From: Spirosoma rhododendri
GTDB lineage: Bacteria > Bacteroidota > Bacteroidia > Cytophagales > Spirosomataceae
NCBI RefSeq assembly: GCF_012849055.1
Contig: NZ_CP051677.1
Span: forward strand, 3,115,001 to 3,179,000
DNA: 64,000 nt
Direction: 5' to 3'
The position numbers were made by a program, and so were the translations under genes. Of the stretch, positions 1 to 64,000 are shown one piece after another. How positions within the stretch are numbered: the first letter of the stretch is position 1; each line of letters opens with the position of its first letter. The notes under the pieces were generated by a model. That model worked only from the letters and a program-made list of their open reading frames with translations. It searched no databases and was not told where the DNA came from.

Positions 1-1358
1 ATCAGCGTTTTCAAATCACCCACTTCCCGTGATGGGGGCAGGCCAAACGTTTCCATAATCAACTCGCCCGTAATGACGGGTTGAAAATTACGCAGTTCGT
101 CGCGCGTTTCGAGATCGATCAGCTTCTGCTCGACCCGGTCGAAATTGCGCAGGTGCTTCTGTACTTTTTCGTAGTTCTTGGACGTGATATCGGCCCGGCA
201 CAGCGCCATCAGCCCGTCAAGGTCGTGGCCTGCCTCGACCAGCAGTCGGCGTAGGGCCGAGTCGGTAATCTGCTCTTTGGTGAGCGCGATGGGACGCAGA
301 TGCAGCCGCACCAGCTTCTGCACCATCCGCATCGACTCATGCAGGGGCAGTTTCATGGTTCGGAAGATGCCGGGCACCCAGCGCGCGCCCATGTCTTCGT
401 GGCCGTGAAACGTCCAGCCCACCCGCTTGTCGTAGCGTTTTGTTGCCGGTTTGGCGATGTCGTGGAGCAAAGCCGCCCAGCGTAACCAAAGCTCCTGCGC
501 GTCGAGTTCAGGAGTCGATTTGGTGCGATTGGCGATGTTGTCGAGCACCTGCAACGTGTGGTAAAAATTATCCTTGTGGCCGCGTCCTTCGATGGTTTCG
601 ACACCCTTCAATGCCACCAGTTCCGGGAAAATACGCTCCAGCAACCCCGCGTGATACAGCAGCTTGAAGCCGTAAGACGGTGTCGGCGACAGGATAATCT
701 TGTTCAGCTCGTCGGTGATGCGTTCGCGCGACACGATGCCGATTCGTTCGTTCATCTGCACAATCGCGTCGAACGTAGCCGGTTCAATGTCGAAGTTGAG
801 CTGCGATGCAAAGCGGATGGCCCGCATCATCCGGAGCGGATCGTCGGAGAACGTAATGAGCGGGTCGAGTGGGGTGCGGATGATCTTACGTTTGAGATCT
901 TTCTGCCCGTCGAAGGGGTCGAGCAAATCGCCGTAGACGCCTGCTTTGCCTGTACGGTTCAGTTGAATGCCCATTGCGTTGATCGTGAAGTCGCGCCGGT
1001 TCTGATCGTCTTCAAGCGTGCCATCTTCAACGATGGGCTTACGCGAATCGGCCCGGTACGACTCTTTCCGCGCGCCCACAAACTCAACTTCCCACGGTTG
1101 CCCCGCCAGATCGACTTTTACCATCGCCGTTCCAAAGTTGGGAAACACGGCAACGGGGGCTTTCATCGCTTTTCCTACTGCTTCGGCCAGCGCAATGCCG
1201 CTGCCAAGGCAAACCACGTCGATGTCCTTCGAGGGCCGTTTCAGGAGCAAATCACGCACGAACCCACCCACCACATAAGCCCGCATGCCCAGTGCGTCGG
1301 CCTGTTGCGCCAGCGTCTCGAAAATGGGGTTGGTCTGTAATGTGTCGGCGAAATTCAT
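1..1358 (-). CDS. cca: CCA tRNA nucleotidyltransferase / poly(A) polymerase family, HD domain (partial, 3' end beyond window)
   Basis: The reading frame runs from ATG at 1358 down to base 1 with no stop, so the C-terminus is missing. The N-terminus has the class II nucleotidyltransferase signature VVGGFVRDLLL followed by the metal-binding pair in KDIDVVCLG. Further on come RRDFTINAMG, DPLRMMRAIRFA and an HD-domain motif LLHDIAKP. This order is that of bacterial CCA-adding enzymes with a C-terminal HD domain, which add or repair the 3' CCA of tRNA in the cytoplasm. The start is set by ATG 9 nt downstream of a periodic hairpin that fills the gap to the preceding codirectional gene. A poly(A) polymerase role cannot be excluded from sequence alone. 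Confidence 0.93.
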   Translation of the reverse strand, partial: MNFADTLQTNPIFETLAQQADALGMRAYVVGGFVRDLLLKRPSKDIDVVCLGSGIALAEAVGKAMKAPVAVFPNFGTAMVKVDLAGQPWEVEFVGARKESYRADSRKPIVEDGTLEDDQNRRDFTINAMGIQLNRTGKAGVYGDLLDPFDGQKDLKRKIIRTPLDPLITFSDDPLRMMRAIRFASQLNFDIEPATFDAIVQMNERIGIVSRERITDELNKIILSPTPSYGFKLLYHAGLLERIFPELVALKGVETIEGRGHKDNFYHTLQVLDNIANRTKSTPELDAQELWLRWAALLHDIAKPATKRYDKRVGWTFHGHEDMGARWVPGIFRTMKLPLHESMRMVQKLVRLHLRPIALTKEQITDSALRRLLVEAGHDLDGLMALCRADITSKNYEKVQKHLRNFDRVEQKLIDLETRDELRNFQPVITGELIMETFGLPPSREVGDLKTL

Positions 1359-1366
1359 ACTGTTGT

Positions 1367-1447
1367 GTTTAACGTTTGTAGTTCAATGTTTAACGTTGGT
1401 TGCTGCTTGTCAGTAAAACATTAAACCTTACACGTTAAACCTTAAAC
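1367..1447. repeat. Hairpin with 7-nt periodic arms (H1)
   Basis: The left arm from 1368 reads as consecutive 7-mers TTTAACG, TTTGTAG, TTCAATG. The reverse complement of the right arm reads TTTAAGG, TTTAACG, TGTAAGG. Both arms keep the 7-nt period around an approximately 18-nt unique loop. The element starts right after the stop of the Sua5-like gene and ends 8 nt before the cca start codon. Confidence 0.8.
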
Positions 1448-1978
1448 TCATTTTCTAATAAAACTCACCCCGCCGTCGATGCTGAGCCGGATGATGCGGG
1501 GTTTGCGGGGCATACCGGGTAAAGCGCCGAACCGCTCACTGACGGCGGCTTCGGCTGGCGGGGGCAGCGTCAGCGATTCAAACGGAATCGTGAGCAGACC
1601 CTTGCCATAGCCGCCGATCAGCCGCTGGATTTCGGGATTGAGTGCCCGCCGGACCGCGATCTCCTGACTACGTTCGAGCAGTACGGGCGCGATGTTTTTC
1701 CCTTGTTCAAACACCACGATTAAGGGCGTGTCGGAAAAATCAACCACGTCGTAAGCCACATCGGGTAGTTTGGCGACGTACATCACCAGCTGATCGGGGT
1801 GTTGAATCAGCACCGTTGGGCGGACGCCGTCGGGCATGACTGAGAACAGCGTCAGCAGTTTCGCAACGGCTTCTTCACTGGTAGGGTCGGCCGCTACCGA
1901 CCAGCCGGTTTCGTCGGCCAGTGCAATCAGATTGCCTTGCCGGAGTTGATACGTAATGTCGCGGATTGTAGCTGCCAT
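1448..1978 (-). CDS. Sua5/YciO/YrdC-family protein
   Basis: A 176-aa protein with the YrdC/Sua5-like fold signature: an N-terminal GNLIALADETGWSVAADP stretch like the 'power/threshold' strand of the family, central PTVLIQHPDQL, and GGYGKGLLTIPFES near the C-terminus. Family members bind dsRNA/tRNA and ATP, and true Sua5/TsaC makes threonylcarbamoyl-AMP for the t6A37 tRNA modification. This protein is divergent and short, so it is likely a YciO-like paralogue rather than the main TsaC. It precedes cca in the same direction with only a hairpin between them, so both may be tRNA-related genes in one transcript. Confidence 0.75.
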   Translation of the reverse strand: MAATIRDITYQLRQGNLIALADETGWSVAADPTSEEAVAKLLTLFSVMPDGVRPTVLIQHPDQLVMYVAKLPDVAYDVVDFSDTPLIVVFEQGKNIAPVLLERSQEIAVRRALNPEIQRLIGGYGKGLLTIPFESLTLPPPAEAAVSERFGALPGMPRKPRIIRLSIDGGVSFIRK

Positions 1979-2136
1979 AGTGGTTGAAACCGCAAAGATA
2001 CGGCGCGGTTCGCCAATCGACCAGTTGCAGTATGTCTTTGTTAAATCCGGCTTTGATCGACGCGTGAAAAGACAACTGCCCGCCAGTGGTGTTTACTGGT
2101 TGATAAACCGACTCACCCAACCACCCTAGTTACGCT

Positions 2137-2811
2137 ATGACTACCCCCGTACGACCAAAGGCCATTGTATTCGACGTCAACGAAACCCTGCTCGACCTGA
2201 GCAGTTTACAGCGGGCGTTCACGCAGACGTTCAACGAGCAATTCGCCTTCAAATTCTGGTTTTCGACTCTGCTCCAGTACTCGCTCGTTGATACCCTGAC
2301 GACGAATTATCACGATTTTGGCCAGATTGGAAAAGCCGCCCTAACCATGACCAGCGCGTATTTCGACAAGCCGCTATCGCCCGACGAGCAGTAAGCATTA
2401 CTAGGGAAAATTCTCGACCTACAGCCGCACCCCGACGTGGAACCGGGCCTTGCCCGACTGAAAGAAGCCGGGTTTCGACTGGTCACACTGACCAATTCGC
2501 CGACTAAAACGCTGATGCAGCAAATGGCAAACACGGGGTTGGGGGCGTACTTTGAATCGCTCTGGAGCGTGGACGATGTGCAGTTGTTCAAGCCCCATCC
2601 GCAGACCTACCAACTGGCTCTGTCGCGGCTGCAACTGCCGCCGGAACAGACGATGATGGTCGCGTGCCACGCCTGGGATCTGGCTGGTGCCGCCCACGCC
2701 GGTATGCAAACGGGATTCATCGCCCGGCCCGGTCAGTCACCCTACGCATTGGCCCCCGCCCCGACCATAACGGGAAAGACGCTGACTGATCTGGTCGAGC
2801 AATTGGTGTGA
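2137..2811 (+). pseudogene. Haloacid dehalogenase type II (HAD superfamily), interrupted by in-frame TAA
   Basis: The frame 2137-2811 would encode 224 aa of an L-2-haloacid dehalogenase-like HAD hydrolase. Motif I is VFDVNETLLDL with nucleophile Asp13. Motif II is LVTLTNSPTKT, the Lys motif is FKPHPQTY, and motif III lies around MMVACHAWDL. A TAA at 2392-2394 (codon 86) splits it. The codons after it (ALLGKILDL...) continue the family in the same frame, so a single C-to-T change of CAA to TAA explains the break. A GTG at 2437 could restart translation but would lack the nucleophile. Real nonsense mutation and sequencing error are both possible. Confidence 0.85.
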
Positions 2812-2827
2812 TGTGTAGCCTACAACT

Positions 2828-2950
2828 GTAGCCTGGCGTTGATATGTAGCCTGGACGTCTACGTCCGGGTGGACGCGAAGCGACCAATAAGCTGCCGCCA
2901 CGAATAGTTGGCCTGACGGCCACCCGGACGTGGACGTCCAGGCTACAGTT
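2828..2950. repeat. Dispersed GC-rich inverted repeat, family F1 copy 1
   Basis: Left arm 2845-2872 begins TGTAGCCTGGACGTC, and the right arm 2920-2947 is its reverse complement with one mismatch. A second copy with similar loop sequence lies at 22553-22680. A partial extra TGTAGCCTGG half-site precedes the left arm in both copies. The shared loop shows this is a homologous element of about 120 bp, not two chance hairpins. Confidence 0.85.
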
Positions 2951-2988
2951 GCACAACCATCCCTTCTACCGAACACAAAAACAACACG

Positions 2989-3723
2989 ATGAGAGCGCTG
3001 CTTTTCTTACTGTCTTTTAGCCTGTCGCTTGGTACGGTGACGGCGCAGGTCAAACCCGCTGATCTTGCCGGGGCGTGGCAGTTTACCGAGCCGTCGGGTA
3101 CGCGGACCGTGCTGACGTTTGCCGACAGCTACCTTATTCAGACCGTCTACGAACCCGGCCGCTTTATCAGTACCAGTGGTGGAACGTGGCAACTGATGGG
3201 CGACAATCTGTTTGAAGTTGTTGAGTTTGATTCCAACGATAGCAGCCACGTCGGAGTAGCTGAGCGAATGCAGGTCAAGGTGGCCAATAAAAAGCTGACG
3301 CTGAGGACAAAAACTCGCACACTGACGTTTGACCGGGTCGCGCCAGACAGGGTCGATCAGTCTGGTTCGTCAGATCAACTGGCCGGTTTATGGCGTATTA
3401 CGAGCCGGGCCAATGATGCGGGTCAGCTGACGCCCATGCAAGGTGGCCCCCGCAAAACGATCAAACTCCTGACCGGAACTCGCTTCCAATGGGTAGCAAT
3501 CAACCCCCTGACGAAGCAATTTTTCGGCACTGGAGGTGGCACGTACGTGTTAAAAGACGGTAAGTACACCGAAACGATTGAGTTTTTCTCCCGCGACAAT
3601 AGCCGCGTCGGTAAGTCGCTGACGTTTGGTGCCGAGGTAAGCCCGAACGAGTGGCACCATACGGGGCAAAGCTCGACGGGTGGACCGGTCAACGAGATCT
3701 GGAGTCGGGAGGCCGGTAAATAA
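2989..3723 (+). CDS. Secreted protein with two tandem homologous domains
   Basis: A 244-aa protein with a clear signal peptide (MRALLFLLSFSLSLGTVTAQ). The mature part contains two similar units of about 100 residues. Unit 1 (residues ~26-110) has LAGAWQFTEPSGTRTVLTF and ends in FDSNDSSHVG. Unit 2 (~132-235) has LAGLWRITSRA and ends in FFSRDNSRVG. The pattern GxW...GGTW/Y...xxEFxSxDxSxVG suggests a small beta-barrel, lipocalin-like fold, but I cannot name a function. It is probably periplasmic or exported. The duplication is seen directly; the fold is inference. Confidence 0.8.
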   Translation: MRALLFLLSFSLSLGTVTAQVKPADLAGAWQFTEPSGTRTVLTFADSYLIQTVYEPGRFISTSGGTWQLMGDNLFEVVEFDSNDSSHVGVAERMQVKVANKKLTLRTKTRTLTFDRVAPDRVDQSGSSDQLAGLWRITSRANDAGQLTPMQGGPRKTIKLLTGTRFQWVAINPLTKQFFGTGGGTYVLKDGKYTETIEFFSRDNSRVGKSLTFGAEVSPNEWHHTGQSSTGGPVNEIWSREAGK

Positions 3724-3785
3724 ACGGCGTTCCAACCGATGCATGAACAATATGGTCTAGTCAGCAACCAACACTGCGCTACACC

Positions 3786-4124
3786 ATGAACCGACTAATC
3801 AATTGCTTGCTTTTCGCTGGCCTGATGCTGATGAGTTGCCAGCGCGATAACCTGCCGAGCTGCGTAGAGAACCAAATCAAGCAGATACAGGCGCAGGGGG
3901 TTTGGAGCCCGCCCGCCAAAATCTACCAGTACCGGTATCAGGGCCGGACGGTCTACTTTATTCCACAACGCTGCTGCGATATACCGAGTCAGCTGCTGGA
4001 TGAAAACTGCAATCAGATTTGTTCGCCCGATGGGGGCTTTACCGGGGCGGGCGATGGCCGATGCAGCGACTTCTTCAAAACCCGCACCGACGAAAAGCTG
4101 ATTTGGGAAGACACGAGAAGATAA
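3786..4124 (+). CDS. Small lipoprotein, DUF6970-like
   Basis: A 112-aa protein with a lipoprotein signal (LMLMSCQRDN, Cys at residue 18). The mature part is cysteine-rich and has QYRYQGRTVYFIPQRCCDIPSQ, followed by CNQICSPDGGFTGAGDGRCSDF. This pattern matches a small family of Bacteroidota lipoproteins I remember as DUF6970; the number should be verified. The conserved cysteines may form disulfides or bind metal in the periplasm. No function is known to me. It follows the two-domain secreted protein by 62 nt in the same direction. Confidence 0.75.
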   Translation: MNRLINCLLFAGLMLMSCQRDNLPSCVENQIKQIQAQGVWSPPAKIYQYRYQGRTVYFIPQRCCDIPSQLLDENCNQICSPDGGFTGAGDGRCSDFFKTRTDEKLIWEDTRR

Positions 4125-4319
4125 CGTGAACCAGCCCTGTGCGTTGGCGTGTCGTCTGGTAACCACACGCGCTATGTAGCCTGTTTATCTGGTTCGTATA
4201 CGACAGCGGGGGCGTTCACATTATATCGCTTTAATGTTGGTTTACGAGCAGAATACAGTGGGTAAATCGGATAATAAGCTGCTTTTAGTGTATGATTCCG
4301 AGGTGATAATCTGCTGCCT

Positions 4320-6725
4320 ATGCGCCTGATTGCGTTACTATCCATACTCATCGTTAGCGGTTACCAACTCGTTCTGGCGCAGACGCCCCGCCCGACGACG
4401 TCCGTTTTTTCCGTGACGGGCTATGTGCGCGACGCCCGGACCAAACAACCGATTCAAGGGGCTAACATCGTCGTGCTCGACGTGTCGAAGGGATACGTCA
4501 CGGCGAAAGATGGCTTCTTCGTGGTAAACCTGCCCGTTGGCCGATACGTCCTGAAATTTACGCATGTCGGCTACCGCCCTACGCTCGACACGGTGCAGGT
4601 GCAGGGCACTGTGTTTCGGGAGGTGTACATGCCCGACGATGCCAAAGACCTCGACGAAGTGGTCGTGACCAGCGAAACGCCCGACCGTAATGTGCGTAAG
4701 GTCGAGCTGGGCGTGTCGCAGCTGACGATTCGGAGTATCCGGCGCATTCCCCCGCTGCTGGGTGAGGTCGACGTAATTCGGAGTCTGCTACTGCTGCCGG
4801 GTGTGACAACGGTGGGTGAAGGGGCTCCCGGTTTCAACGTGCGCGGGGGCAGCGTCGATCAGAATCTGGTGTTGCTGGACGATGCGCCGGTGTTCAATAC
4901 CAGCCACCTGATGGGCTTTTTCTCGGCCTTCAACCCCGATGTGGTGCGCGACGTAACGCTCAACCGGGGCGGGGTGGCGGCTTCGTATGGCGGCCGGGCG
5001 TCGTCGGTGCTGGACGTGAAGGTGCGCGAGCCCGACGCGCAGAAATGGAGCATCAACGGCGGTATCGGTGTCGTGTCGAGCCGGTTGGGTGTCGAGGGGC
5101 CGATCATCAAAAACAAGCTGTCGCTGCTGCTCGGGGCGCGGGCGTCGTTCAACGATTTTCTGTTCAAGCTGGCTCCGCCCAACCTGCGAAACACCCGCGC
5201 CAATTTCTACGACCTGACGGGGAAGCTGAAGTACCAGCTCAACGAGCAGCATACCCTGACCCTGACGGGCTACCAGAGTCAGGATGTGTTCAAGCTGCCG
5301 TCTGATTCGCTGTCGGGGCAGGAGATCAACGCATCGTCGACCCAGTTCAACTACCAGACGCTCAACGGAACGCTGCACTGGAACTACTTTATCAGCAAAC
5401 GGGCCAACCTCAGTACGGCCCTGATTCTGAGCCGCTACAAAGCTGATCTGTCGGCACCCGATTCGGCCAACGCGTTTAATCTGCGGTCGGGTGTGCGGCA
5501 GCGGCAGCTGAAATCCGATTTTAGTTATTCGCTCAACAAAGCCCATCAGTTGCAGGTCGGGATAAGCGTAATCGACTACCGGGTGCAGCCCAATACGCGG
5601 ACCGTCGGCCCGTTTTCCAACGTGTTGCCGGTAACGCTGGCCGACGAACAGGCGTATGAACTAGCGGGCTATGTGCAGGACGAATGGACAATCAACCCGG
5701 CCCTATCGATACTGGCGGGCCTGCGCTACTCCGAACTGCTCAACCGGGGACCGGCTACCGTGCAGACCTACGCCGAAAATGGCCCCGTGCAGGATGAAAC
5801 CGTGACGGGCACCCGTACTTACACCGCCGGAACCATCTACCACACAACGGGGGGACTGGAACCCCGGCTGGCCCTGCGCTGGTCGGTCGGTGAGGGGAAA
5901 TCGGTGAAGCTGGGGTACAGTCGGCTGCGGCAGTACATCAATCAGATTACCAACACGACGGCCGCGCTGCCAACGTCGCGCTGGCACCTGAGCGACGTGT
6001 ATACCAAACCGCAGATTGCCGATCAGTATTCGCTGGGCTATTTCCGCAACAGCACCGACAATGCCTACGAACTATCGGGCGAGGTGTATTACAAGCACAT
6101 CGCCAACGCCATCGACTACCGCGACGGGGCTGAAATTCAGCTGGCCCCCGCCGTTGAAACGCAGATCGTGCAGGGCGATGGCCGGGCGTATGGGGTGGAG
6201 GGGCTGGCCCGCAAAAACAAAGGCCGCTGGACGGGTTTCGCCAGCTACACCTACGCCCGCACGTTCCTGACGATGAACAGCCCCTACGCCAGCGAACGCG
6301 TCAACAACGGCAACCCGTATCCGGCCAACTACGACAAGCCGCACACGCTCAACATACTGGCGACGTACCGCCCCACGGCCTGGTTTAGCCTGTCGCTGAA
6401 TTTCACATACAGCACCGGTCGCCCGACGACGCAGCCTTACGCCCGCGCCCTCATCAACGGCATCTACGTACCGATCTACGTGGACCGGAATCAGCAGCGC
6501 ATCCCCGACTACCATCGGCTCGATTTCTCGATGCTGTTCGAGCAGAACCCGCTCAAAAAGAAGCGAAACCAGAGCAGCTGGGTCTTTTCGATTTACAATG
6601 TCTACGCGCACAAGAATGCGTATTCGGTCTTTTACCGGCTCAGCAATGCCGCCAATGAGAACGCCTACAAGCTGTCCATTTTCGGCACTGTGTTTCCTTC
6701 GTTGACGTACAATTTTAAGTTTTGA
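4320..6725 (+). CDS. TonB-dependent outer-membrane receptor with N-terminal carboxypeptidase-regulatory-like domain
   Basis: An 801-aa protein with signal peptide (cut near LVLAQTPRP). A CarboxypepD_reg-like beta-sandwich follows (~residues 30-115: VTGYVRDARTKQPIQGANI). Next are the linker DLDEVVVTSE and a TonB plug (GVTTVGEGAPGFNVRGGSVDQ), then a 22-strand-type barrel to the C-terminal NFKF. It imports an unknown ligand across the outer membrane with energy from TonB. This subtype is usually encoded beside a DUF4249 lipoprotein, which is exactly the next gene here, rather than beside SusD. The 195 bp upstream holds no obvious gene. The ligand cannot be told from sequence. Confidence 0.93.
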   Translation: MRLIALLSILIVSGYQLVLAQTPRPTTSVFSVTGYVRDARTKQPIQGANIVVLDVSKGYVTAKDGFFVVNLPVGRYVLKFTHVGYRPTLDTVQVQGTVFREVYMPDDAKDLDEVVVTSETPDRNVRKVELGVSQLTIRSIRRIPPLLGEVDVIRSLLLLPGVTTVGEGAPGFNVRGGSVDQNLVLLDDAPVFNTSHLMGFFSAFNPDVVRDVTLNRGGVAASYGGRASSVLDVKVREPDAQKWSINGGIGVVSSRLGVEGPIIKNKLSLLLGARASFNDFLFKLAPPNLRNTRANFYDLTGKLKYQLNEQHTLTLTGYQSQDVFKLPSDSLSGQEINASSTQFNYQTLNGTLHWNYFISKRANLSTALILSRYKADLSAPDSANAFNLRSGVRQRQLKSDFSYSLNKAHQLQVGISVIDYRVQPNTRTVGPFSNVLPVTLADEQAYELAGYVQDEWTINPALSILAGLRYSELLNRGPATVQTYAENGPVQDETVTGTRTYTAGTIYHTTGGLEPRLALRWSVGEGKSVKLGYSRLRQYINQITNTTAALPTSRWHLSDVYTKPQIADQYSLGYFRNSTDNAYELSGEVYYKHIANAIDYRDGAEIQLAPAVETQIVQGDGRAYGVEGLARKNKGRWTGFASYTYARTFLTMNSPYASERVNNGNPYPANYDKPHTLNILATYRPTAWFSLSLNFTYSTGRPTTQPYARALINGIYVPIYVDRNQQRIPDYHRLDFSMLFEQNPLKKKRNQSSWVFSIYNVYAHKNAYSVFYRLSNAANENAYKLSIFGTVFPSLTYNFKF

Positions 6726-6733
6726 CGAAGTCA

Positions 6734-6811
6734 GGTTTAAAGTCTGATGTTCAACGTTTGACGTTGGGCGCAGTCAGCAACAGTAAACGATAAACTTCAG
6801 ACTTTAAACCC
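6734..6811. repeat. Hairpin with 7-nt periodic arms (H2)
   Basis: The left arm reads as 7-mers TTTAAAG, TCTGATG, TTCAACG, TTTGACG. The reverse complement of the right arm reads TTTAAAG, TCTGAAG, TTTATCG, TTTACTG. The outer 14 bp are perfectly paired and the inner part is imperfect. The element fills the gap between the TonB receptor stop and the DUF4249 start, ending 3 nt before ATG. Confidence 0.85.
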
Positions 6812-6814
6812 GTT

Positions 6815-7879
6815 ATGAAACTGCGCTCCTTACTCATAACCCTTTGCTGCGCGTTGGTCGTGATGGCCTGCGTGACGGAGTTTAAAACCGATACGGTCAG
6901 TATTGCCCCCGCGCTGGTGGTGGAAGGGCAGGTGACCGACCAGCCCGGCCCGTATACCGTTCGGCTCACCCGTACCGCCGATTACAGCATTCAGAGTATC
7001 AACCTGCTCGAAACCGGGGCGACCGTAACCATCGCCGACAACAAAGGCAACCGGGAGATACTGACCGAACTGTCGCCGGGGGGGATGTACCAGACCCGCG
7101 TCGGCGGTTTGCAGGGCGTGGTGGGGCGAAGCTATACGCTGACGATCAGAACGAAAGCCGGGCTGACTTACGAATCGACGGCTGAGGTGCTGCCGGGTGT
7201 CGCGCCCATCGCAAAAATATACTACGAATATACCAGTCAACCCCGCGTCAATCAGCTGGGTATCAAACAGGGCTGGAACGTGTACGTCGACACAAAAGAC
7301 CCCGACACGCTGGGCAATTACTACCGCTGGAACTGGACGCATTACGAACAGTTACAGGCTTGCCAGAAAACGTTTAATCAGTCGAAGATGGTTTACACGG
7401 GCATTGGCTGCTGTACGCCCTGCTGGCAGATCGACCGGTGCTACAACTGCATTGAAATCAGTTCCGACGCCAACGTCAATGGGCAGGCAATCAGTCGGCA
7501 ATACATCACGCAGGTACCGTATACATCCAGTGTTCGCTACTACCTGTCGGTGCAGCAGCAGGGGCTAAGCCGGGGGGCGTATCAGTTCTGGAAAAGCGTG
7601 AAGCAACTGGTCAGCAACACGGGTGGTTTGTTCGACGCGGCACCGTCGTCGGTAGCCGGGAATCTGCGCTGTACCAGCGATGCCCGTCAACCCGTCTACG
7701 GCTATTTTGGGGCGGTGGGGCTGTCGGAGCAGGTTATCTACGTCGACCGCAGTACCGGGCAGGGAAGGCCCGACACCGACTTCCCAATCGAGATTCCGTA
7801 CCCGACCAGCCCGCCCTGCATTGCCTGCCAGAACAGCTTGTACCAGACGCCGGTAGCCCCGCGCGGCTGGCTCTACTGA
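6815..7879 (+). CDS. DUF4249 lipoprotein, partner of the upstream TonB receptor
   Basis: A 354-aa protein with a lipoprotein signal (ALVVMACVTEF, lipobox Cys ~residue 20). The N-terminal third has the family pattern LVVEGQVTDQPGPYTVRLTRT, then GATVTIADNKG and GRSYTLTIRTKAGLTYES. This is the usual DUF4249 beginning, proposed to be a surface or periplasmic accessory to a TonB receptor. The C-terminal half has cysteine clusters (CCTPCWQIDRCYNC), seen in family members. Gene order receptor-DUF4249 with a 90-nt gap implies co-transcription. A seven-G run at codons 86-88 is intact here, unlike several G runs elsewhere in the window. Confidence 0.9.
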   Translation: MKLRSLLITLCCALVVMACVTEFKTDTVSIAPALVVEGQVTDQPGPYTVRLTRTADYSIQSINLLETGATVTIADNKGNREILTELSPGGMYQTRVGGLQGVVGRSYTLTIRTKAGLTYESTAEVLPGVAPIAKIYYEYTSQPRVNQLGIKQGWNVYVDTKDPDTLGNYYRWNWTHYEQLQACQKTFNQSKMVYTGIGCCTPCWQIDRCYNCIEISSDANVNGQAISRQYITQVPYTSSVRYYLSVQQQGLSRGAYQFWKSVKQLVSNTGGLFDAAPSSVAGNLRCTSDARQPVYGYFGAVGLSEQVIYVDRSTGQGRPDTDFPIEIPYPTSPPCIACQNSLYQTPVAPRGWLY

Positions 7880-7921
7880 ACGGGTTGACAACCCGCCCCA
7901 AATCCAATAAATTTGTGAACA

Positions 7922-8007
7922 GGTCTAAGCCGGGCCGCCGGGCGGTTCAACGTTTAAGGTTGCCGACAACCGTTAACGTTAAACCGCCCGGCGGCCCGGC
8001 TTAGACC
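7922..8007. repeat. GC-rich perfect-arm hairpin with short 7-nt periodic core (H3)
   Basis: Arms 7922-7947 and 7982-8007 are perfect 26-bp reverse complements, starting GGTCTAAGCCGGGCC. The inner part carries TTCAACG, TTTAAGG and complementary words of the same 7-nt type as the other hairpins. It sits between the DUF4249 gene and the GT9 gene, 20 nt before the latter's ATG. A terminator role is possible, but no T-run follows. Confidence 0.8.
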
Positions 8008-8027
8008 ATAAACGTTGAACTCAACTC

Positions 8028-9023
8028 ATGGCTTCCCCGGTGAAAATTCTGGTGCTGCGATTTTCGTCGATTGGCGACATCGTCCTGACGACGCCCGTGA
8101 TGCGTTGCCTGAAACAGCAACTGCCGGACGCGGAGGTGCACTTCTGCACGAAACGGGCGTTTCAGACGCTTGTCGAGACTAATCCGTACATCGATAAGAT
8201 TCATTACCTCGACGGGGGGCTGAGCGAACTGCTGGCCCAACTGCGTCCCGAACGCTTCGATTACATTATTGACCTGCACAACAACCTGCGTACCCGGATG
8301 ATTAAGCTGGGCCTGCTGGGCGTGAAAGCATACAGTTTCGACAAGCTTAATCTGCGCAAGTACCTGTACGTCCGCTGGAAAGTCAACGCCATGCCCGACG
8401 TCCATATCGTTGATCGGTACATGGACACCGTCCGGCCGCTGGGGGTTATCAACGACGAGAACGGACTGGATTATTTCATTCCCTACAAAGATCAGATCGA
8501 GCCTGAGTGGCTTCCCGCCACCCACCGCGCCGACTACGTAGCCTACGCCATCGGTGGGCAGCACGCAACCAAGAAGCTACCCGTGCCGCGCATGATCGAA
8601 CTGTGCCGCCGGATCAACTACCCGGTGGTGCTGCTGGGCGGTAAGGAAGACCGCGCGGCTGGTGCCGAGATCGAACAGGCGCTGGGCAGCGGGCTGATCT
8701 ACAACGCCTGCGGGCAGTACAACCTGAATCAGTCGGCGTCACTGCTACAGCGGGCGCGGGTGGTGTTCAGCCACGATACGGGCCTGATGCACATCGCAGC
8801 TGCGCTCAAAAAGAAAGTGTATTCGATCTGGGGAAACACCACACCCCAGTTGGGCATGTACCCGTACAAGACCAATTACGTCGTGCTGGAAAAGACCGGA
8901 CTCGGTTGTCGCCCCTGCTCTAAAATCGGCTTCGACGCCTGCCCGCTCGGCCACTTCAAGTGCATGAACGAACTGCCCCTCGACTTCGAAATGCGGGATC
9001 TGCGGACGAAAAAGAATTTTTAG
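8028..9023 (+). CDS. Glycosyltransferase family 9 (heptosyltransferase-like)
   Basis: A 331-aa protein of the ADP-heptose:LPS heptosyltransferase (GT9, GT-B fold) family. The N-terminal domain has LRFSSIGDIVLTTPVMR, the nucleotide-proximal loop of the family, followed by FDYIIDLHNNLRTR. The C-terminal domain has VVFSHDTGLMHIAAALKK and VYSIWGNTTPQLGMYPY, which bind the sugar nucleotide. It would act at the inner membrane on the LPS core, consistent with the Kdo genes about 10 kb downstream. The exact donor sugar is not determinable. The length is normal for the family. Confidence 0.9.
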   Translation: MASPVKILVLRFSSIGDIVLTTPVMRCLKQQLPDAEVHFCTKRAFQTLVETNPYIDKIHYLDGGLSELLAQLRPERFDYIIDLHNNLRTRMIKLGLLGVKAYSFDKLNLRKYLYVRWKVNAMPDVHIVDRYMDTVRPLGVINDENGLDYFIPYKDQIEPEWLPATHRADYVAYAIGGQHATKKLPVPRMIELCRRINYPVVLLGGKEDRAAGAEIEQALGSGLIYNACGQYNLNQSASLLQRARVVFSHDTGLMHIAAALKKKVYSIWGNTTPQLGMYPYKTNYVVLEKTGLGCRPCSKIGFDACPLGHFKCMNELPLDFEMRDLRTKKNF

Positions 9024-9121
9024 GGGGTGGTGTCAGGTAGCGGTTCCTGATCACAGCTGGGCCGTTTCTCCTTTGTCAGTGGGCTGTTATCAATGGATTG
9101 GATCAGGCTAACCTGTCGAAG

Positions 9122-9586
9122 ATGAACAGTAAAATTCGGAAGATAAAGAACCTTCGGCTCTTTCTGCTGGAGCAGATTGCTGGTTTGTCCACCAAGCAAC
9201 TGAACGCAGTACGGGTGATGTCCAACAATAATATCATCTGGAACATAGCGCATCTGATTGCGGCCCAGTAAAGTCTGTGTTACATCCGGGCTGGTTTGCC
9301 GATCACGGTAGATGATGCCTATCTGGTGCCTTTTCTTCCTGCTACAAAGCCCGAGCGGATGATCGATGAGCCCGAAATTGCAACGATCAAAGAGCTATTC
9401 ATCTCGTCGATCGACAGGCTTCAGGCTGACTTCGATGAGCAAAAGTTTGTGAACTATTCACCGTCTAAGTGGGTCGCTACCAAATACGGAGTCGATGTGA
9501 TGAACATCGACGAGGCACTCGATTTTCTGCTGTACCACGAAGGGTATCACTGCGGCTATATCCTTGCCCTGCGTCACCTTGTCTGA
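9122..9586 (+). pseudogene. DinB-family protein, interrupted by in-frame TAA
   Basis: ATG at 9122 opens a frame of 49 codons ending in NIIWNIAHLIAAQ and then TAA at 9269-9271. The same frame continues as SLCYIRAGLPITV through KWVATKYGVDV and LLYHEGYHCGYILALRHLV to the stop at 9584-9586. Together they form a complete DinB_2 four-helix protein of about 153 aa. The conserved His positions (AHLI and the HEGYHCG pair) are those that bind metal in the family. A Gln would be expected at the stop position, so CAA to TAA is the simplest explanation, as in the HAD gene at 2137. Function: possible metal-dependent thiol transferase; unknown. Confidence 0.8.
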
Positions 9587-9589
9587 CGC

Positions 9590-11455
9590 TCAGTTCAGCC
9601 GCAGCACCCCACCACTGGCATAAATTAGTTTGCCGCCTGGTGAGATCGTAATGCGTCGAGCCTGCCCGGAGGGGGTTGGTTGCTGGGCGGGCGGCAGTGA
9701 AATTACGTGCTCGATGGTGACGGCGTCGCCCGTTGCCGGTACGCGGTTTACCGACCACACCGCCGGGTCAGTCCAGGGGCCGTTCTGGACCGTTTTGACG
9801 ACGTCACTGATCGATCCTATAGCCAACTGATAGTCTTCAGCTTCGCCGTACTCATAACTGCCGCAGGGGTCGGTTGGGTTGTCGGCGCTGACGGCCACCG
9901 AAATAATTCGCAGCGAAACCCGGCCGGGCGATACCGTCGGGGGGATGGTCAGGCTACCCGTGACAACGGCGGTAGTCGACGCTGGTGTCTGGTAAACCTG
10001 TTCGCCGGGGTCGCTGAACGAACCGTTGCGGTTGAAGTCGGCCCAGATCGTCAGGCGCATGGCATTGACGCGGTTGATCGGGCTGATCGCAAACGGGTAG
10101 CTACGCCCCGCCGTGAGCGAGGGAACCACCGTCGCAGACTGGCTAAACCCCGACGCTGCACAACCGGAGTTCTGGCTCAGCACCCGACTGTCGATCGTAA
10201 CCCCGCCTATACCTGTCAGATACCGTTGGCACCCATACGCGTAGTCAGGCCGGCAGACGGGTGTCGCGATGCTGGTCACATTGCTCCAGCTACCGGTACT
10301 GTTAGACGACCGCAGCCGATAAAAAACTGTCGTGGCCGACGGCGCGTGCCCATCAACGAACGTCGTCGCGTTTGGGCCGACACCCCCGATACACACAAAA
10401 TCGGCTGGATTACCGGTAACGGACCGTTCGATAAAGTACCCCATTTCGTTGCTGTTCCAGTCGGTCCAGGAGAGGGTTACCTGCCCGCTGACAATGGCAG
10501 CCGACAGGTCGGTCACGGGTGCTGCATCAGTCGACGGTGCCGTGAGTGAGTAGGCCGTGTGGGTTTGGCGAAGCGTCAGTCCATCCATAATCCGCCGGTA
10601 CTGCCCCGGCGTCAGGTCGTGGGTACAGGGGAAGAAGTACGACATGATATTGGTCGGGGAGGGGCGATACTGCGCGTTGGTCCCGGATTCGGTGAACGTG
10701 CAGTTATAAACCGATGGACAACCCGATACGCAGTCTGGACCGGCATCCGGGAATTGCGGCCAGCCTGTGGGGTCGGCCGGGGTGTCGCAGACCAGATCGC
10801 CCGCCGACTTGCAGTTGCCGCCTGATACCTGCTCGTAGCCGTTGCTGGTGTCGAAGGTGTGGATCAGGTTGAAGATATGGCCTAGTTCGTGCGGAATCAG
10901 CCGGTTGCCCAGATCGTCGTCGCTGCCCACCCGGATAAATGACTGTGTCGAGCGAACGTCGTTGGCCGGAAAGTACGAATAGCCCCCCATTCCGGGATTG
11001 CTGAAGGCCTGAATGTAATACAGATTCAGGGCGTTGGCCGCGTTGCGGGTGGCTATTACGCTTTCGCTGGCCCCGCTCTCAAACGACGCATACAGCGCAT
11101 CATCGTCTACGTAATCGGGGGTAGTTCCCGCAAAGAAAAACTGAATGCCAGCGGGTTTATAGTACCGGTTGGTCAGGGCAATCACATTGTTCAGGCTGGT
11201 CAGGCTGTAGCCGCCGGTACCGTCGGAACGCCGGAGGATGTGCGGCCGAATGGGTACATACGTGATGCCGGTGGGTGCGCTGGCATCGGCCTGCCGCTGG
11301 GCCACGGCCTGAGCCGCGGCTCCCTCAAGAAGTTTGCGCTGCGCCGGTGTCAGGGAAACGGTGCCGCACAGAATACGGGCCGTGTCGGGTAATACCTGCC
11401 CCCAGGCTGAACGGAGTGTTGCGACAAACAGGAGTAGCCACCAGCCAGCTTTCAT
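9590..11455 (-). CDS. Secreted M43-like zinc metalloprotease with fibronectin-III and GEVED domains
   Basis: A 621-aa protein with signal peptide (MKAGWWLLLFVATLRSAWG). The catalytic domain has HELGHIFNLIH at residues 189-199, an extended HExxHxxxxxH zinc site, followed by GDLVCDTPADP typical of pappalysin-like (M43) peptidases, and a probable Met-turn in NIMSYF. A fibronectin-III-like domain (~300-390) and a GEVED domain (~420-550) follow; the latter has ADFNRNGSFSDPGEQVY and CGSYEYGEAEDYQL. The C-terminus ends in a short beta-rich tail rather than an obvious T9SS sorting domain. It likely digests extracellular protein. Its stop lies 4 nt from the convergent DinB gene. Confidence 0.9.
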   Translation of the reverse strand: MKAGWWLLLFVATLRSAWGQVLPDTARILCGTVSLTPAQRKLLEGAAAQAVAQRQADASAPTGITYVPIRPHILRRSDGTGGYSLTSLNNVIALTNRYYKPAGIQFFFAGTTPDYVDDDALYASFESGASESVIATRNAANALNLYYIQAFSNPGMGGYSYFPANDVRSTQSFIRVGSDDDLGNRLIPHELGHIFNLIHTFDTSNGYEQVSGGNCKSAGDLVCDTPADPTGWPQFPDAGPDCVSGCPSVYNCTFTESGTNAQYRPSPTNIMSYFFPCTHDLTPGQYRRIMDGLTLRQTHTAYSLTAPSTDAAPVTDLSAAIVSGQVTLSWTDWNSNEMGYFIERSVTGNPADFVCIGGVGPNATTFVDGHAPSATTVFYRLRSSNSTGSWSNVTSIATPVCRPDYAYGCQRYLTGIGGVTIDSRVLSQNSGCAASGFSQSATVVPSLTAGRSYPFAISPINRVNAMRLTIWADFNRNGSFSDPGEQVYQTPASTTAVVTGSLTIPPTVSPGRVSLRIISVAVSADNPTDPCGSYEYGEAEDYQLAIGSISDVVKTVQNGPWTDPAVWSVNRVPATGDAVTIEHVISLPPAQQPTPSGQARRITISPGGKLIYASGGVLRLN

Positions 11456-11536
11456 ACGTATAGGTTAGGGAAGCTACGCGAAAGGGCTACGGCTGTCGGA
11501 GCCATCACACGAGCAGTACCCGCATAACCACAATGT

Positions 11537-12465
11537 TCATACCGATTGCGTATCGGGCTGACCGTTGACCGTGAGCTGAAATACGTCGGGGCGGGCGTAG
11601 TGGCCGATTGGGTCGAAGTCGAGCTTACTTTTGGCGAGCAGGCTGAAATCGAGGTCGGCGACGAGCAACCCTTCCTGATTCCAGAGTGGCCCGGCCAGCA
11701 CCTCACCCAGCGGAGAGATAATCACGCTGCCGCCCCGGCTCATCACGTCGGGTTCGTCGGTGAGGTCGGGCTGGTAGCGGTCGGGGTAATCGCTTTTGCG
11801 GACAAACTGATTGCTGGCCAGTACGAAGCAGCGGCCTTCCAGCGCGATATGCTGCATGGTAGCCTGCCACGAGTCGCGGGCGTCGGCAGTGGGGCAAGGT
11901 AAATCTCGACGCCCTTCTGATACAGCGCCGTGCGGGCCAGTGGCATGTAATTTTCCCAGCAGATCAGCCCGCCGATGCGCCCCAGTTCGGTCTGGTAACT
12001 AACCAGCGTGCTGCCGTCGCTTTCGCCCCAGATATACCGCTCCAGCCCGGTTGGTTTCAGCTTGCGGTGTTTGCCCAGCAGGGTGCCATCCGGCCCGAAA
12101 TACAACAGCGCGCAATGGAGCGTTCCGCCGATGGGTTCGCGCTCGGTCACGCCCAGCCCCACAAACAGACCCGCTTTGCGAACGGCTTCGCTGATCCGGT
12201 CGACGGAGGGCGAAGGCACTTCGAGGCTGTTGGCCCAATAGTCGAGCCATTGGTCGCGGCCCCGGTCCGTCCGGCGACCAACAATCGCGTCGAACGTTAG
12301 CCCGCGCGGGTAGCAGGGGATAAACGATTCTGGAAACAACACCAGCTGACACCCCGCCTGCTTGGCCCGGTCGATCCAGTCGATAACGAGGTCGATGCTT
12401 TTTTCGCGGTCAAACAAAGCGGGCGTTGCCTGCACAACGCCAACGGTTACGGTTTTGAACTCCAT
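11537..12465 (-). pseudogene. Nitrilase / carbon-nitrogen hydrolase, frameshifted
   Basis: The frame starting at ATG 12465 encodes the nitrilase catalytic set: Glu46 (LFPESFIP), Lys135 (HRKLKPTG) and Cys169 (LICWENYMPL). After EIYLAP the frame is lost, and the remaining part (DSWQATMQHIALEGRCFVLAS... to the stop at 11537) continues one frame over. One missing G in the GGGG run at 11891-11894 (C on the coding strand) explains it. Restoring it gives 309 aa, normal for aromatic or arylaceto-nitrilases and cyanide hydratase relatives. The enzyme would hydrolyse organic nitriles to acids. Given six similar lesions in this window, sequencing error is likely. Confidence 0.88.
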
Positions 12466-12479
12466 GCTGTTGGTAATGG

Positions 12480-14009
12480 TCAGTTGGTGTGGCGATTACG
12501 AAGCAGAATCAGCTTGTAAGGCGTGGTTTGCAGTGCCTGCCGCAGGGTGGTTGGCATGGGTGTTGGCGAGTAAGACACCTGCCCTAGTACAAGGTCCATA
12601 TCCCCATCCCGATCGATATCCATTTTTTCCAGCGTCAGCGACTTAATCGGGACAGGGGTTTGCGCTACGTGCGCCACAAACCGGTACCGGTCGGCTTTCT
12701 TATTTTCCAGATACACAAAGCTCTCTGCCGCCAGCGTACTCAGTTCCGGGAAAAACGACGAAACCGCAAAGTCAATGTCGCCGTCCTGATCGAAATCGTC
12801 GGCCTGTAGGCGTGTCGCGCCGTAAATCGGGTAAAAGAATGCGCTGGTAAACGTCTGATCGCGGTTGCCCAGATACAGCCGCAGCCCGTGAAACGCTTTT
12901 GAACTGTAGGAATAATCGGCGTTGTCGCCATGAACAAGGGCAATGTCGTCGATCCCGTCGCGGTTATAATCCAGCAAGACAAAATCGCTGGTGCCGTACT
13001 GCGGCTCGAACTGAAGCACTTTTTTTGCAGTGAACGTCAGGTTGTCGCCCTGAAAAAAAATGTATACTGACTCCAGATTCTGGGCAAACAGGGCGACGAT
13101 GTCTTTCTTATGGTCGCCGTTCATGTCGCGTACGTAGAACTTTACCGCCCCCGGTGCATCGAAAATGATTTGTTTCGTGCGGGTTGAATCGGTGCGGGAT
13201 CGCTGGCGGTAGAGGGAAAGCGAACCGGTGTGGTAGCCGAAACTGGCCGTAATCAGTTCGGGTATACCATCATTGTCGAGGTCGTCGGTCTGCGAATAAA
13301 CCGGCCGATGTAACTGGCCCTGCTGCGCAACCAGCTTATCGTTCTGGATAGAAAATACGGTTCCTTTGGGCAGGTTCGACGGTAGCAATGTGCCAATGTC
13401 GGTCAACAGCAACTGGCCTGCACTGGTGTGTATATCAACTACGGTTGCGGGCAGGTTGTAGTTGTTGACGAGGGTGGCCGGCCATTTCCAGCTGTACAGT
13501 TTGTTGGGCTCCGCGACCCATAGCTGCTGGTTGAGCGAATCGTAATGAAGCGCCGTAACGGTGGCACCCGGTTCGTTACTCAACTGAACCGGGACGACTG
13601 TAAACTGATCGAGTGCGTGGTCGCGCTGGGCCCGGCTGGAGTCGACAGGTAGTCTGGTGGGGGCTGTTTCGGTGTAATAATCAACGAGTTGCTGCCAGGT
13701 AGCTTCGTCGACAACGGGTTTGTCAGGGTAGATGTGTTGCTGCGCCAGGGCGTCCGTTTCGTCGGTGGTCAGGTTGCTGTACGGGTCGTAGTTCCCGTAC
13801 TGAATGCCCATGTACCGGGCCATTACCGGCAGCACGTGCAGTTGCCAGGTGAATTTGGTCAGACTTTTGGGGTCTGGCACCAGATGGCACGTGCCACAGT
13901 AGGTGTCAGCCAGTTGTTTGCCTGAACTGGCCGGATGACTACGGAACGACAAAAAACCGACCGTCAGGAATGCCGCCAGGGTAATCAGAATATACGTCGA
14001 ACCTTTCAT
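12480..14009 (-). CDS. Exported protein with heme-binding CxxCH and FG-GAP/VCBS repeats
   Basis: A 509-aa protein with an N-terminal hydrophobic segment (residues 5-20), a signal or anchor. A CGTCH motif follows at residues 38-42, inside a short cytochrome-c-like region (~30-115). The rest holds FG-GAP/VCBS-type calcium-binding blades, seen as DLDNDGIPELI, DMNGDHKKDIV, DYNRDGIDDIA, DFDQDGDIDFA and DIDRDGDMDLV, which form a beta-propeller. A heme site fused to a propeller suggests an extracytoplasmic redox or surface-binding role; the partner is unknown. It lies 14 nt from the nitrilase gene in the same direction. Confidence 0.85.
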   Translation of the reverse strand: MKGSTYILITLAAFLTVGFLSFRSHPASSGKQLADTYCGTCHLVPDPKSLTKFTWQLHVLPVMARYMGIQYGNYDPYSNLTTDETDALAQQHIYPDKPVVDEATWQQLVDYYTETAPTRLPVDSSRAQRDHALDQFTVVPVQLSNEPGATVTALHYDSLNQQLWVAEPNKLYSWKWPATLVNNYNLPATVVDIHTSAGQLLLTDIGTLLPSNLPKGTVFSIQNDKLVAQQGQLHRPVYSQTDDLDNDGIPELITASFGYHTGSLSLYRQRSRTDSTRTKQIIFDAPGAVKFYVRDMNGDHKKDIVALFAQNLESVYIFFQGDNLTFTAKKVLQFEPQYGTSDFVLLDYNRDGIDDIALVHGDNADYSYSSKAFHGLRLYLGNRDQTFTSAFFYPIYGATRLQADDFDQDGDIDFAVSSFFPELSTLAAESFVYLENKKADRYRFVAHVAQTPVPIKSLTLEKMDIDRDGDMDLVLGQVSYSPTPMPTTLRQALQTTPYKLILLRNRHTN

Positions 14010-14042
14010 CGGGTGGGTGGAGAATGCAGGGTTCTCTACGGA

Positions 14043-15251
14043 TCATAACGTTTTCCAGACTGGAAACGCGTCGCCCTGTTTGAACTCCGACTGGTCGGCG
14101 GGCAGTTCCATGAATGCGTTGGCGTCGAGTAGATTGGCGAAGTCGGCCGAGCCCGAGCCGGGCAGGGGGTGGGCCAGCAACCGCCCGTCGGGTTCGTTCG
14201 TCAGCCGAACCGACAGGAAATGGGTCAGCGCCGGGCGGAAGGTGTAGGATGTCGCGAGTTGGGCGTAAACCGGTTGTTCGGGCGTCAGTCCCAGCGATGC
14301 CCGCAGGTAAGGCATCACGTAGCGGTACGTGCACAGCACCGTCGAGACTGGGTTGCCGGGCAGGCCGAAGACCGTTTTGCCGTCGGGCGTCGTGCCGAAC
14401 CACAGCGGTTTGCCGGGTCGCTGCTCGATTTTGTGGAACCGCTGTTCGACCCCCAGTCGCTGTAACACGCCCGGTACAAAATCAGCTTTCCCGGCCGATA
14501 CGCCCCCGCTCAGCAGCAGCAGATCGTTTTCAGCCAGCAACTTACCGAGCCGCTCGGTCATCACATCCTCATCATCGACAATGCGGTGCATCGACGCCGA
14601 AATACCCAGCGATTTCAAAGCCGCCTGTAACAGATAAGTGTTCGACTGCCGAATCTGATAGGGCAGGGGCGTATCGCTCACGCCCACGAGTTCGTCGCCC
14701 GTCGAGATCAGGGCGACGCGGGGCAGGGCCGAAACGGTCAGCGTTGCTTGCCCAACCGACGCGGCAACGGCAATTTCGGCTGGGCCGATCAGCGTACCAA
14801 CGGACAGCAGTTCGTCGTCCGCCCGGCGGTCGGTGGCTTGGTGGTGTACGTTCTGTTGATTTTGTATATCGCTGATCTGTACCGTGGCCTGCCCGTCGGC
14901 AATGCTGATGTCTTCGTAGCGAATCACCGTGTCGGCACCCACCGGCAGCATGGCCCCGGTCATCACTTCCAGGCAGCTATCAGCGTCGGTTAGTGTCTGC
15001 TGGGGTTGCCCCGCCCGCTGCATACCAGCGACCCGAAAGGTACGGGGACTGTCGGCAGGCTGACTGGCGAAATCGGCAAAGCGAATGGCGATACCATCCA
15101 TCGCGACGCGGTCGAAAGGAGGAAAATCACGGTCGGCGTGGACGGCCTGCCGCAGCACCCGGCCCCCGGCGTCGGCCAGTGAAACAGATTCGGTCGGCAG
15201 CGACAGGCGGCATTGCAGCACCAGTTCGGTGGCCTGAGCAGCAGTAAGCAT
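14043..15251 (-). CDS. moeA: Molybdopterin molybdenumtransferase MoeA
   Basis: A 402-aa protein, the normal MoeA length. It inserts molybdate into adenylylated molybdopterin in the cytoplasm. Visible motifs: the N-terminal LPTESVSLADAGGRVL, PPFDRVAMDGIAI and MLPVGADTVIRYED; the central ALISTGDELV; SGGVSAGKADFVPGVL; and LPGNPVSTVLCTY. It is transcribed divergently from moaC-mobA, so the three molybdenum cofactor genes surround one 170-bp region. The cofactor is needed by the molybdenum hydroxylase encoded at 42.6-45.9 kb. Confidence 0.95.
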   Translation of the reverse strand: MLTAAQATELVLQCRLSLPTESVSLADAGGRVLRQAVHADRDFPPFDRVAMDGIAIRFADFASQPADSPRTFRVAGMQRAGQPQQTLTDADSCLEVMTGAMLPVGADTVIRYEDISIADGQATVQISDIQNQQNVHHQATDRRADDELLSVGTLIGPAEIAVAASVGQATLTVSALPRVALISTGDELVGVSDTPLPYQIRQSNTYLLQAALKSLGISASMHRIVDDEDVMTERLGKLLAENDLLLLSGGVSAGKADFVPGVLQRLGVEQRFHKIEQRPGKPLWFGTTPDGKTVFGLPGNPVSTVLCTYRYVMPYLRASLGLTPEQPVYAQLATSYTFRPALTHFLSVRLTNEPDGRLLAHPLPGSGSADFANLLDANAFMELPADQSEFKQGDAFPVWKTL

Positions 15252-15327
15252 ACGATACAGTCGATAGGAAACAGTGAAAACTAACCCACGAATGTCGAAC
15301 TTCGGCGCGACGAAACCGCCGTCAGGC

Positions 15328-15420
15328 GGGTTTAAAGTTTCGGGTTCAACGTTTAAAGTTCAACGTTGTTCTGCCTGGACTATGAACCTTTAACAGTAAA
15401 CACCAAACTTTGAACTAAAC
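15328..15420. repeat. Hairpin with 7-nt periodic arms (H4)
   Basis: The left arm reads TTTAAAG, TTTCGGG, TTCAACG, TTTAAAG, TTCAACG. The reverse complement of the right arm reads TTCAAAG, TTTGGTG, TTTACTG and so on, again with period 7. It ends 2 nt before the moaC ATG and lies in the moeA/moaC divergent region, where it would be in the moaC leader. Confidence 0.8.
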
Positions 15421-15422
15421 GA

Positions 15423-15899
15423 ATGAACTCATTCTCCCACATAAGCCCCGAAGGCGACCCGGCAATGGTCGACGTGGGCGCTAAGGCCATTAGCCGCCGG
15501 ACCGCCCGCGCCCGCAGCGTGGTCGTGCTCAACGACGAAATTATGGCGCATTTCGCCGGTCAGGATATTGCGACGAAGAAAGGGCCGGTGTTTCAGACCG
15601 CGATCATTGCCGGAACAATGGCCGCCAAACGCACCGACTCGCTGATTCCGCTGTGCCATTCGCTGGGGCTCGACAACTGCCGCATCACGATCCATACGGA
15701 GGGCCTGACCGCCGTTGTCGAGTGCACGGTGTCGACGGAGGGCAAGACGGGGGTGGAGATGGAAGCCCTCGTTGGCGCATCTGTCGCGGCCCTGACCATC
15801 TACGATATGTGCAAAGCGTTTTCGCACGACATTGTGATTCAGGAAACGAAACTGATGGAAAAAACCGGTGGCAAACGCGATTTCAACCGAGACAAATAA
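15423..15899 (+). CDS. moaC: Cyclic pyranopterin monophosphate synthase MoaC
   Basis: A 158-aa protein, the normal MoaC length. It converts the 3',8-cyclo-GTP made by MoaA to cPMP, the first stable molybdenum cofactor precursor. The family motifs are MVDVGAKAISRRTARA, TDSLIPLCHSLGLDN, TGVEMEALVGASVAALT and YDMCKAF. The start is ATG 2 nt after a periodic hairpin. The end overlaps mobA by 32 nt, so the two genes are translationally linked. No moaA is present in the window. Confidence 0.95.
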   Translation: MNSFSHISPEGDPAMVDVGAKAISRRTARARSVVVLNDEIMAHFAGQDIATKKGPVFQTAIIAGTMAAKRTDSLIPLCHSLGLDNCRITIHTEGLTAVVECTVSTEGKTGVEMEALVGASVAALTIYDMCKAFSHDIVIQETKLMEKTGGKRDFNRDK

Positions 15900-16491
15900 C
15901 CCAATCGACAGCTCTGTTCCGCCAATCAACGGGCTGGTGCTAATTGGTGGGCGCAGCCTGCGGATGGGTGCAGACAAAGCCGGTCTCGTGTACCACGGCA
16001 AGCCCCAGCGCGAACACCTCACCGACCTGCTGCGACCTTACTGCCAGACGGTTTACTGGTCGGTCAACGCGGAGCAATTCGACGCTTTGCAGCAGTCACC
16101 CGTACCGCTATTACTCGACGTCGAGAACCCACGACCGGGACCACTGAACGGCATTCTGGCGGCCCTCAACCACGACCCCGCGTCGGCCTGGCTAATCGTG
16201 GCCTGCGATATGCCCCTGCTGACCGACCGGTCGCTGCGGGCGCTGGTCGCCGGGCGCAACCCGACCTGCATGGCGACGGCCTTCTACGATACTGATGGAC
16301 AGTTTCCCGAACCGCTGCTCTGCATCTGGGAACCCGCCAGCGGGCCCATCGTCCGCGACGCCTTCGGCCGGGGCATGGTGTCGCCCCGTAAGCTGCTGAT
16401 GCTGAACCCAACGGAACTGCTGCCCGCTCCCGACCTGCGAGAGCTGACCAACATCAACAGCCCCGACGAACGTAGCGAACTGGGTCTTTGA
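15868..16491 (+). CDS. mobA: Molybdenum cofactor guanylyltransferase MobA
   Basis: A 207-aa nucleotidyltransferase. The N-terminal signature LVLIGGRSLRMGADKA is the P-loop-like GTP site of MobA. It is followed by PGPLNGILAAL, then VACDMPLLT, whose Asp coordinates Mg. It attaches GMP to molybdopterin to give MGD. The start is GTG at 15868, inside the end of moaC; a second GTG at 15931 would give a more typical short N-terminus, so the start is uncertain. The xanthine-dehydrogenase-type enzyme in this window would normally use MPT or MCD rather than MGD, so the specificity deserves care. Confidence 0.88.
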   Translation: MANAISTETNNPIDSSVPPINGLVLIGGRSLRMGADKAGLVYHGKPQREHLTDLLRPYCQTVYWSVNAEQFDALQQSPVPLLLDVENPRPGPLNGILAALNHDPASAWLIVACDMPLLTDRSLRALVAGRNPTCMATAFYDTDGQFPEPLLCIWEPASGPIVRDAFGRGMVSPRKLLMLNPTELLPAPDLRELTNINSPDERSELGL

Positions 16492-16537
16492 AACAAGCCG
16501 CCGGGATCGCTGTTGTTTGTGAACAAACACCTGATCA

Positions 16538-17161
16538 ATGGCTTCTTTTCGCTCCTGGCTGGTCACGGCCGGTTCACTCCTGTTGGGCACAGCTGCCACG
16601 GCGCAGCGTGCCGACCCACCACCGACACTACGCGACTTCAGCGAGCAGCGCATTCGCCACCAGAAAACGCTGGGCTACGCGCTGGGCGGGTACGCACTCG
16701 CGAACATTGCCGTTGGGGCTATTGCAGCCGGGCAGACGCAGGGCGAAACCAAAGCCTTCCACCAGATGAACGTTTACTGGAATCTGGTGAATCTGGGCAT
16801 TGCGGGGGCGGCTGCTTTCAGCCAGCGGAAGCAGTCGGGCGAAGGCGAAACGCTGGCGCAGGCCGTCCGACAGCACGAAAACATGAAGCAGGTGCTGCTG
16901 GTCAACGTCGGCCTCGACGTGGCGTATATCATGGGCGGACTGTATCTGCGGCAGCGGGGCCTGACCAACGAACTAAACGGGTTGGCGAACAAAGCCGCGC
17001 GGCAGCAGGGTTACGGCACGTCGATTATGGTGCAGGGTGGCTTTCTGTTCGCCTTCGATCTGGTCAACTACCTGATTTTCAAACGTCGGGGCGACCGACA
17101 GGAAGAGCAACTGATTCAGGCCACCTCGTCTGGAGTGGGGCTTATCCTGCCGATTCGGTAG
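16538..17161 (+). CDS. Membrane protein of unknown function, DUF6992-like
   Basis: A 207-aa protein with signal peptide (SLLLGTAATAQ) and about four hydrophobic helices: around residues 45-65 (ALGGYALANIAVGAIAAG), 80-95 (NLVNLGIAGAAAF), 125-145 (VLLVNVGLDVAYIMGGLYL) and 170-185 (GGFLFAFDLVNYLIF). The ETKAFHQMNVYWNLVN stretch recalls a Bacteroidota family I remember as DUF6992; this should be verified. No function is known. It starts 46 nt after mobA. Confidence 0.7.
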   Translation: MASFRSWLVTAGSLLLGTAATAQRADPPPTLRDFSEQRIRHQKTLGYALGGYALANIAVGAIAAGQTQGETKAFHQMNVYWNLVNLGIAGAAAFSQRKQSGEGETLAQAVRQHENMKQVLLVNVGLDVAYIMGGLYLRQRGLTNELNGLANKAARQQGYGTSIMVQGGFLFAFDLVNYLIFKRRGDRQEEQLIQATSSGVGLILPIR

Positions 17162-17219
17162 CATGAACCAATCGATAATGGCCACTGTTTTGCGGTAATT
17201 TACAAATCGCTACGCAGCC

Positions 17220-18047
17220 ATGCAGTTGAATACGAGTCATGTATTTCAATCGTTTGTCGATCAGGCAATCGATGTGTTACGACGGGATACCGAAATGCTG
17301 GCGCTGGCCGTTGGCGGATCGTGGACGACCGCCCGGATGGATACATTTTCTGACCTTGATCTGGTACTGGTCAGCACGCGGCCCATCGCTCCCAATCTGG
17401 CGAGAATGCGGGCGGTGGCCGATAAACTGGGCGTCATGCTGAGTGCTTTCCGGGGCGATCATGTGGGGGAGCCGCGTTTGTTGATTGCGCTGTATGATAA
17501 TCCGCTACTGCATGTCGATATTAAGTTTCTCACCACTCCCGAATGCTATGATCGGGTAGAAGACCCGGTCGTCGTATGGGAGCGGGATCGTATTCTGACC
17601 AATATCATCCAGCAATCGTCGGCTTATTATCCCGGGGTTGATTTTACGTGGATCGAGGACCGATTCTGGATATGGGTACACTATGCCCTGCTCAAGATTG
17701 GCCGTGGTGAATACTTTGAAGCCCTCGATTTTCTGTCGTTTCTACGAAGCCGGGTCATTGGTCCGCTCATCCAACTCAAAAATGGTCAACTGCCGAATGG
17801 GGTGCGCCGGATCGAGATGACGGCTACGGCTGATGACCTGGAAAACCTGCGTCAGACCGTCGCTACGCCCACTTACATATCACTTGTCGACAGTCTGAAG
17901 GCCAGTATTCGATTGTACACAGACCTACGTAATTTGCTGGCTCCCGCAGACTGTAAACCGAATCAGGAAGCCCGCCAGGCCGTCGAGCAATACATGAACA
18001 AGCAACTTGAGAGCACACATAATGCAGTTAACACCACAGAAAACTGA
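17220..18047 (+). CDS. Nucleotidyltransferase-domain protein
   Basis: A 275-aa protein with a minimal nucleotidyltransferase core: LAVGGSWTTARMDTFSDLDLVLV near residues 28-52 contains the GGSW glycine motif and the metal-binding DxD of the pol-beta superfamily. A third acidic residue is probable in LLHVDIKFL. The rest is alpha-helical. Relatives include aminoglycoside adenylyltransferases and many uncharacterised proteins, so the substrate is unknown. Its end overlaps the deaminase start by 26 nt, indicating one transcript. Confidence 0.72.
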   Translation: MQLNTSHVFQSFVDQAIDVLRRDTEMLALAVGGSWTTARMDTFSDLDLVLVSTRPIAPNLARMRAVADKLGVMLSAFRGDHVGEPRLLIALYDNPLLHVDIKFLTTPECYDRVEDPVVVWERDRILTNIIQQSSAYYPGVDFTWIEDRFWIWVHYALLKIGRGEYFEALDFLSFLRSRVIGPLIQLKNGQLPNGVRRIEMTATADDLENLRQTVATPTYISLVDSLKASIRLYTDLRNLLAPADCKPNQEARQAVEQYMNKQLESTHNAVNTTEN

Positions 18048-18510
18048 CGACGATTTTTTGCGCGAAGCGATTCAATTGGCCCGCGATGGCATGATGACCG
18101 GGCAAGGTGGTCCGTTTGGGGCGGTGATCGTGAAGAACGGGGAGATCGTGGGTAAGGGTAGTAATCAGGTGACGTCGACCAACGACCCGACGGCTCATGC
18201 CGAGGTGGTTGCCATTCGTGATGCCTGTCAGCGGCTGGGTACGTTTCAACTTGAGGGCTGTACGCTCTACGCGTCCTGCGAGCCCTGCCCGATGTGTCTG
18301 GGAGCCATTTATTGGTCGCGTCCCGACCGGATCGTGTACGGATCGTTTCATTCCGATGCCGCCGGGGCCGGGTTCGACGATCAGTTTATTTACGAAGAGA
18401 TTGAAAAACCGCGCGATGAGCGGCACATCCCGATGCAGCAAACACTGCGCAATGAGGCCAACGCCGTGTTCCGGGAGTGGGTCGCCCTCGACAAGCGAAT
18501 TCTATACTAG
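18022..18510 (+). CDS. Nucleoside/base deaminase, guanine deaminase-like
   Basis: A 162-aa protein of the cytidine deaminase-like fold. The zinc site is HAEVVAIRDA (His and catalytic Glu) plus CEPCPMCLGAI (two Cys). The C-terminal DAAGAGFDDQFIYEEI resembles the active-site lid of Bacillus-type guanine deaminase (GuaD), favouring guanine-to-xanthine conversion over tRNA adenosine deamination. ATG 18022 is chosen over an upstream TTG because it gives the standard N-terminus. It overlaps the nucleotidyltransferase gene and ends 94 nt before kdnA. Confidence 0.82.
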   Translation: MQLTPQKTDDDFLREAIQLARDGMMTGQGGPFGAVIVKNGEIVGKGSNQVTSTNDPTAHAEVVAIRDACQRLGTFQLEGCTLYASCEPCPMCLGAIYWSRPDRIVYGSFHSDAAGAGFDDQFIYEEIEKPRDERHIPMQQTLRNEANAVFREWVALDKRILY

Positions 18511-18551
18511 GGGCCTTGAAAACCCGGCCGAATGAAGTCGGTAAAATGCCG

Positions 18552-18559
18552 TACTTTTG
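18552..18559 (+). promoter_or_regulatory. Bacteroidota-type -7 element TACTTTTG upstream of kdnA
   Basis: TACTTTTG matches the TAnnTTTG consensus exactly and lies 45 nt before the kdnA ATG. The same GCCGTACTTTTG context occurs at 38409-38420, upstream of the fucose cluster. No well-spaced TTG -33 box is present, so this is a candidate only. Confidence 0.5.
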
Positions 18560-18603
18560 CTCCATTAAATCTGAACAACAAACCAACATTAACCCTTCCG
18601 ACT

Positions 18604-19809
18604 ATGCCTGGAATGGAGTTTTTCGGTGACGCCGAACGCAAGGAAATCAACGATGTGCTGGAAACGGGTATCCTGTTTCGCTATAACCACGAAGCACTGC
18701 GCAACGATATTTATAAAGCCCGCGAGTTTGAGGCCGAAGTGGCCAAATTAGTCGGCGCAAAATACGCTCACGCTGTGTCGAGTGGGTCGACAGCCGCTTT
18801 GGTAGCGATGGCAGCTGCCGGTATCGGAGCGGGCGACGAAGTCATCGTACCGCCGTTTACTTATATCGCCACCATCGAGGCCGTGCTCATGATCGGTGCG
18901 TTGCCTGTCTTTGCCGACATCGACGATACGCTTTGCCTGAGTGCCGAAGGTATTCGCAACGCCATCACGCCAAAAACGAAAGGTGTTTGTCTGGTCCACA
19001 TGTGCGGGCAAATGGCCGACATGGACGCAATCATGCAGGTCATCAACGAGCATAATCTGGTGCTGGTTGAAGATGCTGGTCAGGCGATGGGCGCGAGCTA
19101 TAAAGGTATCTGCACCGGTCTGTTTGGTAAAACGGGTGCGTACTCGTTCGACTTCTTCAAAATCGCGACGGCGGGTGAAGGCGGTATCATGGTCACGAAC
19201 GACGAAACGGCCTACAAACATGCCGACTCGTATTCCGACCACGGCCACGACCACATTGGCAGCAACCGGGGCATGGAGCAGCACCCAATTCTGGGCTTCA
19301 ACTATCGCATCAGCGAACTGCACGCGGCCGTTGGGCTGGTACAGACGCGCCGGGTGCCGGAAATTATCGAGAAAAATAACGTCCACAAAAAGCAACTGAT
19401 GGCCACGCTGGGCGAAATACCGGGCGTATCGTTTGCCCGCATTCCCGATGCAGACGGCGATTCGGCTACGTTCCTGAACATGCTGCTGCCCGACACGGAA
19501 TCGGCTGCGCGTGTGGTAACTGAGTTGAACGCGGCTGGTGTGGGCGGCTTCAACTACTGGTACACCAATATGTACCACTTTATCAATCAGTGGGACCACA
19601 TCAAGCAGATGCGGACGGCTTCGGCCCTGCCCATCGAGAAGTTCGGTGCCCCGCAGGATTACAGCAACCTCGACGTGCCCGGCGCGCAGCAGACCATCGG
19701 CCGACTGATTTCATTTGGCGTCCGCGCCACCTGGACAAGCGAGGAAGTAGCCGCGCTGGCCGAAAAAATCGGTGCCGCCGTAACGAAAGCGATGTCTGTA
19801 GAAGCGTAA
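18604..19809 (+). CDS. kdnA: 8-amino-3,8-dideoxy-Kdo aminotransferase-like, DegT/DnrJ/EryC1 family
   Basis: A 401-aa PLP-dependent sugar aminotransferase. SSGSTAALVAMAAAGIG and VEDAGQAMGASYKG belong to the PLP pocket, and Lys186 in SFDFFKIATAGEGG is the expected Schiff-base lysine. With kdnB downstream it fits KdnA, known from Shewanella, which aminates 8-oxo-Kdo to 8-amino-Kdo. The SDHGHDHIGSNRG and HPILGFNYRISE stretches agree with that subgroup as I remember it. The start is ATG 18604, since an upstream in-frame start would overlap the promoter. It heads the kdn/kds cluster. Assignment to KdnA rests on context and should be checked by HMM. Confidence 0.82.
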   Translation: MPGMEFFGDAERKEINDVLETGILFRYNHEALRNDIYKAREFEAEVAKLVGAKYAHAVSSGSTAALVAMAAAGIGAGDEVIVPPFTYIATIEAVLMIGALPVFADIDDTLCLSAEGIRNAITPKTKGVCLVHMCGQMADMDAIMQVINEHNLVLVEDAGQAMGASYKGICTGLFGKTGAYSFDFFKIATAGEGGIMVTNDETAYKHADSYSDHGHDHIGSNRGMEQHPILGFNYRISELHAAVGLVQTRRVPEIIEKNNVHKKQLMATLGEIPGVSFARIPDADGDSATFLNMLLPDTESAARVVTELNAAGVGGFNYWYTNMYHFINQWDHIKQMRTASALPIEKFGAPQDYSNLDVPGAQQTIGRLISFGVRATWTSEEVAALAEKIGAAVTKAMSVEA

Positions 19810-19810
19810 G

Positions 19811-20101
19811 ATGCCGACGCTGTTTATTCACGCGGGGTTACGCTTTTTCTTTGTCATGTTCGATTTACTAAACGAGCCGTTTCACGTACACGTTGGCGAT
19901 AAAGGAAAGCGGTTGTGTAAATATTGGATTTTCGCCGACGGAAGTTTTGAACTGGCTGACAACAGTGGCTTCCGGAAGCGCGAATTAAATGACATTGAAG
20001 CAACGTTAATCGAACAGATGCGATCAATTCAGGAAGCTTATGGAACCTACTGCGCAAAAAATAACATCGCTGTTAACTACCGGACAAAGCGCACTATCTG
20101 A
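19811..20101 (+). CDS. DUF4160 protein
   Basis: A 96-aa protein with the DUF4160 pattern: MPTLFIHAGLRFFFV, then NEPFHVHVGDKGKRLCKYW, then ELADNSGFRKRELNDIE. It starts 1 nt after the kdnA stop and overlaps the DUF2442 gene by 62 nt. DUF4160/DUF2442 pairs are common in bacteria and have been suggested as toxin-antitoxin-like modules; I know of no firm biochemistry. It interrupts an otherwise metabolic operon. Confidence 0.85.
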   Translation: MPTLFIHAGLRFFFVMFDLLNEPFHVHVGDKGKRLCKYWIFADGSFELADNSGFRKRELNDIEATLIEQMRSIQEAYGTYCAKNNIAVNYRTKRTI

Positions 20102-20348
20102 TGAAGTAAAAATCAGTGAGTTGCCCGAATTAGTGAACGTTTGGGTTGACGAGCAACGAGTGCACTTTGATCTTGCTGATGGGCGTTTGATTGCCTGGCC
20201 AATTACCTGGTCGCCGTTACTGACGAATGCCAGCTCCGAACAGCGGCAGCAATTTACGTTTTCGGCGTACCATGTGTTCTGGGATGATATCGATGAAATC
20301 GTTGGCGTGAAAAATATTCTGTACCCACCGGCTCAACTGGCTGCGTAA
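20040..20348 (+). CDS. DUF2442 protein
   Basis: A 102-aa protein. VWVDEQRVHFDLADGRLIAWPITWSP is the DUF2442 core, a short beta-sheet ending in a conserved Pro-Leu, and the C-terminus has VFWDDIDEIVGVKNIL. It starts inside the DUF4160 gene in another frame, so the pair is translated together. ATG 20040 gives a 30-residue extension before the domain; an internal start is possible but no better one is visible. kdnB follows after 32 nt. Confidence 0.82.
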   Translation: MEPTAQKITSLLTTGQSALSDEVKISELPELVNVWVDEQRVHFDLADGRLIAWPITWSPLLTNASSEQRQQFTFSAYHVFWDDIDEIVGVKNILYPPAQLAA

Positions 20349-20380
20349 GCAAGTTAGCTGATGGATCACTAATCAGTAAG

Positions 20381-21460
20381 ATGCATAAAAATTTTAAAGG
20401 CGTTGAAAAGACCGTCTACGGACGGGGAAGTTTCAATCAGCTTGACGATATTCTGGCTCCGGTGCGGGCCGAAAACAACCAGTACTTCGTGTTTCTGGTC
20501 GACAATTATTTCAAAGGTAAGCCGCTCGAAAATCGCGTGCCCGCCCACGACCATGACCTGGTGTATTACATCAGCGTCGAAGAGCACGAGCCAACGACCG
20601 AACAGATCGACAGTCTCCGCGACGAGATTCTGGCGCAGAAAGGACTGCCATCGGGCGTCGTCGGGATCGGTGGCGGCAGCATCATGGACATTGCTAAAGC
20701 GCTTTCGCTGATGCTGACCAATGAAGGCTCATCGACGCTGTATCAGGGTTTGAATCTGATCAAGAAGCCGGGCATCTACCACGCGGGTGTTCCGACAATT
20801 TCGGGGACCGGCGCGGAAGTGTCGATGACCGCTGTATTAACCGGGCCGGAGAAAAAGCTTGGTCTCAAGTGCGAGTGGACGGTGTTTAATCAGATCGTGC
20901 TTGATCCTGAACTGATCGCGTCGGTGCCGCGCAACTGGTGGTTCTACACCGGCATGGACACATACATTCACTGCATCGAATCGGAGAATGGGCGGTTGAA
21001 TAATGCCTATTCACACGCCTATGCCGAGCAGTCGATGAAGCTGTGCCGGGACATTTATCTGGGCGAAAACTCGGGTCAGACGCCGGAGAATGACGATAAA
21101 CTGATGGTGGCGTCGCTGATGGGTGGCCTGAGCCTGACGTACTCGGAAGTGGGCGTTTGCCACGCGCTGAGCTACGGACTGTCGAAGATTCTGGGTATGC
21201 GCCACTGCTACGCCAACTGCATCGCGATGAACCATCTGGAAGACTTTTATCCGGAAGGGGTGAAGGAGTTCAAAGAGATGGTGGCGTACCATCAGATCGA
21301 CCTGCCGCAGGGGCTATCGAACGACTGGAGCGACGATATTCTGACGCAAATGGCGCACGTTTCGTATGGCCTGCCGCACATGTGGCTGCACGCCATCGGC
21401 GACAACTGGCAGGAAGTCATCACCATCGACTCGCTGAAAGACCTGTTCCGGCGGATGTAA
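20381..21460 (+). CDS. kdnB: 3-deoxy-alpha-D-manno-octulosonate 8-oxidase-like, iron-containing alcohol dehydrogenase family
   Basis: A 359-aa protein of the iron-type alcohol dehydrogenase fold. GIGGGSIMDIAKA is the NAD(P) glycine motif; PTISGTGAEVSMTAVLT and the metal-site histidines (MDTYIHCIESE, GVCHALSYGL, GMRHCYAN) follow. The N-terminal NFKGVEKTVYGRGSF and partner kdnA indicate KdnB, which oxidises C8 of Kdo to the aldehyde aminated by KdnA. The product, 8-amino-Kdo, is part of Shewanella LPS. Role here is inferred from family and context, strengthened by kdsA, kdsC and kdsB directly downstream. Confidence 0.85.
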   Translation: MHKNFKGVEKTVYGRGSFNQLDDILAPVRAENNQYFVFLVDNYFKGKPLENRVPAHDHDLVYYISVEEHEPTTEQIDSLRDEILAQKGLPSGVVGIGGGSIMDIAKALSLMLTNEGSSTLYQGLNLIKKPGIYHAGVPTISGTGAEVSMTAVLTGPEKKLGLKCEWTVFNQIVLDPELIASVPRNWWFYTGMDTYIHCIESENGRLNNAYSHAYAEQSMKLCRDIYLGENSGQTPENDDKLMVASLMGGLSLTYSEVGVCHALSYGLSKILGMRHCYANCIAMNHLEDFYPEGVKEFKEMVAYHQIDLPQGLSNDWSDDILTQMAHVSYGLPHMWLHAIGDNWQEVITIDSLKDLFRRM

Positions 21461-21500
21461 GGTTGAGGTTGAAAGTAGTCTGAAAAAAGCTTTCAAATGC

Positions 21501-21591
21501 TTTTTGTCATCCCGACGTAGGAGGGATCTTCGGTAGCAGGCGATTCTTCTTGCTACTATCGAAGATCCCTCCTACGTCGGGATGACAAAAA
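21501..21591. repeat. Dispersed inverted repeat, family F2 copy 1
   Basis: Arms 21501-21532 and 21560-21591 are perfect 32-bp reverse complements (TTTTTGTCATCCCGACG...), with a short TAGCA extension inside. A second copy lies at 56510-56597. It sits between kdnB and kdsA. On either strand it has the stem plus T-run of an intrinsic terminator, so it may also terminate transcription. Confidence 0.85.
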
Positions 21592-21682
21592 GAAATACGT
21601 TGACATAGAACAACAGACAACTCCCCTAACTGGTTGTTGAAAACTTGCCGACCCAGTTACTGGCGGCTTAATTAATTTTGTT

Positions 21683-22534
21683 ATGTCTCAGAAAATCGTT
21701 CGCGTTGGCGACATCGAATGCGGGTCGGATGAGTTGTTTCTCATCTCGGGGCCGTGCGTTATTGAAGACGAAAAAATCATGATGACTGTGGCTGAGCAGC
21801 TTCGCGAAATTCAGGAGCGCGTCGGCATCAAGATCATCTATAAATCGTCGTTTCAGAAGGATAACCGGTCGAGCCTGAACTACTACAATGGCCCCGGTCT
21901 GGAAAAAGGCATTCAGATACTGGCGAAAGTAAAAGAGCAGTTCGGTTTCACCCTGCTGACCGACGTGCACTACCCCGATCAGTGCGCTGCGGTAGCCGAT
22001 GTGATCGACGTGATTCAGATTCCGGCTTACCTCTGTATGCAGACGATGCTGGTGACAGCAGCGGCCAAGACCGGCCGGGTGGTCAACGTAAAGCACGGGC
22101 AGTTTCTGGCACCGGAAAATATGAAGCACCCGGTGAAGAAAATTGAAGATTCGGGCAACGATCAGATTATTCTGACCGAGCGCGGTTTTACGTTCGGCTA
22201 TAACGATCTGGTGGTCGACCCTCGTTCGTTCTACCACATGGCCCGTACGGGATACCCCGTCGTGTTCGACGTTACCCACGCGATTCGGAAGTACGGTATC
22301 CCGTCGGCCGATGCGAAGGGTGGTGCTCGCGAGTACCTGCCCGTACTGGCCCGCGCCGGTGTCGCTGCCGGTGTCGACGGTCTGTTCGTCGAAACGCACA
22401 CCTGCCCCTCGGAGGCACTTTGCGATGCTGCCAGCCAACTCGACATCAAGTATCTGGAGGAGTTCCTGAAGCCGCTGCTCGAACTGCATGCAGTGGAAGT
22501 GAAATACCGGAACACCCTACCCGAACTGGCGTAA
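21683..22534 (+). CDS. kdsA: 3-deoxy-8-phosphooctulonate synthase (Kdo-8-P synthase)
   Basis: A 283-aa protein, full length for KdsA. It condenses PEP with D-arabinose 5-phosphate in the cytoplasm, the first committed step of Kdo synthesis. Motifs: LISGPCVIEDE, IIYKSSFQKDNRSS, GFTLLTDVHYPDQ, IQIPAYLCMQT, VNVKHGQFLAPENM, and VFDVTHAIRKYG before the DGLFVETHTCPSEA metal/phosphate loop. The Cys in SGPCV is the metal ligand of metal-dependent enzymes, but the loop should be checked before assigning metal dependence. The start is unambiguous. Confidence 0.96.
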   Translation: MSQKIVRVGDIECGSDELFLISGPCVIEDEKIMMTVAEQLREIQERVGIKIIYKSSFQKDNRSSLNYYNGPGLEKGIQILAKVKEQFGFTLLTDVHYPDQCAAVADVIDVIQIPAYLCMQTMLVTAAAKTGRVVNVKHGQFLAPENMKHPVKKIEDSGNDQIILTERGFTFGYNDLVVDPRSFYHMARTGYPVVFDVTHAIRKYGIPSADAKGGAREYLPVLARAGVAAGVDGLFVETHTCPSEALCDAASQLDIKYLEEFLKPLLELHAVEVKYRNTLPELA

Positions 22535-22552
22535 TATACCAGGCATAGCCGG

Positions 22553-22680
22553 TGTAGTGTAGCTTGGTGTTTTGTGTAGCTTGGACGTCTACGTCCGGGC
22601 GGACGCGAAGCGGCCTGTTAGCTGCCGCCTGCAAAAGTTGGCCTGACGGCCACCCGGACGTGGACGTCCAGGCTACACGT
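22553..22680. repeat. Dispersed GC-rich inverted repeat, family F1 copy 2
   Basis: A homologue of the element at 2828-2950. Arms are 22574-22602 and 22650-22676, and the loop shares GGACGCGAAGCG, GCTGCCGCC and GTTGGCCTGACGGCC with copy 1. It fills the kdsA-kdsC gap and ends about 20 nt before the kdsC ATG. Confidence 0.85.
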
Positions 22681-22700
22681 CGTACAAGCATAAAGAGTTA

Positions 22701-23402
22701 ATGAATCATACCGAACAAACGTTTACCACGCTGGGCGGGCAATTTGTAACGCCCGTCGATGCCCTGACCGAGAAGCTGCGTGCCGTGAAAGCGGTCGTGT
22801 TCGACTGGGATGGGGTGTTTAACGATGGGGTTAAGACGGGGTCGGGGAGCAGCAGTTTCAGCGAAGTCGATTCGATGGGTACGAACCTGCTGCGCTTCGG
22901 TTTCTGGCTGCATCACGGCGGTCAGTTGCCCGTGGTCGCCATCATCACCGGCGTTATCAACGAGCTGGCCGATGCGCTCGTCCGGCGGGAGCATTTTCAC
23001 GCGTGCTACTCGCAGGCCAAGCACAAAGTCGACGTGCTGAAGCATTTGCTGGATCAGCACGGACTGCAACCCCGCGAAGTCGCGTTTTTCTTCGACGATG
23101 CCCTCGATTTGTCGGTGGCGGAAGTAGCGGGTGTACGGGTGATGGTACGTCGGCGGGCGAACCCGTTGCTGACGGATTACGTCGTGCGGCATGGACTGGT
23201 CGACTACCTGACGGGTTGTGAAAGCGGGCAGTGGGCCGTGCGCGAAGGCTGCGAAATGATGCTCGGCCTGCTCGGTCAGTTCGATACGGTGATGAATGAG
23301 CGGCTGCGCTACAAACCCGTTTACGACCGGTACTACGCCCAACGGCAGGCCATCGAACCCACATACTGGACCGTTGGCCCCGACGGACCGATTCAAAAAT
23401 AG
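22701..23402 (+). CDS. kdsC: Kdo-8-phosphate phosphatase-like HAD hydrolase
   Basis: A 233-aa protein of the KdsC-like HAD family. VVFDWDGVFNDG carries the Asp nucleophile and general acid; IITGVINELADALVRRE is motif II; HKVDVLKHLL holds the conserved Lys region; FFFDDALDLSVAEVAGVRV is motif III. It is larger than the usual 170-190-aa KdsC and has a C-terminal extension (CESGQWAVREGCEMML). It would dephosphorylate Kdo-8-P between KdsA and KdsB. The free Kdo produced could also be the substrate of KdnB. The position between kdsA and kdsB supports the role. Confidence 0.88.
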   Translation: MNHTEQTFTTLGGQFVTPVDALTEKLRAVKAVVFDWDGVFNDGVKTGSGSSSFSEVDSMGTNLLRFGFWLHHGGQLPVVAIITGVINELADALVRREHFHACYSQAKHKVDVLKHLLDQHGLQPREVAFFFDDALDLSVAEVAGVRVMVRRRANPLLTDYVVRHGLVDYLTGCESGQWAVREGCEMMLGLLGQFDTVMNERLRYKPVYDRYYAQRQAIEPTYWTVGPDGPIQK

Positions 23403-23406
23403 AGCC

Positions 23407-23503
23407 GGTATACGGCTTACAGTAGTCGGTTTACGGTGATGAACTGCCGTAGCCATTGGCTGTAAACCGAAAACCGTATACCGAAAACTATAAACCGAAA
23501 ACT
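23407..23503. repeat. Hairpin with 7-nt periodic arms, different word (H5)
   Basis: The left arm reads GTATACG, GCTTACA, GTAGTCG, GTTTACG. The reverse complement of the right arm reads GTTTTCG, GTTTATA, GTTTTCG, GTATACG, GTTTTCG, GTTTACA. Period 7 is kept, but the word (GTTTACG) differs from the TTTAACG type. It fills the kdsC-kdsB gap and ends 4 nt before the kdsB ATG. Confidence 0.82.
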
Positions 23504-23507
23504 GACA

Positions 23508-24263
23508 ATGATCGTCGGCATTATTCCCGCCCGTTACGGCTCGACCCGCTTTCCCGGCAAACCCCTGACCGACATCGGCGGTAAGCCCATGATTCAGCGG
23601 GTGCTGGAGCAGGCGCAGAAAGCACACCGGCTCGATGCTGTCTTCGTGGCAACCGACGACGAGCGGATTGTCGCGGCTGTGGAAGCGGCTGGTGGGCGCG
23701 CCGTGATGACCCGTACGGAATTGCCAAGCGGTACAGACCGGTGTCAGGAAGCCTATCGCAAGCTGGTTGACGATGGTACCTTGCCCGACGATCCGGCCAA
23801 TTACATTGTCAACGTACAGGGCGACGAGCCGTTTCTGAACCCCGATCAGATCGATGGGTTGGCGGCCGTGCTGGACGGATCGGTGGAACTGGCAACGCAG
23901 ATGGCCCCGGTTGAATCGGCTGAAGTGCTGCTGAGTGCGAGCGAGGTGAAAATCATCATGAACGCCCGGCAGGAAGCTCTTTACTTCAGTCGGCAGCCGA
24001 TTCCGTACCTGCGCGGTGTTGATCCGATGAACTGGCATCAGCACCACACCTACCACCGGCACGTGGGCTTGTACGCCTACCGCGCCGACATCCTTGACAA
24101 GATCACCCAGCTACCCATTTCGTCGCTCGAACAGGCCGAATCGCTGGAGCAACTCCGGTGGTTGGAAGCGGGTTTCTGCATCAAACTAGTCGAAACGGCC
24201 CACACCGCGCAGGCCGTCGATGAGCCCGACGACGTCGAAAAAGCCCTCCGCAGCGCACTGTGA
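23508..24263 (+). CDS. kdsB: 3-deoxy-manno-octulosonate cytidylyltransferase (CMP-Kdo synthetase)
   Basis: A 251-aa protein, full length for KdsB. It activates Kdo, or 8-amino-Kdo, with CTP. Motifs: IIPARYGSTRFPGKPL, VFVATDDERIV, ELPSGTDRCQEA, NYIVNVQGDEPFLNPDQID, YHRHVGLYAYRAD, and SLEQAESLEQLRWLE. In Shewanella a dedicated KdsB uses 8-amino-Kdo; which sugar this enzyme prefers cannot be read from sequence. Periodic hairpins flank it on both sides. Confidence 0.96.
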   Translation: MIVGIIPARYGSTRFPGKPLTDIGGKPMIQRVLEQAQKAHRLDAVFVATDDERIVAAVEAAGGRAVMTRTELPSGTDRCQEAYRKLVDDGTLPDDPANYIVNVQGDEPFLNPDQIDGLAAVLDGSVELATQMAPVESAEVLLSASEVKIIMNARQEALYFSRQPIPYLRGVDPMNWHQHHTYHRHVGLYAYRADILDKITQLPISSLEQAESLEQLRWLEAGFCIKLVETAHTAQAVDEPDDVEKALRSAL

Positions 24264-24265
24264 GC

Positions 24266-24367
24266 GGGTTTCGGGTTCAATGTTTCACGTTTAAGGTTTA
24301 CCACGTACGAAACGCGAATACAGAAGCCGCAACGTTAAACTTTGAACCGTAAACGTTAAACCAAACG
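24266..24367. repeat. Hairpin with 7-nt periodic arms (H6)
   Basis: The left arm reads TTTCGGG, TTCAATG, TTTCACG, TTTAAGG. The reverse complement of the right arm reads TTTAACG, TTTACGG, TTCAAAG, TTTAACG. The element begins just after the kdsB TGA and ends about 2 nt before the ATG of the thiamine pyrophosphokinase gene. Confidence 0.82.
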
Positions 24368-24368
24368 A

Positions 24369-25031
24369 ATGTCCTCCCATCACGTTGTTCGCGAGAAACA
24401 GGAACCGGCACTGCTGATTGCCAATGGCGAAGCGTGTCAGCCGGAACTACTGGGGCAACTGCTGGAGTGGAGCCCGACGGTGGTGGTGCTCGACAGTGCC
24501 ATCTGGCGCGTGTTCGACCTGGGGATCAAAGTCGATGTGCTGCTCGGCGATTTCGACCGTAACCTCGACCTCGACACCATCCGGGCGCACCAGTACCCGC
24601 TGGAGATTGTTCATGCACCCGATCAGAACAAGACCGACCTCGATAAAGGAATCGAACTACTCATCGAGCGGGGGTACCCGGCGGTGAATATCGTCTGGGC
24701 GACGGGTCGCCGGGCCGATCATAGCATCACGAACATGACGAGTCTGGTGCGCTACAAAGACCGTATCCGGCCCGTTATGTACGACGATCATTCCAAAATT
24801 TTCCCGCTCGTCGGGCGGTACGAAAAGTGGTACGCAGCCGGTACGCCCATCTCGCTGATTCCCGTTGGTACCGTGTCGGGTATCGTTACGGAAGGGCTCA
24901 CGTACAATCTGGGTGATGAAACGCTGACATTAGGCTACCGCACCGGCAGCAGCAACGAAGCCGCACAGGACGGCTTTGTCCGTATCGAAGCCAAAACCGG
25001 CGACCTGCTTATCATGGAGTGCTGGGATTAA
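24369..25031 (+). CDS. thiN: Thiamine pyrophosphokinase
   Basis: A 220-aa protein. VVVLDSAIW, VDVLLGDFDRN and QNKTDLDKGIELLI form the ATP/Mg catalytic part of thiamine diphosphokinase. ATGRRADHSITNM is the second conserved motif, and the C-terminal beta-barrel binds thiamine (GTVSGIVTEGLTYNL). It makes thiamine diphosphate from thiamine and ATP in the cytoplasm. It is the last gene of the kds run and converges with the membrane protein gene downstream. Confidence 0.9.
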   Translation: MSSHHVVREKQEPALLIANGEACQPELLGQLLEWSPTVVVLDSAIWRVFDLGIKVDVLLGDFDRNLDLDTIRAHQYPLEIVHAPDQNKTDLDKGIELLIERGYPAVNIVWATGRRADHSITNMTSLVRYKDRIRPVMYDDHSKIFPLVGRYEKWYAAGTPISLIPVGTVSGIVTEGLTYNLGDETLTLGYRTGSSNEAAQDGFVRIEAKTGDLLIMECWD

Positions 25032-25071
25032 TCCAGTCCGAAAATAGGGTTGTGGGCGATGCGCTGATTGC

Positions 25072-26313
25072 TTACTGCGCTCGGACAACGGACTGACTGA
25101 TGCCCGACGAAGGCCAGATATGGCGAAGTTTGCGGCTCAGGTTTGCCTGCGGTAATAATTGCAGCCACGAACAGACGATCAACAGCGCCCAGATGGGGCG
25201 GACAATCTGGCGAAGGTGCGCCGACGCACTAACCCATAACAGAGCGGCCGTTAGCAGACAGAACGTAGCGGGGGCCATCAGTCGAAGATTCGGGCCGCTG
25301 AAGGGGCTGATGGTACGTATCGCAAACAGCGCAAGCAGGTAGGTAATCCCCACAATCAGAAACAGGCGACTCAGCGCATTAATAGGCGGTCTGGATTCTA
25401 ACTCCCGCGTGAAAGAGCGCCAGCGGGTGTACAAACCGGCCATCAGGATGGTTTGCAGCCCCAGCCCGGCCCAGGCCAGCACCGCCGATTGACCGGGGAC
25501 AAAATCGCGGATAAACAGCACCTCGTTGAGCAGCGATCGGCCAAACAGCTGGGTCAGGACAAGGGCCGATTCGGTCGGGAGAAAACGCTCACCCCCAAAC
25601 AGCGATCCGGCCATGTGGTTGTTTAATTGGAAATAAGCACGAATGCCTGACATGACCGCCAGCGAGCAAATCATCAGCCGGTGAAGGCCCCACTCGCCAA
25701 TTGTCAGTCGGACGGTCTGTTGCAGCCGCGCCCGGTTCAGCCACCCAACGCCTACCAGTAGCCCCGTCAGGACGATGACATAGCCACCCACGTAACGTAC
25801 CAGAAACAAAGCGCAACTGACCAGAAACAAACGGGTCAGGTGCCAGCTGGTGGGGTCGGGCAGGAATCGGAACAAGCACCAGACCCACTCGGCCAGTATG
25901 ACCAGAAAAACCGTTTCGGACCAGGTCGACGCGAGTATCTTTAGGAAACTACCCAGCCACCAGACCGACAGCGTCCATATTGTCCGGGTTGTACCGATCC
26001 GGTGCATCCAGGCGAAGGCAGACAGGCTCACTGCCAGCAGATTGACGAGTTTCGACGCCCACAGGACGGGCAGAGTCGTCAGAAACGAAAGCAGGGCGAC
26101 GAGTGCCGAATAACCAATGGGAAAGATGCCGTTCCAGACCACCCGATTCCCTTCATTGATAACGTACCCTTTCCCGTTGAGCAGGTTGGTTGCCGATTGC
26201 AGATAATACCCCGAATCGATACTGGTAAATCGGTTTGGGTTGAGGGCGCATAGCCCCAGTGTCAGCCCGCTGGTCAGGAGTAATAAATAAGTGAGTGGAC
26301 GTGGATGGCTCAT
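25072..26313 (-). CDS. Polytopic membrane protein, probable GT-C type glycosyltransferase
   Basis: A 413-aa protein with about ten hydrophobic helices. The N-terminal helix is followed by NRFTSIDSGYYLQSATNLLNGKGYV, the usual place of the acidic catalytic residue and D-x-x-YY...A..L..G pattern of GT39/PMT-type lipid-linked-sugar glycosyltransferases. The function is inferred from that pattern only. ATG 26313 overlaps the TGA of the upstream C25 peptidase gene (ATGA), so translation is probably coupled. A longer frame extends upstream but lies within the peptidase gene and is unlikely. Confidence 0.72.
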   Translation of the reverse strand: MSHPRPLTYLLLLTSGLTLGLCALNPNRFTSIDSGYYLQSATNLLNGKGYVINEGNRVVWNGIFPIGYSALVALLSFLTTLPVLWASKLVNLLAVSLSAFAWMHRIGTTRTIWTLSVWWLGSFLKILASTWSETVFLVILAEWVWCLFRFLPDPTSWHLTRLFLVSCALFLVRYVGGYVIVLTGLLVGVGWLNRARLQQTVRLTIGEWGLHRLMICSLAVMSGIRAYFQLNNHMAGSLFGGERFLPTESALVLTQLFGRSLLNEVLFIRDFVPGQSAVLAWAGLGLQTILMAGLYTRWRSFTRELESRPPINALSRLFLIVGITYLLALFAIRTISPFSGPNLRLMAPATFCLLTAALLWVSASAHLRQIVRPIWALLIVCSWLQLLPQANLSRKLRHIWPSSGISQSVVRAQ

Positions 26314-29300
26314 GGTTGCAGGATCAGACGACCCGTAAGCGGTACGGCCAGCGTCGGTGAGTCGGTTGCGTCGATGCGGAAAATATACGATCCGACGGGT
26401 AAACGGGTACCGTGGGCATCGGCACCGTCCCACACCCACTCGTTCAGCCCGATACGCCCGGCCACGGTCAGCGTCCGGACCGTCCGGCCCGTCAGATCCT
26501 GGATGCGCAGCGTTGCCGTGCTGGGCGGTGTCTGGCCGGATAGCAGCAGCGAAATACGAGTCTGGCGCCCAAACGGGTTAGGGTAAGCCGTGGCCGCGCG
26601 TGGCTCGGGCTGCGTCTGCACGGTGAAATGAATCTGGTAGGGAGCCGCCTGATTGCCGCTCAGGTCGCTGCCCCGCACCTCGAAGGTGTACAAGCCATCG
26701 GGCAGGGGCGTGGGCGGCTGGTAGTGAAGCTGAAACGCATTATCGGCTCCGGCGGCTGTCCAGCTTACTGTGGAACCGCGCAGACTTAACCGTTCGTAGG
26801 GGCAGCTCGCCGATGTACAGGGGCGTTGCAGGTACAGCTCCAGATTGGTTGTGTCGGTGCGGAGCAGGCGGGTGTTATCGTCCCGAAGCAGCACATCGAC
26901 GCGGGGCTGTGGCGAAACGATATCGCCGTCGGTGATGTGGAGTCCGTCGAACGAAACGTCGAGAATAGGGGCGATCTGATCGGGGGTGAACGGTAAACCA
27001 CTCGCCGGGCCAGCAGAACTGATCTCCGCCCGATTGTTTGCTTTCGATGACTCCGTTATGCGGTCGTCGGGGTCGAGTAGAAGCTCGAAATAAGCGGGGC
27101 CAGTGGTGGTTTTTTCATTTGGCAGCACCCAGCGCAGGGTATCGGCGTAAAGCGGAGCCGGGCGGGTAAAGCGTTGTTCCCGAATAAGTTGCCCCGCTGC
27201 TGTATACCGCCGGATACGCACGGACAGGGGTATGTTTGTCGTGCGGCCGTAATTGGCTATGATACCCGCTAGCACTACTGAGTCGGAGCGCGCGGTCAGC
27301 GAATCGCCCCGGTTGCCGGTCAGGCGCAGGCTGCCGGGCAGGATCGCCAGGTCGGGCCGGGCAAACGGAAAAACGGCCACGGCCGGGTCGCCCTGTAGCG
27401 TCAGTTGCTGGGCCGTCGTGATCGCGTAGATCGTGTTGTTGGCCCGCAGATAGCGCCGGATGGCTTCGCGCTGAATCAGACCGATGGGCCGGGCGACATA
27501 CTGACTGTCGGCCAAAAGGCTGTACAGTTGATCGGAGTATGTTTTCAGGGCAAAGGGGAAGCCGTTGTAGGTGTGCGCCAGAAACAGCACCGCCCCCTGT
27601 TGGGCGTGAGTACCCAGTCGGTACCGAAAGTAGGCCGGCCAAAGTAGAAATTGCCCGATGCGCAGCCGTTCACCAGCAGAAACGGGTACCGCCCCGCGTT
27701 GCGATACCCCAGCCGGTCGTCGCTGACAAACCCAATGTCGATGTCAGCTACGTCGAGGCTGGAATGGCCGAACATCGAGATCATTCCCACGCCCTGATTG
27801 ACCAGATTGGTGATTTGCAGGGTTTCGACCGGGTTATCGGTTTGCTTCGATACCGTCGTCACCCGGCTGCCCACGTAAGGCTTTTCGATGGCCTGCCTGA
27901 ATTCATCGACATAGCCCCGGAACGCCTGTAGCTCGGCCCGGTTGCTGCCACCGCTCAGGTGCAGGCCATTTTTGCGCCACAGCGCGGGCTCGTCCGTATT
28001 TTCATGGGCCTGCACCTTCGCCAGATAGTCGAGCACGCTCTGGGAGCGAATGGCGTTCAGCCGGCCGATTGGCATGGCTGGAATGTTGGTCGCTTCACCG
28101 TTCAGCCCTTCAACCAGCCCCAGATCTGAGCCCGGCCAGCCCGCGTTCGGAATCAGGTCGAGCAACGGACCGTTGGCGTTTTTGCGGATGCCCTGCGGAT
28201 CGCGCGACTGCCCGATCAGGAACATGAATTTTGGCCCCGTTCCGCCAGCGAGCATATAGGTCGCAAACCGCCTGATTGCCAGCGGGTGCCGCTCGCCGTA
28301 GCTGAACTGATCGAATAAGTCGCCAATGTTCACGGTCAGCGTATCGTAACTCCCCCCGGCCAGCGACGCCCGGTAAGCGGCATAGGTCTGTACCGGGTCG
28401 GTGGCTGCACCGGCTGGCTGACGCAGCAGGGGGTGCGTAACGATGAGGTAGTTGTGTCGTGCCGGGTTTATCTGCCGAAACCGTACGGGTGTCAGACCCG
28501 TCACCGGGCGGGGCTGACTGCTGACAAACAGGCGTCGGCTGGTCTGCGTATTCAGAACGACGCCCCGCCAGTGATCTGCTGCGTTAGTGCCAACCATACT
28601 GACCGCGTCGGGCGTGCTGATGTCGAAAACACGGGTACCGGATGGGCTCCCCGGCAGGTCGAGCAGGCTGCGGCCGGTGGCGGTTGGGCGTAGTTGCAGC
28701 CATTGATCGGCCGGGCCGGTTGCCGTAATGCGCTGCGGGTAGCGAAGCGTCAGATACGAAACCGACGCTTCTTCACCCGATTCGCGCGGCTGAGCCGTCA
28801 GCAAAACCTGTTTAGTTGTCGAGAGATCGGTAGCCGACAGATCGGCTTCAAACCGGCTGGTGACGTAGTTGTCAAAGGCAGCGTTGCCCAGCAGGCGCAG
28901 CGAACCCGCCGACGCACCCGCGCTAAAGGCAATGCGGTGGGCCGTCGGCGTTCGACCCACAACAAGCCAACTGGCATGCGGGGAAGCGGTTGCCGAATCA
29001 GCGTAGTTGGTGAGGTTAACCGTCTGATCGTAGCGGTCGGTGGACTTCAGAATCGGCCCGGTCCAGCCCTCGCCCGCGTCGTACCCACTCAGAATGGCCC
29101 CATTGCTGGCCGTGGCCCCCAGGGGGTAGATCGTTCCGGGCGGGTAGGTCTGGGTGAACACCCGCCGTTCTTCAGCCCAATGCCAGGGTTCGGGGGTCAG
29201 ACTTTTCTCATCCGTATCCGTGTACGTCGCCATGCGTCGCCCCGGTTGTCCATCTGTTCGGTAGGTCAGAAAGTAAGCCGTTGTGTCGCTGAACAGGCTG

Positions 29301-29665
29301 TAGTAGGGGTGGGGCATACTACCGGCCGGGCGGTAAAGCAGCGAATCGGGCGCACCGTCGTTGCCTTGTCCGTAGAAGTCGATGTAGTCGGCGGTGTCGA
29401 ATCGGCCATCGGCTTCGCCAGCGACGTAAATAGCCTGTTCGATGCCCCGATGAAACAGCTGAATCGCTGCCGGATTCAGCGATGATACAGGCCAGCCAGC
29501 CTTTTGGAGCTCTGCGGGCGTGATGCGGTACAGGCCCGGTTGAACAACGGGTATTTTCAGGTAGGTCTGTTGATAGCTGATCCACTCATTGCCCGTCCGC
29601 ACCGACTGACTCCAGCTGGTCTGGATGGTAAGCAACAGAATGAATGTCAGGAAGATACGGTGCAT
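26310..29665 (-). pseudogene. Gingipain-like C25 cysteine peptidase (PorU-like) with C-terminal sorting domain, frameshifted
   Basis: The first frame (29665 to ~27545) has a signal peptide, a long beta-rich N-domain, and the C25 catalytic part with His in MISMFGHSSLDVAD and Cys in LLVNGCASGNFYFG. It then loses frame at TPNRGRCC. The rest (VLFLAHTYNGFPFALKTY...) continues from ~27590 to 26310. One missing C in the run 27593-27597 (G on the coding strand) joins them into 1118 aa, close to PorU (~1150 aa). The C-terminus has ATAYPNPFGRQTRISL...GSYIFRIDA, a T9SS-type sorting or FlgD-like domain. PorU is the T9SS sortase; whether this is PorU or a secreted peptidase needs phylogeny. Confidence 0.87.
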
Positions 29666-29774
29666 AAGGTTGCAAGCTCGACAATCGCGTGCACACTTCG
29701 TGCCGATCTTGCCTATGATTTACCATTCGGGGCGCAATTGCAACCGTTCATCCCGGAAATCAGAATAATCTTAA

Positions 29775-29814
29775 AAGGTACTTTGCATTGCATAGTACCT
29801 TGTGCCTATATTTG
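29775..29814 (+). promoter_or_regulatory. PadR-operon promoter with overlapping palindromic operator
   Basis: TATATTTG at 29807-29814 matches the Bacteroidota -7 box, and TTTG at 29782-29785 lies 21 nt upstream as the -33 box. The -33 box falls inside an inverted repeat, AAGGTACT at 29775-29782 and AGTACCTT at 29794-29801. A repressor bound there would block the sigma factor. PadR proteins usually repress their own operon, so autorepression is the natural reading. Confidence 0.65.
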
Positions 29815-29821
29815 TCAATAT

Positions 29822-29910
29822 AAAGAGCGAAAGAATGAGAGAGTGAAAGAGCGAAAGCTCCTCGACCTGCTGCTTTCGCTCTTTCGCTCACTCACACTTT
29901 CGCTCTTTAA
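29822..29910. repeat. Hairpin with 8-nt periodic arms in the padR leader (H7)
   Basis: The left arm reads as 8-mers GAGCGAAA, GAATGAGA, GAGTGAAA, GAGCGAAA. The right arm reads CTTTCGCT, CTTTCGCT, CACTCACA, CTTTCGCT. About 36 bp pair with about four mismatches. It lies between the -7 box and the padR ATG (4 nt away), so it is transcribed as the 5' UTR. Confidence 0.85.
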
Positions 29911-29914
29911 TCTT

Positions 29915-30322
29915 ATGAATATCGAAAATGCACAGGTGCAGATGCGGAAGGGGATTCTGGAATTCTGCATCCTCCACATCATATCGCGGGGCGAAGTATA
30001 CGCGTCCGATATGCTCGATGAGCTGACCTCTGCCCGGATTATGGTGGTGGAAGGAACGCTGTACCCCCTGCTGACCCGGCTTAAAAACGCGGGGCTGCTT
30101 GACTATAAGTGGGTCGAGTCGACGTCGGGGCCACCGCGTAAGTACTACCTGCTAACCGATCTGGGCCGTATGTCGCTGGAAGCGCTCAACGATACCTGGC
30201 TGGAACTGGCGGAGTCTGTCAATGCCGTCATCAGCAAAACCGATCAGCACAAAAAGCCCGGCAACGGGTCGGTTCCGGTCGAGATTCCGGTTACACCAAT
30301 CACGCCTTCATCCAACGCTTAA
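29915..30322 (+). CDS. PadR-family transcriptional regulator
   Basis: A 135-aa protein with the PadR winged helix: MRKGILEFCILHIISRGEVYASDML, then VVEGTLYPLLTRLKNAGLLDYKW, then GPPRKYYLLTDLGR, followed by a short helical dimerisation segment. ATG 29915 is chosen because it gives the standard N-terminus and lies just after the leader hairpin; in-frame starts further upstream would cross the promoter. It precedes the PspC gene by 21 nt, the arrangement common in Bacteroidota, and probably represses the pair through the palindrome at 29775-29801. Confidence 0.93.
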   Translation: MNIENAQVQMRKGILEFCILHIISRGEVYASDMLDELTSARIMVVEGTLYPLLTRLKNAGLLDYKWVESTSGPPRKYYLLTDLGRMSLEALNDTWLELAESVNAVISKTDQHKKPGNGSVPVEIPVTPITPSSNA

Positions 30323-30343
30323 CCTTCCTTTCTGTAAAACGCC

Positions 30344-32866
30344 ATGAAAAAGACCATAAGCATCAATATCAGCGGGGTTATCTTCCACATCGAGGAAGAT
30401 GGTTACGACAAGCTGAAACAGTACCTGTCGTCGGTGCAGCAATATTTCTCGACCTACGAAGACAGTCAGGAAATTGTGACCGACATCGAAAACCGGATCG
30501 CTGAGAAGCTGCTGGCCAAACTTAAAGCGGCTGACAAACAGGCGGTTTCGTTTGAGGACGTTAATGAGCTTGTAGCAACGATGGGCTCCGTTGCCGACTT
30601 TGAAGCCGTCGAGGAGGAAGAAGTGCTGGTATCGAGCGGGGGGCGCAACTCGGCTACGGGTAGCCGTCAGGTGCCGCCGGTGGGTGCGTCGTCGGCGACC
30701 GGCGGTAGCACGACCGGTAACGTGCCGCCCGCTGGCGACTACGGTCAGCCGCGTCGGCTGGTGCGCGACCTGCGTCGGAAAACGCTGGGTGGTGTTGCCG
30801 CCGGACTGGCCCACTATTTCAACGTCGACGTTGTCTGGATTCGGCTGCTGTTCGTTGCGCTGGTCGTGGGCTTCCCGTCGCTGGCGGGGGCCTCGGGGCA
30901 CAACGGCGATGTTACGGGCCCTGTGTCTGGATTTGCTGTGCTGCTGTACATCGCCATGTGGATTGCGCTGCCGGGTAGCACGGGTATCGAGGAAGACAAG
31001 ACGATGAAGAAGTTTTTCCGTAACCCCGACGATAAAGTACTGGGGGGCGTAGCATCGGGTATTGCGGCTTATTTCGGCGTCGATCCCGGTATCGTGCGGT
31101 TGTTGTTTGTGCTGGGTATCGTGTTGTTTGGCGTTGGTTTCCTGCTGTATGTCGTGCTGTGGATAATTTCTCCGGCGGCAAATACCGTGACCGAGAAAAT
31201 GGAGATGCAGGGTCAGCCTATCACGCTCTACAACATCGAAAACAGTATCAAACAAAGCCTGAATATCAACGAGTCGCCAAACAACGAAACTGGCTTCACC
31301 CGTGTGCTGCTGTTTCCGTTTCGGGCCGTAGCCATGATCCTGAAAGGATTAGGTAGTGCGCTGGGACCGTTTCTGAACGGCGTTGTTACGCTGATTCGGG
31401 TATTATCCGGGGTGATACTATTGCTGCTGGCCTTCGCCGGGATGATCGCCTGTCTGGCGTTTCTGGGCGCGGCAATCGGGCTGAACACGGTGCAGACGGG
31501 TAATTTTCCCCTGGAGATGATCCGGGCTGATATTACGATGCCGATGGTGCTGTCGGGTGTTGTGGCCGGGCTGATTCCTGCTTTCGGGCTGGCGGTGCTA
31601 GGGGTGATGCTCATCACGACGCGGCCGGTGATCAGTAGCCGTGTGGCCCTGTCGCTGGCGGGCGTTTGGCTGGTGGCGCTGTTTATCCTGGGTGGTACAG
31701 TTGCCCCACTTATCAATAGCTTCCAACGCCGGGGCAAGGTGGAAGAAACGGTCATGCTCAACACGACCGGTGGAATACCGACGTTCGCACTCGACGATTC
31801 AGATGCCGATTGGAAGCCATCAATCGAGTTGGAAGGCTATGAAGGAACGGCGATTCAACTGGTGAAAAAGTACCGCTCGCAGGGTAGTAGCCGTGACGAC
31901 GCGCAGGCCAATGCCCGGCAACTTCGTTACCAATACAGCATACGGGATTCTGTGGTGCGATTTGACGACGGTGTGGCGCTGGCTCCGGGGGCGCATTTCC
32001 GGGCTCAGGACCTCGACATGACGCTGCGTATTCCGTACGGCACGCCCTTTCGGATGACTGAAGCCTTCGCTCGCTTTATACGCAACGAGTTTGGCAGCAA
32101 AGAACTCGACCGGATGGAAGCCAGCGTGTGGTCGTTCACGAAAGAAGACGGCCTGACCTGCCTGAATTACCCCCGCGAACGCAACCGTAGCTATGACAGT
32201 GAGGACAACGACGTTACCGACCTAACCGATGAAGTACAGAGTGCCGTTTCTGACGAACTGGGCGACGACTTCGATGAAATTGGCGACCACACCCGGCAGT
32301 TCACAGTACGCGAATTCTCGAAAGTCGACGTGAGTGGTGCGTTTGTCGTGCGGTTCCGCAAGGGCGATCAGTATAAGGTGGTAGCCGATGGCAGCGAAGA
32401 CGATCTGGACGATGTCGACGTGGAAGTAACCGGCGAAACGGTCAACGTGTCGATGAAAAAGACGGGGGTGTTCAACTGGAACAACCGGCAGCGCATCGGC
32501 CTGACCATCACGGTGCCGTCGATCGACGAACTGAAACTTTCGGGAGCCTCGAAAGCAAACCTGACGGGATTCGGCAACTATAGCAACCTGGGTATTTCGA
32601 TGAGCGGTGCCTGCCGGACGGTGTTCGACGGTACGGTACAGGATTTGTCAGTTGACCTGTCGGGCGCATCGAATCTTGTGCTGCGGGGCCGGGCTACCAA
32701 GTTCGACGCTGAGCTCAGTGGTGCCAGCAAGATCGAAGCGGAGCAGATGGAGATCAGCGACGCCCGCGTCGACGCCAGCGGAGCCAGCCACGTGAGCTTG
32801 GGCAACGTCCCCAAACTTGAATCAGAAACCTCCGGCGCGAGCAAAGTAACCCGGCAGAATGATTGA
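30344..32866 (+). CDS. PspC-domain membrane protein with C-terminal DUF2807 (GIN) domain
   Basis: An 840-aa protein. Residues 1-90 form a soluble helical domain. Two PspC units follow: ~140-210 (RKTLGGVAAGLAHYFNVD) and ~224-285 (DKVLGGVASGIAAYFGVD), each ending in a membrane helix. About four more helices lie at ~325-465. The last ~190 residues are a beta-helical DUF2807 domain (FSKVDVSGAFVVRFRKGD), with repeated SGAS units near the C-terminus (KLSGASKANL, DLSGASNLVL, ELSGASKIEA). PspC domains sense envelope stress in enterobacteria; here the role is inferred to be envelope-related. The last codons and the stop lie inside hairpin H8. Confidence 0.9.
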   Translation: MKKTISINISGVIFHIEEDGYDKLKQYLSSVQQYFSTYEDSQEIVTDIENRIAEKLLAKLKAADKQAVSFEDVNELVATMGSVADFEAVEEEEVLVSSGGRNSATGSRQVPPVGASSATGGSTTGNVPPAGDYGQPRRLVRDLRRKTLGGVAAGLAHYFNVDVVWIRLLFVALVVGFPSLAGASGHNGDVTGPVSGFAVLLYIAMWIALPGSTGIEEDKTMKKFFRNPDDKVLGGVASGIAAYFGVDPGIVRLLFVLGIVLFGVGFLLYVVLWIISPAANTVTEKMEMQGQPITLYNIENSIKQSLNINESPNNETGFTRVLLFPFRAVAMILKGLGSALGPFLNGVVTLIRVLSGVILLLLAFAGMIACLAFLGAAIGLNTVQTGNFPLEMIRADITMPMVLSGVVAGLIPAFGLAVLGVMLITTRPVISSRVALSLAGVWLVALFILGGTVAPLINSFQRRGKVEETVMLNTTGGIPTFALDDSDADWKPSIELEGYEGTAIQLVKKYRSQGSSRDDAQANARQLRYQYSIRDSVVRFDDGVALAPGAHFRAQDLDMTLRIPYGTPFRMTEAFARFIRNEFGSKELDRMEASVWSFTKEDGLTCLNYPRERNRSYDSEDNDVTDLTDEVQSAVSDELGDDFDEIGDHTRQFTVREFSKVDVSGAFVVRFRKGDQYKVVADGSEDDLDDVDVEVTGETVNVSMKKTGVFNWNNRQRIGLTITVPSIDELKLSGASKANLTGFGNYSNLGISMSGACRTVFDGTVQDLSVDLSGASNLVLRGRATKFDAELSGASKIEAEQMEISDARVDASGASHVSLGNVPKLESETSGASKVTRQND

Positions 32867-32950
32867 GTTATAGAATAGTTGAATGACAGAATGATTGAGT
32901 GATTGAATAGCAGGATGCACCAGCTCATTCAATCACTCAATCATTCATTT
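32856..32950. repeat. Hairpin with 8-nt periodic arms between convergent genes (H8)
   Basis: From 32856 the sequence reads as 8-mers AGAATGAT, TGAGTTAT, AGAATAGT, TGAATGAC, AGAATGAT, TGAGTGAT, TGAATAGC. The right arm (32923-32950) pairs over 19-22 bp. The array includes the pspC stop codon (32864-32866), and its right arm includes the stop of the convergent lipoprotein gene (32945-32947). It may serve as a bidirectional terminator. Confidence 0.82.
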
Positions 32951-33877
32951 GCTATATGTGTACACGTGTCCCATCCACGAGGAAGAGCTTGCAGGAGAAT
33001 AAATGTGCCGAAATTCGGCTTTATTGATTCGTCCCTGCTGGTCAAAGATGAGCCGATGCTCCATGTTCGAGCTGGGTTGCTCGTAGCAGTTGAGGTCAAT
33101 ACAATTACGCTGACTGGAACTGATCCTGTTGTTGCGAGTGCCGAAGTTGTAAGTTGGAAATTGAAGCGGTACTTGTTGGGCCCATGTGTTAGAATACTGG
33201 TCGTAGGTGTACGTAATGTGTACGGTCGTGTTGGGCGATGACTCCATGAACTGCTGCTCCTGCGTGATGTTGCCTTCTTTCCATGTTGCCTCATAGCGAC
33301 GGCCGAACGAGTAAGACAGCCGGGTTGTCTCAAGCTGGCCGGTTGCATCGTAGTGAAATTCATGGACTTGGTTTAGCCTACCCCGCGTCGTCTGCCATCC
33401 CGTTGAACTGGTACTTATTCCGCTATACTGTAGCGCCATAACCAATTGCCGCTTTTGATTGTGGCGGTATATAGTCATACCTACCAGGCCGACTGATGAT
33501 GGTGATCCGTTATAATCACCAAAGCCCAGATAGCTTCGCTTAAGCAAGCCGTCGTAATAGTCACCTAATTGGTAACTATCGTATCCGTACGATAACGGTT
33601 GATAGATGCCGGTCAGATTGCCAGCCCCGTCGTATGTGTACGTAATAACTGAGGTAGGAGTGGTGGTCGATGTCATGCGGATAACCCGACCAGACGGACC
33701 GGTACCCAGTTGCGAGACGCGGGAGAAATCGACGGTTGCTGGAAAATCAATCAACGAATCGCTGGCTGTAATAGCATACAGGCTAGTCGTATCGTCAACT
33801 GGCTGTGGATCGCCTGGCGAACAGGCATTCAGGCCCATTACGACCCAGAAAAAGAAGTGTAGATGAACATTCCGCAT
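32945..33877 (-). CDS. Lipoprotein with YD/RHS-like repeats
   Basis: A 310-aa protein with a lipoprotein signal (MRNVHLHFFFWVVMGLNAC, lipobox LNAC). The mature region has YD-like units: ITYTYDGAGNLTGIYQ, HEFHYDATGQLETTRLSY, HITYTYDQYSN and HRLIFDQQGRINKAEFRH. Similar short units build beta-sheets in RHS shells, but here there are only a few and no toxin domain. It is probably an outer-membrane-attached protein of unknown function. ATG 33877 is preferred over a TTG 30 nt upstream because it gives a proper lipoprotein signal. Confidence 0.75.
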   Translation of the reverse strand: MRNVHLHFFFWVVMGLNACSPGDPQPVDDTTSLYAITASDSLIDFPATVDFSRVSQLGTGPSGRVIRMTSTTTPTSVITYTYDGAGNLTGIYQPLSYGYDSYQLGDYYDGLLKRSYLGFGDYNGSPSSVGLVGMTIYRHNQKRQLVMALQYSGISTSSTGWQTTRGRLNQVHEFHYDATGQLETTRLSYSFGRRYEATWKEGNITQEQQFMESSPNTTVHITYTYDQYSNTWAQQVPLQFPTYNFGTRNNRISSSQRNCIDLNCYEQPSSNMEHRLIFDQQGRINKAEFRHIYSPASSSSWMGHVYTYSK

Positions 33878-33899
33878 GACCAGCGAATGTATTGAATAA

Positions 33900-33972
33900 C
33901 ACGACAACCGCGCAACTAATTGACTAAGTGGCCTGTACGCCAGTTTAGTCAGTCGGTTGCGCGGTTGTCGTG
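33900..33972. repeat. Inverted repeat upstream of the lipoprotein gene (F6)
   Basis: Arms 33900-33927 and 33945-33972 (CACGACAACCGCGCAAC...) pair over 28 bp with a few mismatches and a 17-nt loop. It fills the gap between the AI-2E permease stop and the lipoprotein start. Confidence 0.75.
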
Positions 33973-33984
33973 TCTTCGCCGATT

Positions 33985-35052
33985 TTACACCTCCCTCGCG
34001 GCTTCGCGCTGGGTTTCGATCTTGTCTTTAATGACTTCCTTTTCCTGACTGCGGTTTTCGCGTTCGAACACTTTGATCAGCACCACGAAATAGGAGAGCA
34101 ATAGCGGCCCCATCACCAGCCCCAGAATACCGAAGATAGGTACGCCCAGCACGATACCGGCCAGCGTAATCCAGGGGTGAATGTCGCCCATGCGCTTAGC
34201 CAGCGCGATGCGCAGCAGGTTGTCGATGTTGATAATGACGATAGCGCCGACCAGCAGAATGCCGATACCCTGCGTGGTATTGCCCTCAGAAATCTGAATC
34301 AGACCCGCCGGTGCCCAGACAATAGGTGTCCCCAATACGGGGATAAACGCCATAAAGAACGAAACGACTCCCCAGAAGGGCGCGTCGGGTACGCCAAAAA
34401 TCCAGAGTGTTGCCCCCGTCAATGCGCCCTGTACCAGACAGACCAGTGCCTGCCCCAATACGTTGGCATTGACGTTGTTTTTCAGTGATTCGCCCAGCTC
34501 TTCCTGCGTGTCTTTTTTGAACGGCAGGTACTTTTGGAGGCCTTTCTCGAAGTCTTCTTTCTGGGTAAACATGTACCACATCGTGAAAAACATCAGGCCG
34601 ATAATCACGATAAAATCCAGGGTACTGCCAGCAATAGACGGCAGCAGTCGGCTGGCATAGGTTCCGGCCTGCGACAGTGCCGTGCGGATATTTTGCTGGC
34701 TGGTAATCTCATACCCAGTCAGGTCTTCGATTTTCTTAGCCAGGGCCAGAATCTGATCGCTGTGCTGGATGTAGTACTGAATTCGGCCAACCAACAACAG
34801 GCTGAGCGTCAGGAACGGCATGATGATGACGAACAGCGAAAAGAGAATCAGCAGCGTAACGACCAGTGACCGGTTCCAGCCACGCTTGATGGCCAGCGCG
34901 TTGAACCAGGGGAGTAGCACGACGTAGAGAATGCCCGCGCCGAGGAAGGCGGAGATATATCCGCTGAGTCCGAAAACGATGAAGCCGCCGATAATAATCA
35001 GGCTGGCGATGAGCAGCACCCGCTGCTGTTTAGTAGTATATATGTTGACCAT
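33985..35052 (-). CDS. AI-2E family transporter (PerM-like permease)
   Basis: A 355-aa membrane protein with about eight helices, including the paired N-terminal helices (VLLIASLIIIGGFIVFGL, LGAGILYVVLLPWFNAL) and the conserved C-terminal half (VNANVLGQALVCLVQGALTG, WGVVSFFMAFIPVLGTPIVW, ILGLVMGPLLL). The PVLGTP-type motif is typical of this family, which includes TqsA (AI-2 export) and Na+/H+ antiporters. The substrate is therefore unknown. ATG 35052 is preferred; a longer frame to 35091 adds 13 polar residues. Confidence 0.85.
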   Translation of the reverse strand: MVNIYTTKQQRVLLIASLIIIGGFIVFGLSGYISAFLGAGILYVVLLPWFNALAIKRGWNRSLVVTLLILFSLFVIIMPFLTLSLLLVGRIQYYIQHSDQILALAKKIEDLTGYEITSQQNIRTALSQAGTYASRLLPSIAGSTLDFIVIIGLMFFTMWYMFTQKEDFEKGLQKYLPFKKDTQEELGESLKNNVNANVLGQALVCLVQGALTGATLWIFGVPDAPFWGVVSFFMAFIPVLGTPIVWAPAGLIQISEGNTTQGIGILLVGAIVIINIDNLLRIALAKRMGDIHPWITLAGIVLGVPIFGILGLVMGPLLLSYFVVLIKVFERENRSQEKEVIKDKIETQREAAREV

Positions 35053-35135
35053 GAGCGAAAACGCGGTGTGTCTATGGTGATGTACAGGCACCTAACCCGC
35101 TTTTACCCCTCAATTGTTTTAAGGACGCCTTAAGC

Positions 35136-36536
35136 TCAGCATTCGGTGGCGCTCAGGGCCAGCCCGGCCTCCGATGTTTCCTTGTACTTGGTCGACATGT
35201 CGCGGCCGGTTGCTTTCATGACTTTGACAACCGCGTCGAGCGAAATTTTCTGCTTGCTGGCCGACCCTGCCGTGGCCAGTAAAAAAGCGTTATAGGCTTT
35301 CACCGCGCCCATCGCGTTGCGCTCGATGCACGGGATCTGCACATAGCCGCCAATCGGGTCGCAGGTCATGCCGAGGTGGTGCTCGATGGCAATTTCGGCA
35401 GCTGCTTCGATCGTGAGAATAGAGCCGGTGGGCTGGGCACAGCGCGTCAGAAAAGCCGCTCCCATTGCCGATGCCGTACCGATTTCGCCCATGCACCCCA
35501 TCTCTGCCCCGGAGATGCTGGCGTTGTGCTTGACCAGAAAGCCGATGACGGCCGCTGCCAGCATCCCGCTCCGTAGCGTCGCTTTATCGTAATGAAACTG
35601 GTGCTTAGCCAGGTACGTCAGCCCCGGAATAACGCCCGACGCCCCCGACGTGGGTGCCGTAACGACGATGCCACCCGCTGCGTTTTCCTCCGATGCGGCC
35701 AGACAATACGCATTCAGGAAAATGAGGAAACTGTCGGAACGGAGTGCCGGGCCGAGCTGTCCCATGCCCTTCGCCTGCCGGTACAGCTGAGGTGCTTTGC
35801 GGCTTAGCTTGATCGAGCCGGGCAGGGTACCGTTGTGCCGTAGTCCCCGCCGGACGGCCTTATGCATGAAGTCGAGCAACTGGTCGATGCGGTGGTTGAT
35901 TTCGCTGCGTGTCCGGCCGGTCAGGGCCATTTCGTTGGCCATCAGCAGCGCATCGAGCGGCAGGTTGTGGTGGGCGAGCTGGGCTTTCAACTCGGCCATT
36001 GTTCCGTACGGATATGGTACAGATACCGTTGCCGGGTCAACGACGGGCTCGCCTTTGCGGATAATGAAGCCCCCACCGATCGAATAGTATTCTTCCGAAT
36101 AAAGCGTTTCGCCCTGCTCCGTCAATCGCAGCACCATCGTGTTGTGGTAGGGCGAATCGTAGCGGACGCGCTCGAAATGAATGTGTTCCGGCCCCAGCGC
36201 CACTGTCTTACCACCGATCTGAATCGCGTAGGTCTGCGAGGGGTCGCGGAGCAGGTTGAGCAGTGCCGCCGGGTCTGTCGATTCGGGTTGCCAGCCCAGT
36301 AGCCCGGCCACTACGGCCCGGTCGGTGCCGTGCCCTTTGCCCGTCGCGCTCAGCGACCCGTACAGATGCACGTGTATCGCGTCGGCGTGGGCCTGCTGGC
36401 CGGCGGGCAGCGTAGCCAGCCGTTCGCGGAAATCGAACGCGGCTTTCATGGGACCAATCGTGTGCGAACTCGACGGGCCCGGCCCAACTTTGAACAAATC
36501 AAAAATGGACGTGGTAATCGGACTGACAGGAAGCAT
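35136..36536 (-). CDS. sdaA: L-serine ammonia-lyase, iron-sulfur-dependent, single-chain
   Basis: A 466-aa protein, full length for the fused (beta-alpha) form. It deaminates L-serine to pyruvate in the cytoplasm. The N-terminal SIFDLFKVGPGPSSSHTIGPM is diagnostic. The alpha part has TAPTSGASGVIPG and three candidate [4Fe-4S] cysteines in GAEMGCMGEIG, MTCDPIGGYV and IPCIERNAMGAVKAY. There is no obvious partner gene; the neighbours are unrelated. Confidence 0.95.
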   Translation of the reverse strand: MLPVSPITTSIFDLFKVGPGPSSSHTIGPMKAAFDFRERLATLPAGQQAHADAIHVHLYGSLSATGKGHGTDRAVVAGLLGWQPESTDPAALLNLLRDPSQTYAIQIGGKTVALGPEHIHFERVRYDSPYHNTMVLRLTEQGETLYSEEYYSIGGGFIIRKGEPVVDPATVSVPYPYGTMAELKAQLAHHNLPLDALLMANEMALTGRTRSEINHRIDQLLDFMHKAVRRGLRHNGTLPGSIKLSRKAPQLYRQAKGMGQLGPALRSDSFLIFLNAYCLAASEENAAGGIVVTAPTSGASGVIPGLTYLAKHQFHYDKATLRSGMLAAAVIGFLVKHNASISGAEMGCMGEIGTASAMGAAFLTRCAQPTGSILTIEAAAEIAIEHHLGMTCDPIGGYVQIPCIERNAMGAVKAYNAFLLATAGSASKQKISLDAVVKVMKATGRDMSTKYKETSEAGLALSATEC

Positions 36537-36592
36537 GTCGATGAAGGATCAGAACGATAAAGGTAATGCTTGCCTGATCGAATTGTCTCTGT

Positions 36593-36618
36593 CTTAAACA
36601 GCATCCCGGCTGTTTGAG
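36593..36618. terminator. Weak hairpin, possible terminator or leader element
   Basis: CTTAAACAGC and GCTGTTTGAG pair over 9 of 10 bp around a 6-nt loop, between the sdaA start and the MpaB-like stop (both on the minus strand). There is no strong T-run, so it may not terminate. Confidence 0.3.
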
Positions 36619-36625
36619 ATAATAA

Positions 36626-37390
36626 TTACTTCACCGGCTGGTCGAGGCCCTGAATCTGAGCCAGATAGTCGGTTGGCAGTAGAATGCGCTGCACTACCGA
36701 TCGCAGTCGTAGCGCATTCAGCACCTTATACAAACCAATGCTGTGGGGCAAAATCGGGTCGGGGGTCAGGTCGAGTGGTGCGCTCACCTGCATCGGCACC
36801 AGAATCGACTGTACGCGCCGGAGCAGGTTGTAACGCCAGGTGCCCAGCTGCTCGTGATACCGCCGAAACAGCCGGTCGGTAAACTCACTGCGCGCGAGGT
36901 CGTTGTCGAGGTGATGGTGCCGGTCGATCTGCCAGTCGGTGTAGTTGGTGGGCAGATCGGGAACGCCCATCCCGGCCCCTACGGCCCGAAACGTCTGAAA
37001 CAGTTCTTCGCGCTCTGCGTCGGTCAGGGGGCGGTGCAGCAACTGGTAAGCGCGCTCGGAATAATCGATCAGCATGTACAGCACGTCGCGATAGGCCCAG
37101 TCGGGAATGCTGTACCCCCGGTTCTGCTCGACGCCCTTATGGATGACACGCATCCGGTCGATGGCCTGCCGGGCACGCTCGTCGGGAGCAAAGACAATCT
37201 CCTGCGCGTAGCGAACCGTCGAGAACAACCGGGCAATGGGATCAGCCGGAAGCCGACCCGTAAAAAACAGCCAGTCGACAGCTTTGTTGAGCGCAAATTC
37301 AGCCGCCGATCCAGCAAAAATCAGCAGGATCACGTCGGCGTCGCCCCATATTCGACGTACCACCGACCCCGGCCGGACGAAGTAATTCAT
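36626..37390 (-). CDS. Oxygenase MpaB / latex-clearing-protein-like family (DUF2236)
   Basis: A 254-aa protein matching the DUF2236/MpaB family. It starts with FVRPGSVVRRIWGDADVILL, has LLIFAGSAAEFALNKAVDW, and later DPIARLFSTVRYAQEIVFA and VPDLPTNYTDWQIDRH. Members include the heme b rubber oxygenase Lcp and fungal MpaB, which cleaves a prenyl chain. The heme ligands are not certain from this sequence. ATG 37390, 4 nt from hairpin H9, is chosen over a TTG three codons upstream. Confidence 0.85.
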   Translation of the reverse strand: MNYFVRPGSVVRRIWGDADVILLIFAGSAAEFALNKAVDWLFFTGRLPADPIARLFSTVRYAQEIVFAPDERARQAIDRMRVIHKGVEQNRGYSIPDWAYRDVLYMLIDYSERAYQLLHRPLTDAEREELFQTFRAVGAGMGVPDLPTNYTDWQIDRHHHLDNDLARSEFTDRLFRRYHEQLGTWRYNLLRRVQSILVPMQVSAPLDLTPDPILPHSIGLYKVLNALRLRSVVQRILLPTDYLAQIQGLDQPVK

Positions 37391-37393
37391 TGA

Positions 37394-37466
37394 GTTCAAG
37401 GTTTGATGTTTACCGTTTAAGGTTAGGCGAAAGCAACGTCAAACGTTAAACATCAAACCTTAAACG
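37394..37466. repeat. Hairpin with 7-nt periodic arms (H9)
   Basis: On the minus strand the upstream arm reads TTTAAGG, TTTGATG, TTTAACG, TTTGACG, and the downstream arm pairs with about 21 of 24 positions. It spans nearly the whole gap from the OmpA-family stop to 3 nt before the oxygenase ATG. Confidence 0.85.
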
Positions 37467-37471
37467 AACCG

Positions 37472-38230
37472 TCACATTGCCAATACAACGAATTCGACGC
37501 GCCGGTTCTTTTGTTTGTTTGCCTCTGAATCATTGGGGGCGATGGGCTGCGTGTCGCCAAAGCCGTGAACCCGAAGGCGACTTTCGGCAATGCCGTGCCG
37601 CGCCAGATACGCCCGAATCACGCTGGCCCGGTTTTCCGACAGCGCCTGATTCAGCCGCCGGTCGCCCACATTATCGGTATGACCGACGACCAGAATTTTC
37701 AACTGAGGAACGGTTTGCAGGGTCTTCACCAGCTTGTCGAGCTGCGGGTATGATTCGGGGCGGAGCGTGTAGGTACTTTGCTCAAAATAAACGTCGTCGA
37801 GCTGAAACGACTGGTTGACGGCCAGGTTACGGAACACTGTGTCTGGTTTGGCCGTTGGGCTGGTTTTGGCCCGTTCGGGGCTGACTGTCGGCTGCTGCCT
37901 GTCGAGTTTGATGATGTATTCGTAATCGTGGCAGGTATCGCACGACACCACCATCAGCTCTTCGGCTTCGTGGTAGCCCGGAGCCATTGCCAGCACGTCG
38001 AGCGTATCGGTTTGTGTCAACACAAAATTGAATGACGATGTGCTGGGGCTGGTGAATACCTTGCGGGCCTGAATGGCCGTAACCGAAAATTGCGCCGAGA
38101 TTACCGCTTCCGTCTTACTGTCGACCGCTTTAAGGGAAAAAAGCGTGCGTGAAGGCTTTTTCAGCGCCACCGACTGACCGTGGCCGGGCAGCACAAACAG
38201 CAGGAGCACAAAGGCAAATAGAACACGCAT
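37472..38230 (-). CDS. OmpA-family outer-membrane / peptidoglycan-binding protein
   Basis: A 252-aa protein with signal peptide (MRVLFAFVLLLFVLPGHGQ). The middle domain has beta-strands around SLKAVDSKTEAVISAQFSVT. The C-terminal ~110 residues form an OmpA/MotB domain: LKILVVGHTDNVGDRRLNQALSE, then RASVIRAYLARHGI, then LRVHGFGDTQPIAPNDSEA and KNRRVEF. This domain binds diaminopimelate of peptidoglycan and would anchor the protein in the periplasm. ATG 38230 is the only start that gives a signal peptide. The family is well supported; the specific role is not. Confidence 0.9.
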   Translation of the reverse strand: MRVLFAFVLLLFVLPGHGQSVALKKPSRTLFSLKAVDSKTEAVISAQFSVTAIQARKVFTSPSTSSFNFVLTQTDTLDVLAMAPGYHEAEELMVVSCDTCHDYEYIIKLDRQQPTVSPERAKTSPTAKPDTVFRNLAVNQSFQLDDVYFEQSTYTLRPESYPQLDKLVKTLQTVPQLKILVVGHTDNVGDRRLNQALSENRASVIRAYLARHGIAESRLRVHGFGDTQPIAPNDSEANKQKNRRVEFVVLAM

Positions 38231-38353
38231 AAGTAACAGATGTAATCGGGGTAATGTATCAAAAGGAATGCCGGAATTGACGGCCGTTCGGGGATGAATA
38301 TACGTGCATTGGCCGTAGAATGCGAGTCTGCGCCGAGCCCGTCGTTGGGGCAA

Positions 38354-38372
38354 TCCGGTTAATGTAACCGGA
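38354..38372. promoter_or_regulatory. Palindrome upstream of the fucose cluster, possible operator
   Basis: TCCGGTTA and TAACCGGA are 8-bp perfect arms around ATG as spacer. The site is 40 bp upstream of the -7 element at 38413 and is the kind of position a dimeric regulator would use. No regulator gene is nearby. Confidence 0.4.
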
Positions 38373-38412
38373 CTATTCTGTTCGGGGCTATGGTTAAAGA
38401 CAGGCTATGCCG

Positions 38413-38420
38413 TACTTTTG
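38413..38420 (+). promoter_or_regulatory. Bacteroidota-type -7 element TACTTTTG upstream of the fucose cluster
   Basis: An exact match to TAnnTTTG, 22 nt before the ATG at 38442. The preceding bases are identical to those at the kdnA promoter (GCCGTACTTTTG). It also argues against a start at the upstream TTG at 38418. Confidence 0.5.
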
Positions 38421-38441
38421 AACCAAAGCCTGAACGATTAC

Positions 38442-39296
38442 ATGAAACTTTTTCGCTTCGGCCCCAGCGGCCACGAACGCCCCGGCGTCGTTCTCTCATC
38501 CGGTCAGTCGATTGACGTAACGCACTTCGGCGAAGACTACGACGAATCGTTTTTTACCACCAACGGCCTGGCCCGGCTGGCGCACTGGCTCGACTCTCAC
38601 GCGCAGAACTGCCCGGAGGTGTCGCCCGACGAACGGTTTGGGTCGTGCGTAAAACGCCCCTCGAAGATTGTCTGCGTCGGACTGAACTACGCCAAACATG
38701 CCGCCGAAACCAACGCCCCCATCCCGGCCGAACCCATTCTGTTTTTCAAGGCAACAACGGCCCTGTGCGGCCCCAACGACGACGTGGTGATTCCCAAGCG
38801 GTCGGAAAAAACTGACTGGGAAGTTGAACTCGCTATCGTGATTGGCAAGCGCGCCAGCTACGTGGAACTCGACGAAGCGATGGACTACATTGCCGGGTAT
38901 GCGCTGCACAATGACTACAGCGAACGCGCCTGGCAACTGGAGCGTGGCGGGCAGTGGGTGAAGGGCAAAAGCGCCGACACGTTTGCGCCCCTGGGTCCGT
39001 ATCTGGTCACGACCGACGAGATCACCGAACCCAACAAGCTTCCCCTCTGGCTGACGCTCAACGGCGAAAAACTTCAGGACTCGAACACCGACGACATGAT
39101 TTTCGACGTACCGACGCTGGTCAGCTACATCAGTCAGTTCATGACCCTGCTGCCCGGCGACGTTATCTCGACGGGAACCCCCGCCGGTGTCGGTCTGGGT
39201 CTGAAACCCCAGCGCTACCTCAAGCCCGGCGACGTGGTCGAACTCGGCATCGACGGCCTCGGCCAGCAAAAGCAAACAGCAGTAGCGTTTACTTAA
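38442..39296 (+). CDS. Fumarylacetoacetate hydrolase family protein, probable 2,4-diketo-3-deoxy-L-fuconate hydrolase
   Basis: A 284-aa protein of the FAH family. Motifs: IVCVGLNYAKHAAETN, LFFKATTALCGPNDDV, TDWEVELAIVIGKRA, GYALHNDYSERAWQ, and KSADTFAPLGPYLVT. The acidic residues around WEVELA bind Mg. In L-fucose oxidation, FAH members hydrolyse 2,4-diketo-3-deoxy-L-fuconate to pyruvate and L-lactate, and the following genes support that. Without the dehydrogenase and dehydratase genes nearby, the assignment is by context. The start is ATG 38442, just after the promoter. Confidence 0.85.
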   Translation: MKLFRFGPSGHERPGVVLSSGQSIDVTHFGEDYDESFFTTNGLARLAHWLDSHAQNCPEVSPDERFGSCVKRPSKIVCVGLNYAKHAAETNAPIPAEPILFFKATTALCGPNDDVVIPKRSEKTDWEVELAIVIGKRASYVELDEAMDYIAGYALHNDYSERAWQLERGGQWVKGKSADTFAPLGPYLVTTDEITEPNKLPLWLTLNGEKLQDSNTDDMIFDVPTLVSYISQFMTLLPGDVISTGTPAGVGLGLKPQRYLKPGDVVELGIDGLGQQKQTAVAFT

Positions 39297-39298
39297 AA

Positions 39299-39378
39299 AT
39301 GAGTGAATTAGTGAATGAGTGATTGAGTGAATATTCTGCGTCAGCCTTATTCGCTCAATCACTCATTCGCTCATTCAC
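39299..39378. repeat. Hairpin with 8-nt periodic arms (H10)
   Basis: The left arm reads TGAGTGAA, TTAGTGAA, TGAGTGAT, TGAGTGAA. The right arm is TTCGCTCA, ATCACTCA, TTCGCTCA, TTCAC. About 28 of 31 positions pair around a 13-nt loop. It starts just after the FAH stop and ends 8 nt before the amidohydrolase ATG. The same word type occurs in H8. Confidence 0.87.
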
Positions 39379-39386
39379 AATTGACT

Positions 39387-40211
39387 ATGACTATCGACGC
39401 GCATCAGCATTTTTGGCATTATGATCCTGTGCGGGATAGCTGGATTACCGACGACATGGCGGTGATTCAGCGCGACTTTCTGCCCGAAGATCTCGAACCC
39501 GTACTGGTGCAGAACGGTATCGACGGCTGCGTGGCCGTACAGGCCGATCAGTCGCTGGCCGAAACGCAGTTTCTGGTGCAGATGGCGCAGACCTACGACA
39601 TCGTAAAAGGCGTTGTCGGCTGGGTTGATCTGACCGCGCCCGATCTGCGGGATCAGTTGAGCGAACTGGCGCAGTACCCGGAATTGAAAGGCTTCCGCCA
39701 CGTAGCGCAAGCCGAGCCTAACGATTTTCTGGCGCGTCCGGCTATCGTAGCCGGTATCCGGCAACTGGCGGAGTTTGGGTTTACCTACGACATTCTGATT
39801 TATCCGAATCAGCTGAAAGCCGCGCTGCATCTGGTTCGGGAAGTGCCGGAAGTCAGCTTCGTCGTCGACCACATCGCGAAGCCGTACGTCAAAACAGGGG
39901 AGATCACCCGCTGGTCGAACTTTATGACGCAACTGGCCGCGCAGCCCAATGTGCAGTGCAAACTGTCGGGGCTGGTAACCGAAGCCGACTGGCAGAACTG
40001 GAGCAAGCGCGATTTCTTTCCGTACCTGAACGTTTTGTTTGATCGCTTCGGCCCTGACCGGCTTATGTTCGGCTCCGACTGGCCCGTTTGTCTGGTTGCA
40101 GCCAACTATACGCAGGTTAAAACGCTGATCGAGGAATACGTCGACCCGTGGGGCAGCGACGTTCGCGACAAGATTTTCGGCGCGAATGCCGTATCGTTTT
40201 ACCGGCTGTAA
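39387..40211 (+). CDS. Amidohydrolase family, probable L-fuconolactonase
   Basis: A 274-aa amidohydrolase-2 protein. The N-terminal metal motif is IDAHQHFWHYD, the strand motifs are LKGFRHVAQAEP and VVDHIAKPYV, and the C-terminal motif LMFGSDWPVCLV contains the conserved Asp. L-fuconolactonase and related sugar lactonases have this form. ATG 39387 gives a start at the first strand, and the frame upstream lies in the hairpin. The substrate (L-fucono-1,5-lactone) is inferred from FucP and the mutarotase downstream. Confidence 0.85.
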   Translation: MTIDAHQHFWHYDPVRDSWITDDMAVIQRDFLPEDLEPVLVQNGIDGCVAVQADQSLAETQFLVQMAQTYDIVKGVVGWVDLTAPDLRDQLSELAQYPELKGFRHVAQAEPNDFLARPAIVAGIRQLAEFGFTYDILIYPNQLKAALHLVREVPEVSFVVDHIAKPYVKTGEITRWSNFMTQLAAQPNVQCKLSGLVTEADWQNWSKRDFFPYLNVLFDRFGPDRLMFGSDWPVCLVAANYTQVKTLIEEYVDPWGSDVRDKIFGANAVSFYRL

Positions 40212-40248
40212 CGAACTACGTTGTTTTGCCCTCGTTGGTACCGGATGC

Positions 40249-40379
40249 CCCCTCACCGGCAGCGGCCGACCGTCCCGGCCCCTCTCCCAAAACGGGAGAG
40301 GGGAGCAGTACACTCCTTTTTTCTCCCCTCTCCCGTTTTGGGAGAGGGGTTGGGACGGTCGGCCGCTGCCGGTGAGGGG
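40249..40379. repeat. Long nested inverted repeat between the amidohydrolase and FucP genes (F3)
   Basis: The two ~55-nt arms (40249-40303 and 40324-40379) pair with about two mismatches. Each arm also contains its own small palindrome, CCCTCTCCC with GGGAGAGGG. The loop is about 20 nt. A further short partial copy (GCCGGTGAGGG) follows at 40385. Confidence 0.85.
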
Positions 40380-40427
40380 TTTCTGCCGGTGAGGGCCTTT
40401 TATACCTAAACCAATCATTTCTACACT

Positions 40428-41818
40428 ATGGCATTGCCAACACCAACCACCCCCGTTAAAATTAAGCCCGGTTCGGGGGGCAGCTACGGGCTGGCGTTTG
40501 CGCTGGTTACCAGTCTGTTTTTTCTGTGGGGACTGGCCAACAGTCTCAACGGGTCGCTCATCAAGCAGTTTCAGATCGCCCTCGACCTCAACCGGTTTCA
40601 GGCGGGGATTGTCGATTTTGCGTTCTACCTAGGGTATTTCTTTATGGCCCTGCCAGCGGGTTACGTTATGCGCCGGTTTGGCTATAAGCGCGGTATCCTG
40701 CTCGGGCTGATTCTATACGGCGGGGGGCGTTTCTGTTCTACCCGGCGGCCGAAGCGCGGGTGTACGGCTTCTTTCTGGTCGCGCTGTTTACGATGGCCTG
40801 CGGCATTGCCTGTCTGGAAACGGCCGCTAACCTCTACGTAACCGTGCTGGGCGACCCGGAAAAATCGGAGTGGCGGATCAACTTCTCGCAGTCGTTCAAC
40901 GGTATCAGTATCATCATGGGGCCGATCATCGGTGCCCTGTTTATTTTCTCGAAAACGGAGTACACCCCCGAAATGCTGACGGCGATGGCCCCGGCGGAGG
41001 CCGAAACGATCCGGGTGCAGGAAGCCCTGTCGGTGCAGGGGCCGTATCTGGTGATCGGGACGATTATCGCGCTGGTGACGCTGCTGTTTGCGTTTACGAA
41101 AATGCCCGAAGTGGGTGAGGAAGAAGAAACCAACAGTAATGTGTCGATCGGGCGGCTGTTTCGGCACCGGCATCTGGTGCTGGGCATTGTTGCGCAGTTT
41201 GCCAACGTCGGGGCGCAGGCCGTGCTGTGGGGCTACTTCGTCGATCTTAAACTCGACTTTTCGCGCGATGTTCACTGGGGGCCGGCACTCGGCTTTATGC
41301 ACCTGATTAACGGCCTGACGGGTAACGAAGGCGGTCAGCTGTCGGCAACGCAGATTGCTGGTTTTCACGCGTCATTTGCGCTGGTGCTGCTGATGCTGGG
41401 CCGCTTCGTCGGTACGTTCCTGATGACCAAAATGCGCCCGAATCTGGTGTTAGCGATTTTCTCCGCCGTCGCCGTCGCGCTGGTTGCCATCGCCATTACC
41501 GTTGGCGGATTGACCGCTGTAATCGCCCTGAGCTTCGTGTACTTCTGCCAGAGCATCATGTTCCCGACCATCTTCGCGCTGGCGACGAAAAATCTGGGTG
41601 CTGAATCGAAACTGGCGTCGTCGCTGGTGATTATGAGTATCGTCGGCGGGGCCGTGATGCCGCTCGTAGCTGGTGGCTTATTCGCCAGCGGGGCTGTCTA
41701 CGCGCTGATCGTACCGCTGGTGTGTTTCGCTTACATCGTGTTTTTCGCGGCCAGTGGCTACAAGATTACATCGACTGACCTGCGCACGCCCAACACCCCA
41801 CCCGAACTCGTTCCCTGA
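40428..41818 (+). pseudogene. fucP: FucP-type L-fucose:H+ symporter (MFS), frameshifted
   Basis: The first frame has LAFALVTSLFFLWGLANSLNGS and MRRFGYKRGILLGLILYGGG, the MFS FucP beginning, then loses frame. The continuation (YGFFLVALFTMACGIACLET...) starts about 40760 and runs to 41818. One missing G in the GGGGGG run at 40722-40727 joins both, giving 463 aa and about 12 helices. FucP imports L-fucose with a proton. It ends 1 nt before the mutarotase ATG. Given the other G-run lesions, this may be a sequencing error in a functional gene. Confidence 0.9.
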
Positions 41819-41819
41819 T

Positions 41820-42146
41820 ATGCGTTACTGCCTCGCCCTCGACCTCAAAGACGACCCCGCGCTGATCGCCGAATATGAACGGCAGCACGTGCAGATTCGC
41901 CCCGAAATCGACGCCAGTATCCGTACGTCGGGTATCAACGATATGCAGATTTTTCGGGTCGGCAATCGGCTGTTCATGATTATCGAAACGGACGAAAACT
42001 TTTCGTTCGACACCAAAGCGGCTATGGACGCGGCCAACCCGGCGGTGCAGGAGTGGGAAACGTTCGTCAGCACGTTTCAGCAGCCATTACCCTTCGCCAG
42101 ACCCGGCGAAAAGTGGGTACTGATGAAGCAGATCTTCGCGTTGTAG
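41820..42146 (+). CDS. L-rhamnose/L-fucose mutarotase family (DUF718)
   Basis: A 108-aa protein. RYCLALDLKDDPALIAEYERQH, DMQIFRVGNRLFMIIETD and the C-terminal PLPFARPGEKWVLMKQIF are typical of the RhaM dimeric ferredoxin-like mutarotases. With FucP it most likely interconverts L-fucose anomers, since bacterial FucM and RhaM families overlap. Its ATG lies 1 nt after the fucP stop, so the two are co-translated. Confidence 0.85.
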   Translation: MRYCLALDLKDDPALIAEYERQHVQIRPEIDASIRTSGINDMQIFRVGNRLFMIIETDENFSFDTKAAMDAANPAVQEWETFVSTFQQPLPFARPGEKWVLMKQIFAL

Positions 42147-42242
42147 TCTATCGGCGGCTATACCCATCCATGCCCTTCAGAAGTAGGGTTGTTGAGACGA
42201 TAATGACTGATTCAGCCTTGTAACATAAACTGCATCTGGAAT

Positions 42243-42404
42243 ATGGAAAAGGATAAGCCGACGAAAAAAGACATTCCTTCGTTGCTGCTAGAGGGCGTAA
42301 AACTAGGCCACCGGCGACTGGTCGAGCAGGCGAAACGCGAGGATGATACACTCGTCATCATGCGCGACGGCAAGATCGAACATGTGCGGGCGAGGGAACT
42401 GTAG
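42243..42404 (+). CDS. Small hypothetical protein (53 aa)
   Basis: ATG 42243 opens a 53-codon frame ending at TAG 42402-42404. It is highly charged and helical: MEKDKPTKKDIPSLLLEG, then GHRRLVEQAKREDDTLVIM, then DGKIEHVRARE. The C-terminal VIMRDGKIEHV looks like a beta-hairpin. It lies 96 nt after the mutarotase and before a perfect hairpin. It resembles small conserved proteins I have seen in Spirosoma relatives, but I cannot name it. Codon use looks coding; the call is moderate. Confidence 0.55.
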   Translation: MEKDKPTKKDIPSLLLEGVKLGHRRLVEQAKREDDTLVIMRDGKIEHVRAREL

Positions 42405-42439
42405 CGTTTGACATACTACCAGTCGGTAAATCACGCATT

Positions 42440-42506
42440 ACCAAATCAGAAGGGGTCCCGGTCAGCAATAAACCATATTGCTGACCGGGACCCCTTCTGA
42501 TTTGGT
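42440..42506. terminator. Perfect 31-bp inverted repeat between convergent genes (F5)
   Basis: Arms 42440-42470 (ACCAAATCAGAAGGGGTCCC...) and 42476-42506 are perfect reverse complements around a 5-nt loop. It lies between the small gene and the stop of the molybdenum hydroxylase subunit, in a convergent position, so a bidirectional terminator or transcription barrier is likely. It could also be a dispersed element; only one copy is seen here. Confidence 0.6.
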
Positions 42507-42597
42507 CTAGACCGGATTGAGGAACGCCTTTTTCGTCATGCAGTGCGGGCGGTTCTGGCAGAGCGGTCAATTACTGTTTTATCGGTAGTCGCTGCGC

Positions 42598-44751
42598 TTA
42601 TACGGTGGCCAGACTAAACGGCAATTTACGGATGCGCTGACCCGTCAGGTCGAAAATGGCGTTGGTCAGGGCGGGGGCGAAGGCGGGTAGGCCCGGCTCA
42701 CCGACACCACCCGCATCGGCGTCGTTGTCCATGATAAACACGTCGATGGGCGGAATATCGGTGATGCGCGGCATCTGGTACGAGTAGAAGTTTTTGTCGA
42801 CCGCCATCCCGTCTTTAAACGTTACTTCATGCTGCGTGGCTGCGCCGAGCGCCATCACGATACTGCCCTCAACCTGCGCCTTTACGGTGTCGGGGTTTAC
42901 GTACCAGCCGCAGTCCATCACCGCCCAGACGTGGTCGATTTTTACTCCGCCATCCGGGTTTTTCGATACTTTCACCACCTGCCCGACGGTGCTGGAAAAG
43001 CATTCGGTAATGGCCATGCCATAGCCCTCGCCCGGTTTGCGGCTGTTCCAGCCCGACACCTCGGCCAGTTTGTCGAGTTGCTTCTGCACCCGTTCGTCGG
43101 GTAGGTGCTCGCGCCGGAAGGTCATTGGGTCCTTGCGGGCTTCGTGGGCCAGTTCGTCCACAAAACTCTCGTAGGCAAACCCGTTGGTCGACGCGTACAC
43201 CGACCGCCACCATAGTACCGGCATGGGTGTTTCAAACGGTACGTCGGCGATGCTCAGGTTTTTGATGCTGTCGGTGTAGGGTTTGAGAAAACCTTCGTCG
43301 GTGCTGTCGTTGGGTTTGTCTTTGGGGGCACCCATCCAGTGACCAAGATTCTGACCCGCCATCCGCAGTTTAAACGCGCTGATTTTGCCGTCGGCGAGCG
43401 CACCTTCGCAGCGATACGAAACGCCGGGGCGGAAGGGCCCCTGCGTGGTGTCGTCTTCCCGCGTCCAGACGACCTGAATCGGTGCACCGACCGCTTTGGA
43501 GATAAACACGGCTTCGTGCGGGTAGTCCATGAACGCCTTCCGGCCAAAGCCACCTCCCAGAAAAGTCATGTTGACGATGACTTTCTCGCGGGGGACGTTC
43601 ATTTCTTTGCTGATGGAATCCTGCACCCAGTCGGGGGCCTGAATCGGTCCCCAGATTTCGACCTTGTTGGCCTGGTAATGCGCGGTGCAGTTGAGCGGCT
43701 CCATACAGCTATGAGACTGGTAAGGTGTTTCATACACCACGTCCAGCTTCGTTGCTCCCTTCGCCAGCGCGTCGGTCACGTCGCCCTGCTTTTTGAGCGA
43801 CAGCCCCTCTTTTGTTTGCAGGGCTTCCTGCTGCCGCTTATATATCTCGTCGGTGTTCAGGTGCTCGAACCCGCTGTCGTCCCAAACTACTTTCAGTGCT
43901 TTTTTGCCCTGCAAAGCCGCCCAGGTCGAATCGGCGACGATGGCCACGCCTTCCCGGTACGTGCTGTAGACCAGCATCTTTACCTTCAGTACGTGTTTGA
44001 CACCGGGTACTTTGCGGGCGGCTGTGTCGTCGAAGCTTTTCACCTTACCGCGCATCCGGGGGTTCCGTTCGACAGCCGCGTAGAGCATGCCCGGCAGGGT
44101 TTTGTCCAGCCCGAAGCCCGCTGTGCCGTTGGTTTTCAGCGGGGTATCGGGCCGGTGCAGCGGCTTACCAATCTGCTTGTAGTCGGCCCGTTTTTTCAGT
44201 ACCACATCTTTGGGTGGTTCCAGTTTGGCGGCATCGGCAACCAGCGTTCCGTAGTTCGCTTTCTTACCCGATGGCTTATGAATTACGTGTCCGGCTTCGG
44301 CGTAGCAGTCCGCAGCGGGTACGCTCCACTGGTTGGCTGCGGCCTGAATCAGCATTTCGCGGGCGGTAGCACTCAGTTTGAGCAGGTTCTTGTACGAGCC
44401 GCGAACCGTCGAGCTGCCGCCGGTGATCTGACTACCGTATTTTTTGTTGCCCTGTGCGAAAACGACGGCTACTTCATCAAGCGCCACTTCCAGTTCTTCG
44501 GCAATGATCTGCGGCACGGCCTGATACGACCCCTGACCCATCTCGGCCCGGTGATCGGTGATTGTCACCTTGCCCAGCGCATCGATGCGAATCCAGGCGT
44601 TCATGTCGGTGCCGAGGTTCGCAGTCCCGGCCGTGTTGATAATCTCGGCCTCTTCGGCGCGGGCAGGCAAATAAAGACCCAGCGAAAGCATGACCCCGGT
44701 CAGGCCCGATACTTTCAGGAAATTCCGGCGGGAAACGGGTTGCGTATCCAT
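42598..44751 (-). CDS. Xanthine-dehydrogenase-family molybdopterin-binding subunit (IorB-like), Tat-exported
   Basis: A 717-aa protein. The N-terminus MDTQPVSRRNFLKVSG is a twin-arginine signal, so the enzyme is periplasmic. The molybdenum-binding part has HRAEMGQGSYQAVPQIIAEE, GGSSTVRGSYKNL, FLGGGFGRKAFMDYP, the VVWTREDDTTQGPFRPG stretch and, near the end, GGVGEPGLPAFAP, where the Glu is the catalytic base. The family includes isoquinoline and aldehyde oxidoreductases. With the [2Fe-2S] and cytochrome genes it forms one operon. The substrate is unknown. Confidence 0.92.
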   Translation of the reverse strand: MDTQPVSRRNFLKVSGLTGVMLSLGLYLPARAEEAEIINTAGTANLGTDMNAWIRIDALGKVTITDHRAEMGQGSYQAVPQIIAEELEVALDEVAVVFAQGNKKYGSQITGGSSTVRGSYKNLLKLSATAREMLIQAAANQWSVPAADCYAEAGHVIHKPSGKKANYGTLVADAAKLEPPKDVVLKKRADYKQIGKPLHRPDTPLKTNGTAGFGLDKTLPGMLYAAVERNPRMRGKVKSFDDTAARKVPGVKHVLKVKMLVYSTYREGVAIVADSTWAALQGKKALKVVWDDSGFEHLNTDEIYKRQQEALQTKEGLSLKKQGDVTDALAKGATKLDVVYETPYQSHSCMEPLNCTAHYQANKVEIWGPIQAPDWVQDSISKEMNVPREKVIVNMTFLGGGFGRKAFMDYPHEAVFISKAVGAPIQVVWTREDDTTQGPFRPGVSYRCEGALADGKISAFKLRMAGQNLGHWMGAPKDKPNDSTDEGFLKPYTDSIKNLSIADVPFETPMPVLWWRSVYASTNGFAYESFVDELAHEARKDPMTFRREHLPDERVQKQLDKLAEVSGWNSRKPGEGYGMAITECFSSTVGQVVKVSKNPDGGVKIDHVWAVMDCGWYVNPDTVKAQVEGSIVMALGAATQHEVTFKDGMAVDKNFYSYQMPRITDIPPIDVFIMDNDADAGGVGEPGLPAFAPALTNAIFDLTGQRIRKLPFSLATV

Positions 44752-44758
44752 AATCGGT

Positions 44759-45412
44759 TCAGGGTTTGGGCGCAAACGCGCCGGTTTTAATCCAGGTAGT
44801 CCAGGCTTTGGTAAACTCGGCATGACTCAGGGGCGGCAGCGTACGCCCTTCGCCGGGGTTCCAGCCCGCCACCACCAGCCCATCGTGTGCGTGTTCGAGC
44901 AACTGCTCCCTGTTTTTACCCCCGTTCTGTTTGGGGTCGATCAATTGTTTCGCCAGCTGATTCGGGGTGCGTCCCTGAAACACCATGCGGGCCGTGGCCG
45001 GAGGCAGGTGCCAGTTGGGGTTGCCCGGCGGAGTATGCACGCCCGGCAGGTTGGTGGGCTGGTGGCAGTTGGTGCATTTCATGGCGTAAATGCCCTTGCC
45101 GTCGGTGCCGCGCCGGGGTGCCATAGCGTGCAGATGGCTGTCGTCGCCCTGGAGCGGAATGTCGCCGGCGGGGTGGCAGTTCATACAGCGCGGACTCATC
45201 AGCACCTTATACACGCTGGCGAAGGCTTTCACCGACGTTACGCTGTCTTTTTGAATGGGTGCCACGGCCAACGGTACCGGCCGCATCACTGGTTTCGCTG
45301 GTTCGGTAAATGCCGACGTACCGACGGCGGTCGCGAACAGACCCGCCGATAGCAGCGCCATCAGTTTCTGATTGAGCCAGTCGGGGCGGACCAGTTGGGA
45401 AGGATGTTTCAT
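44759..45412 (-). CDS. Diheme c-type cytochrome, electron acceptor of the molybdenum hydroxylase
   Basis: A 217-aa protein with an N-terminal hydrophobic signal (LMALLSAGLFATAVG). It has two CxxCH heme motifs, CMNCHPAGD and CTNCHQPTN, about 35 residues apart. Between them are candidate axial residues in LHAMAPRRG. It lies 7 nt upstream of the molybdenum subunit gene and downstream of the [2Fe-2S] gene in one operon. It would take electrons from the hydroxylase in the periplasm and pass them to the respiratory chain. Confidence 0.85.
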   Translation of the reverse strand: MKHPSQLVRPDWLNQKLMALLSAGLFATAVGTSAFTEPAKPVMRPVPLAVAPIQKDSVTSVKAFASVYKVLMSPRCMNCHPAGDIPLQGDDSHLHAMAPRRGTDGKGIYAMKCTNCHQPTNLPGVHTPPGNPNWHLPPATARMVFQGRTPNQLAKQLIDPKQNGGKNREQLLEHAHDGLVVAGWNPGEGRTLPPLSHAEFTKAWTTWIKTGAFAPKP

Positions 45413-45457
45413 AGATACTGGAAAAAGAAAACGCAGGCGGGCGGTGACCCGGATTGC

Positions 45458-45943
45458 TTATTCGTTGCTGCTGCTCACCTTGCGGTCCACACCGGCAGCC
45501 GCCATGTGAATCGCTTTGCGGACGCGCAGGTAGGTGCCACAGCGGCAGATGTTCCCGGCCATAGCCGCGTCGATGTCGGCGTCGGTGGGGTTGGGGTTGT
45601 CGCGCAGCAGCACGGCCGCCGACATGATCTGCCCGGAGTGGCAATAGCCGCACTGCGGTACGTCGATCTCCTGCCAGGCCAGTTGCACCGGGTGGTCGTT
45701 GTTTTTCGACAGCCCCTCGATGGTGACGATTTTCTGCCCGTTGGCCCGGCTGACGCGGGTTACGCAGGACCGCACCGCATCGCCGTTCAGGTGGACCGTA
45801 CAGGCTCCGCACTGCGCCACTCCGCAACCGAATTTGGTGCCTTTCAGCCCAACAACATCCCGGATAGCCCACAGCAGGGGCATCTGCGGATCAGCCTCGA
45901 ATGAGTACTCCTTACCGTTGATGGTGCATTTTATAATTGCCAT
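45458..45943 (-). CDS. [2Fe-2S]-binding subunit of xanthine-dehydrogenase family (IorA-like)
   Basis: A 161-aa protein with two [2Fe-2S] clusters. The N-terminal plant-ferredoxin type has [20 protein letters not shown] with a fourth Cys in SCVTRVS. The C-terminal four-helix type has [12 protein letters not shown] and [13 protein letters not shown]. It carries electrons from molybdopterin to the cytochrome. It has no signal peptide, so it is probably exported as a hitchhiker with the Tat-signalled large subunit. It is the first gene of the operon. Confidence 0.93.
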
Positions 45944-46840
45944 AGCTGATACTGTCGAAAGATGCTAACGCGGTTTGATCGGCTGTCTTTACCCGCGGAT
46001 ACGAGCCGTAATTCTATACGAGTCAGCCAACTGAGCAGATGCCAAGTTACTACGCTGTAGCGTGACAAGCAAAACCGGTAGTCAGGCTACAACCGCGTCA
46101 GGTGCTGGCGGGCGACGTTCTGCGGAATCGAAGCGGAAGATCACGCGAGTCAATCAATGGGAGCTGTATCGCTGTCTGCGTATCCGGTACACCGTCAGGC
46201 CGCTGGGCGATGGTTCTGTACAGGTTTTTGGTTACACTAATCGAGCTACCGGATGTCGAATAGTTGCCGCTCAAAATCTGCCGCTACCCAGGTGTTAGCT
46301 GCGGAAAACTCGTAGATGCGGGAAAAGAGCCGTTGTATTTCCGCAATACTAGTTGTTGATATGAAGCGATGGCGGGCTAAGATCCGTACAGCGATGCTGC
46401 GCAACCATGATCCATGAACAAAGCTGACTGTGTTGCTAGGGAAAGCAGATAAATATATAGTTTCTGATAAAAAATAGTCAATTTCTATTAAATCGATACT
46501 TTCTTTTATAAAGATAGTGCTGTATAATTGCACTTAAATTTTACAACCGATTGCATAAAAGTTGTTTAAATCGTTGCGCAAAATCAGTATTCCCGCCGGG
46601 CCTGCCTGCTTTAAGAACATACACTGCACGCGGTTTATCCGGCGGGCCGATCTAATCGGCCATCTATTCCGAGACTAACGGATTATACGAAAATCTCCCC
46701 TGCCAACCAGTTACACTAACCAACTAGCCAATGCACAGCGTACGTACATCAATTTATGAATGTGTCTGGAGTACACATTAACCCGGCACGGATACCCAGC
46801 ATACGTTTTCAACCCCCAAACTTTGTAACAAGTCTATACT
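45944..46840. other. Gene-free intergenic region (~0.9 kb) upstream of susC
   Basis: I see no convincing gene here. The short open frames (46062-46298 on the plus strand, 46246-46533 on the minus strand) have no recognisable similarity. The part from about 46430 to 46600 is clearly more AT-rich than its surroundings and may hold promoter or regulator sites of the polysaccharide locus. An AAACTTTG near 46818-46825 is one mismatch from the -7 consensus but only about 15 nt before the ATG. Confidence 0.6.
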
Positions 46841-49800
46841 ATGAGTCTACTTTATCGATCAGCTACGCCCGGCAAATGGGTAAGCCCCAGACGGGCGGTG
46901 GGGCTGCCCAGTCTGCTGCTGTTGGGCATAATGAACAGCACCTTCGCCGGTAACAGCGGCATAAGCCCACTTCACAATCAGTCAGCTTTTATATCGATGC
47001 ATACCAGCCGGATCGCGGGTCTGGACGTGCAGGATGTGCAGGTTTCCGGCCGGGTTGTCGACGAGAAAGGGGAGGGGCTTCCCGGGGTGAACATCCAGAT
47101 CAAATCGACGACGCGCGGTACAACGACGGACGCCAGCGGTAACTACAAACTCACCGTACCCAACGGAGCGGTGCTGGTGTTTTCACTGGTTGGCTATGCC
47201 GCTAAGGAAATTACGGTCGGTTCGCAATCGGTGATCAACGTCAACCTGTCCCCGGACGACAAGACGCTGGACGAGGTCGTTGTTGTCGGCTACGGGGTGC
47301 AGCGCAAGCGCGATATCACGGGTTCGGTAGCCTCGGTCAATGAATCTACTCTGAAAGAGGTTCCTGCGCCCAACCTGGTCAGCCAGCTGAAAGGTCGGGC
47401 GGCCGGGGTGTCTATCGTCAGCAATGGCACGACACCGGGTTCGCAGGGGCAGATTCGTATTCGTGGTAACCGGACGCTGACAACTAGTCAGGGCGGAAGC
47501 GACGGTCTGGACGGTCCGCTGGTCGTGGTCGACGGGATTCCGTATGGTGGTCTGAACGACATCAACCCTGACGATATCGTCAATCTGGAAATTCTTAAAG
47601 ACGCGTCGGCAACCGCCATCTACGGGTCGCGGGGATCGGGCGGGGTTATTCTCGTGACGACCAAGCGGGGGAAAGTGGGTAAGCCTGTCTTTACCTACGA
47701 CGGCTACCATGGCGTAACCAACATCATGGGCAAGTACAACGTCTTCAACGGGTCTGAGTACGCTCAGTTCAAGTCCGATGCGGCCAAGTACAACCGCTCG
47801 TCGCCCGGCACGACAGCCTATCCGCTGACTCCGAAAGAGCAGGAAGCATTGGCGGCCGGTGTGTCGACCGACTGGCAGGATCTGATTTACCGCTCCGGCT
47901 TCATGACCAACCATCAACTGGGTATGACGGGGGGCGTTGAAAACACACAGTATTCGCTGGGCTTAGGCTATTTCAACGAAACCGGAGTTATACCGGGGCA
48001 GGACTTTACCCGCGTGAACATCCGGGCGACGATCGATCAGCGCCTGGGTAGCCGGATCAAGTTCGGGCTGAATACGCTCAATACCCTTACCTATCAGAAT
48101 ACGCCCGGCGGTGGCGGCATTCCGGGCGGTCTGGTGAGCCTGACGCCACTGGCATCGCCTTACAATGCGGATGGCTCCGTAAACCTGTTCCCGGCGGAGG
48201 GTTCTATCGATGCGGCCCGGATCAGCCCGCTGACGATTCTAACCAAAACGGATTCGTACCTGAACCGCACCCGTTCGTTGCGGACGTTCAACAGCCTGTA
48301 TGCCGAAGTAAATCTGCTGCCGGGGCTGCGCTACCGCTTCAACGCCGGTCTAAACTACAGCCAGTCGGCCTTCAATGGATACAACGGCCCGCTGACGTAT
48401 TTCAACCAGGCAACGGTGCAGTCGTCGTCCAATGCCGAAATCAGCAATACCGAATACTGGGACGTCAACATGCAGCACCTGCTGTACTACGACAAAACGG
48501 TGGGCAAGCACAAGATTGGCGTTACCGGCCTGTATGAATACACCAAAAACCACTCGCTGGGCAGCCGCTTCACGATCACCGGGGTACCCGCCGATTACAT
48601 CAAAACGGCCAACTTCTCGCTGGCTTCCGGCACACCGGTAGCAGCCTCTGACTTCGGAAACTCGTTTGCCGAAACCGGACTGCTTTCCTACATGGGTCGG
48701 GTAAACTACAGCTACAACGATCGCTATCTGCTGACCCTGACCCTGCGTCGGGATGGTTCGTCGACGCTGTCGCCCGGCAATCGGTACTTTAACTACCCGG
48801 CTATCGGCGCGGGCTGGAATATCATCGAGGAGCCGTTTATGAAGAGCGTTCCGGTGATTTCGAACCTGAAATTGCGGGGTAGCTGGGGTCTGGCGGGTAA
48901 CCGGAACGTGGGCGCATATGCTACGCTCGGCGCGCTGTCGGCTGGTTACTACAACTTCGGTCTGGGTACGGCCGGTCAGCAACTGGCCTACACCGTAACC
49001 AGCCTGCCTGCAACCAACCTGGGCTGGCAGTCGACCGCGCAGCTTGACCTCGGTATTGATTTCGGTTTCCTCAATAACCGTATTACGGGATCGGTTGATT
49101 ACTACCACCAGAAGACGAAAGATATCCTGCTATCGGTGCCGCTGCCAGCCAGTAACGGTGCTGGTTCGACCCTGAAAAACCTGGGCGCTACCGAAGGCCG
49201 TGGACTGGAAACATCGCTGACCGTCGACATCTTCCGAAACCCCAAAGGCTTCAACTGGGGTGTAGACGCTATCTATTACTTCAACCGGGAGAAAATTACG
49301 CAGCTCACGACGCCAACCGAACAGGCTAACATCGGCGCTGGCTGGTTTGTCGGCCAACCACTTTCGGTGATCTACGACTACAAGAAAATCGGTATCTGGC
49401 AAACGTCCGACAAGGAAAACGGCACGCTGGCCAAGCAAACCTCGCCCGCTCAGCAGCCCGGCCAGATTCGGGTGGAAGACGTCAACGGCGACGGGAAGAT
49501 CGATCCGTCTGACCGGCAGATTCTGGGTAACTTTCAGCCCAAATTCGAAGCGGGTCTGACCAACCGGTTCAGCTACAAAAACTTCGACCTGTCTATCGTG
49601 ACCTTCGCCCGTATGGGTATGAAAGTGGTGGTACCGTACCTCACCGGTAACTCGGGTGGCGGTGGCGGCTTCGCTTTCTTCAACCAGGCTCGCTCCAACC
49701 AGGTGAAAGTCGATTACTGGACGGAGACGAACCCAACCAACGCCTTCCCGGCCCCCGACGCCAACAACGCGGTTCAGTACTTCGCGTCGACGCTGGGTTA

Positions 49801-50101
49801 CTACGATGGGTCGTTCATCAAAATCAGAAGTATCAACCTGGGCTACACGATTCCCACGCAGTTTCTCCGGAAGGTGCGGGTAAGTTCGGCCCGGCTGTAC
49901 CTGAACGTCACCAATCCGCTGATTCTTTACTCGCCACTGGTGCGCGACCATCTGGCGGTTGATCCGGAAGGCAACGGCTACGCTTCTTCGACTGTGGCTG
50001 CTCAGGGAGCGGATACCGGAACCCAGGCACGCCAGATCGCCATTAACCTCAACAACCCGCCCGTTCGGCAATTTACGTTCGGTGTAAATCTTAAATTCTA
50101 A
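46841..50101 (+). CDS. susC: SusC/RagA-family TonB-linked outer-membrane protein
   Basis: A 1086-aa protein. The N-terminus is long, with a signal around PSLLLLGIMNSTFAG. A CarboxypepD_reg-like domain follows (~65-150: VSGRVVDEKGEGLPGVNIQI), then the SusC signature TLDEVVVVGYGVQRKRDITG. The plug has LVVVDGIPYGGLNDINPDDI and EILKDASATAIYGSRGSGGVI, and the barrel runs to FGVNLKF. It imports oligosaccharides with SusD, which follows after 13 nt. It is the first gene of the locus. The glycan is not determined by SusC alone. Confidence 0.95.
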   Translation: MSLLYRSATPGKWVSPRRAVGLPSLLLLGIMNSTFAGNSGISPLHNQSAFISMHTSRIAGLDVQDVQVSGRVVDEKGEGLPGVNIQIKSTTRGTTTDASGNYKLTVPNGAVLVFSLVGYAAKEITVGSQSVINVNLSPDDKTLDEVVVVGYGVQRKRDITGSVASVNESTLKEVPAPNLVSQLKGRAAGVSIVSNGTTPGSQGQIRIRGNRTLTTSQGGSDGLDGPLVVVDGIPYGGLNDINPDDIVNLEILKDASATAIYGSRGSGGVILVTTKRGKVGKPVFTYDGYHGVTNIMGKYNVFNGSEYAQFKSDAAKYNRSSPGTTAYPLTPKEQEALAAGVSTDWQDLIYRSGFMTNHQLGMTGGVENTQYSLGLGYFNETGVIPGQDFTRVNIRATIDQRLGSRIKFGLNTLNTLTYQNTPGGGGIPGGLVSLTPLASPYNADGSVNLFPAEGSIDAARISPLTILTKTDSYLNRTRSLRTFNSLYAEVNLLPGLRYRFNAGLNYSQSAFNGYNGPLTYFNQATVQSSSNAEISNTEYWDVNMQHLLYYDKTVGKHKIGVTGLYEYTKNHSLGSRFTITGVPADYIKTANFSLASGTPVAASDFGNSFAETGLLSYMGRVNYSYNDRYLLTLTLRRDGSSTLSPGNRYFNYPAIGAGWNIIEEPFMKSVPVISNLKLRGSWGLAGNRNVGAYATLGALSAGYYNFGLGTAGQQLAYTVTSLPATNLGWQSTAQLDLGIDFGFLNNRITGSVDYYHQKTKDILLSVPLPASNGAGSTLKNLGATEGRGLETSLTVDIFRNPKGFNWGVDAIYYFNREKITQLTTPTEQANIGAGWFVGQPLSVIYDYKKIGIWQTSDKENGTLAKQTSPAQQPGQIRVEDVNGDGKIDPSDRQILGNFQPKFEAGLTNRFSYKNFDLSIVTFARMGMKVVVPYLTGNSGGGGGFAFFNQARSNQVKVDYWTETNPTNAFPAPDANNAVQYFASTLGYYDGSFIKIRSINLGYTIPTQFLRKVRVSSARLYLNVTNPLILYSPLVRDHLAVDPEGNGYASSTVAAQGADTGTQARQIAINLNNPPVRQFTFGVNLKF

Positions 50102-50114
50102 CCTCGAACCTACG

Positions 50115-51929
50115 ATGAAAGCAATAAAATTTTGTGCCGTGCTTGGCCTGACGGCAGTGCTGAGCACCGGTTGCGAAAAAATCCTGGAAGAGAACCCACA
50201 ATCTCAGATTGTACCGTCGTACTTCAACAGCGCATCGGGCGTATTGGGTGGTATTGCCGGTGTCTACAACGATATCCGCGGACAGTGGGGTACCGAAGGC
50301 TTCACTATTGAAATGCAGGCCGGTACCGATGAGTTTCTGCGCGGGGCCAGTGCGGGTAGTTCTACGGCTTATGACTACAACGGTCTGAACGGTAGTAACT
50401 TCGGGTCGGCGTGGGGAACCGCCTTTCAGGATATCAATACACTGAACGGCGTACTTCAGTACGGGCAGACGGTAGATCTGGCCGATGCTACCCGCAAGCA
50501 GTATCTGGCTCAGGCCAAATTTTTGCGCGGGTTCTGGTATTTCTATCTGGTACAGACCTGGGGCGATGTTCCGCTGCACACGCAGTTTATCACCGTGCCA
50601 TCGCAGGCGGCTTCGCGCCAGCCCGTAGCGCAGGTGTACGAACAGATCATCAAAGACCTGACCGAAGCCGCTGCCGACCTGCCCAACACCCCGACGAGTC
50701 CGTTTCTGGGTAAAGCGGCTACCAAACCCGTCGCGCAGCTATTGCTGGCCAAAGCGTACCTGACGCGGGGCTGGCTCAACAATACGGCTTCTGATTTTAC
50801 GCAGGCCGCGTCGATCTGTGCGGATATTATCGCCAACAAATCGTCGTACGGACTCGATCTGTGGCAGGACTATGGCGATGCCTTCAATCCGAGCAACGAT
50901 TACGGCAAGGAAACCATGTTTGTGAGCGACCACGTGCTCGACCCAAAGTACGGCTACTATACCGTGGGTGGAGCCGCCGGTGGTGGTGCTGCGCAGAACC
51001 TGAGCCCCTGGTTTACCAACTGGAATTACCCCAACACGAGCGGTGTCAATTCCTTCAAAAACGCGTCGGGTGGGTTGGTCAACAACGGAACCTCGGGGAT
51101 GATCCGGGACTCGTACTATGGTCGTCCGTATGTGCGGATGCGGCCCAACAGCGACAAGCAGAAAAGTGGCGACAACGTCGGTAAGAGCTATTTCCTAGAT
51201 CAGGCGTTCACCAACCGGACGGTAGATTCCCGGTTTGCCAACTCGTTCTACACGGTGTATATCTCGAATACGTCGATCACCAACGCGGCCAACGCGGCCA
51301 ACAACCAGCGGGGCATTGGCTTCACGACGGTGGTGGGGCAGGATACGGCTGTTTGGCTGCCGGACTACGAAGTAACCGGAGCCCCGCAGTTTGTGGGTAC
51401 GCGTCCGTTCAAAGGCATCGTGGTGCCGCCAAGCCTGTGGAACAACGGTATTTTCCCGGCGCTGAAGAAGTTTATGGACCCCAGCCGGGGTGCCAACTTC
51501 AACGATCCGTCGACGCGCCCGGCTGTGCTGTACCGGTTCGCCGACGTGTACATGACGGGGGCTGAAGCGTACTTCAAAGCGGGCGACAACACCAAAGCTG
51601 CGGCCCTGATCAACGTGGTGCGGCAACGGGCTGCGTATCGCAGAACAAACACGGCCGCTCAGAACGCAGCTGCCGTAACGGCCATGACGATTCAGCCGTC
51701 GGACGTAACGCTGGATTTCATTCTGGACGAGCGTAGCCGCGAGTTTTTCGGCGAATGGCAGCGCTGGCATGATCTGGTTCGGACCCGTTCGCTGGTGCGT
51801 CGGGTGAAAGCCTGGAATCCGGAGGCAGCTCCCTACATTCAGGATTTCAACATGCTACGGCCGATCCCGCAGTCGCAGATCGACCGGGTTGTTGATGGTC
51901 CTGCATTTAAGCAGAATACGGGGTATTAA
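50115..51929 (+). CDS. susD: SusD/RagB-family nutrient-binding lipoprotein
   Basis: A 604-aa protein with a lipoprotein signal (LTAVLSTGCEKIL, lipobox Cys). TPR-like helices include FLRGFWYFYLVQTWGDVPL, the SusD_RagB signature in RFADVYMTGAEAYFKAGD, and ERSREFFGEWQRWHDLVR near the end. It binds the glycan at the cell surface and closes over SusC. It lies 13 nt after susC. An intrinsic terminator follows its stop, so the downstream enzymes are probably less expressed. Confidence 0.95.
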   Translation: MKAIKFCAVLGLTAVLSTGCEKILEENPQSQIVPSYFNSASGVLGGIAGVYNDIRGQWGTEGFTIEMQAGTDEFLRGASAGSSTAYDYNGLNGSNFGSAWGTAFQDINTLNGVLQYGQTVDLADATRKQYLAQAKFLRGFWYFYLVQTWGDVPLHTQFITVPSQAASRQPVAQVYEQIIKDLTEAAADLPNTPTSPFLGKAATKPVAQLLLAKAYLTRGWLNNTASDFTQAASICADIIANKSSYGLDLWQDYGDAFNPSNDYGKETMFVSDHVLDPKYGYYTVGGAAGGGAAQNLSPWFTNWNYPNTSGVNSFKNASGGLVNNGTSGMIRDSYYGRPYVRMRPNSDKQKSGDNVGKSYFLDQAFTNRTVDSRFANSFYTVYISNTSITNAANAANNQRGIGFTTVVGQDTAVWLPDYEVTGAPQFVGTRPFKGIVVPPSLWNNGIFPALKKFMDPSRGANFNDPSTRPAVLYRFADVYMTGAEAYFKAGDNTKAAALINVVRQRAAYRRTNTAAQNAAAVTAMTIQPSDVTLDFILDERSREFFGEWQRWHDLVRTRSLVRRVKAWNPEAAPYIQDFNMLRPIPQSQIDRVVDGPAFKQNTGY

Positions 51930-51945
51930 TAGCTAACGCATAAGT

Positions 51946-51989
51946 AAAGGCTGTCCGCAAAATCGCTTTTGGGACAGCCTTTATTTTTT
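51946..51989 (+). terminator. Rho-independent terminator after susD
   Basis: AAAGGCTGTCC (51946-51956) pairs with GGACAGCCTTT (51972-51982) and is followed by ATTTTTTG. This is a good intrinsic terminator inside the locus, placed where read-through would reduce enzyme expression relative to susCD. Confidence 0.75.
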
Positions 51990-52016
51990 GCGCAAACCCA
52001 CCACCTGCCACAACGT

Positions 52017-54475
52017 ATGAAACACCTTTTCGGCCTGCTGCTGACCCTGATAACTACGCTGGGCTACGCTCAGACTGCCAACCTGAAACTTTGGTACGAT
52101 AAACCCTCGGGAACCGTCTGGGAGAATGCGTTGCCCGTTGGGAACGGGCGTCTGGGCGCGATGGTCTACGGCAACGTGCCCCAGGAAACGCTTCAACTCA
52201 ACGAAGGCACCGTCTGGAGCGGTAGCCCCAACCGCAACGACAACCCCGATGCAAAAGCGGTGCTCCCCGAAATCCGGCAACTGATTTTCGACGGCAAGCA
52301 GAAAGAAGCCGAACAATTGGCCAACAAGTCGATCATTACCAAAAAAACGCACGGGCAGATGTACCAGCCCGTCGGGAACCTGCTCCTGACGTTTGCCGGT
52401 CACGACACCTTTATCAACTATTACCGCGAACTCGACATCGAGCGGGCCGTCGCCAAAACGACCTACAAAGTTGGCGATGTGACCTACACCCGCGAAGTCA
52501 TTACGTCGCTCCCTAGCAACGTGCTGGTGGTGCAGCTATCGGCCGATAAGCCCGGCAAGCTGTCATTCGTGACGTCATTTACGAGCCTACACCCCAACGC
52601 CCTTATCAACACCACGAACCGCAACGAACTGATGCTGGCTGGCACCACCTCCGACCATGAGGGGGTACCCGGCAAAGTAAAGTTCAAGAGCTTAGCCCGC
52701 ATCAAAACCACCGGCGGCACGGTGTCGGCCAACGGGCAGACGCTGGTTGTCGACGGGGCCACGACTGCCACGATTTACCTGGCCATCGCCACCAACTTCG
52801 TCAACTACAACGACCTGAGCGGCAACGAGACGGAGCGCGTAACCGCCACGCTCGACAAGGCGTTTCGCCAGTCGTATGCCGCCCTGCTCAAACCGCACGT
52901 AGCCGCTTACCAACGCTATTTCAACCGGGTTCGTCTCGATCTTACGTCGACCGACGCGGCCAAACTACCGACTGACGAACGGCTGAAAAATTTCCGCTCT
53001 GTCAACGACCCGCAACTGGTTACGCTCTATTACCAGTACGGTCGGTATTTGCTCATCTGTTCGTCGCAGCCGGGGGGCAGGCGTCCAACCTGCAAGGTAT
53101 CTGGAACCGGAGTATGCGCCCGCCCTGGGACAGCAAGTACACCATCAATATCAACACGCAGATGAACTACTGGCCCGCCGAAAAAACGGGCCTGACCGAG
53201 ATGCACGAGCCGCTGTTTAGCCTGATCCGCGACCTGTCGCAGACGGGGCAGGAGACGGCGCGGGTCATGTACGGCGCACGCGGCTGGATGGCCCACCACA
53301 ACACCGATATCTGGCGCATCAACGGCCCGGTCGATGGCGCGTTCTGGGGTATGTGGACCGCCGGGGGCGCGTGGCTCAGTCAGCATCTGTGGGAACACTA
53401 TCTCTACACCGGCGACCGGGCGTTTCTGGCGTCGGCCTACCCGATTCTGAAAGGCGCGGCCCAGTTCTACGCCGATTTTCTGGTCGAGCACCCCAGGTAC
53501 AAATGGCTGGTCGTCACGCCGAGCACGTCGCCCGAAAACGCACCGAAGGCGCACGGCGGCTCGTCGCTGGACGCGGGCACGACGATGGACAATCAGATCG
53601 TGTTCGACGTGTTCAGCACCGCCATCCGCGTGGCCGACCTGCTGAAAACCGATCAATCCTTTGCCGACTCGCTCCGGCAGATGCGGGCTAAACTGCCGCC
53701 CATGCACATCGGGCAGCACGGGCAGTTGCAGGAGTGGCTCGACGATATCGACGACCCCGACGACAAGCACCGGCACATTTCGCACCTCTACGGCCTGTTT
53801 CCGTCGAACCAGATTTCGGCCTACCGCACGCCCAATCTGTTCAATGCCTCGCGCACGACGCTGACCCACCGGGGCGACGTCTCGACGGGCTGGAGCATGG
53901 GCTGGAAAGTGAACTGGTGGGCCAAACTCCAGGACGGCAACCACGCTTACACGCTCATCCAGAATCAGTTGACCCCGCTGGGTGTCAACAAAGAAGGGGG
54001 CGGTACGTACAACAACCTGTTCGACGCGCACCCGCCGTTTCAGATTGACGGGAATTTCGGCTGCACGTCGGGTATCACCGAAATGCTCCTGCAAAGCAAT
54101 GATGGTGCCCTCCACCTGCTGCCCGCCTTACCCAACGTCTGGCCGACGGGCAGTATAAGTGGCCTACGGGCGCGAGGTGGGTTCGAGATCGTGGCAATGG
54201 AATGGACCGGCGGTAAGCTGACGAAGATTGAAATCCGGTCGAACCTGGGCGGCAACCTGCGCATCCGCACGCCGAACGAACTGAAACGGAGCAAAGGGAC
54301 GCTGGCAACGGCATCAGGGACAAACCCAAACGAGTTCTACCAGACGGAGGAAACGCCCACGCCCATTGTTGCCACGTTGACTGATCCGGCCCCGGCCACC
54401 TCGCCCCTGAAACCAACCTGGCTCTACGACATACCCACACAGCGCGGCACTGTCTACACGCTGGTCGCGCAATAA
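52017..54475 (+). pseudogene. GH95 alpha-L-fucosidase-like glycoside hydrolase, frameshifted
   Basis: The first frame has signal peptide MKHLFGLLLTLITTLGYAQ and the GH95 N-domain (ENALPVGNGRLGAMVYGN, LNEGTVWSGSPNRND). It loses frame at SSQPGG. The rest ([31 protein letters not shown]) continues to 54475 with the (alpha/alpha)6 catalytic domain. One missing G in GGGGGG 53072-53077 restores 819 aa, typical for GH95. Family enzymes release alpha-1,2-L-fucose from xyloglucan or milk oligosaccharides; some act on L-galactose. It links this locus to the L-fucose genes at 38.4-42.1 kb. Confidence 0.92.
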
Positions 54476-54711
54476 ACCCCCAACCCCCTAAAGGGGGCTC
54501 TGCTCACCAGTGGAACAAGCCCCCTTTAGGGCAGGGCTGTTAAGTTCTAGTTCGTTTACCCCCCAGCCCCCTAAAGGGGGAGCATTCCGCGAATGAACAG
54601 CTCCCCCTTCAGGGGGCTGGGGGGTAAACAGATCTAAGGAAATTTGGCAATAGATAACACCAAGTCAAGAACTTAACAGCCCTGCCCTTCAGGGGGCTGG
54701 GGGGTAGACCA
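54474..54711. repeat. Nested inverted repeats between the GH95 and GH43 genes (F4)
   Basis: An outer pair, CAGGGCTGTTAAGTTCT at 54532-54548 and its complement at 54668-54684, encloses an inner pair around GTTTACCCCCCAGCCCCC at ~54554-54630. Further CCCCCTAAAGGGGG-like units lie outside. The C/G-rich words resemble repeats common in Bacteroidota intergenic DNA, but the nested build is notable. No gene is seen in this 297-bp gap. Confidence 0.8.
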
Positions 54712-54772
54712 AGTCAGCAAAAAAAGGCTCCTCCGGGGCTACCACAAACGCATACAGAAAACGATTCAATTC

Positions 54773-56452
54773 ATGAAAAAACGCATTATTACAGCTCTTT
54801 GTGCTGCCCTGCTCGCAGGCATGGGCCAAGTAACGCTGGCGCAGACGACAACGCTGGTCAACCCCATCATGACCGGGTTTTATCCCGACCCCAGCATCGT
54901 GAAGGTGGGCAGCGACTATTACCTCATTAACTCCACGTTCTCGTACTTCCCCGGCATCCCGGTATTGCACAGCAAAGACCTCAAAAACTGGAAGCAGATC
55001 GGTAACGTCATCGAACGGCCCGAGCAGATGGATTTTATGGGCGAACGCATGACGCGGGGTCTGTTTGCGCCCGCCATCAGTTACCACAAAGGCACGTACT
55101 ACGTCACCTGCACCGACATCGACCACGACGGCAACTTTGTCGTGACGGCGACGAATCCGGCGGGGCCGTGGAGCAACCCGGTGAAGCTGCCGGAAGTGAA
55201 AGGCATCGACCCGTCGCTGTATTTCGATGAGTCGACCGACAAGGCGTACATCCTGTACAACAGCGATGCACCTGACCGCAAACCGCTTTACCCCGGCCAT
55301 CGGACGATTCGGATGTATGAGTTCGACGCTAAAAACCTGAAAGTTTTGGGCGAGGAAAAACAGCTTGTCAACGGTGGGGTCGATCTGAGCAAAAAGCCCG
55401 TCTGGATCGAGGGACCGCACATTATGAAGCGCAACAACTGGTACTACCTCTACGCGGCTGAGGGCGGTACGTCGGTCAATCACTCCGAGGTGGTGCTGCG
55501 GAGCAAAGACGTCTGGGGGCCGTATGTGCCGTTCGAGGGAAACCCGATCCTGACCCAGCGCGGCCTGCCCGCCGACCGCAAAGACCCGATCACCTCGGCG
55601 GGACACGCGCAGTTCGTGGAGGGGCCGGACGGTAAGTGGTATTCGATTTTCCTGGCGGTCCGGCCGTACGAGGGCAACTACTACAACACCGGCCGCGAAA
55701 CGTTTATCGCCCCCCTGACCTGGACCAACGACTGGCCCATGATCGAACACGGCGAGAAGCCCATTGCCTATAGTTACGTTGGCAATTTTAAAGAAGTGAA
55801 GCAGAAAGACGCCCGTCCCCAGAACGGTAACTTCGCCTACACCATCAACTTCGACAAGACGCTCGACCCGGCCCTGCTGTTCCTGCGTACCCGCGACGAC
55901 AAGTCGTTCAGCCTGGGTAAAGCCAACGGGTTAACGATGAATCTCAAGCCGGAAACGATTTCGGAAATGGGTAACCCGTCGTTCATCGGTAAACGGCAGC
56001 AACACCTGTACTGTACCGCCGAAACTGCGCTTGATTTCACGGCTAAGTCGGCCGATGAAAAGGCGGGGCTGGTCATCTTCCAGGATGAAAAGCACTTCTA
56101 TTTTCTGGCCAAATCGACCGAACAGGGTAAGCCCGTGGTACAGCTTTTCAAGAGCACTAACGACAAGAATCTGGAGCTGCTGGCCCATACCCCCGTATCG
56201 GCCGACGCGAAGAAGATAATGCTCCGTATCGACGCCAAAGGCGATGCGTATGATTTCTACGTAGCCGACAAACCCAACGACTGGAAACTACTCAAAGACA
56301 AGGTCGACGGAAAGTTTCTGAGCACACAGGTGGCTGGCGGTTTCATTGGCTGCGTATTCGGCCTGTACGCTACCTCGTCGGGAAGTAACTCAGACAACCA
56401 CGCGTCTTTTAACTACCTGCGGTACAGCGGCAACGACCCGATGTACAAGTAA
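54773..56452 (+). CDS. GH43 glycoside hydrolase (beta-xylosidase / alpha-L-arabinofuranosidase type) with C-terminal lectin-like domain
   Basis: A 559-aa protein with signal peptide (ALCAALLAGMGQVTLAQ). The five-blade propeller has its catalytic base in GFYPDPSIVKVGSDYYL, the pKa modulator in KGIDPSLYFDES, and the acid in VWIEGPHIMKRNNWYYLYAA. The last ~200 residues form a beta-sandwich (concanavalin-like, often fused to GH43). It would act in the periplasm on xylose or arabinose side chains of the imported oligosaccharide; the substrate needs subfamily assignment. Confidence 0.9.
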   Translation: MKKRIITALCAALLAGMGQVTLAQTTTLVNPIMTGFYPDPSIVKVGSDYYLINSTFSYFPGIPVLHSKDLKNWKQIGNVIERPEQMDFMGERMTRGLFAPAISYHKGTYYVTCTDIDHDGNFVVTATNPAGPWSNPVKLPEVKGIDPSLYFDESTDKAYILYNSDAPDRKPLYPGHRTIRMYEFDAKNLKVLGEEKQLVNGGVDLSKKPVWIEGPHIMKRNNWYYLYAAEGGTSVNHSEVVLRSKDVWGPYVPFEGNPILTQRGLPADRKDPITSAGHAQFVEGPDGKWYSIFLAVRPYEGNYYNTGRETFIAPLTWTNDWPMIEHGEKPIAYSYVGNFKEVKQKDARPQNGNFAYTINFDKTLDPALLFLRTRDDKSFSLGKANGLTMNLKPETISEMGNPSFIGKRQQHLYCTAETALDFTAKSADEKAGLVIFQDEKHFYFLAKSTEQGKPVVQLFKSTNDKNLELLAHTPVSADAKKIMLRIDAKGDAYDFYVADKPNDWKLLKDKVDGKFLSTQVAGGFIGCVFGLYATSSGSNSDNHASFNYLRYSGNDPMYK

Positions 56453-56456
56453 GGCT

Positions 56457-56647
56457 TTACCCCTAAATCTCCCTGAAGGTATTTAGAGGTTGTTTGGGGA
56501 AGCGTTTCTGTCATCCCGACGACAGGAGGGATCTTCGGTAACAGGCGGTTTTGTTTGCTCTTACCGAAGATCCCTCCTACGTCGGGATGACAAAAAGGCA
56601 ATTTCGACGCAGGAGGGATCTTCCCCAAACAACCTCTTAGGGGTAAA
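56457..56647. repeat. Nested inverted repeats with family F2 copy 2 inside
   Basis: Outer arms are TTTACCCCTAA at 56457-56467 with TTAGGGGTAAA at 56637-56647, then GAGGTTGTTTGGGGA near 56486-56500 with its complement near 56622-56636. Inside lies the TGTCATCCCGACG hairpin (56509-56592), the same family as at 21501-21591. A further GGAGGGATCTTC half-copy follows. It looks like one repeat placed in the loop of another. Confidence 0.82.
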
Positions 56648-56678
56648 AATGAGGTAAACAACCAATGCTTAATCAACT

Positions 56679-59061
56679 ATGAATCGATTCTTCGTCGGGC
56701 TGGCTTGTGTCTGTTTGGGTTTGTGTGGTTATGACACGAATGCGCAGAATCGGCTGTATGCTAACGAATTTCCGTTGCGTGACGTGACGCTGCTCGATGG
56801 ACCGTTCAGGCATGCTCAGGACCTGAACGCGCAGACCTTACTCAGCTATGACGTCGACCGGCTGCTGGCTCCGTTTCGGAAGGAAGCCGGACTGCCGCCC
56901 AAAGCCGCCGACTTCAAAAACTGGGCGGGGCTGGACGGGCACGTCGGTGGACATTACCTGTCGGCGCTGGCGATGAACGCAGCCACGGGCAACGCCGACT
57001 GTCAGCAGCGCCTGAAGTACATGCTGGCCGAGCTGAAAGCCTGTCAGGAAGCCAGTGCGAAAAACAATCCGGACTGGGGCGTGGGCTATGTGGGTGGCGT
57101 ACCCGACAGCAAAACCGTCTGGTCGACGTTTAGAACGGGCGATTTCAAGGCGTACCACAACGCCTGGGTGCCGTGGTACAACGTCCATAAATTGTACAGC
57201 GGTTTGCGCGACGCTTGGCTGTACACCGGCGACGAAACCGCCAAAACGGTATTCCTGAACTTCTGCGATTGGGGTATGGCCATTACGTCGGCGCTGTCGG
57301 ATGCGCAGATGGAGTCGATGCTGAACACGGAGCATGGTGGCATGAATGAGATGTTTGCCGACGCTTATCAGATGACCGGCAACGCGAAGTACCTGACGGC
57401 TGCCCGGCGGTTTTCACACCACCAGCTCCTCGATCCGATGGCTGCTGGTAAAGACAACCTGGATAACAAGCACGCCAATACGCAGGTACCCAAAGCCATC
57501 GGGTTTCATCGCATTGGCGAGCTGGCCCACGACGAGCAGTACACCAAAGCGGGTACGTTTTTCTGGGAGGCCGTTACGCAGAACCGAAGTCTGGCGTTGG
57601 GCGGCAATAGTCGGCGCGAGTTTTTCCCCAGTAAAGCCGCCAGTACCGATTTCGTCAGCGACGTAGAGGGGCCGGAGTCGTGTAATACGTACAACATGCT
57701 GAAACTGACGGAGGACGTCTTTCGGGCAAAGCCTGACGCCCGGTACGTTGACTTTTACGAACGCGCCCTGTTTAACCACATCCTGTCGACGCAACACCCC
57801 GCCAATGGGGGTACGTGTATTTTACCCCCGCCCGGCCGCGCCACTACCGGGTCTATTCGACGCCCAACGAAGCCATGTGGTGCTGCGTGGGGAGCGGGAT
57901 GGAAAACCACGGCAAATACGGGCAGTTCATCTACACCCATCAGCACGATTCGCTGTTTGTGAACCTGTTCGTGGCGTCGGAACTGAACTGGCGCGACAAG
58001 AAAATCAAGCTGCGGCAGACGACCCGTTTCCCTGATGAGGAGCAGACTAAACTGACCATCACGGAGGGGGCGGGCACCTTTCCGATGCTGATTCGGTACC
58101 CGTCGTGGGTTGAGGCCGGGGCGTTGAGATTGGCCGTCAACGGGAAGAACGTGGCTTACTCAGCACAGCCGGGATCATACGTTGCGGTGAAACGGGCCTG
58201 GAAAAAAGGCGATGTGCTAACGGTTGACTTACCGATGCATAATACCGTGGAGCGGATGCCCAACGTACCCAATTACGTCGCGATTCTGCACGGCCCGATA
58301 CTGCTGGGTGCCAAAACCGGAACCGAAAACATGCCGGGTTTGCTGGCCGACGACAGCCGCTGGGGGCACATCGCCGGTGGCGAACGTCTGCCCGTCGACA
58401 AAGCCCCGATTCTTATCGCCGATAACTCGTCGGCAATCACTGATGAACTGGTGCCGGTAGCGGGTAAATCGTTGACGTACAAGCTGCCAGCAAAGCGATT
58501 GGTCAACGCGTCGAATCTCGTGCTGGAGCCGTTTTATCGCATCCACGACGCCCGCTACATGATGTACTGGATGGCCCTGAGCAACGCCAACTACCGCACG
58601 TACCTCGACTCTATCGCCGGTATAGAGCGCGAGACGCTGGCGCTGCAAAAACGCACTGTCGACGCGGTTGCGCCCGGTGAACAGCAGCCCGAGGTCGACC
58701 ATGCCATGCAGAGCGAGAAGTCGAAGAAAGGGTCGTCGCAGGATGCGTTCTGGCGCGACGCGAGCAACGGTGGCTATTTCAGCTACAACCTGACTACCGA
58801 GGGGGCGACCGATCTGAGTCTGATGGTCCGGTACTGGGGGCGGAGTGGGGCAACCACAAATTCGATATCTACGTCGATGACCAGAAACTGGCGACGGAAG
58901 ACAATACGGGCCGCTGGAATCAGTCGGCGTTCAAAGACATAACGTACCCCATTCCATCGTCGATGGTAGCGGGCAAAAAGACTGTCCGGGTGAAGTTTCA
59001 GGCCCTGCCGCAGAGTGCTGCCGGGCCGGTGTATTACGTCCGGTTGGTGAAAAAAGAGTGA
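56679..59061 (+). pseudogene. GH127 beta-L-arabinofuranosidase-like (DUF1680), two frameshifts
   Basis: Three frame pieces form one protein. The first (56679 to ~57810) has EFPLRDVTLLDGPF, the AGLDGHVGGHYLSALAMN helix and NTEHGGMNE and GPESCNTYNM, which hold Zn-binding Glu and Cys residues. The second (~57812 to 58840) has EAMWCCVGSGMENHG, the double-Cys nucleophile site. The third continues as KFDIYVDDQKL to KKE at 59061. One missing G each in runs 57807-57811 and 58836-58840 restores about 794 aa, normal for GH127. The enzyme removes beta-L-arabinofuranose. Two independent lesions in one gene are unusual. Confidence 0.9.
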
Positions 59062-59097
59062 TCATAAACCCCCAAACACAAACACAAAAACGTACCA

Positions 59098-59607
59098 ATG
59101 AAAACCTTTTCGCTATTTATTCTCACGCTGTTACTAACCCACTTCGGTGTAGCCCAATCCAATTTTACCAGTAAAGTGATTGGGGTCGGCGTGGTCGTGG
59201 CCGACGTTGATAAGTCGGTCGACTTCTACGTCAATGGCATCGGCATGGTCAAAACGGGCAATTTCACCATCACTGAAGACTTTGGTAAACGCTCGGGTCT
59301 GAGCAATGGGGTGGCAGCGGCAGTCACGATTCTCAAACTCGAGAACAGCCCCGAAGCCACCGACTGGAAGCTGATGAGCTTCGGCAAAAAGGCGTCTCAC
59401 CCGAAGCCGAAGTATATTCAGGACGACACGGGGATGCAGTACATCACGATTCAGGTGAAAGCCCTGCAACCCATCATCGACCGGCTGACTAAGATGAAGG
59501 TGCCGTTTCTGGGTAGTACGCCGACACTCCTCAACGACAAGGCGCATTTCGTGTTCGTGCAGGACCCCGACGGCAATTTCATCGAGCTGATTGGCCCACT
59601 CAACTAG
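59098..59607 (+). CDS. VOC-family (glyoxalase-like) protein with signal peptide
   Basis: A 169-aa protein with signal peptide (MKTFSLFILTLLLTHFGVAQ). It has one vicinal-oxygen-chelate domain: GVVVADVDKSVDFYVNGIGM at the start, and FVFVQDPDGNFIELIGPL at the end, where the Glu would be a metal ligand. Secreted VOC proteins occur in some polysaccharide loci, with unknown function. It sits 37 nt after the GH127 gene and 28 nt before the next GH43 gene, so it belongs to the same transcript. Confidence 0.85.
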   Translation: MKTFSLFILTLLLTHFGVAQSNFTSKVIGVGVVVADVDKSVDFYVNGIGMVKTGNFTITEDFGKRSGLSNGVAAAVTILKLENSPEATDWKLMSFGKKASHPKPKYIQDDTGMQYITIQVKALQPIIDRLTKMKVPFLGSTPTLLNDKAHFVFVQDPDGNFIELIGPLN

Positions 59608-59634
59608 ACCCCGTCGCTGTACACGATTACGCTC

Positions 59635-61188
59635 ATGAAATACCTGTTGATTTGCCTTACCGGGTTGCTGGTTCTGTCGGGACAACCGTCGGCGCTGGCG
59701 CAGAAAGCGACTAACCCGATCATCTTCGCCGACGTCCCCGATCTGGCCATGATTCGGGTGGGCAAGACGTATTACATGAGCAGTACCACCATGCACCTGA
59801 GCCCCGGCCTGCCGATCATGAAATCGACGGATCTGGTGAACTGGAAGCTGGTGGGCTACGCCTACGACACGCTGGCTACCGTCGACGCGCTGAACCTGAC
59901 CAATGGCCAAAGCACCTACGGGCGGGGTTCGTGGGCGAGTAGTCTGCGGCTGCACAACGGCACCTACTACGCCACCACCTTCGCCCAGACGACGGGCCGG
60001 ACGCACGTCTACAGCACAAAAAACATTGAGAAAGGGCCGTGGAAAGCCGTTTCGTTTAAACCGTCCTTTCACGACCATAGCCTCTTTTTCGACGATGATG
60101 GCCGGGTGTATATGGTCTACGGTGCGGGTAAACTCCGCATTGTCGAACTAAACGCCGATGTATCGGGGGTAAAACCCGGCACCGAGCGGGTGCTCATCGA
60201 AAACGCCAGCGAACCATCGGGTACGGGTCGGGGATTGCCCGCCGAAGGCTCGCAGTTGTTCAAGGTCAACGGCAAGTACTACCTCTTTAACATCACCTGG
60301 CCGCAGGGCGGTATGCGGACCGTCGTGATCCACCGCGCCGATCAGCTTGCTGGCCCCTGGGAGGGACGGATTGGGTTGCAGGACCTGGGCGTGGCGCAGG
60401 GTGGGCTGATCGACACGCCCGACGGCCGGTGGTTTGCGTACCTATTCCGCGACTTCGGGGGCGTGGGGCGGATTCCGTATCTGGTGCCGGTAACGTGGAA
60501 AGACGGCTGGCCTGTGCTGGGCGTCGACGGGAAAGTGACACAGACGCTCGACCTGCCCGCCAGTAACGGGCTGATTCCCGGCATCGTGGCGTCGGATGAG
60601 TTTACCCGCAAAAGGGGCGAACCGGCGCTGCCGCTGGCGTGGCAGTGGAACCATAACCCCGATAATAGCCTGTGGTCTGTTTCGGAGCGAAACGGCTTTC
60701 TGCGCCTGAAAACCGGGCGCACCGATACCTCGTTCGTAATGGCTCGCAACACGCTCACGCAGCGGACCATCGGCCCCCAATGCACCGGCTCCACCCGGCT
60801 CGACGTGTCGAAGCTAACCGACGGCGATTTCGCGGGCCTGAGCCTGTTGCAGAAACAGTACGGGTTGGTGGGGGTAAAACAAACCGACGGCACCCGAGCC
60901 ATCGTGATGGTCAGTGCCGCGTCGGGTAAAGCCGTCGAGATGCAGCGGGTGCCGCTGTCGGCGTCGGTCGTTTACCTGAAAGCCGAATGCGATTTCCGCG
61001 ACCGAAAAGACACCGGCCGTTTCTTCTACAGCCTCGACGGCAAAACGTGGGAGGCCATTGGTGAACCGATCAAAATGCCCTACACCATCCCGCATTTCAT
61101 GGGCTACCGTTTCGGCCTGTTCAATTACGCCACCCGTCAGCCGGGTGGGTACGCCGATTTTGACTACTTCCGCGTAAACAGTCAATAA
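59635..61188 (+). CDS. GH43 glycoside hydrolase, second, subfamily 12-like
   Basis: A 517-aa protein with signal peptide (LICLTGLLVLSGQPSALAQ). Catalytic positions lie in FADVPDLAMIRVGKTYYM (base), FHDHSLFFDDDGRVYMVYG (modulator) and LPAEGSQLFKVNGKYYLF (acid). The pattern MHLSPGLPIMKSTDLVNW resembles GH43 subfamily 12, often exo-alpha-L-arabinofuranosidase or beta-xylosidase; the subfamily number should be checked. A C-terminal beta-sandwich follows (~320-515). It differs from the GH43 at 54.8 kb, so the locus handles more than one side-chain linkage. Confidence 0.9.
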   Translation: MKYLLICLTGLLVLSGQPSALAQKATNPIIFADVPDLAMIRVGKTYYMSSTTMHLSPGLPIMKSTDLVNWKLVGYAYDTLATVDALNLTNGQSTYGRGSWASSLRLHNGTYYATTFAQTTGRTHVYSTKNIEKGPWKAVSFKPSFHDHSLFFDDDGRVYMVYGAGKLRIVELNADVSGVKPGTERVLIENASEPSGTGRGLPAEGSQLFKVNGKYYLFNITWPQGGMRTVVIHRADQLAGPWEGRIGLQDLGVAQGGLIDTPDGRWFAYLFRDFGGVGRIPYLVPVTWKDGWPVLGVDGKVTQTLDLPASNGLIPGIVASDEFTRKRGEPALPLAWQWNHNPDNSLWSVSERNGFLRLKTGRTDTSFVMARNTLTQRTIGPQCTGSTRLDVSKLTDGDFAGLSLLQKQYGLVGVKQTDGTRAIVMVSAASGKAVEMQRVPLSASVVYLKAECDFRDRKDTGRFFYSLDGKTWEAIGEPIKMPYTIPHFMGYRFGLFNYATRQPGGYADFDYFRVNSQ

Positions 61189-61213
61189 CTACCTTAAAAC
61201 CAACCCTTAACCG

Positions 61214-63756
61214 ATGAAGACTAATTCGATTCGTTCTCGATTTACTGGCTGCTGGTTCCGGGTCAGTTGTTTGCTGCTGCTTGCGACGTCGGCGTTCGGG
61301 CAGAAACTTCAGCTAACCGAAAAAGGGTATTTCGACACGCAGGGGCTGAACGTACTGGTGTTCAGCAGCGAGTATAACGGTATGTTTTTCGACGAAAAAA
61401 CGGCCGGTATCGAAATGATTCATCACGGGGTGCGGACGTCGACGGGCGGGGCTGTGCGGTTGCAGAATACCCCGAACAGTGGGATCTGGTGCCGAAGATG
61501 ACCGCGCGAAAAGTGGACAAGGCAACCAACAGCATCGAGGTAGGCCTGCGGTATCAGGAAGTCGATTTCGATTCGCGGGTGGTCGTTTCCCCAAAGGGCA
61601 ATGGTTTCGAGGTCAACGTGTATCTGGATAAACCGCTGCCCGAAAAGGTGGTCGGTAAAGCCGGTTTCAATCTTGAATTTGTGCCGTCGGCTTATTTCGA
61701 GAAATCGTATCTGGCCGATGGACGGCCGGGTACGTTTCCGCTCTATCCGGCCAGCAACACCAAAACGGAACCGCTCTCGCAGAAGATTCAGCAGTTTGGC
61801 ATCCACAACACCTTCGAAGAGCGGGGAAAAGCCGAGTTTATCGTGCCGGAAGCCCTGGCATCGGGCAAGACGATGGTGCTGGCCCCCGACGATGCCGAAC
61901 ACATGGTCAGTATCAAATCAGAAACGGACCTGATGCTGTTCGACGGGCGGAATCTGGCCCAGAACGGCTGGTTTATCGTGCGGAGTATGCTGCCCGCCGG
62001 GAAAACCGGTAAGGTGCTGACCTGGTACGTAGAACCCAACGTGCTGCCCAACTGGAAGCGCGCGCCCGTGCTTGAGTTCTCGCAGGTGGGCTACAATCCC
62101 GGTCAGGAAAAAGTAGCGGTGATTGAACTGGATCAGGCCGATCAGGCCCTGAAAACGGCGTCGCTGATGCAGGTGATGGCCGATGGCAAACAGGTCGAAA
62201 AACTGAAAGGAGCCGTAATACCCTGGGGTAAATTTCTGCGCTACAACTACGCCAGATTCGATTTTACGTCGGTGAAAGAGCCGGGCGTTTATTACATCCA
62301 GTATGGCGATCAGAAGACGAATATTTTCCCCATTGCCGCCGACGTGTACCGCAACATCTGGCACCCGACGCTGGACGTGTGGTTTCCGGTGCAGATGGAC
62401 CACATGACGGTGAACGAAGCCTACCGCGTGTGGCACGGTGCGCCGTTTAAGGACGATGCCCTCCAGGCTCCGCTCAATCAGCAGCACTTCGACGGCTACA
62501 GCATGGGCGACAAAACTGATACGAAGTACAAACCGCTGGAGCGGATTCCCGGCCTGGGCGTAGGCGGCTGGTTCGACGCGGGCGATTTTGACATTCAGAC
62601 CGGCTCGCACAACACTACGATTCTGAACTTCGTGGAGGCCTGGGAAAAGCTGAAACTAAACCGCGACGAAACCCGCATCGATCAGGCCCGGCAGTACGTC
62701 GATATTCACCGGCCCGATGGTAAACCGGACCTGTTGCAGCAGATCGAACACGGCACGCTGAATCTGGTGGCGCAGGTCAAAAACATCGGGCATCCGGTGC
62801 GGGGCATCATCGTGCCGAACCTCCATCAGTACCACCACCTCGGCGACGCCAACACCGAAACCGACAACCTGCCCTACAACCCGAATCTGAAACCCTACGA
62901 GTCGGACGGTAAATCGAGCGGCACCATGGACGACCGCTGGGCCTTTACCACGCGCTCGGCCTTTCTGGATTACAACACAGCCGCAGCCCTGGCCGCGGCC
63001 AGCCGGGCGCTGAAGGGGTACAACGATACGCTGTCGACACAGGCGTTGACGTACGCGAAACGGTTGTGGGACGACAACGACGGGAAGGTCAACACGGATA
63101 CGTCCCGGTTTGCTATGTTCCGGCGGAATACTGAAATGGCAGCGGCCCTGCAATTGTTCATCGCGACGAAAGACGACCGCTACGCCAAAAAATTCACGGA
63201 CGCGATTTGGCCTGCCCTCGACCGGAACGTGGGGCAGGGGCTGACGGCCGCCCTGCAAGCTTATCCGTTCATGGACAAGGCCTACCAGACGAAGCTGAGA
63301 GACTACGTGGTGAAGTTCAAAGCCTCGAACGACGAACTGACCAAACAGAATCCGTATGGTGTACCGGCCGGTACGCGGGGCGGCTGGGGCAGCAATCAGC
63401 AGGTAATCAGCTGGGCCATCACCAACTACCACGCCAATAAGCATTTCCCGGACATCATCAGTCCTGAGTACGTTTTCAAAGGACTGAACTACATTTTCGG
63501 TTGCCACCCGTACCACAACCTCTCGTTTGTGTCGGCGGTGGGTACACGCTCCAAGAAGATCACCTACGGCAGCAACCGCGCCGACTTCAGCTACATCGCC
63601 GGGGGCGTGGTGCCGGGCATTATGGTGCTGAAACCCGATTTTCCGGAAAACCGCGAAGACTGGCCATTTCTGTGGGGTGAAAACGAAGTGATTATCGACA
63701 TCTGCTCGGCCTACATCCTGCTGGCCGGTGCTGCCAATGAACTAGTTAAAAAGTAG
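61214..63756 (+). pseudogene. GH9 glycoside hydrolase (endoglucanase-type), frameshifted
   Basis: The first piece (61214 to ~61473) has a signal peptide (LLLLATSAFGQ) and LTEKGYFDTQGLNVLVFSSE. Frame is then lost, and the rest continues to 63756. One missing C in CCCC 61470-61473 joins them into about 847 aa. A CelD_N-like Ig domain (VLEFSQVGYNPGQEK) precedes the (alpha/alpha)6 catalytic domain with GGWFDAGDFDIQTG (base Asp) and FLWGENEVIIDICSA (acid Glu). A ~150-residue N-terminal extension is extra. GH9 enzymes cut beta-1,4-glucan backbones, such as xyloglucan. Confidence 0.9.
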
Positions 63757-63767
63757 GTCAACGACGA

Positions 63768-64000
63768 ATGAAACGCCTTATTCTTTGGCTGCCCCTGTGG
63801 CTTTGCGGGTACGTCGGCCAGGCACAAACGCCTGATCCGGTGGTGAGCAGCCCCGACGGAAAATTAGTGGTAACCGTATCGCTGGAAACGGGCAAACCGA
63901 CCTACAGCATTTCGCTGAATGGCAAGCCATTTTTAGCCCGATCACCACTTGGTTTAAAAACAAACGTGGGTGACTTTTCCGAAGGGCTTGCCGCAGGAAA
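63768..64000 (+). CDS. GH97 glycoside hydrolase, N-terminal part (cut by window end)
   Basis: ATG 63768 opens a frame with signal peptide (LILWLPLWLCGYVGQAQ) that runs off the window end. The visible 77 residues have VSSPDGKLVVTVSLETGKPTY and NGKPFLARSPLGLKT, the start of the GH97 N-terminal beta-sandwich, as in SusB. GH97 members are alpha-glucosidases or alpha-galactosidases; the catalytic residues lie outside the window. It begins 12 nt after the GH9 stop. An alpha-galactosidase would fit xyloglucan side chains, but this is inference. Confidence 0.85.
   Translation, partial: MKRLILWLPLWLCGYVGQAQTPDPVVSSPDGKLVVTVSLETGKPTYSISLNGKPFLARSPLGLKTNVGDFSEGLAAG

What the first reader, a model, noticed from the sequence alone, without database searches (positions are those of the whole stretch)
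1367..39378. Ten intergenic hairpins whose arms are tandem repeats with exact 7- or 8-nt period
At 1367, 6734, 7922, 15328, 23407, 24266, 29822, 32856, 37394 and 39299 the gap between genes holds a hairpin. Both arms are degenerate tandem arrays of a short word, and the two arms keep the same period. Seven have a 7-nt word (TTTAACG, TTCAACG or GTTTACG types) and three an 8-nt word (GAGTGAAT, GAGCGAAA types). Words differ between loci, so these are not copies of one sequence; the shared property is the build. Loops are mostly unique. Slippage plus a need to keep pairing would produce this, and it implies selection or a dedicated mechanism. I know of no description.
Basis: partly seen in the sequence, partly recalled or inferred. 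Interest (0 to 1): 0.85.

Follow-up and report, generated by a model that had tools for sequence, protein, structure and literature searches.

The report
Intergenic hairpins with drifting tandem-word arms
Many gaps between genes in this bacterium hold a short DNA hairpin whose two arms are mirrored runs of a 7- or 8-letter word, and a close relative mostly keeps hairpins in the same gaps with the same word length but, for the 7-letter kind, largely different words, which suggests a process that rewrites both arms together.

Summary
Nine of the ten hairpins have significant 7/8-nt periodicity (p<=0.0015); the tenth (7922) only in its inner part. They are genome-wide: 79 of 195 intergenic inverted repeats in 844 kb have period 7 (40) or 8 (39), so roughly 500 per genome.

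They are diverged copies of a few dispersed families, and 37 of 79 loops share a TGGCTGACGC-like core (again in G013).

What stands out is how they evolve. In relative G013 (82% identical DNA around one locus), 17 of 21 own hairpin junctions also hold a periodic hairpin, always of the same period (Fisher p=4e-12), yet the 7-nt words differ: GTTTAAG-type in 11 of 14 here, GTTTACG-type in 12 of 13 there. 7-nt arms are nearest to a same-genome paralogue in 19 of 22, to the orthologue in 1.

Best explanation: REP-like dispersed palindromes whose arms are rewritten together by template switching, slippage and copying between loci. The mechanism is inferred, the function open. Inverted heptamer arrays are in print for Xanthomonas; my searches found no report of concerted word change.

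The parts
1367..1440 (.). Period-7 hairpin (GTTTAAC/GTTCAAT words), fills the gap 1359-1447 between two - strand genes
   Evidence: p=0.0005; orthologous gap in G013 has a period-7 hairpin with GTTTTCAGTATTCGG words
6734..6810 (.). Period-7 hairpin, 8 nt after the stop of the + gene 4320-6725; loop GGCGCAGTCAG
   Evidence: p=0.0015; G013 orthologue has period 7 in other words
7922..8007 (.). Composite hairpin: inner 19-bp period-7 core inside a GC-rich palindrome (GGTCTAAGCCGGGCCGCCGGGC)
   Evidence: p=0.07 for the whole arm; inner part lag-7 match 0.62
15330..15415 (.). Period-7 hairpin between divergent genes, 7 nt before the start at 15423
   Evidence: p=0.0005; G013 period 7
23408..23502 (.). 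Period-7 hairpin of the GTTTACG word type, 5 nt after the stop before it and 5 nt before the gene 23508-24263 (kdsB-like; name from memory)
   Evidence: p=0.001; G013 and G025 also period 7; other words or no hairpin in further genus members
24268..24354 (.). Period-7 hairpin with mixed word types downstream of the kdsB-like gene
   Evidence: p=0.0005; the gap is 4-5 nt without a hairpin in G024, G007, G010
29821..29909 (.). Period-8 hairpin (GAGCGAAA words), 5 nt before the start of the + gene 29915
   Evidence: p=0.0005; G013 period 8 with GAGTGAAT words
32889..32946 (.). Period-8 hairpin (GAATGATTGAGTGATT words); the 5' array begins further left at about 32856 (by eye)
   Evidence: p=0.001
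37394..37465 (.). Period-7 hairpin, 31-nt arms (four units plus GTT), loop AGGCGAAAGC
   Evidence: p=0.0005; G013 period 7 in GTTTACG words
39303..39378 (.). Period-8 hairpin (GAGTGAAT words) with loop core GCGTCAGCC
   Evidence: p=0.0005; G013 has the same period, similar words and a like loop TTGCGACAGCCT

Best explanation
The hairpins are a high-copy set of dispersed intergenic palindromes (roughly 500 per genome, scaled from a sample) with a niche like that of REP/BIME elements. Each is two inverted arrays of a degenerate 7- or 8-nt word around a short loop that in about half carries a TGGCTGACGC-like core, in either orientation. Shown: the build, the dispersal as families, the conservation of place and period between two species, the word difference at shared places for the 7-nt class, and the G-over-C polarity of the 5' arm. 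Inferred: during replication the strand folds back, so one arm is copied from the other (template switching), arrays slip by whole words, and words are copied between loci; this keeps pairing and period while the word drifts in concert across a genome (molecular drive). On this reading pairing is kept mainly at the DNA level. Whether the hairpins also do something useful, such as holding supercoils or separating neighbouring genes, is not shown.
For: Families of copies with match ends near the hairpin ends and positional unit consensus. Place kept: both species 17, own only 4, G013 only 6, neither 90 of 117 orthologous junctions, Fisher p=4e-12; period concordant in 17 of 17. Word difference: own 11 of 14 A-type, G013 12 of 13 A'-type (hairpins with fewer than two recognised words left out); nearest neighbour of 22 seven-nt hairpins: same species 19, orthologue 1, other 2. 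Sense-strand G.U against A.C mismatches even: 40:30 and 33:32. Orientation like all junctions (57/13/6 against 404/95/89, p=0.17), loop motif orientation random to genes, 19:18. G003/G008 kdsB-upstream stem: six differences over the shared 34 bp, all matched in the other arm, by eye. G004/G005 convergent junction: arms wholly different, each still paired (22/24 and 29/29, by eye). A loop turned round between own and G013 in a neighbouring palindrome. Arms match in register (0.86, 0.90) more than one unit off (0.66, 0.73-0.74), though hairpins were picked for in-register pairing. Template switching is in print as a maker and keeper of hairpins (PMC8794818, abstract and passages).
Against: In alignable orthologous stems, one-sided pair-breaking changes outnumber matched double changes, 34 to 6 (six of eight hairpins gave data), although tandem arrays align poorly. 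A second G003/G008 hairpin has five one-sided differences and none matched (by eye). Own arms are about as close to the best other locus (0.84, 0.90) as to their own partner (0.86, 0.89); the partner wins outright at 16 of 39 and 12 of 36. The 8-nt class did not shift as a whole: orthologue arm similarity 0.61 exceeds paralogue 0.41-0.44, while its nearest neighbours were same species 6, other-species non-orthologous 5, orthologue 1 of 12 (one doubtful locus dropped). No event was watched. Retention at 17 of 21 is also what selection for a function would give. Template switching as I worked it out does not by itself explain the 5'-arm G>C rule. The loop motif is weak in relatives other than G013 (6 of 54).
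Confidence: 0.46

Rival explanations
1. Functional RNA hairpins: transcription terminators, or mRNA 3'-end or intercistronic stabilisers, kept by selection on the transcript.
For: Hairpins start a median of 3 nt after stop codons, and places are conserved between species. Divergent junctions hold fewest (6 of 89).
Against: No excess at convergent junctions (13 of 95, against 36 of 95 for nonperiodic hairpins); a terminator-like stem lies beside the periodic hairpin at 3256379 in both species; no G.U excess on the sense strand, while nonperiodic hairpins show 58:32, p=0.008 (the two groups were not tested against each other); no Rfam match in the window.
Confidence: 0.17
2. Mobile elements (REPIN- or MITE-like) moved by a transposase, with older copies replaced by newer ones at favoured sites.
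For: Dispersed copies with sharp ends; short gaps without hairpin in relatives (G024, G007, G010 downstream of kdsB); presence/absence differences (10 of 117 junctions). Own and G013 each have one Y1-transposase-type gene over the Pfam cut-off (E=4e-8 and 2e-8, open frames 214 and 256 aa); a single such gene is what a REP system would have (recalled).
Against: None found in G025 (82% complete) although it has such hairpins; the surroundings of the own gene could not be read, so a link is untested. A fixed period per place is not expected of fresh insertions.
Confidence: 0.22
3. Independent slippage at every place plus selection for pairing.
For: Period 7/8 in both arms; slippage of heptamers is discussed in print (PMC4679880 passages).
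Against: Shared unit order and whole-element copies; shared loop core.
Confidence: 0.08
4. Paired C-rich 3' arms act as Rho-binding sites read from either side, masked by the G-rich 5' arm; this would account for the polarity.
For: 3' arm C 0.26-0.31, G 0.07-0.10. Rho's taste for C-rich, G-poor RNA is recalled; only a search listing was seen.
Against: Pairing would hide the site; no orientation bias; the Rho papers listed were not read.
Confidence: 0.04

Closest known systems
G-rich heptamer repeats of Xanthomonas (GGGAATC) and Nostoc (PMC4692102, passages read)
   Same: Degenerate 7-nt arrays between genes; 70 and 75 convergent inverted pairs in two Xanthomonas genomes (few in Nostoc); G-rich repeats tend to lie downstream on the coding strand or upstream on the other; 83% at the same gene context in the relative.
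   Different: There one word type per genome and a quadruplex reading; here several words, mostly no GGG runs (by eye), 7- and 8-nt periods, a loop core, and a different dominant 7-nt word in a close relative.
REP / BIME palindromes, GTAG- and CGTC-tagged (PMC3733652, passages read)
   Same: Hundreds of dispersed palindromes between genes.
   Different: Stems of 5-13 bp in print, here median 31; tandem words are not among the features listed in the passages that I saw; a RAYT link is open here.
TAACTGA heptamer repeats of Beggiatoaceae, Cyanobacteria and five Bacteroidetes (PMC4679880, passages read)
   Same: 7-nt arrays next to start codons, in some Bacteroidetes too.
   Different: Direct arrays of one constant word; in the main genome 169 direct sets and one indirect repeat.
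STRR heptamers of cyanobacteria (recalled; only search listings seen)
   Same: Short tandem 7-nt degenerate repeats between genes.
   Different: Not known to me as mirrored arms that change word in concert; not checked.

Membership tests
REP (GTAG/CGTC-tagged) | high-copy intergenic palindrome | tested here: met
REP (GTAG/CGTC-tagged) | short stem of 5-13 bp | tested here: not met
   median arm 31 nt; feature from PMC3733652
REP (GTAG/CGTC-tagged) | unpaired GTAG or CGTC tag at one end of the palindrome | tested here: inconclusive
   a CGTC lies in the loop core GCGTCAGCC, not at the end; ends were not scanned for tags
REP (GTAG/CGTC-tagged) | RAYT (Y1 transposase) partner for GTAG REPs | tested here: inconclusive
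   one PF01797 match over the cut-off in own and one in G013, none in G025; not examined for flanking hairpins
Xanthomonas/Nostoc G-rich heptamer repeats | heptamer arrays in inverted, convergent pairs between genes | tested here: met
   PMC4692102
Xanthomonas/Nostoc G-rich heptamer repeats | runs of three or more G able to form quadruplexes | tested here: not met
   word types GTTTAAG, GTTTACG, GAGTGAAT, AGTTGTAA lack GGG (arms printed, judged by eye; single arms have a GGG)
intrinsic terminator | enriched between convergent genes | tested here: not met
   13 of 95 convergent against 57 of 404 co-directional junctions
MITE | terminal inverted repeats with target-site duplication | not tested
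known structured RNA (Rfam) | covariance model match | tested here: not met
   0 matches at gathering score in the 64-kb window

The most novel reading that the evidence does not exclude
Bacteria of this family carry hundreds of paired-array palindromes whose places and word length are inherited while the word is rewritten, both arms together, across the genome, so that related species differ in dialect: a bacterial case of molecular drive on non-coding palindromes, driven by hairpin-templated copying or by a still unknown factor that reads the word.
Probability: 0.35. Interest if true: 0.85.

Novelty: new variant of a known kind. Interest (0 to 1): 0.62.

Why it matters
It separates three things usually confounded in intergenic repeats: place, period and pairing stay while the sequence turns over. 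That makes it possible to test whether compensated stems need selection or can be kept by replication alone, a caution for claims of RNA structure from covariation. It also links REP elements, heptamer repeats and the Xanthomonas inverted arrays by one build and one polarity rule (G-rich arm first), for which I found no explanation in the papers that I looked into.

Tried and rejected
Terminators: rejected as the main role by junction orientation and by a terminator-like stem beside one hairpin. RNA-level pairing: no sense-strand G.U excess. Known RNA family: none in the window. Rho sites: idea only. attC-like sites: the GTTTAAC...GTTAAAC ends resemble the integron core from memory, but the 8-nt families do not; not pursued. 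The first fold scan had too loose a threshold and was dropped. The genome-contig scan for named relatives kept 80 distant loci (best protein identity 58%), of little use for orthology; they showed 6 periodic hairpins (any lag 4-15) among 25 inverted repeats in 508 kb. A pattern for another 7-nt word matched 3 of 80 genomes of the class. The reversed-pattern control also matched in several genomes, so its counts (72 of 200 genomes, 16 of 36 genera) show heptamer arrays, not hairpins. One search stopped on an N and was rerun. Searches had faulty orientation or threshold and were replaced.
Full report
WHAT IS THERE. The ten reported places were read and scanned for gapless inverted repeats. Nine have significant lag-7 or lag-8 matching when stem positions are permuted with their pairing kept (p 0.0005-0.0015); the tenth, 7922, has a periodic 19-bp core inside a GC-rich palindrome (p=0.07). 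The window lies at 3115001-3179000 of contig 1 of a 6.05-Mb genome with 35 held relatives in its genus. No tool named the organism. The 80 relatives kept for one protein (called kdsB-like here from memory) carry Bacteroidota names or are unclassified; I infer Cytophagales.

GENOME-WIDE. In 844 kb of the genome (window plus 39 stretches) with 628 predicted genes (my own simple gene finder), 195 inverted repeats with arms of 18 or more lie between genes and 18 in genes. Of the 195, 40 have period 7, 39 period 8, and 5 another period. In 444 kb, none of 1410 intergenic windows outside hairpins reached the same match at lag 7 or 8. About five of the 79 are other repeats caught by the threshold. 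Scaled up this is roughly 500 per genome. Of 110 intergenic 7- or 8-nt arrays, 96 have an inverted partner within 140 nt (null 17 of 550); in G013 39 of 44 (null 10 of 220).

ANATOMY. Arms have a median of 31 nt, loops of 20. The 5' arm has more G than C in 75 of 79 (3 the other way, 1 tie) and in 30 of 30 periodic hairpins of 20 genus stretches, and in 11 of 11 of 13 further family, order and class stretches; some stretches were chosen because a word pattern matched there. Nonperiodic hairpins show 36 against 52 of 99. Loops carry a motif TGGCTGACGC: likelihood gain 142.7 against 29.5 and 32.4 in shuffled loops, at least 8 bits in 37 of 79 loops against 238 of 3891 random windows (the loops being those used for training). 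It was found again in G013 (gain 44.4 against 26.6; 11 of 28 loops; some are orthologous places), but only weakly in the other relatives (6 of 54 loops against 121 of 3000 random and 4 of 71 nonperiodic loops). Hairpins begin a median of 3 nt after a stop and lie 17 nt from a start.

COPIES. Seven-nt arms have a positional unit preference (50 arms). So they are dispersed families.

EVOLUTION. G013 has 82% identical DNA near kdsB. Of 117 orthologous junctions, 17 have a periodic hairpin in both, 4 only in own, 6 only in G013, 90 in neither; p=4e-12, and the period agrees in all 17 (11 of period 7, 6 of period 8). Yet seven-nt arms are as unlike between orthologues as between unrelated places of the two genomes (0.44 and 0.44), and more alike within own (0.60) and within G013 (0.63) (11 loci). 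Their nearest neighbours are same-species in 19 of 22, orthologous in 1. Own has 11 of 14 A-type (GTTYRAN) hairpins, G013 12 of 13 A'-type. Some own hairpins mix both types (7 of 38 in the 844-kb sample). For the 8-nt class orthologues are more alike on average (0.61) than paralogues (0.41-0.44, 7 loci, one doubtful), though the nearest neighbour is the orthologue in only 1 of 12; so the shift is not universal. Upstream of kdsB, among 28 genus members located by script, some have hairpins of other words (CACAGAG in G003, G006, G008), one a plain palindrome (G032), some a C-rich array without a detected partner (G007, G010, G016, G001, G015, G021), many none.

HOW ARMS STAY PAIRED. One CACAGAG stem differs at six places between G003 and G008, all matched in the other arm (by eye). 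At a convergent junction of G004 and G005 (flanks about 92% identical) both arms differ throughout and each hairpin is paired. Against this, another G003/G008 hairpin has five one-sided differences (by eye), and in alignable own/G013 stems one-sided breaks outnumber matched changes 34 to 6, though tandem arrays align poorly. Mismatches on the coding strand show no G.U bias (73 against 62 in all), so I place the maintenance at the DNA level. Template switching is proposed to create and mend hairpins (PMC8794818, abstract and passages). A loop inverted between own and G013 in a neighbouring nonperiodic palindrome (3137535) is a footprint that this paper describes.

ROLE. Periodic hairpins are spread over junction types like all junctions (p=0.17), unlike nonperiodic hairpins (p=8e-10, convergent excess). 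No Rfam family in the window. A single Y1-transposase-type gene in own and in G013 passes the Pfam cut-off, none was found in G025; its link to the hairpins is untested. I cannot tell a harmless self-maintaining element from one with a structural role.

KNOWN WORK. Xanthomonas has inverted pairs of GGGAATC arrays with the same polarity and 83% positional conservation (PMC4692102, passages). Heptamer arrays occur in Beggiatoaceae, Cyanobacteria and some Bacteroidetes (PMC4679880, passages). Searches for a description of tandem-word hairpins or of a concerted word change brought nothing closer in the papers listed; term look-ups in the main text of PMC2267715 found no tandem, heptamer or direct repeat, and in PMC12306157 no tandem, heptamer or Spirosoma. 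Most subscription papers are not in the library.

Noticed in passing
window 22574-22678 (own 3137535) and G013 orthologue: A different palindrome (TGTAGCYTGGACGTCTACGTCCGGG arms) keeps its arms while its 41-nt loop is reverse-complemented between the two species; another copy of the family lies at window 2845-2947.
   Followed up: partly
window 21500-21592, 56524-56578; L012 11265, L024 12230, L026 10533: A second dispersed palindrome family, TTTTTGTCATCCCGACGACAGGAGGGATCTTCGG, absent at the gap of G013 and G025 orthologous to 21460-21682.
   Followed up: partly
window 40249-40379 and 54486-54629; own 3066329: CCCCTCTCCCAAAACGGGAGAGGGG and TACCCCCCAGCCCCCTAAAGGGGG palindromes; at 3066329 such a palindrome sits inside a decayed 7-nt hairpin, an element within an element.
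   Followed up: no
kdsB-upstream gap of G007, G010, G016, G001, G015, G021: C-rich arrays (CTCTGTG or CTCTTTCA words) before the start codon without a detected partner, perhaps half-lost hairpins.
   Followed up: no
periodic hairpins of own, genus and family stretches: The 5' arm is G-rich and C-poor in 116 of 120; the same polarity is reported for Xanthomonas. One Prevotella hairpin (L069 3792) runs the other way by eye. Unexplained.
   Followed up: partly
L069 3792, L054 3730: Prevotella and Bacteroidaceae contigs with hairpins of 9-nt (ACAACAAAG) and 7-nt (AATTGAA) words, so the build may reach other orders.
   Followed up: no
G000:C1:971581-971823 (-): The only Y1-transposase-type (PF01797) match of the own genome, over the cut-off; a candidate RAYT-like gene whose surroundings were not read.
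   Followed up: no
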